Source of the DNA: Planctomycetia bacterium
Lineage (GTDB): Bacteria; Planctomycetota; Phycisphaerae; Phycisphaerales; SM1A02
Reading direction: 5' to 3'
Length of the DNA stretch: 18,564 bases
Assembly: GCA_009936695.1 (NCBI GenBank)
Contig: JAACEA010000135.1
Span: 1 to 18,564, forward strand
Below the pieces are notes generated by a model. That model did not search any database. It saw nothing but the letters and a program-made list of their open reading frames with translations, and had not been told where the DNA came from. The translations under genes and the position numbers were made by a program. Positions 1 through 18,564 of this stretch are shown piece after piece; positions within the stretch are counted from its first letter, which is position 1, and the number at the start of each line of letters is the position of its first letter.

Positions 1-234
1 CAGGCGGGACTGCAACGCCGTGTCGATCGCGCGATTGATGGTGGAGAGGGCGACGCCCGTCCCCACGAACTGGTTCCGGCCGATGGGGCTCGAACCGTTC
101 GGCGTGAGCCCTGCGATCTGCCGGTGGTATCCGGGTGTCGCGGCATTCGCCAGGTTGTTGCCGGTGACGCTGATCGCGGCCTGGCTGGAGAGCATGGCCG
201 ATCGGCCGATCTGAAGTGCTCCGTTCAATCCCAT
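1..234 (-). CDS. flgK: Flagellar hook-associated protein 1 FlgK, N-terminal 78 residues (cut by window edge)
   Basis: FlgK forms the hook-filament junction at the outer end of the flagellar hook and is exported through the flagellar type III apparatus. The visible N-terminus begins MGLNGALQIGRSAMLSSQ and continues with ISVTGNNLANAATPGYHRQ. This is the hallmark N-terminal motif of the rod/hook/HAP axial family (the ANxxTPGY type), and the GYHRQ ending is typical of FlgK rather than FlgE or FlgG. The reading frame is open to base 1, so the rest of the gene lies outside. The ATG at 234 is preceded by GGAG six bases upstream, and this SD overlaps the stop codon of the upstream gene (TGAGGAG), so the two are translationally coupled. 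It is the fourth gene of the flgI-flgJ-flgN-flgK run, next to its presumed chaperone. Another HAP-family member is possible but less likely. Confidence 0.9.
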   Translation of the reverse strand, partial: MGLNGALQIGRSAMLSSQAAISVTGNNLANAATPGYHRQIAGLTPNGSSPIGRNQFVGTGVALSTINRAIDTALQSRL

Positions 235-244
235 GGCTGGCTCC

Positions 245-790
245 TCAGGTGGTCAGGTCGAGGCCGGTCGCGAGCGACGATCCGTCGCGCAGCCTCCCCT
301 GCCGTCCGTAGACTCCGGTGCCGGAGAGCGCCCCCGTGACGCTCTGCACGATGCCCGCCATGTGACGAGCCAGCGAATCCGCGGCGGCTCGAACCACGGA
401 GTGCTCCCGCTTCGCCCGTTCGACGAGTTCCCGAAGCTGGGTGGCGAGCACCGCGAGCTTCGAGCCGTCCGTCTCCTCGATCGCCGCGACGACCTCGGCC
501 CTGGTCGCGGCGGGATCGATCCCGACCGCTTCCGCGAGTCGCCGGGCCTCGGTGGTCCGACGGCGGTCGAGTCGTTCCAGTCGATCCACGATCTGCTCCT
601 CGATCGCGGCGATCTCCGGCACGCGGTCGAGTTGGGCGTTCTTGATCGCGTCCCGCTTTCGCCCGATCGTCTCGAGGAACCGGCGATAGCCTTCGATCTG
701 GGTCGAAAGCGTCGCCTCCAGTCCGCGGACCAGGCTCGGGACGGTGTCGATCCTCGGTTCGGTTCCGAGTGTGTTCGGTTCGGTGCTCAT
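245..790 (-). CDS. flgN: FlgN-like flagellar export chaperone
   Basis: This 181-residue soluble protein is rich in charged residues and is predicted to be almost wholly helical. FlgN-family proteins are cytosolic chaperones that bind the C-termini of the hook-associated proteins FlgK and FlgL and deliver them to the export gate. Supporting features are the long central helical stretch (about residues 20-150) with Glu/Arg/Leu heptad-like spacing, and the C-terminal segment ending GALSGTGVYGRQGRL. That segment resembles the short conserved tail 'Y(G/N)..G' seen in FlgN proteins. There is no signal peptide or membrane segment. The ATG at 790 overlaps the flgJ stop as ATGA, with GGAG eight bases upstream. 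Immediate proximity to flgK supports the call as much as the sequence does, because FlgN is a poorly conserved family. Confidence 0.78.
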   Translation of the reverse strand: MSTEPNTLGTEPRIDTVPSLVRGLEATLSTQIEGYRRFLETIGRKRDAIKNAQLDRVPEIAAIEEQIVDRLERLDRRRTTEARRLAEAVGIDPAATRAEVVAAIEETDGSKLAVLATQLRELVERAKREHSVVRAAADSLARHMAGIVQSVTGALSGTGVYGRQGRLRDGSSLATGLDLTT

Positions 791-1266
791 GCGAAGATCT
801 CCGATTCGAGACCACCGGTCGAGGCGGGCTCGACGAGTCCCGTCACCTGACGCTGCAGACTTCGTTCAAGGGCGTCGACGAGACCGAATCGGTGCCCATC
901 GACGATTCGATCGGCCATGGCGCGATCGACGAGGTGGGAGAAGCGCTTCTCGCCGGCGCCGGGCGCGAAGATGCCGGTGGGCTGCGCCGCCTCCCGAGCC
1001 TCGCGAAGCATCGGTTCCACGAAGGCGTCCGCGACCAGCCGTCGGGCCGCCACCGAGACGATTCCCTCGCGAGTGGAGGCTTCCGCCGAATCCGGGTCAC
1101 CGCCGAGTTCACGGACCAGGCCCCGGAGGAAGGCCGCCTGGTCGATCGGCTCCTCGCCGCGGCCGATCCCGTCGGTGGACGACGCTCCGAGCTTCGCGGG
1201 AAGGGGTCCGGTCCACTGCTCACCCACCACGGGCGGGACGGTCATGCTGGTTTCGACGATGCTCAT
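787..1266 (-). CDS. flgJ: FlgJ-like rod-binding protein (single domain, no muramidase domain)
   Basis: A 159-residue protein. FlgJ caps or scaffolds the growing flagellar rod in the periplasm. In enterobacteria it carries a C-terminal peptidoglycan hydrolase domain, whereas many other phyla have only the rod-binding domain. Here the segment around residues 100-145 (RFSHLVDRAMADRIVD, then FGLVDALERSLQRQ) matches the pattern of the rod-binding domain, namely a hydrophobic helix followed by a glycine/leucine-rich turn and an 'L..ql.r' helix. No hydrolase domain follows. The ATG at 1266 is chosen because it forms an ATGA overlap with the flgI stop. A start 51 bases further upstream, at 1317, is also open but would invade flgI. 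The AGGA of an SD lies about nine bases before the ATG. Placement directly after flgI is the classical order. Confidence 0.78.
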   Translation of the reverse strand: MSIVETSMTVPPVVGEQWTGPLPAKLGASSTDGIGRGEEPIDQAAFLRGLVRELGGDPDSAEASTREGIVSVAARRLVADAFVEPMLREAREAAQPTGIFAPGAGEKRFSHLVDRAMADRIVDGHRFGLVDALERSLQRQVTGLVEPASTGGLESEIFA

Positions 1267-2450
1267 CCGTTCAGGTCCTCGTCGATGAACCGACCGTTGA
1301 TGCGACCCATCGCGCACATCTGCTGCAGGACCGCGGCCTGGTCCGCGAGCGGCATGCCGAGGCGATCGAGCTGCGACTTGAATGCGACGAGGGATCGCCG
1401 CGGAACATCGGTGCCGGTGAGCGCGATGAATCGCTCGGTGACGACCTTGGGATTGCGGATGGTCGGTTCGGGCTCGGGCGCAATGGTCTGGATCGTCAGG
1501 CCGTTCACCGTGATCAGCGTGTCGAGCAGTTCGGTGTTGCCCGACACGGTGAGACTCTGTTTGATCTTCGAGTACCGGATCTCCGCCGGCGTCTCGATCT
1601 GGCCGAAGTCGAAGTAGAACGCGAGGATCTCCGCCCCGAGGGTGAGCGGGTCGTAGTCGGAGTCGTCGGGGATCCGCACCCGGATCATGCCGTCGCCGAG
1701 CATCGCAGCGACCTCCGAGTAGCCGCGGCCGGATCGAAATCCCTGCTCGGACATCTTGTCGTTGATCAGGTCGACGATCTGCTTGGTGATCACCACCGTC
1801 CGGAAGGCCTGCTTGGTGACGCTCAAGGTGAAGTCACGGCGGGCGGCGTAGTACTCGCGAAGCCCTTCGGGCATGCCGAGGCTCCGGGCACCGAGGCGGA
1901 TCCGACCCGCGGCCGGATTGCCGTCCGGATCACGGACCTCGACCTGACCCCCGGCGAACGCCACCACGTCGAAGTCGAGTGCGTTTCCGTTGGCATCTCG
2001 GAAGATGCCGGACATCGCCCGCTTGAGCGGCGTGGGCCAGAGTCGTCCGCCGACCAGCGACGTCGCGCCGCCCCCGGCGATGCCGACCTCGCAGTCGAAT
2101 TCCATGCCCTCGCTCCACACTTGAGGAAGCTTGGCGGTGACGAGGACCAGGGCGACCCCTTCGCCGCGACTGATCGCTTCGAGCGGTTCGTCACCGAATC
2201 CGGCATCGGCGAGTCGCTGGGCGTAGAGGCTCGCGGCGGCGAGATTCCCCTTCGAGTCACCGGTTCCGAGAAGGCCGGTGACCAGACCGATCCCCGAGAG
2301 CGCTTCCTCACGCTCGAAATCGGCGGTCAGAAGGGTCTGAAGCTGGGTCTGAGCCGCGGCTGGTTCCACCAGCTCGATGCTCGCCAGCGCAGACAACGCG
2401 CCAACGAACAGCGGAATAAGACTGCGAATGCGCAAATGGTGCGTCTTCAT
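1263..2450 (-). CDS. flgI: Flagellar P-ring protein FlgI precursor
   Basis: FlgI polymerises around the distal rod in the periplasm to form the P ring, the bushing at the peptidoglycan layer. The 395-residue product starts with a Sec signal peptide: basic MKTHHLRIR, a hydrophobic core, then cleavage after AAA near residue 33. Next come the family's N-terminal signature, here LSGIGLVTGLLGTGDS (usual form GyGLVvGLnGTGDs), and a long mid-domain with KLPQVWSEGMEFDCEV. A recognisable C-terminus follows (SQLDRLGMPLADQAAVLQQM and GRINGRF). It is slightly longer than the usual 360-370 residues and clearly divergent. It is the first gene of the operon: upstream is a divergently transcribed gene, with no flgH. 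A near-perfect SD (GGAGGA, five bases before ATG) and a sigma-54-type promoter precede it. Confidence 0.93.
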   Translation of the reverse strand: MKTHHLRIRSLIPLFVGALSALASIELVEPAAAQTQLQTLLTADFEREEALSGIGLVTGLLGTGDSKGNLAAASLYAQRLADAGFGDEPLEAISRGEGVALVLVTAKLPQVWSEGMEFDCEVGIAGGGATSLVGGRLWPTPLKRAMSGIFRDANGNALDFDVVAFAGGQVEVRDPDGNPAAGRIRLGARSLGMPEGLREYYAARRDFTLSVTKQAFRTVVITKQIVDLINDKMSEQGFRSGRGYSEVAAMLGDGMIRVRIPDDSDYDPLTLGAEILAFYFDFGQIETPAEIRYSKIKQSLTVSGNTELLDTLITVNGLTIQTIAPEPEPTIRNPKVVTERFIALTGTDVPRRSLVAFKSQLDRLGMPLADQAAVLQQMCAMGRINGRFIDEDLNG

Positions 2451-2455
2451 GCGGA

Positions 2456-2461
2456 TCCTCC
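2456..2461 (-). promoter_or_regulatory. Ribosome binding site of flgI
   Basis: GGAGGA read on the minus strand, five bases before the flgI ATG. It fixes the start codon and fits a short 5' leader of about 20 bases expected from the sigma-54-type promoter just upstream. It contrasts with the SD-less first genes elsewhere in the window. Confidence 0.85.
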
Positions 2462-2480
2462 GTGAGAGACGCTGAACAGA

Positions 2481-2497
2481 GGCACATCCCGTGCCAA
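2481..2497 (-). promoter_or_regulatory. Sigma-54 (-24/-12) promoter of the flgIJNK operon
   Basis: On the minus strand the sequence is TTGGCACGGGATGTGCC. The -24 half, TTGGCACG, is a perfect match to the sigma-54 consensus. The invariant GG and GC dinucleotides are separated by exactly 10 bases, and the -12 half reads GTGCC against the usual TTGCA. Counting from the -12 GC, transcription would start near 2470, leaving a leader of about 20 bases containing the flgI SD. Sigma-54 control of middle and late flagellar genes is established in several phyla. The site is also an inverted repeat (GGCAC, five bases, GTGCC), so part of the -12 match could reflect an operator-like palindrome instead. Confidence 0.7.
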
Positions 2498-2547
2498 TTC
2501 GCCCTGAATGCCGACGGCGGGCGATCGGACCACCCGGTCCGGCCGCA

Positions 2548-2576
2548 TCGACGACCTGCCGGCCATCCCCTACCCT
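2548..2576 (+). promoter_or_regulatory. Candidate leaderless sigma-70-type promoter of the glycosyltransferase gene
   Basis: TCGACG (4 of 6 to TTGACA), a 17-base spacer, then TACCCT (TANNNT type), which ends six bases before a GTG codon at 2583. No SD is seen before that GTG. The spacing places the transcription start at or next to the GTG, as in leaderless genes. The individual elements are weak; the call rests on the same geometry recurring at other first genes in the window. Confidence 0.45.
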
Positions 2577-2582
2577 TCGTCC

Positions 2583-4694
2583 GTGCCCGCACCGTCATCC
2601 CCCACCCTCGACTCGACGGACGACCGCCGGGGCCCGCTCGGGGTGCTGGCCGGCCTCGCGATCGTGATCCTCACGATGCTCCTGTTGGGTATCGGAGACG
2701 ATCGAGGCCTCATCGGTCTGGTCGGCGTGGCCGTGGTGGTCGAAACAGGCTGGCCGGCGGCGCTCTGGATGCTGGCGGCCGCGGGGCTCGGCCACACCAT
2801 CGGCGGACTGGTCGGGCCCGGTTCGGATGATTCGAGCGGACGGCGGATCCGGGACTGGTCGATCGGCGTCGCGGCCCTGCTCGCGGTCGACCTGATGCTG
2901 GGTTGGTCCGGAATCGGGACGAATCGTCCGCTCATGCTCGGGATCTCGATCGGGCTCGCGGGACTCGGCCTCTGGTCGTTTCGAGGGTGGCGACCCGGCG
3001 TCCCGGGCCTCGGGCTCGCCGCCGCGATTCCGATCGGAACCATGATGCTCGCTGCGGCGAGCATTCCGGGCTGGTTGTGGGAGACCGAGTTCGGCGGGTA
3101 CGACGCACTCTCCTACCACCTCCAACTCCCCCGGGAATGGTGGCTTGCGGGCGCGATCATCGAGACGCCTCACAATGCCTACGGGTACCTGCCCAACGGC
3201 GTCGAGGCCGCCTTCCTCCATCTCAACACGCTCGTGGGGGATCCCGGCGTCGCCGCTCGATCATGCCAGATGCTCGCCATGCTCCTCGTGCTCGGGGCCG
3301 CGTTCGCCACCGGGGAACTGGCGACGACCCTGCTCGGGGATGACGACCCCGCCGCCCCGGACGCCCGGCGACTCGCCTTCGTCGCCTTGCTCGCGACGCC
3401 GTGGGTCGTCGTCGTCGGCTCGCTCGCCTACGACGAACCCGCGGTGCTCATGCTCGGCGGCGCCGCCTTCACCGCGATCCTCACCGACCGCGGCTCGGCA
3501 TCGGGTTCGAGGCTCGGAATCACGCTCGGCCTGCTGCTCGGTGGCGCGGTGCTCGCGAAAGCCTCGTCCGGCCTGCTGCTGCTACCACCCGTCGCCCTCG
3601 CCGCGGCCATCGTCGTTCCGCCACGTCGGTGGCCGGCGGTCGTGCTCTGGACCGCGATCCTCGGCGTCGCGATCTGCCTCCCCTGGCTTCTGCGGAACTG
3701 GAGCTGGACGGGCAATCCCGTGTTCCCCTTCGTCACCGATCTGCTTGGACGAGGCGACTGGACGTCGGCCCAGATCGATCGTTTCAACGTCGGACACCAG
3801 ACGTCGATCGGCGAAGGCCTTCGCGCGATCGGAACGGAATTCCTCTTCGAAGACTGGTGGCGACCGTCCGGCGTCGATCCATGGCGGCCGCAATGGGTCT
3901 GGCTTCCGATCGGCGGATTCGTGTCGATGATCGCGCTCTCGCGCCGCGGGATCTCGGGGCGACGAGCCGCCGCGATGCTCGTGGCGGCGGTGGGCATGGT
4001 GCTTGTCTGGGCCCTCCTCTCCCATGCGAAAGCCCGTTTTCTCCTGCCCATCGCCCCGCTCCTCGCCGCGGCGATCGCCGCGCTCGCGAGCCGATCACTG
4101 GGCGAATCCCGTGGCGCGGTCCGAATCGGCATCATCACGACGGCATGGGCGGTGTCGCTGGTTCCGGCGATCGTGCTGGGTACCGAACGCTTCGGCAACC
4201 CGACCGCGGCGATCGAGAACCCCGGGCTCTTCGATGGCGGACTCGAGTCGAGCCTGATGAAGACCGTCGATCCCGCCCGGCGACGCGAACTGATCGACAC
4301 GGCGAGCCCCGCCTGGGTCCTCAACCATGGACTCGACGGTGACGCACGGGTGCTCCTCGTCGGTCGGGCCGATCCGTTCCACTTCGGGTTTCGCGACGAG
4401 TCCGGCGGCGACGACCGCCTCTCGTACCAGACGGTCTGGACCCGCGGCCCGCTGGAGCGGATGCTCGCCGGGATCGATCCGGACCTCGCGGAGGCATCAC
4501 GGGCCGAAGCCGCCCTCGAGGCACTCGCCTCGGCGGGATACACCCATGTCTACATCGATCGAGCGATGCTCGATCGATGGCGCGACGCGGGCTGGTCGGA
4601 CCCGCTGCTCACCCCCGAGCTGATCGAGGCGATCGCGGCCAGCCGCCCCCCCGTCGCCCGGTTCGGAGACCGGGGATTCGTCGTTCGTCCTTGA
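2583..4694 (+). CDS. Polytopic membrane glycosyltransferase of the GT-C / family 39-like type
   Basis: About 703 residues with many hydrophobic segments through roughly residue 550, followed by a soluble C-terminal part. GT-C enzymes transfer sugars from polyprenyl-phosphate donors on the outer face of the membrane. Supporting motifs are YDALSYHLQLPREWW near residue 173 (Asp174 lies in the first large outside loop, where the catalytic Asp of GT-C enzymes sits), LPWLLRNWSWTGNPVFPF near 366-383 (a typical signature of this family), and HAKARFLLPIAPLLAA near 481. The C-terminal approximately 150 residues (LVGRADPFHFGF..., YTHVYIDRAML...) look like a small alpha/beta domain outside the membrane. 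Substrate and acceptor cannot be inferred. I prefer the GTG at 2583 because of the promoter geometry; an in-frame ATG at 2508 would add 25 unconserved-looking residues. The gene stands alone, divergent from flgI, so a role in flagellin or surface glycosylation is only a guess. Confidence 0.72.
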   Translation: MPAPSSPTLDSTDDRRGPLGVLAGLAIVILTMLLLGIGDDRGLIGLVGVAVVVETGWPAALWMLAAAGLGHTIGGLVGPGSDDSSGRRIRDWSIGVAALLAVDLMLGWSGIGTNRPLMLGISIGLAGLGLWSFRGWRPGVPGLGLAAAIPIGTMMLAAASIPGWLWETEFGGYDALSYHLQLPREWWLAGAIIETPHNAYGYLPNGVEAAFLHLNTLVGDPGVAARSCQMLAMLLVLGAAFATGELATTLLGDDDPAAPDARRLAFVALLATPWVVVVGSLAYDEPAVLMLGGAAFTAILTDRGSASGSRLGITLGLLLGGAVLAKASSGLLLLPPVALAAAIVVPPRRWPAVVLWTAILGVAICLPWLLRNWSWTGNPVFPFVTDLLGRGDWTSAQIDRFNVGHQTSIGEGLRAIGTEFLFEDWWRPSGVDPWRPQWVWLPIGGFVSMIALSRRGISGRRAAAMLVAAVGMVLVWALLSHAKARFLLPIAPLLAAAIAALASRSLGESRGAVRIGIITTAWAVSLVPAIVLGTERFGNPTAAIENPGLFDGGLESSLMKTVDPARRRELIDTASPAWVLNHGLDGDARVLLVGRADPFHFGFRDESGGDDRLSYQTVWTRGPLERMLAGIDPDLAEASRAEAALEALASAGYTHVYIDRAMLDRWRDAGWSDPLLTPELIEAIAASRPPVARFGDRGFVVRP

Positions 4695-4718
4695 GGACCC
4701 ACCGATCGATCAGTCCTC
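4693..4718. terminator. Possible bidirectional hairpin between two convergent genes
   Basis: GAGGAC (4693-4698) and GTCCTC (4713-4718) form a perfect 6-bp stem around a 14-base loop. The stem overlaps the TGA of the glycosyltransferase gene on one side and straddles the end of the zinc-ribbon gene (its stop codon is at 4710-4712) on the other. There is no T-tract on either strand, so it would not be a classical intrinsic terminator. A 6-bp stem can occur by chance in DNA this GC-rich. Confidence 0.25.
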
Positions 4719-5168
4719 GACGCCGTCCGGATCCCACGGAAGTGGGCGAATGTCGGGAAGTCCGAGGTGGTTTCGATCGAGCCACGCCCCGAATCGCACC
4801 CCGCACGCGGGACAGGATGCGAGATGCGGCTCGATCTTCGCCCGGCAGGCATGGCAGTCGCCGAGATGGTGCGCGACGCACGGCACGCACTTCGCGACCG
4901 TCCACAATTGTCCGGTCGTCGGCCCTCGCAGCACGGTGTACCGCGTCACTCTCGACTCGTCGATCATCACGAGAAGACGCTCGTAGGCGATCCCGGGTCG
5001 GAACGGCCGGGATTCATCGCGAACGAACCAGGGACCCATCTCGTTCTGGGTCGCCTGACGGCTCAACGGCGAGAATTCGCCGTTGCAGGCGACGCAGGTG
5101 GCCGAGGCCGGCTGACCCTTCCCGCAGTACGGACACACCACGACCTTTCCTGACTTCGACTCGGACAT
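4710..5168 (-). CDS. Small cytosolic zinc-ribbon protein with GYF_2-like segment
   Basis: 152 residues with no signal peptide or membrane helix. Three cysteine clusters are visible: CPYC...CVAC (about residues 12-29) and CVPC...CHAC plus CPAC (about 95-125). They suggest two or three zinc ribbons at the two ends. Between them, the segment GPWFVRD...YERLLVMIDESRVTRYTVL...GPTTGQLWTVA has the layout of a GYF_2-like domain (Gly-Pro-Trp start, helix, 'trytvlrgp..gqlW'). This domain is often found in planctomycete proteins of unknown role. Zinc ribbons and GYF_2 domains generally mediate protein contacts, so a regulatory or adaptor role is possible but not shown. ATG 5168 is chosen because the protein becomes ordered from there, and TACCCT lies exactly six bases upstream with no SD. 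A much longer open frame upstream on this strand is a compositional shadow of the parvulin gene. Confidence 0.7.
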   Translation of the reverse strand: MSESKSGKVVVCPYCGKGQPASATCVACNGEFSPLSRQATQNEMGPWFVRDESRPFRPGIAYERLLVMIDESRVTRYTVLRGPTTGQLWTVAKCVPCVAHHLGDCHACRAKIEPHLASCPACGVRFGAWLDRNHLGLPDIRPLPWDPDGVED

Positions 5169-5174
5169 TCCCGG

Positions 5175-5203
5175 AGGGTAGTTCACCTCGAGGCGCTTGA
5201 CGA
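5175..5203 (-). promoter_or_regulatory. Candidate leaderless promoter of the zinc-ribbon gene
   Basis: On the minus strand: TCGTCA (4 of 6 to TTGACA), a 17-base spacer and TACCCT, then six bases to the ATG at 5168. The -10 hexamer and the six-base gap are the same as at the glycosyltransferase gene. Its -35 bases (5198-5203) coincide with those of the opposing promoter. Confidence 0.5.
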
Positions 5204-5226
5204 ATGCAGGCCGGCCGTGGGAGCCT
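5197..5226 (+). promoter_or_regulatory. Candidate leaderless promoter of the parvulin lipoprotein gene
   Basis: TTGACG (5 of 6 to the -35 consensus) at 5197-5202, an 18-base spacer, and GAGCCT at 5221-5226. This is a poor -10, but the important second-position A and last-position T are kept. The ATG follows six bases later at 5233. An alternative reading is that GGGAG at 5219-5223 is an SD for the same ATG, nine bases away. Both cannot operate on the same transcript if it starts at the ATG. Confidence 0.4.
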
Positions 5227-5232
5227 CGCCGC

Positions 5233-6231
5233 ATGTCGATCCCCCGAACACGATTCCAACCCCGCCTCGCCACGATTCCACGCATCCGGCGTCTCGGCAC
5301 CCGGATTCTCCGCCTGCCGGTCCTCCTCCTTCCGATGCTCGGGTCCGGCGGATGCGAGACTGCTTCATCGACCGGCTCGGCCCGGTACGAGGTCCAGGCC
5401 CCGCCGCCACCCCGTCCGATCGCCCTCGTGGGTCGCGAACGCGTCACCATCGCCGAAATCGAACCCCAGCTCCTCGAAGCCGTCGGCGGACGAATCGTGC
5501 GCGAACGCGTGCTCGACGCCCGACTCGCCCGCGAGGCCGCCCGGGAGGGGATCGAGATCGATGCCGACGATCTCCAGCGTGAACGGAATCTCCTCACCGT
5601 GACGCTCGCGGAGGACCCCGATCGCGCCGAACGCCTGCTCGACGAACTCCGACGGAATCGGGGCCTCGGACCGATTCGGTTCGAAGCCCTGCTTCGGCGG
5701 ACCGCGCTGCTGCGTCGACTGGTGGCCGAGGAGGTCGAGATCACGGATGCGGCGCTTGAAGGCGCCCACGATCTCGCCCATGGCCCGCGGCGGGTCGCGA
5801 GGATCGTGGTGGTCGAGGATCTCCGGGCCGCGTCGGATGCCCGCCGAAGCCTGGATGCCGGGACGCCGTTCGCGACGGTCGCCGTCGAACGGAGTCTCGA
5901 TGCGAGCGCGGATCGAGGCGGACTGCTTGCGCCGGTCAGTCGACTCGACCCCTCCTGGCCCGTCGCGTTCCGCAGGGCGGTGTTCGACGCGGAGATCGGC
6001 CGGGTCTCCGAACCGGTCCGGATCGACGCTCGAACGCTGCTCATCCTCGTCGAAGCGGAACGCCCGGGCACCGGCGTCTCGCTCGACGCCGCGCGGGACG
6101 ACGCCGAGGCGGCGGCGCGACTTGCGATCGAACGACTTCTGATGGATCGACTCGCGCGCCGACTGGTTCCGGAGAATGCGATCGATCCGATCGATCCCTC
6201 GCTCCGTTGGAGCATGCCCCGGGGCGAGTGA
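5233..6231 (+). CDS. Parvulin-type peptidyl-prolyl isomerase / SurA-like periplasmic lipoprotein
   Basis: 332 residues. The basic N-terminus is followed by a hydrophobic stretch and LPMLGSGGC, giving a probable lipidated Cys41, although the lipobox is imperfect (Gly at -2). A SurA_N-like chaperone region follows from about residue 65: ALVGRERVTIAEIEPQLLEA and VRERVLDARLAREAAREG, with a pattern typical of PpiC/SurA/PrsA proteins. The parvulin-like domain spans about 188-275, with FATVAVERSLDASADRGGLL (usual form FaelA.eyS.d.s...GG.LG) and a late AVFDAEIGRVSEPVRI motif. Several of the active-site residues of parvulin are hard to place, so it may act mainly as a chaperone. ATG 5233 gives a compact lipoprotein signal; an in-frame TTG at 5197 is weaker. 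It is convergent with an LptF/G pair, so the neighbourhood is outer-membrane biogenesis. Confidence 0.75.
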   Translation: MSIPRTRFQPRLATIPRIRRLGTRILRLPVLLLPMLGSGGCETASSTGSARYEVQAPPPPRPIALVGRERVTIAEIEPQLLEAVGGRIVRERVLDARLAREAAREGIEIDADDLQRERNLLTVTLAEDPDRAERLLDELRRNRGLGPIRFEALLRRTALLRRLVAEEVEITDAALEGAHDLAHGPRRVARIVVVEDLRAASDARRSLDAGTPFATVAVERSLDASADRGGLLAPVSRLDPSWPVAFRRAVFDAEIGRVSEPVRIDARTLLILVEAERPGTGVSLDAARDDAEAAARLAIERLLMDRLARRLVPENAIDPIDPSLRWSMPRGE

Positions 6232-6247
6232 CGCCGCCCGACCTCGG

Positions 6248-7360
6248 TCAGCTCCGGAGGTAGGCGAGTCGCCCGAAGGCGACCGGCAGGAGGATGGCGA
6301 CGGGAAGGAACGCCCCCACGCCGGGCGGAAGATCGCCGATCGCCACGGTGGTCGCGGCCAGCGTGCCGACGAGAATTCCGATCGCGACCGCCGCCGCCTT
6401 CATCGACTGCCCCAGCATGTTCACGGCCGCGGTCCGTTCGAGGAAGAACGGCACCACGATCGCCATCACCAGCAGGTTCACCAGGGCGCCGCTGAACCGT
6501 CCGAAGATCACCCGGTCGAGTCCGCCGTCGGACGCCCCGCCGTCTCCCCGCATCGACCGGAGCTGGCTGATCGAGAGCATCTGGGCGAAGTTCTTGCTTC
6601 GCCGTGCGAGCAGCTTCTGGGGCGACAGATCGGTCTCCCAGACGTCGATCTCGCTTCGCAGCGCGAGCCGTCCGTCATCGCCGGTTCGGGTCCCCACCAC
6701 CCGGCCGCCCTCGAGCCGCCAACCCTCGATCGCATCGTCCCAGGTCGCGGACGGTGCCGTGATGCGTTCCTCGGCGACGCCGGTCTCGCCGCGTCGCAGG
6801 ACGAGCAGCGACTTCGCGGTCCCCGCGTTGGGATCGATCGAGGACGCGAAGAGCAGGGCGCCCTGCGCATCCCGGGCGAGTGGCACCTCGAAGGTCTCCA
6901 CGCCGGGCTGGAGCACCCGATCGTGGACGCGGTTCAACTTCGTGGCCAGTCTCGGAAGGATGATCTCCTGATCCACGAGCTGCAGCAGCACCAGGCCGAC
7001 CTGAGCCGCGATGATCGCGGCGGCGATCCGGTGCAACGGGATGCCCGCGGCCATGATCGCGACCAGTTCACGGCTCCGGTGCATCTGCACCAGCGTGAAC
7101 CCCGCCGCCGCCACGCCGACGAGGCCCACCATGAACGCGTAGAACTGGAAGATCCGCGGGCCGTGGAAGTCCAGCACGCCCTGCACGAAGACGACCGGCA
7201 CCCAGCGGCCATCGCGCTCCGCGACGAACTCCGCCGCCTCGACGAACTCGTCGAACTGGACGACCACGTCGATCGAGATCGCGAACACGAACAACAACGT
7301 GAACAGGAGCGCGAAGTTCCCGAGGAATCGAAGGATGATGTGACGATCGAGAAGCAGCAT
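6248..7360 (-). CDS. LptF/LptG-family permease (second gene of the pair, LptG-like position)
   Basis: 370 residues, the normal length of the YjgP/YjgQ family. LptF and LptG form the inner-membrane part of the LptB2FG transporter that extracts LPS and passes it to LptC/LptA. The protein begins MLLLDRHIILRFLGN, the family's usual 'lDrYil..fl' start, with a first membrane helix at about residues 8-30. Two more helices flank the conserved segment with HRSRELVAIMAAGIPLHRI (family pattern 'R..EL.al.aaGis..ri'). A periplasmic jelly-roll-like region at about 145-260 is followed by three C-terminal helices. ATG 7360 is chosen: it lies ten bases after the stop of the upstream permease gene and shortly after an AAGG. 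An upstream in-frame ATG at 7489 would overlap that gene by 119 bases. Which paralogue is LptF and which is LptG cannot be settled by eye. Confidence 0.85.
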   Translation of the reverse strand: MLLLDRHIILRFLGNFALLFTLLFVFAISIDVVVQFDEFVEAAEFVAERDGRWVPVVFVQGVLDFHGPRIFQFYAFMVGLVGVAAAGFTLVQMHRSRELVAIMAAGIPLHRIAAAIIAAQVGLVLLQLVDQEIILPRLATKLNRVHDRVLQPGVETFEVPLARDAQGALLFASSIDPNAGTAKSLLVLRRGETGVAEERITAPSATWDDAIEGWRLEGGRVVGTRTGDDGRLALRSEIDVWETDLSPQKLLARRSKNFAQMLSISQLRSMRGDGGASDGGLDRVIFGRFSGALVNLLVMAIVVPFFLERTAAVNMLGQSMKAAAVAIGILVGTLAATTVAIGDLPPGVGAFLPVAILLPVAFGRLAYLRS

Positions 7361-7370
7361 GACCTTCGAT

Positions 7371-8996
7371 TCAGTTGCGACGAAGACGGGACCAGGCGAC
7401 GAGACAGGTACCGCCGAGAATGAGATTTCCAGACCAGATGAGCAGATAGCCCCAGAAATCGGGCTCACGCCGAAGCAACTGCTCACCACCCGAGATCAGG
7501 ACGATGTCGAGAATGGCCGGGATGAAGGCGAAGACGTAGACGGTCAGCGGCGGCGAATTGCGCATGAGGACCGCCAGCACGGAGCCCAGGATCAGGAGCA
7601 ACGGACCCATGCAGGCCTGGGCGAGGCGTTGTTGCATCCGTCCGTCGATGTCCCAGATCAGATTCCGTGCCGATCGTTCGTGCGACGCGAGTTCCGCTTC
7701 GAACTTCGCGCGAAGGGACGCGGAGGCGATCGAATCGACGTCCAGGCTCCGGGCGGTGGCGACGATGTCCGCGGGGGTCGCCGTCTCGTCGAAGTCGACG
7801 CGCCCCGGCGGAACGACCAGGTTCCTGATCTTCGCGGGAAAGACGCGTCCGCCCGCGGCAGGTTCCTCGACCGCGACGGGGTCGAGCAGTTCGGCGTCGA
7901 AGACCGCCTCGCCGTCGCGCCAGGACTCCATGAGCCGCAGACCCGAACCCGTCGCCCGGGCGATTCGGCCGTCGGGGAACACCATCTCCACCGAGGGACG
8001 TGCGATCGTGAACACGCCCTCCTCGAAGGTCACACCCTCCTGCGAGCGGATCCGCCACGCGGCGTCCCGCGCGACATCCCGGAGTTCGACGGACTCCCCC
8101 GTCGCGAAGGCGTCGGCGAGCAGGCGATGGGTCGCATCTCGATGCAGCAGCGCCTCGAGCCGCGCGACGCTGTCACCGAGACCGGGGAACCGGGTCGGTT
8201 CCGCCTTGATCCGGTACATCTCGGGAAGCGTCAGCATCTTGACACCGAGCCGGAAACCGCGTCCGAGATCGATCGCTCGTGGTTCGGCGGTCGGAAGACG
8301 GACCAGCGTCGCGTCCCCGGCCCGGAAGAGGGTCGCATCACCGAGCACGAGCTTCAGCACCGATCGCCCATCGAGACGATAGAGATCCATCGTGGCGTAG
8401 TCGGCGGTGAATTCCGTCTCCGGGCGTCCGGCGGAGTCGAGCTGCAACGCGGCCACGCCCACCAGCACCAGTCGGGTGTCGGCGGTCGAGCCGTCCGGGG
8501 CTTCCTGCACCAGGACGTCGTCGGCGTAGATCCGGGTGTCCCCCATCGAAAACGCCTCGCCACGTTCCACCGCGGACGCCAGCAGGCGAGTCACGTCGTG
8601 GGCGAGCAGCGACTCCATCCTCGACCAGAACATCGGCACGAGAAACTCCACCAGGGCGAGCATCACCAGCAGCAGCACCGCCGCCAGCACGAAGATCGGC
8701 CTGAAGATGCGGCTCGGCGACAAGCCGCTCGCCCGCATCGCGAGGATCTCGTTGTCGGTCGCGAGGCGGTGCATGACCAGCGTCGCCCCGAACCCCGCCG
8801 CGAAGGGCAGGGCGTACTCCATCATCGGAATCGCGGCGAAGAAGACGTACTTCAGGATGTCGGCCCCGCCCAGCAGATTCCTGGACAGGGGCTTGATGGC
8901 GGTTCCGAACGCGATCACCGCCACGAGAATCAGGGTGGTGAGGAGGATCGTCTTGAGGAATTCTCCCGCCAGATAGCGGGTGAGCAGACGGAGCAT
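7371..8996 (-). CDS. LptF/LptG-family permease with enlarged periplasmic domain (LptF-like position)
   Basis: 541 residues, far above the approximately 360 of typical family members. The family core is clear: helix 1 near residues 14-33, the segment LPFAAGFGATLVMHRLATDN followed by EILAMRASGLSPSRI (family pattern 'sEl.alrasGvs..ri'), and a helix near 100-120. Three membrane helices occupy the last 100 residues, starting at ACMGPLLLILGSVLAVLM. The extra length sits in the region between the third and fourth helices (about 130-440), where the periplasmic beta-jellyroll is normally found. The role is LPS extraction from the inner membrane together with the adjacent gene. The ATG at 8996 has no SD but carries a -10-like GACGAT six bases upstream. 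It is the first gene of a two-gene operon. Confidence 0.83.
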   Translation of the reverse strand: MLRLLTRYLAGEFLKTILLTTLILVAVIAFGTAIKPLSRNLLGGADILKYVFFAAIPMMEYALPFAAGFGATLVMHRLATDNEILAMRASGLSPSRIFRPIFVLAAVLLLVMLALVEFLVPMFWSRMESLLAHDVTRLLASAVERGEAFSMGDTRIYADDVLVQEAPDGSTADTRLVLVGVAALQLDSAGRPETEFTADYATMDLYRLDGRSVLKLVLGDATLFRAGDATLVRLPTAEPRAIDLGRGFRLGVKMLTLPEMYRIKAEPTRFPGLGDSVARLEALLHRDATHRLLADAFATGESVELRDVARDAAWRIRSQEGVTFEEGVFTIARPSVEMVFPDGRIARATGSGLRLMESWRDGEAVFDAELLDPVAVEEPAAGGRVFPAKIRNLVVPPGRVDFDETATPADIVATARSLDVDSIASASLRAKFEAELASHERSARNLIWDIDGRMQQRLAQACMGPLLLILGSVLAVLMRNSPPLTVYVFAFIPAILDIVLISGGEQLLRREPDFWGYLLIWSGNLILGGTCLVAWSRLRRN

Positions 8997-9002
8997 CCCG
9001 CC

Positions 9003-9031
9003 ATCGTCGCGGGCGGGCGCCCAAGTCGCAA
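9003..9031 (-). promoter_or_regulatory. Candidate leaderless promoter of the LptF/LptG operon
   Basis: On the minus strand: TTGCGA (4 of 6 to TTGACA), a 17-base spacer, and GACGAT (second-position A and final AT kept). Six bases then separate it from the ATG at 8996, and no SD is present. The geometry matches the other leaderless-looking starts. Confidence 0.4.
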
Positions 9032-9045
9032 GCCGTCCACGTCCT

Positions 9046-9065
9046 CGTCCGATCGATCTCGGACG
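9046..9065. repeat. 7-bp perfect inverted repeat in the divergent lptF-pilV spacer
   Basis: CGTCCGATCGATCTCGGACG: 7-bp arms around a 6-base centre TCGATC, lying 50-69 bases upstream of the LptF/G start codon. It could be an operator or simply a chance palindrome. A second, 6-bp repeat (GGATCG-AGC-CGATCC) lies at 9160-9174. Apart from these and the lptF promoter I see no clear promoter for the pilin operon in the 227-base spacer. Confidence 0.3.
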
Positions 9066-9212
9066 TCGGGTCGTCCGGGTCGTGCGGGATTCCCCGACGA
9101 AGAGGACCCGAGAACCCGCGGCGGGCGGGCGACCGGCGGGGTCGTCACGGACACCGCCCGGATCGAGCCGATCCCCTTGAGGTCGGTGCGAGGCCGTTCA
9201 CGCCCCGACTTG

Positions 9213-9218
9213 AGGAGG
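9213..9218 (+). promoter_or_regulatory. Ribosome binding site of the first pilin gene
   Basis: AGGAGG within a run of GAGGAGGAG, five bases before the ATG at 9224. This is the strongest SD in the window together with that of flgI. It implies a transcript with a real 5' leader, unlike neighbouring first genes. Confidence 0.8.
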
Positions 9219-9223
9219 AGAAC

Positions 9224-9673
9224 ATGCGTGGACAACGTCCCGAGGGCATCCCCCGCGGCCTGACCCTCGTCGAATCGATCGTCGCCTCGGCGATTCTCGC
9301 CGTCGCGATCACCGCGGTCTTCTCGGCGGTCGCCTCCGGCCGGGCCCACGCGGAAGTCGCCGCCGACGAACTCGCGGCGACGGTGGCGGCCGAGGATCTC
9401 CTCGCCCGCGTGCTCAACTCCGATTTCGATCGCATCGACGACTGGAACGACCACGAGGAAGCCCCCGGCGAACTGGTGGATGCGGAAGGCGTCTTCCTCG
9501 CCCCCGCGATGCAACGGGTCGGACGTCGCGTCCGCGTCGAGCGACGCACACACACCATCTTCGAATCGAACGCGATCCCCGGTCGAGCGATCATCGTGGA
9601 GATCTTCGATCGCGAGCAACGAACCACCGCATCGATCTCCCGCTGGATTCCCGACCCGGAACCCGATTCATGA
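9224..9673 (+). CDS. Minor pilin/pseudopilin, PilV/GspI-like
   Basis: 149 residues with a class III (prepilin) signal. Cleavage by prepilin peptidase is expected between Gly12 and Leu13 in PRGLTLVES, with the conserved Glu at mature position +5 (Glu17), followed by the hydrophobic helix SIVASAILAVAITAVF. The short soluble head and the 'LTLVE.lvA..ilav' signature resemble GspI/PilV proteins, which sit in the tip complex of type II secretion pseudopili or type IV pili. It is the first of four overlapping or closely spaced pilin-like genes; the stop overlaps the next ATG (ATGA). T2SS and T4P families cannot be separated without knowing whether pilY1, gspC/D or pilQ genes are present. Confidence 0.82.
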   Translation: MRGQRPEGIPRGLTLVESIVASAILAVAITAVFSAVASGRAHAEVAADELAATVAAEDLLARVLNSDFDRIDDWNDHEEAPGELVDAEGVFLAPAMQRVGRRVRVERRTHTIFESNAIPGRAIIVEIFDREQRTTASISRWIPDPEPDS

Positions 9674-10287
9674 ACCGACGTGGATTCACCATGCTCGAAC
9701 TGGTTCTCTCGCTTGCGATCACCGTGCTGGTGGCCGCGGGCGTCGCGGCGATGCTCGGGGGGATCGCGACCGGCATCGCACTCGGTTCCGACACCAGGAC
9801 CGGACTCCTCGCCACCGCGGCGACGCACGGGCGACTGACGGAGGATCTCTCAGGCATCGCATCGGTCCTCGAGCGAAGCGACGACGGCCGTTCGATGGTG
9901 CTCTGGAACGGTGACGTCGTTGCCGGTGGCCGGGTCGAGCCGAGCGAACTTCGCTGGCTTGAATTCGATCCGGTCCGCGGCGAACTCCTGCGATTCGAGA
10001 TCCGGTTTCCCGATGACTGGACCCCACTCGAACGAGCCGAACACGACCGTCCCATCTCCGGCCCCATCGACCTGGACGAGGCTTTCAGACACGCCGACGA
10101 CGCCGGAATCCTCCACCGGGACGTGCTCGTCGACGGACTTCTCGACACCGTGATCGGATCGACGATCTCGAATCCACGGTCCCGGGAGATTCGCATCGAC
10201 CTCACCTTCGATCTCGCGACCGGCCCGCTGGAGGCGACCGCGATCGTCTCCTGCCACGACCTTCACCCCGAGGCATGGCGACCATGA
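9670..10287 (+). CDS. Minor pilin/pseudopilin, PilW/GspJ-like
   Basis: 205 residues. A very short leader, MNRRG, is followed by FTMLELVLSLAITVLVAAG, a textbook prepilin signal with Glu at mature +5 (Glu10). The length, larger than PilV/GspI or FimT/GspH, and the second position in the operon fit GspJ/PilW, the tip-complex component that assembles with the I- and K-type pseudopilins. The soluble part contains beta-strand-like alternation (ELRWLEFDPVRGELLRFEIR), as usual in GspJ/PilW heads. The ATG overlaps the previous stop as ATGA. Confidence 0.82.
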   Translation: MNRRGFTMLELVLSLAITVLVAAGVAAMLGGIATGIALGSDTRTGLLATAATHGRLTEDLSGIASVLERSDDGRSMVLWNGDVVAGGRVEPSELRWLEFDPVRGELLRFEIRFPDDWTPLERAEHDRPISGPIDLDEAFRHADDAGILHRDVLVDGLLDTVIGSTISNPRSREIRIDLTFDLATGPLEATAIVSCHDLHPEAWRP

Positions 10288-10307
10288 GAAGCATGAGGAG
10301 CATGACG

Positions 10308-11879
10308 ATGCATCCAACCGACCATCGACTTCATCGACGGACGCCACGCGGCGCCGCACTGGTGCTGGTCCTCGTCGCCCTCGCGATCGGCCTCATGATG
10401 GTCGCGACGTTCCTCGACGGACGACGCGAGTCGGTTCCGGTCTCGGTCCGGATCAGCGACGCCGCCCAGGCCCGACGGACCGCGGAAAGCGGGCTGGAGC
10501 TGATCGTCACGTCGATCCTCGCCTCCGACGATTGGATCGAGGAGGTCGCGGCAGGCACGCTCGACGCACCGTTCAGGATCGCCGACGGCCTGTGCACCGC
10601 ACGGGTGCTCGATGCGACGACGAACCGACTGCCCACCGAAGGCACGCTTCAGATCCGGATCGCCTGCACCGCCGACATCGACGGACTCGCGATGATCGCC
10701 GAGGAGACGTTCGACGTCTCTCCGATGATCGATCGCCCGCTCGATCTCGCCTTCGGGGAGACTGCATTGCTCGCGGAGTCGCAGATCAGACTCGAAGACG
10801 ACGCAGCCCTGCTCGCCTGGGCGGGGTCCGACGGCGGACCTTCGGCACCGCTGGTGGTGGGAACCCTCGGTGGCGATCCCCACGACTTCGAGGTCACGGA
10901 TACCGCGATCACGAGTGGCTGCGAAGTGGTCATGGTCGATGCCCGCTGCTACGAAATGGGCGAGGACCCCGCCGGGATCCGACTCCTTCCCGATGCGCTC
11001 CCCGCGATCGCCGCACCGACGATTCCCATCGCCCGGGAAGGCCGGACCGAGACGCCGGTGGTGCTCGACGCGACCCCCGCCACCGACATCGACGCCCCCT
11101 CGATCCGAATCCGAGCCGGCACGCGGATCCTCATCGAGGGCGACCGGATCCTCCACAGTCGCGGTGACTTCCGGATCGAATCCGGCGCCGCGATCGAGGT
11201 CGCGCGAGGCACCCTCGTCATCGACGGGGACGCCCTGGTCTCGATCCACGATGCGGAGATCGCCGTGGCCCCCGCCGGCCGGCTCCTGATCCGAGGCGGC
11301 CGGGAACTCCGAATCGAGGACGGCGGCATCGGTCCCACCGACGCGACCGATCGTGATGCGCTGACCTCGGCGGGCATGCTGCCGGTCGAGGTCGATCCGA
11401 ATCCCGTCAATCTCACCGGTGGGCCGGGATCGACCATCGTGATCGAAGGCGATGCGATGGTGACCGCGGTGGTGATCGCTCCCGATTCGGACGTCCGCGT
11501 CGAGGATGACGTGCTCCTCCACGGACGCATCGTCGCTGACGCGATCGAGATCGGCGGACGGGCCGTGGTCTACGCGGCGCCGGACGACGGTCGTGTGGTC
11601 GGTCTCACCTCGCCGCAGGGACCGCATCGAGACGACGACGGGGATCTCCTCCCCGCCCTGCAGGTCGCGGACCGAACCAGCGTCGCCGCGGTCGACTCGA
11701 TCGCGGAGGCGATCGAGACACCCGTGGTGTCGCTCGACGAATCGAATCTCGATACGACGCAAGGGTGGCGGAAGATCCCGCGCTCGGTCCGACGCGCCTG
11801 GCGGGCGGCGGGCCTGAGTGCCGCCGAGAGGCGGATCAAGCGACGGGAATGGCGCCTCGCGAATCGAGGTGACAAGTGA
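10308..11879 (+). CDS. PilX/GspK-like minor pilin with beta-solenoid-like body
   Basis: 523 residues. The N-terminus, RRTPRG then AALVLVLVALAIGLMMVAT, is a prepilin-type helix lacking Glu at +5, as expected of GspK and PilX, and SDAAQARRTAESGLELIVTS matches the PilX/GspK first-helix pattern. The body differs from GspK. About residues 264-423 show short alternating Ile/Val strands separated by Gly/Asp turns (RILIEGDRILHSRGDFRIES, and later VVIAPDSDVRVEDDVLLHGR). This resembles the beta-helical C-terminal module of some PilX-type proteins (DUF7305-like) or bactofilins. Four cysteines (96, 120, 205, 214) could form disulfides. The tail (about 487-523) is strongly basic. I choose ATG 10308 because AGGAG lies seven bases before it; in-frame ATGs at 10275, 10284 (ATGA overlap with the previous stop), 10293 and 10302 are alternatives. 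The gene ends in a GTGA overlap with the next. Confidence 0.72.
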   Translation: MHPTDHRLHRRTPRGAALVLVLVALAIGLMMVATFLDGRRESVPVSVRISDAAQARRTAESGLELIVTSILASDDWIEEVAAGTLDAPFRIADGLCTARVLDATTNRLPTEGTLQIRIACTADIDGLAMIAEETFDVSPMIDRPLDLAFGETALLAESQIRLEDDAALLAWAGSDGGPSAPLVVGTLGGDPHDFEVTDTAITSGCEVVMVDARCYEMGEDPAGIRLLPDALPAIAAPTIPIAREGRTETPVVLDATPATDIDAPSIRIRAGTRILIEGDRILHSRGDFRIESGAAIEVARGTLVIDGDALVSIHDAEIAVAPAGRLLIRGGRELRIEDGGIGPTDATDRDALTSAGMLPVEVDPNPVNLTGGPGSTIVIEGDAMVTAVVIAPDSDVRVEDDVLLHGRIVADAIEIGGRAVVYAAPDDGRVVGLTSPQGPHRDDDGDLLPALQVADRTSVAAVDSIAEAIETPVVSLDESNLDTTQGWRKIPRSVRRAWRAAGLSAAERRIKRREWRLANRGDK

Positions 11880-12361
11880 ATCGACGAGGCCTCACCCTGA
11901 TCGAGACGATCGCGGTCCTCGTGCTGGTCCTCGGGATCGCGGGACTCGCGATTCCCCTGCTCGGCAACGATGCCGGTTCGCGGCTCGCGGCGGCCTCCAT
12001 GATGCTGCGGGACGATCTCGAACAGGCTCGCTATCGCACGATCTCGGATCCGGCCGATCCGGTCACGCTGGTCGTGGATGCCGATGGCTGCGGATGGTCG
12101 CTCGCGCGCGACGCCGATCGAACGACACCGATCCTCCGGGGCGACGGCGAGCCGTGGACGGTTCGGTTCGACGACCCTCGAACGACCGATCTCGCCGGCA
12201 TCCGGGTGGTGACCGACCTGACGGATCGATGCGTTCGATTCGACCCCCGCGGGGTGCTCGTGAACGGTGCCAAGCCTTCGATGCGTCTCGAACTCGGGGA
12301 CGACCACCGACGGCTCGACATCGGCGTGGTGAGCGGCCTCGTCGCGATTCGTCGGGACTGA
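11876..12361 (+). CDS. Minor pilin/pseudopilin, FimT/GspH-like
   Basis: 161 residues. Prepilin signal MNRRG then LTLIETIAVLVLVLGIAGLA, with Glu at mature +5 (Glu10). GspH/FimT proteins are minor pseudopilins with a small beta-rich head. Here the motif DDLEQARYRTISDPADPVTL after the helix is the usual 'l...l..aR..Ai....pvtl' of GspH/FimT, and GVLVNGAKPSMRLELGD near the end matches their 'G......i.l' ending. The start is a GTG in a GTGA overlap, with a good SD (GAGGT) five bases upstream. In many genomes the H-type gene comes first; here it is last. The gene is followed within 25 bases by a convergent gene. Confidence 0.8.
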   Translation: MNRRGLTLIETIAVLVLVLGIAGLAIPLLGNDAGSRLAAASMMLRDDLEQARYRTISDPADPVTLVVDADGCGWSLARDADRTTPILRGDGEPWTVRFDDPRTTDLAGIRVVTDLTDRCVRFDPRGVLVNGAKPSMRLELGDDHRRLDIGVVSGLVAIRRD

Positions 12362-12366
12362 TTCCC

Positions 12367-12388
12367 GATCGCCGCGAGAATCTCGATC
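12367..12388. repeat. Short inverted repeat between convergent genes
   Basis: GATCG (12367-12371) pairs with CGATC (12384-12388) across a 12-base loop that itself contains part of CGAGA-A-TCTCG (12375-12385). It lies between the FimT-like stop and the stop of the convergent secreted-protein gene. There is no T-tract. It is a weak candidate for a shared termination site. Confidence 0.2.
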
Positions 12389-15239
12389 AGCGCCGGGACG
12401 GCCCGACCCGGTCACCAGCGACGGGTCGCGCGAGCAGCCTTCGAACGTCGAGGAAGGTGATCGCTCCGTCACCATCGACGTCCCGGGGATCGAACCGTCG
12501 ATCGAGATCCGTACCGAGCCCGCGCATGATCTCGAACAGGAGATCCTCGGGGCTGATCTCCGGCCGTCCCGCGTCGATCGCGGTCGAACCCGCGGGCCCG
12601 TCGGCCCGGATGGAGTCCTCCGATGGCGTGATCAGTCCCGGAACCGGGAGGCGCGGCGTGTCCACGTAGACGCGTCGCAGGATCAGGGAGGACACCAGTT
12701 CGTGGTTCTCATCGCCGAGCATGAACCGCGAGGGCGGCGTTTCATGGATGATCGGGAGCACCACCGTCGCCGGTGTCTCCCCGAGGCTTCCCGCCGCCAC
12801 CACCGAGATCGACATCCGACCGCCCTGGCGCCGGAGATCGACGTTGATCGTGTCCCCACGATTGAGATCGAGATCCTCCATCTGTCCGACGAACCAGGAG
12901 TCGGTTCCGACGATCGATTCGATGAGCACGGATCCATCGTTGATCCCGGAGCGAAGTCCGAGATACCTCCCGGCGCCGAATTCGAAGGTGCAGAGCGGCA
13001 TCGACTCGACGCGGGTTCCGATCGAGTAGTCCAGGCCGTCCGGTGGGAGTTGAAGCTCGGCCCCCACCCTCCACTCGCCGCCTCTGATCCCCAGCGGCTG
13101 GGACACCCGGGTGGAAGGCACCACGCCGTCGGTGATCGCCTCCCGGACCCAGTTCGGTTTGCCGGTCCGATCGGTCAGACTGCGAATGACCAGCAGGAAA
13201 TCGACCGAGGCGAAGTCGGGGTCGATCGGGTTGTAGAGCGCGATCGTCGACGTCCGGGGGGCGAGGAGCGTCGGTGACCAGGCGTCGATGTCGTTCCAGT
13301 CACCGGTCGAGACGATGTTGTGCGTCCGTTCGTAGGAAAATCCGCCACGCCAGACCCGCGTCTGGAGTCGCAGCTTCCCGCTCAGCAGGTTGCAGACCTG
13401 AAGATGAACCGCGGTCGACGACGTGGCGTTCGCGCCCGGCGGGTGTGGGTCGTCGATGCGGGCCGCCAGCAGCCGGGTGGTGCCCGTCGGACTCCCGGTG
13501 ACCCGATAGCACACCGAGTCGGGGGCGAGACCGAGGCCGTGGCCCCCGGGGATGTCGGAGGGTTCGACCCGCTCGACCGAGACGCCGTTGCCGATCTGAA
13601 GCTCGTCCGGGGGACGATGTGCACCGGTGTCGTCTCGCAGAAGGTCGACGCCGCCCGGCAGCGCCAGCAGGCCGGCCTGCGTTCGATCCTCCGATGGCAC
13701 CGCCGCCTTGAAGATCCCACTGGGGCCAAGTGCTCGGAATCGGTGGACGCAGACCCCTCCGTCCACGAGAAAGGGAACGGCGTACTGCTCGAAGTCTTCG
13801 GGAAGTCGGGCCACGGTGGCGAAGGACTCGCCCGTCGCGGAATAGAGGATGCGACTGTAGGTGTCGTTTCCACTCCACTCGAAGACCTGTCTCGCCACCA
13901 CCGGCCCGTTCGTCTGGGGAGTCGAGCGTTGCAGCCAACCGACGGTGTTGCCCGCCGTGCCGTACGCAAGGATCGAGGGCTGAAATCCGAGCATCTCGCG
14001 AAAGACCGGCAGATGCTCCTCGGACTCGGGAACCTCGAGATCGAGGATGGCGGAGGAGACGTTGTCTCCTCCACAGATCAGGTTGTTCACATCGTTCGCG
14101 GGACAGCAACTCCAGAACTGGTTCGTGGTCACCTGCGTGACCCCGTCACCGAGCTGGCCCTGCCATCGGGGGATGACGGTCCAGTTCGTGGGATCGTCGT
14201 AGTTCTCCCAGTCCGAGCACTTCGCCAGGACCAGCCGGCTCTTCGTGGCATCACCGATCGAGATCGTGACGCCGTTCGGCGTCCAGCCGGCCGCGTGGAA
14301 GTGCTCGCCCTCGCTCCGCCAGCTGGAGTGGACCTCGTAGAGCGGACCGATCTCCCACGCGGATTCGACCGACTCCCGCCGGACCCGGAAGAGCCCGCAC
14401 TGTCCACCCGTGGCCCGGCGCGTCGACTGGTGGTTCATGTAGTCCACGAGCGGCACGAACGCCTCGAGCAGATCGCCGCCCCTGGTCGTGGGATAGAACG
14501 CCGACATGCTGCTGAGAAAGCCGCGCTGGAAGAGATGCGCATCGGGATCGTCCGGCGGCGGCATGTCCATCGAGTGGGTCCAGACCCAATCGCCCTCCGA
14601 ATCCTCCTGCATCGCCGCGACGGTCACCCCGGAGATCCGCCAAGTGGCCGCGCCGCCCTTCGGATCCCCCTCGATTCGATCGCTTCGCTGCAACAGAAAC
14701 AACATGCAGCCGGGCAGCATCACCCCGCTGGCCACCCGATGCGTCCGGTCCGGACGTTCGAACGCCGTTCCTTGGAACGCGTCAGGTACCGGCTGCCCGT
14801 CTATCTCACGGCGATGGGAGATGCGGCGTGTGGGCGGCAGGTGGAAGTCGTCCCCGTTCCAGATCGACAGTTCGAAACGCCCGCGATCGTAGATGGCGAC
14901 CCTCGATTCACCCCCGTCGCGAGATCGCCCCGTGAGCACCACCGATGCGACCGACATCGAGTCGCACTGAGGCCGCCAGGGACCGGCGTTGAGCCCGTTG
15001 CGCGCCTGGTCGAAGCGCGGTTCGTCAGCCGCGATCTCGCGGCCACGGGCCTCATCCCAGATCGCCACGCCATGATCGATCTCGATGGGCGGAAGGGTCG
15101 ACACGATTCCGTCATCGAAGATCGCCTCCCGGCGGACCATGTCGTCATCGGCCGAAAGAGGCGCGACGATCGCCGCGACGCAGACCAGCGTGAGCAGCGA
15201 TCCGAACGCGGAATCGATGGCGCAACATCTCTTCATCAT
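12387..15239 (-). CDS. Large secreted protein of unknown function with dockerin-like C-terminal Ca2+ loop
   Basis: 950 residues. Residues 1-30 form a Sec signal peptide (MMKRCC, hydrophobic core, cleavage after PLSA). I do not recognise the family. Residues 100 to about 560 contain repeated strand-turn-strand blocks (RGRFELSIWNGDDFHL, HFHAAGWTPNGVTISIGDA, YSRILYSATGESFATVARL) that look like beta-propeller or sialidase-type blades. About 720-890 look like a jelly-roll/LamG-type domain (EWRVGAELQLPPDGLDYSIG, TFEFGAGRYLGLRSG). Near the C-terminus DVDGDGAITFLDV (920-932) is a textbook EF-hand/dockerin calcium loop, preceded by a degenerate partner. Single dockerin-like repeats of this kind are frequent in planctomycete exoproteins. 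Eleven or so cysteines in the mature part suggest disulfides. The TTG-less start at 15239 has a second ATG at 15236. No partner gene is adjacent; it is convergent with the pilin operon. Confidence 0.7.
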   Translation of the reverse strand: MMKRCCAIDSAFGSLLTLVCVAAIVAPLSADDDMVRREAIFDDGIVSTLPPIEIDHGVAIWDEARGREIAADEPRFDQARNGLNAGPWRPQCDSMSVASVVLTGRSRDGGESRVAIYDRGRFELSIWNGDDFHLPPTRRISHRREIDGQPVPDAFQGTAFERPDRTHRVASGVMLPGCMLFLLQRSDRIEGDPKGGAATWRISGVTVAAMQEDSEGDWVWTHSMDMPPPDDPDAHLFQRGFLSSMSAFYPTTRGGDLLEAFVPLVDYMNHQSTRRATGGQCGLFRVRRESVESAWEIGPLYEVHSSWRSEGEHFHAAGWTPNGVTISIGDATKSRLVLAKCSDWENYDDPTNWTVIPRWQGQLGDGVTQVTTNQFWSCCPANDVNNLICGGDNVSSAILDLEVPESEEHLPVFREMLGFQPSILAYGTAGNTVGWLQRSTPQTNGPVVARQVFEWSGNDTYSRILYSATGESFATVARLPEDFEQYAVPFLVDGGVCVHRFRALGPSGIFKAAVPSEDRTQAGLLALPGGVDLLRDDTGAHRPPDELQIGNGVSVERVEPSDIPGGHGLGLAPDSVCYRVTGSPTGTTRLLAARIDDPHPPGANATSSTAVHLQVCNLLSGKLRLQTRVWRGGFSYERTHNIVSTGDWNDIDAWSPTLLAPRTSTIALYNPIDPDFASVDFLLVIRSLTDRTGKPNWVREAITDGVVPSTRVSQPLGIRGGEWRVGAELQLPPDGLDYSIGTRVESMPLCTFEFGAGRYLGLRSGINDGSVLIESIVGTDSWFVGQMEDLDLNRGDTINVDLRRQGGRMSISVVAAGSLGETPATVVLPIIHETPPSRFMLGDENHELVSSLILRRVYVDTPRLPVPGLITPSEDSIRADGPAGSTAIDAGRPEISPEDLLFEIMRGLGTDLDRRFDPRDVDGDGAITFLDVRRLLARPVAGDRVGPSRR

Positions 15240-15334
15240 GAGCAGGGTCCCCGTTCCTCCGAGATGATCATGGGCGCGCCTCCGCCGCCCGGCAACTCGT
15301 CCGGCCGATTTCCGACGAAGTACCGACGGTCGCC

Positions 15335-15369
15335 CGGCGGGGTCCGAGAACCCGCCGAGGGGGCCCTCG
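15335..15369. repeat. Two adjacent inverted repeats in the spacer downstream of the response regulator
   Basis: CGGCGGG (15335-15341) pairs with CCCGCCG (15351-15357) across nine bases. Partly overlapping it is CGAGGG-GG-CCCTCG (15356-15369). They lie about 40-75 bases beyond the response regulator stop and upstream of the secreted-protein gene, so they could end the first transcript or lie in the second gene's promoter region. There is no T-tract. The rest of the 170-base spacer shows nothing I can name. Confidence 0.3.
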
Positions 15370-15409
15370 ACCCGAATCGACGGATTGATCCTCTGGCGAC
15401 CCTCGGAGG

Positions 15410-16801
15410 TCAGCGGAGCCCGTATTCCTTCAGCTTGCGATAGAGCGTCCGCTCGCCGATGCCCAGGAGGTTCGCCGTCTGCTCCCGGTTCCCGCCGGTC
15501 AGGGCGAGGGTCTGGCGAATCGCCTCCTTCTCAAGGCGGTCGAGGCCGACGCCCGCGAGCGAACCGATGCTGGTCCCGTCGTCGTCGCCGTCCTCGGTCC
15601 GGATCTCCTCCGGGACGTCGCGGCCCTCGATCCGATCATCGTCGCAGGCGATCACCATTCGATGCACCGCGTTGAACAGCTCACGCACGTTTCCGGGCCA
15701 GGCATAGCTCACCAGTCGAAGCATCGCGGGCTCGCTGACCTGTGGAATCGGGCGTTCCATCTCCGCCGCGAATCGACCGGCCGCATGGTTCACCAGCAGG
15801 GGGATGTCCTCACGTCGGGCTCGAAGCGGTGGAATGCTGATCTCCACGCCGCGGATCCTGAAGTAGAGGTCCTCGCGGAAGTCGCCGGTGGCGGACATCG
15901 ACTTCAGATCGCGATTGGTCGCGCTGACGAAACGCACGTCGGCCTTGCGAGCTTCGTTCGAGCCGAGCCGGATCACCTCCCCGCTCTCGAGCACCCGCAG
16001 GAGCTTCGGCTGCATCGCCAGGGGCATGTCCCCGATCTCGTCGAGGAAGAGCGTTCCACCGTCGGCGTACTCGAAGACCCCCTCGCGATCGCGATCCGCA
16101 CCGGTGTACGCACCACGGACGTGGCCGAACAGCTGATCCTCCAGCAGATTCTCGCTCTGGCCCGCGGTGTTGAAGGTCGCATACCGCTTCCGGGCCCGCT
16201 TGCTGAGCTTGTGGATCGCGGCCGCGACGAGCTCCTTCCCGGTACCGCTCTCGCCCGTCACGAGCACGGGAATCGTACTTGGCGCCACCTTGCGGATCGC
16301 CTGCACCACCTGCCGGATCCCGGCTGAATCACCGATGATGCCCTCGAATCCGTAGGCGGCGCCGAGCTGATCCTCCAGCCGCGCGGTGCGATGCCGGAGC
16401 AGGACCGTCTCCGCGGCCCGATCCACGAGGTTTCGAAAGACCACGAGGTCGAGCGGCTTCTCGATGAAGTCGTAGGCCCCGCCCTTGAGCGCCGCCTTCG
16501 CCGTGGGGACGTCGCCATGGGCGGTCACGAGAATCGTCTCGGCATCGGGCTGGTGCTCCTGCACGAGCGCGAGCACGTCGAGTCCCGACGTCTCGGACTC
16601 CATGACGAGATCCGTGACCACGACGTCGAAGGCGCCGTGCAGGAGTTCCTCGCGGGCCGATTCCAGCCCGTTCACGATGGTGCAGACGTGACCGGGCCGG
16701 CGGAGGGATTCCGCCATGACTTCGGCGTGTTCCGGCTCGTCGTCGACGAGCAGGACCTGGGCTCGGAGTTCTTCTCGGGAAGGAGCGTCGTTCGTGGACA
16801 T
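15410..16801 (-). CDS. NtrC-family sigma-54-dependent response regulator
   Basis: 463 residues in three domains. The receiver (about 14-130) has acidic pocket Asp20-Asp21, phospho-acceptor Asp64 in VVVTDLVM, Thr93 and Lys115. The sigma-54 AAA+ domain (about 155-390) has Walker A GESGTGKE at 184-191, the sigma-54-contacting loop GAYTGA at 231-236 (usually GAFTGA), Walker B GGTLFLDEIGD at about 249-259, SATNRDL, the arginine-finger region REDLYFRI, and WPGNVREL. A C-terminal Fis-type helix-turn-helix follows (LEKEAIRQTLALTGGNREQT, then ANLLGIGERTLYRKLKEYGL). It would open sigma-54 promoters when phosphorylated. No histidine kinase is adjacent, so the signal is unknown. The ATG at 16801 has TACAAT six bases upstream and no SD. 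It is divergent from murC. Confidence 0.93.
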   Translation of the reverse strand: MSTNDAPSREELRAQVLLVDDEPEHAEVMAESLRRPGHVCTIVNGLESAREELLHGAFDVVVTDLVMESETSGLDVLALVQEHQPDAETILVTAHGDVPTAKAALKGGAYDFIEKPLDLVVFRNLVDRAAETVLLRHRTARLEDQLGAAYGFEGIIGDSAGIRQVVQAIRKVAPSTIPVLVTGESGTGKELVAAAIHKLSKRARKRYATFNTAGQSENLLEDQLFGHVRGAYTGADRDREGVFEYADGGTLFLDEIGDMPLAMQPKLLRVLESGEVIRLGSNEARKADVRFVSATNRDLKSMSATGDFREDLYFRIRGVEISIPPLRARREDIPLLVNHAAGRFAAEMERPIPQVSEPAMLRLVSYAWPGNVRELFNAVHRMVIACDDDRIEGRDVPEEIRTEDGDDDGTSIGSLAGVGLDRLEKEAIRQTLALTGGNREQTANLLGIGERTLYRKLKEYGLR

Positions 16802-16807
16802 GTCCGG

Positions 16808-16813
16808 ATTGTA
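16808..16813 (-). promoter_or_regulatory. -10 element for a leaderless response-regulator transcript
   Basis: TACAAT (5 of 6 to TATAAT) on the minus strand, ending exactly six bases before the ATG at 16801. This is the best -10 of the set. I see no convincing -35 at 16-18 bases upstream. There is no SD. Confidence 0.55.
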
Positions 16814-16863
16814 CGAGGAGAGGCCCGACCATCGGGCGGCGGACGCGAAGTCGGTTACCGGCT

Positions 16864-16894
16864 GCGACAACGGACGCCGATGCGCCGATAGACT
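16864..16894 (+). promoter_or_regulatory. Candidate leaderless promoter of murC
   Basis: TAGACT (16889-16894, TANNNT type) ends seven bases before the murC ATG. GCGACA (4 of 6 to -35) lies 19 bases further upstream, a longer than ideal spacer. There is no SD. The 100-base region between the divergent response regulator and murC therefore holds both promoters. Confidence 0.4.
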
Positions 16895-16901
16895 CCACAA
16901 G

Positions 16902-18407
16902 ATGCCAGCCGAAACCGATCCCAGCACGACCCCGGAACGCCGGAGCGATCCGGACTTCCAGGGTCGATCCGTCCACTTCGCGGGGATCGGCGGCTCGGGC
17001 ATGAGCGGCCTCGCCAGGCTGATCCAACGGCGTGGCGCCACCTGCAGCGGCACCGACGCGGCCGATGGTCCCCTCGTGGAGGAGCTTCGCACGTCGGGCA
17101 TGGCCGTCTCGGTCGGCGAGTCCGACGACGCCACGCTCCCCGCATCCTGCGACCTGCTCATCGCCAGTGCCGCGATTCCGCCGGAACACCCGCTGCTCGC
17201 CGACGCCGACCGCCGGGGGATCGAGGTCATCTCCTACGCGGAAGCCGTGGGCCGGGCCATGCTCGGCCGGACCGCGGTCTCCATCGCCGGGACCCATGGC
17301 AAGAGCACCACCACCTCGATGCTCGCCCACGTCCTCGTGCAATGCGGCCTCGACCCGAGTTTCATCGCCGGTGCGAACTGCCGACAGCTCGGGGGCGGAT
17401 CGCGAGTCGGGGCGGACCGGCTGCCCAATCGTCTCGATGATCCTGCGGCGGGCGATCGACCCGGGATCTTCGTGGCCGAGGCCTGCGAGTTCAATCGCTC
17501 CTTCCACCACCACCACCCGACCATCGCGTTGATCAACAACGTCGAAGAGGACCACCTCGACTTCTACGCCTCGATCGACGAGATCGTGGAGAGCTTCCAC
17601 GACTTCGCGCGGATCCTGCCTCCCGCGGAGGTCGGCGGGCGACTGCTGATCGCCCACGAAGGCGGTCACCGACGAGAGATCTCCGCGGGACTCCGCTGCG
17701 GAGTCGCGACGTTCGGCTTCTCGCCCGACGCGGATCACCAGGTCTTCTTCGACGCCTCCGCCCGACGAATCGGCATTCTCGAGCACGGCGCATTCGTCGC
17801 GGAATGGACGACGCGCCTCGCCGGACACCACAACGCCCTCAACGCCGCGGCGGCGGGCATCCTCGCCCACTGGCTCGGCGCGGACTGGGACGACGTCGCC
17901 GAAGCGCTCGCCGCCTTCGAAGGCGTCGACCGGCGGATGCAGCTGCTGGGAACGATGCCGACCGCGGACGGAGGGACCGCGACGATCTTCGACGACTACG
18001 GCCATCATCCGAGCGAATGCGAGGCCACCCTCCGAGCCCTTCGCGTCGCCGAGAATCCCGGCCGGCTCATCTGCGTGTTCCAGCCGCATCAGCACAGTCG
18101 GACGCGATTCCTGCTCGACCAGTTCGCCCACGGTTTCTCGCACGCGGATCTGGTGGTGGTCCCCCGGATTCACTTCGTTCGGGACAGCGAGGAGGAGCGT
18201 CGCCGGATCTCCTCTGGAGATCTCGTGGACCGGCTCCGTTCCCACGGAACCTCGGCCATGCACGTGCACCCCTTCGAAGCCATCGTCGAGCAGCTCGAGG
18301 CGATCGGACGCGACGGCGACCTGATCGTGGTCATGGGCGCCGGCCCGGTCTGGCAGATCGGCCGAAGCCTCGTGGACCGCGCGACCAACCCCGGTCCGTC
18401 CGCGTGA
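16902..18407 (+). CDS. murC: UDP-N-acetylmuramate--L-alanine ligase MurC
   Basis: 501 residues. MurC adds L-alanine to UDP-MurNAc with ATP, the first amino-acid step in making the peptidoglycan stem peptide in the cytosol. All family landmarks are present: the UDP-binding Gly loop HFAGIGGSGMSG (25-36), the ATP loop GTHGKSTTT (130-138, Lys134), EACEFNRSF from 193, NNVEEDHLDFY, GHHNALNAAAAG, DDYGHHPSE (364-372) and FQPHQHSRTRFL. The EACE and EEDHLDFY forms resemble MurC of Gram-positive and PVC-type bacteria more than the E. coli form. A Gly/Arg/Asp-rich stretch at about 165-190 (GGGSRVGADRL and what follows) is longer than I expect there. ATG 16902 is chosen because it gives a short disordered lead-in before HFAGIGG and has TAGACT seven bases upstream. 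murB follows with a GTGA overlap. Confidence 0.96.
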   Translation: MPAETDPSTTPERRSDPDFQGRSVHFAGIGGSGMSGLARLIQRRGATCSGTDAADGPLVEELRTSGMAVSVGESDDATLPASCDLLIASAAIPPEHPLLADADRRGIEVISYAEAVGRAMLGRTAVSIAGTHGKSTTTSMLAHVLVQCGLDPSFIAGANCRQLGGGSRVGADRLPNRLDDPAAGDRPGIFVAEACEFNRSFHHHHPTIALINNVEEDHLDFYASIDEIVESFHDFARILPPAEVGGRLLIAHEGGHRREISAGLRCGVATFGFSPDADHQVFFDASARRIGILEHGAFVAEWTTRLAGHHNALNAAAAGILAHWLGADWDDVAEALAAFEGVDRRMQLLGTMPTADGGTATIFDDYGHHPSECEATLRALRVAENPGRLICVFQPHQHSRTRFLLDQFAHGFSHADLVVVPRIHFVRDSEEERRRISSGDLVDRLRSHGTSAMHVHPFEAIVEQLEAIGRDGDLIVVMGAGPVWQIGRSLVDRATNPGPSA

Positions 18408-18564
18408 CGCGGGTCTCAAGAAGTCTCTTCGGTGACCTCGACGTCGAGGTCGAGCTGGACGCACCGATCGGCGTCGACAGCTGGTTCTGCGCCGGCGGCC
18501 GAGCCGACTTCCTGGTCAGGCCGCGCACGCCCGAAGCCCTCGCCGAACTGCTCCGACGATCCCG
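18404..18564 (+). CDS. murB: UDP-N-acetylenolpyruvoylglucosamine reductase MurB, N-terminal 53 residues (cut by window edge)
   Basis: MurB reduces UDP-GlcNAc-enolpyruvate to UDP-MurNAc using NADPH and bound FAD, supplying the substrate of MurC. The visible part contains VELDAPIGVDSWFCAGGRAD followed by FLVRPRTPEALAELLRRS. This is the standard MurB N-terminus ('..pl...tt...gG.a..l..p.....l...l') leading into the FAD-binding fold. The start is a GTG overlapping the murC TGA (GTGA), indicating translational coupling; no clear SD precedes it. The murC-murB order is common in dcw-type cell-wall clusters, and the rest of the cluster probably continues to the right. Confidence 0.88.
   Translation, partial: MTRVSRSLFGDLDVEVELDAPIGVDSWFCAGGRADFLVRPRTPEALAELLRRS

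Follow-up and report, generated by a model that had tools for sequence, protein, structure and literature searches.

Start codons preceded by a TANNNT hexamer

The window analysed here is a stretch of 18,564 nt (contig JAACEA010000135.1, assembly GCA_009936695.1) from an uncultured Planctomycetia bacterium (Phycisphaerales; SM1A02). Four of its genes, encoding a membrane glycosyltransferase-like protein, a zinc-ribbon protein, an NtrC-type response regulator (RR) and a murC-like Mur ligase, are each preceded by a TANNNT hexamer (Table 1). A sequence-only reading of this DNA had placed the four hexamers at one distance from the start codon; all four are present as described, but the distance is not a single one, being 6 bases in three cases and 7 in the fourth. 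Direct inspection likewise bore out the weaker hexamers GACGAT and GAGCCT, 6 bases before the LptF/LptG-family and parvulin-type genes. The names of the glycosyltransferase-like and zinc-ribbon genes are those of the sequence-only reading, as a Pfam search found no family for the former protein at E ≤ 1e-3 and none for the latter. Both proteins have matches in the genomes searched (17/19 for the glycosyltransferase-like protein read from 2583, 15/19 for the zinc-ribbon protein, own genome included), and the reading frame of the glycosyltransferase-like gene is open from 2508.

Table 1. Genes, predicted promoter elements and contrasting Shine-Dalgarno (SD) sequences in the window.
Feature	Position	Strand	Remark
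GGAGG, SD of flgI (contrast case)	2457..2461	-	kept in 4/4 genus loci in which the gene was found; fifth stretch gave no match
TCGACG, -35-like hexamer of glycosyltransferase-like gene		+	17 bases 5′ of TACCCT
TACCCT, predicted -10 box	2571-2576	+	6 bases 5′ of GTG 2583
Membrane glycosyltransferase-like gene	2583..4694	+	predicted leaderless GTG start
Zinc-ribbon gene	4710..5168	-	predicted leaderless ATG start
TACCCT, predicted -10 box	5180-5175	-	6 bases 5′ of ATG 5168
TTGACG, -35 box of parvulin gene	5197..5202	+	18 bases 5′ of GAGCCT
GAGCCT, weak -10-like box	5221..5226	+	6 bases 5′ of ATG 5233
Parvulin-type (PPIC) peptidyl-prolyl isomerase gene	5233..6231	+	Pfam PF13145, E 9e-9
LptF/LptG-family gene	7371..8996	-	predicted leaderless ATG start; Pfam PF03739, E 7.5e-32
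GACGAT, weak -10-like box	9003..9008	-	6 bases 5′ of ATG 8996
TTGCGA, -35-like box	9026..9031	-	17 bases 5′ of GACGAT
GGAGG, SD of first pilin-like gene (contrast case)	9214..9218	+	GGAG core kept in 5/5
NtrC-type RR gene	15410..16801	-	predicted leaderless ATG start; Response_reg, Sigma54_activat, HTH_8
TACAAT, predicted -10 box	16813-16808	-	6 bases 5′ of ATG 16801
TAGACT, predicted -10 box	16889-16894	+	7 bases 5′ of ATG 16902
murC-like Mur ligase gene	16902..18407	+	predicted leaderless ATG start; Mur_ligase, Mur_ligase_M, Mur_ligase_C

TANNNT had been called rare by chance in this DNA, and only 10 sites occur in the 37 kb of strand that the two orientations provide, far below the density expected from base composition; four of the 10 are the boxes at start codons. 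From the same composition, the probability of finding TANNNT at 6 or 7 bases is 0.0085 per start, which gives post hoc probabilities of 4e-7 for at least four of 8 starts and 5e-6 for at least four of 14. Other genes of the window are preceded by SD sequences, as had been reported (GGAGG for flgI and for the first pilin gene, GGAG for flgN, GAGG for the FimT-like gene). The claim that most of the hexamers have a -35-like element upstream also holds: five of the six genes, the RR gene being the exception, have at least 4/6 matches to TTGACA at a spacing of 17-19, a level reached by 11.5% of window positions over spacings 15-20.

Conservation of the boxes among relatives

All four TANNNT boxes are kept in 8/8 genomes of the genus, the source genome included. 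The glycosyltransferase-like gene has TAC(C/G/T)CT-6-GTG, the RR gene TACAAT-6/7-ATG and the murC-like gene TA(G/C)ACT-7-ATG in every one of the eight, while the zinc-ribbon gene has TACCCT or TAGGCT at 6 in all of them; in 5/8 its start lies 18 bases further upstream and is there preceded by TAGGCT-6-ATG. Beyond the genus, the RR gene has TANNNT at 5-9 bases in 16/22 loci, compared with at most 2/22 for any other 5-base window, and the murC-like gene has TANNNT there in only 9/22 (other windows, 1-5 of 22). L070 is the named record of Phycisphaerales closest to the RR protein; it has no box at the RR gene and no peak in 21 kb.

The GANNNT boxes of the two remaining genes are conserved jointly with a -35 box. 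In 6/6 genomes compared, the source genome among them, the parvulin gene has GA(C/G)(C/G)CT at 6 or 7 together with the -35 sequence TTGACGAATG, and the LptF/LptG gene has, again in 6/6 with the source genome counted, GAC(C/G)AT at 6 or 7 together with TTGC(G/C)A at a spacing of 17.

TANNNT is enriched before first genes

Five genomes of the order were sampled for start codons. These were called from coding potential together with a start-codon prior, and the motif thus had no part in choosing them; genes were classed as first or internal from orientation and distance only. Run on the window itself, the gene finder misplaced three of the four TANNNT-box genes and missed one, and the first-gene matches from the source genome include none of the window's four boxes. 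TANNNT lies 5-9 bases before the start in 79/649 first genes, where about 15 are expected, and in 3/157 internal genes (Fisher p 2e-5). At spacings 0-13 the first-gene counts are 1, 3, 0, 0, 1, 10, 33, 12, 8, 17, 2, 4, 1 and 3, with a background of 3.0 per offset. The peak at -12 to -7 by which the sequence-only reading proposed to be judged is therefore present in these samples, with 33/649 first genes at spacing 6. Two properties of genes described as TA-led are found here: the first T lies about 12 bases 5′ of the start significantly more often than background, and the motif is restricted to single or operon-proximal genes. The pooled matches also have the T1, A2 and T6 required of a sigma-70 -10 hexamer.

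We give almost no credence to the idea that this peak arises spuriously from base composition, in-frame stops or the way starts were called. At spacing 6 the TAN triplet is read in frame, and TAA or TAG stops just 5′ of starts could mimic a peak; however, the third base is a pyrimidine in 72% and a purine in 27% of the 80 matches pooled from the five genomes, spacings 0, 3 and 12 hold 1, 0 and 1 matches, and the peak is absent in four sampled genomes outside the order.

TANNNC, TANNNG and TGNNNT show no peak among first genes. Widening the hexamer to GANNNT, the weak form that had been included on the strength of the LptF/LptG and parvulin genes, was rejected, because as a general signal it is not enriched in first genes (38 at spacings 5-8, 31.7 expected). 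GAGNNT is enriched (18 vs 8.3 at 5-8), which probably reflects SD sequences since its peak falls at spacing 4. A TTGACA-type -35 box at 15-19 was likewise rejected as a rule: 12/80 pooled matches have at least four matching bases at that distance vs 8.4 from shuffles, and the mean best match over the 80 sites is 2.61 vs 2.57. TTGNNA at -38 to -33 occurs 12 times vs 6.0 (p 0.02). With the pooled signal nearly absent, the -35 boxes are best regarded as belonging to the window's own promoters and not to the general pattern.

A hexamer that acts in translation or regulation of first genes, such as an A/U-rich S1-binding element, and not as a promoter would be a further way to account for the peak. 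For phyla like Planctomycetes, represented by one species, PMC5397173 could not, in the part used here, tell leaderless signals apart from S1 signals. Nothing about such a signal would require that it occur only before first genes, that T1, A2 and T6 be fixed around a free middle, or that genes be depleted of it on both strands (see below). TANNNC, TANNNG and TGNNNT, moreover, have no peak, and we regard this account as highly improbable.

SD sequences precede 3/79 of the TANNNT first genes, where 9.2 are expected once the space of the box itself is allowed for, and a count this low arose in 30/2000 runs of an overlay simulation; this depletion is weak as proof because it is mostly forced by the space that the box takes. 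Ribosomes lacking the anti-SD were considered and rejected: CCTCC is present in every full-length 16S gene recovered from relatives (10 of 20 loci; the remaining 10 were partial, the fragment of the source genome among them). Its presence means that SD-led and leaderless modes can coexist.

The signal is concentrated in one order

Counts made directly on DNA gave the same picture. In the sampled DNA of the source genome, TANNNT-n-ATG occurs 12 times at n=6, compared with an average of 1.0 over n=10-60, and a peak or excess was seen in four of the five samples from the order. The sampled DNA of G028 showed no peak at n=6 (9 vs 7.1); that of the same-genus G005 gave 32 at n=6, but one other offset reaches 30. 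Over the whole source genome, TANNNT-6-ATG occurs 195 times and TANNNT-12-ATG 36 times. The ratio of these two spacings exceeds 1.4 in 52/56 genomes of the order, 18/192 of the rest of the class and 3/41 of the rest of the phylum, although ratios against n=12 may be too high because in some samples the n=12 count is lower than the mean background (9 vs 16.4 in G005, for instance). The rest of the class varies between families: the median ratio is 1.45 in one (f37, 14 genomes) and 1.27 in two others (f26 and f33). Four of five samples and 52/56 genomes of the order keep the signal when no genes are called, which further argues against an artefact of start calling.

A reversed-pattern control gave 195 vs 118 in the source genome and no excess in the same-genus G005 (282 vs 288) and G007 (258 vs 253). 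At n=12 the pattern fell far below its reverse (115 vs 275 in G005, 108 vs 263 in G007); because it is unmatched in this way, the reversed pattern did not serve as main control. Deinococcus deserti plasmid 1, the positive control, was weaker than expected, with TANNNT at 5-7 in 7/86 (p 2e-3) and an annotation-free count of 28 at n=6 where other spacings gave 9-28. For S. meliloti pSymB the figure at 5-7 was 4/99 (p 0.14).

TANNNT is depleted inside genes

Within genes, TANNNT occurs at 0.53-0.81 of the in-phase expectation in 5/5 genomes of the order (four at 0.53-0.68, the fifth at 0.81), on both the sense and the antisense strand, and TA is the most depleted of the 16 dinucleotides. Intergenic DNA of these genomes is not depleted (0.96-1.13). 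G054, of the same class, has an in-gene value of 1.00, and S. meliloti pSymB one of 0.98; slight depletion occurs outside the order in G049 (0.95), G041 (0.92) and G061 (0.89), with z of -3.4 to -4.2.

A predicted leaderless mode of initiation

The first-gene peak, the whole-genome counts, the conservation at orthologues and the depletion within genes agree in supporting leaderless starts, as the sequence-only reading had proposed. We infer, with a probability of about 0.9, that TANNNT is a -10 box abutting the gene, that transcription begins at the start codon and that the mRNA is leaderless. According to this model, TANNNT (commonly TACAAT, TACACT, TACCAT or TAGAAT) would be the -10 box of a sigma-70-type promoter adjoining the gene, and RNA polymerase would start about 7 bases past the box, at the first base of ATG or GTG, thereby producing an mRNA without a leader that would be translated from its 5′-terminal start codon; a spacing of 7-9 would yield a leader of one to three bases. 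A full -35 box would usually be dispensable, a good one being present at the window's two genes with weak -10 boxes (GACGAT and GAGCCT). Bare TANNNT could presumably start transcription in these cells, and would for this reason be purged from coding sequence. On the best reading of these data, roughly 10-25% of first genes would be leaderless, beside many other first genes and many operon-internal genes that would use ordinary SD sequences.

Real -10 elements might instead give mostly very short leaders of 1-8 bases, with no initiation at a 5′-terminal start codon. Spacings 7, 8 and 9 hold 37 of the 80 matches at 5-9 (33 lie at 6 and 10 at 5), and spacing 9 alone forms a second peak, with 17 matches vs 3 expected, that is not explained by strictly leaderless starts. 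Against mostly short leaders, the mode is 6, exactly the distance from a -10 box to its start site, and the base at -1 is C in 25/33 spacing-6 genes, though C is also common there in other first genes (295/570). We consider this alternative improbable and favour transcription from the start codon itself.

A broader proposal, which we hold with some reserve but judge the better bet, is that one order of Planctomycetota makes about two hundred leaderless mRNAs per genome from -10-only promoters, that most other members of the class and phylum have the trait weakly or not at all, and that genes have been cleared of TANNNT because transcription starts at a bare -10 box. If so, this would be a systematic planctomycete case that arose in one clade or was retained there; a few distant genomes (G126, G131, G031, G032 and G038) would supply further cases, perhaps independent ones. 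For a substantial fraction of the genes in these genomes, gene finders that depend on SD sequences would probably call the wrong start. Drivers of leaderless gain and loss (GC content, sigma factor, ribosome) could be tested by contrasting sister clades, and in-gene TANNNT depletion would offer a sequence-only measure of bare -10 promoter activity, computable for any uncultured genome.

Comparison with known systems

The mechanism is known in other phyla and seems to be undescribed for this order. A search of the planctomycete literature found no description of leaderless starts in this lineage; in the portions used, the sole hint comes from PMC5397173 and concerns leaderless mRNA and/or S1 signals in a single planctomycete, and PMC10783764 and PMC2784483 hold no such hint of leaderless mRNA. 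A survey found leaderless genes in 207/953 genomes, and the bacterial groups listed in the sections drawn on here exclude Planctomycetes (PMC3160421). Among the genome classes of GeneMarkS-2 is one for leaderless transcription in bacteria (Lomsadze 2018, as described in the part of PMC9581028 used here).

The candidate genes resemble the TA-led genes of Actinobacteria and Deinococcus-Thermus, as the same sections portray them, in having TANNNT with a free middle about 12 bases 5′ of the start in GC-rich genomes, in the expected confinement to operon-proximal genes and in coexistence with SD genes (PMC3160421). The predicted share of first genes here may be set beside about 20% of genes in Actinobacteria and about 40% in Deinococcus-Thermus (PMC3160421, same sections). 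Leaderless promoters consisting of a -10 box only are described for Deinococcus, and in Deinococcus radiodurans, as here predicted, a -10 box next to the ORF acts as a promoter and is enhanced by a -35 box (PMC12340547, in the part used); a difference from the -10-motif promoters of that species is that position 3 is C in 55% of the 80 matches. Inside its genes, D. deserti plasmid 1 also has less TANNNT than expected (0.80), and its intergenic DNA is depleted too (0.85); in-gene depletion is stronger than this in four of the order's five genomes.

A TANNNT box lies at a near-fixed distance from the start codon of many first genes

The window (GC 0.676) is contig C560 of a genome of 3.01 Mb in 592 contigs, 88% complete. 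The sequence-only reading had proposed that the first genes of its transcripts look leaderless, four of about eight having a TANNNT hexamer, rare by chance in such DNA, at one distance from the start codon. Direct reading bore out all six hexamer positions, with a spacing (bases between box and start codon) of 7 for murC and 6 for the other five; TANNNT is indeed rare, occurring just 10 times in the whole window on both strands, and 4 of these 10 are the four boxes.

Boxes and coordinates of features in the window
Feature	Window positions	Box and start codon	Observation
Glycosyltransferase-like gene		TACCCT-6-GTG	
Zinc-ribbon gene		TACCCT-6-ATG	
Parvulin gene		GAGCCT-6-ATG	Weak form
LptF gene		GACGAT-6-ATG	Weak form
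Response-regulator gene (NtrC-like)	15410-16801	TACAAT-6-ATG	Its box is the most broadly conserved of the four
murC		TAGACT-7-ATG	
Divergent pair zinc-ribbon/parvulin	5169-5232		64 bases separate start codons; both predicted promoters inside, without leaders
Divergent pair response regulator/murC	16802-16901		100 bases separate start codons; both predicted promoters inside, without leaders

Genes were called in samples of this and related genomes with a small Markov gene finder, which chose starts solely by coding potential and a start-codon prior. A gene was classed as first when its upstream neighbour was divergent, or co-directional and at least 60 bases away, and as internal when fewer than 25 bases separated it from a co-directional neighbour; genes at intermediate distances and at contig edges were excluded. 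The own-genome matches include none of the window's own boxes.

TANNNT in sampled genomes of the order (background, per offset; annotation-free, TANNNT-6-ATG count vs mean of n=10-60; in-gene, depletion ratio on both strands)
Genome	Sample	First genes, spacing 5-7	Background	Annotation-free	In-gene ratio (z)
Own	101 kb (83 kb unmasked) + window	5/40	0	12 vs 1.0	0.54 (-3.6)
G005, same genus	382 kb	16/200	0.70	32 vs 16.4 (one further offset attains 30)	0.53 (-16.3)
G016, same family	400 kb	19/213	0.89	28 vs 9.5	0.61 (-8.1)
G028, same order	200 kb	8/106	0.33	9 vs 7.1 (no peak)	0.68 (-6.7)
G026, same order	200 kb	7/90 (excess borderline, p 0.05)	1.07	23 vs 10.9	0.81 (-3.9)

With the order pooled, a box at spacing 5-9 was found in 79/649 first genes vs 3/157 internal genes, and in 45 of the 306 first genes with a divergent neighbour; the control ranges 15-19 and 25-29 each gave 14/649. 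The proposed association with first genes held in the sampled genomes of the order. Outside the order, samples of 200 kb each from G054 (same class) and G049, G041 and G061 (same phylum) gave 7/89, 3/86, 4/118 and 1/85 first genes at spacing 5-7, none exceeding background. A second peak was seen at spacing 9 in first genes of G000, G005, G016 and G026 (17 matches vs 3 expected, one in the same gene as a spacing-6 match); ATG, GTG or TTG preceded the start in 0/17, and the peak perhaps reflects leaders of two or three bases.

The box is general for the order

TANNNT-n-ATG was also counted on both strands without gene calls. The own whole genome has 195 occurrences at n=6 and 36 at the control spacing n=12. 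This ratio exceeds 1.4 in 52 of 56 genomes of the order (p <1e-6 in 48; median 2.47, maximum 9.17 in G207), and in the other four (G285, G245, G277, G202) TANNNT backgrounds are high, yet the n=12 count still falls short of that at n=6. Among the remaining genomes of the class the ratio exceeds 1.4 in 18/192 (p <1e-6 in 7; median 1.10), unevenly, with a median of 1.45 in family f37, and in the rest of the phylum in 3/41 (p <1e-6 in 2; median 1.05). High ratios outside the order, in G126 (4.05) and G131 (4.32) of family f29 in the same class and in G031 (1.95), G032 (1.71) and G038 (2.25) of other classes, may mean that the trait occurs there independently. A reversed-pattern control was less favourable at n=6 (own 195 vs 118, G005 282 vs 288, G007 258 vs 253); it was not relied on because forward counts at n=12 fall far under it in the same genomes (36 vs 108, 115 vs 275, 108 vs 263).

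The own-genome excess of about 160 covers solely ATG at exactly spacing 6. Widening to spacings 5-9 multiplies the excess by about 1.4 for the own sample and for G016 and by 2.6 for G005, with no gain in G026. This leads to a rough estimate of about 230 genes with a box in the own genome, or some 10% of the approximately 2,000 that would be expected if the finder's 69 genes per 102 kb held throughout. The share of first genes with a box is about 10% (pooled, background subtracted), 15% for divergent genes only, and 27% in the own sample when all candidate starts are allowed (11 matches for 40 genes).

Promoter geometry predicts leaderless starts

In established promoter geometry, a -10 hexamer occupies positions -12 to -7 of its transcript, so that a spacing of six would make the start codon's first base +1. 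In pooled first genes the fixed letters were T1, A2 and T6, with C favoured at position 3, A at 4 and A or C at 5; TANNNC, TANNNG and TGNNNT gave no peak, and TANNNA and AANNNT little signal (9 vs 6.1 and 22 vs 14.2). Since all 10 relatives having full-length 16S retain an intact anti-SD, and SD-like words precede 207/570 other first genes and 68/157 internal genes, both SD-led and leaderless modes are probably in use. The TANNNT observation is right and extends across the order, and its interpretation as leaderless transcription, a prediction from sequence, is well supported.

The boxes are conserved with their start codons

At the glycosyltransferase-like, zinc-ribbon, response-regulator and murC genes, TANNNT lies 5-9 bases from a candidate start in 8/8 genus genomes, own included; other five-base windows gave 0-3/8, except murC at 0-4 (5/8), where the spacer contains an in-frame ATG. 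TAC(C/G/T)CT-6-GTG of the glycosyltransferase is kept even though the protein is just ~50% identical in 5/7 other genomes. The zinc-ribbon start lies 18 bases upstream in five genomes, with TAGGCT-6-ATG there; box and start therefore shift together. In loci beyond the genus, the box was found at 16/22 response-regulator loci (other windows at most 2), 9/22 murC loci (1-5) and 4/8 glycosyltransferase loci (0-2; two partial matches of one genome, L305 and L306, left out), and at 0/7 zinc-ribbon loci. The closest named record to the response-regulator protein is a Phycisphaerales bacterium MAG (66% identity over the best segment), and the labels planctomycete and Phycisphaerales-like depend on matches of this kind. 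In 6/6 genomes compared, own included, the LptF gene keeps TTGC(G/C)A-17-GAC(C/G)AT-6/7-ATG and the parvulin gene TTGACG-18-GA(C/G)(C/G)CT-6/7-ATG, predicted promoters that combine a weak -10 box with a good -35 box.

TANNNT is depleted within genes: comparison with known systems

The mechanism is already known. PMC9581028 cites a 5,007-genome GeneMarkS-2 survey in which leaderless transcription is used by 21.6% of bacterial species, and PMC12340547 reports motif scans across bacterial phyla. In the portions available, PMC3160421 does not list Planctomycetes among the bacterial groups with leaderless genes detected in 953 genomes, and a table of anti-SD types in PMC10783764 gives 46 for Phycisphaerae, probably the percentage of genes with SD. 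The search of the planctomycete literature showed no description for this lineage; an earlier prediction for the order may lie among the GeneMarkS-2 survey species.

A bare TANNNT able to start transcription would be expected to be harmful within genes. Depletion was scored as T three bases past TA relative to in-phase positions 6, 9 and 12, so that start codons play no part. In-gene ratios are low in all five sampled genomes of the order, on both sense and antisense strands of genes, with TA the lowest of 16 dinucleotides in 5/5 genomes and intergenic ratios of 0.96-1.13, a pattern that fits a predicted -10-only promoter. The TA dinucleotide itself stands at 0.21-0.45 of expectation in the order samples (own genome lowest, 0.21) and at 0.46-0.78 in the others. 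Outside the order the in-gene ratio is 1.00 in G054, 0.95 in G049, 0.92 in G041 (TA again lowest) and 0.89 in G061, and S. meliloti pSymB stands at 0.98. The ratio for D. deserti plasmid 1 is 0.80, and its intergenic ratio is also down, at 0.85.
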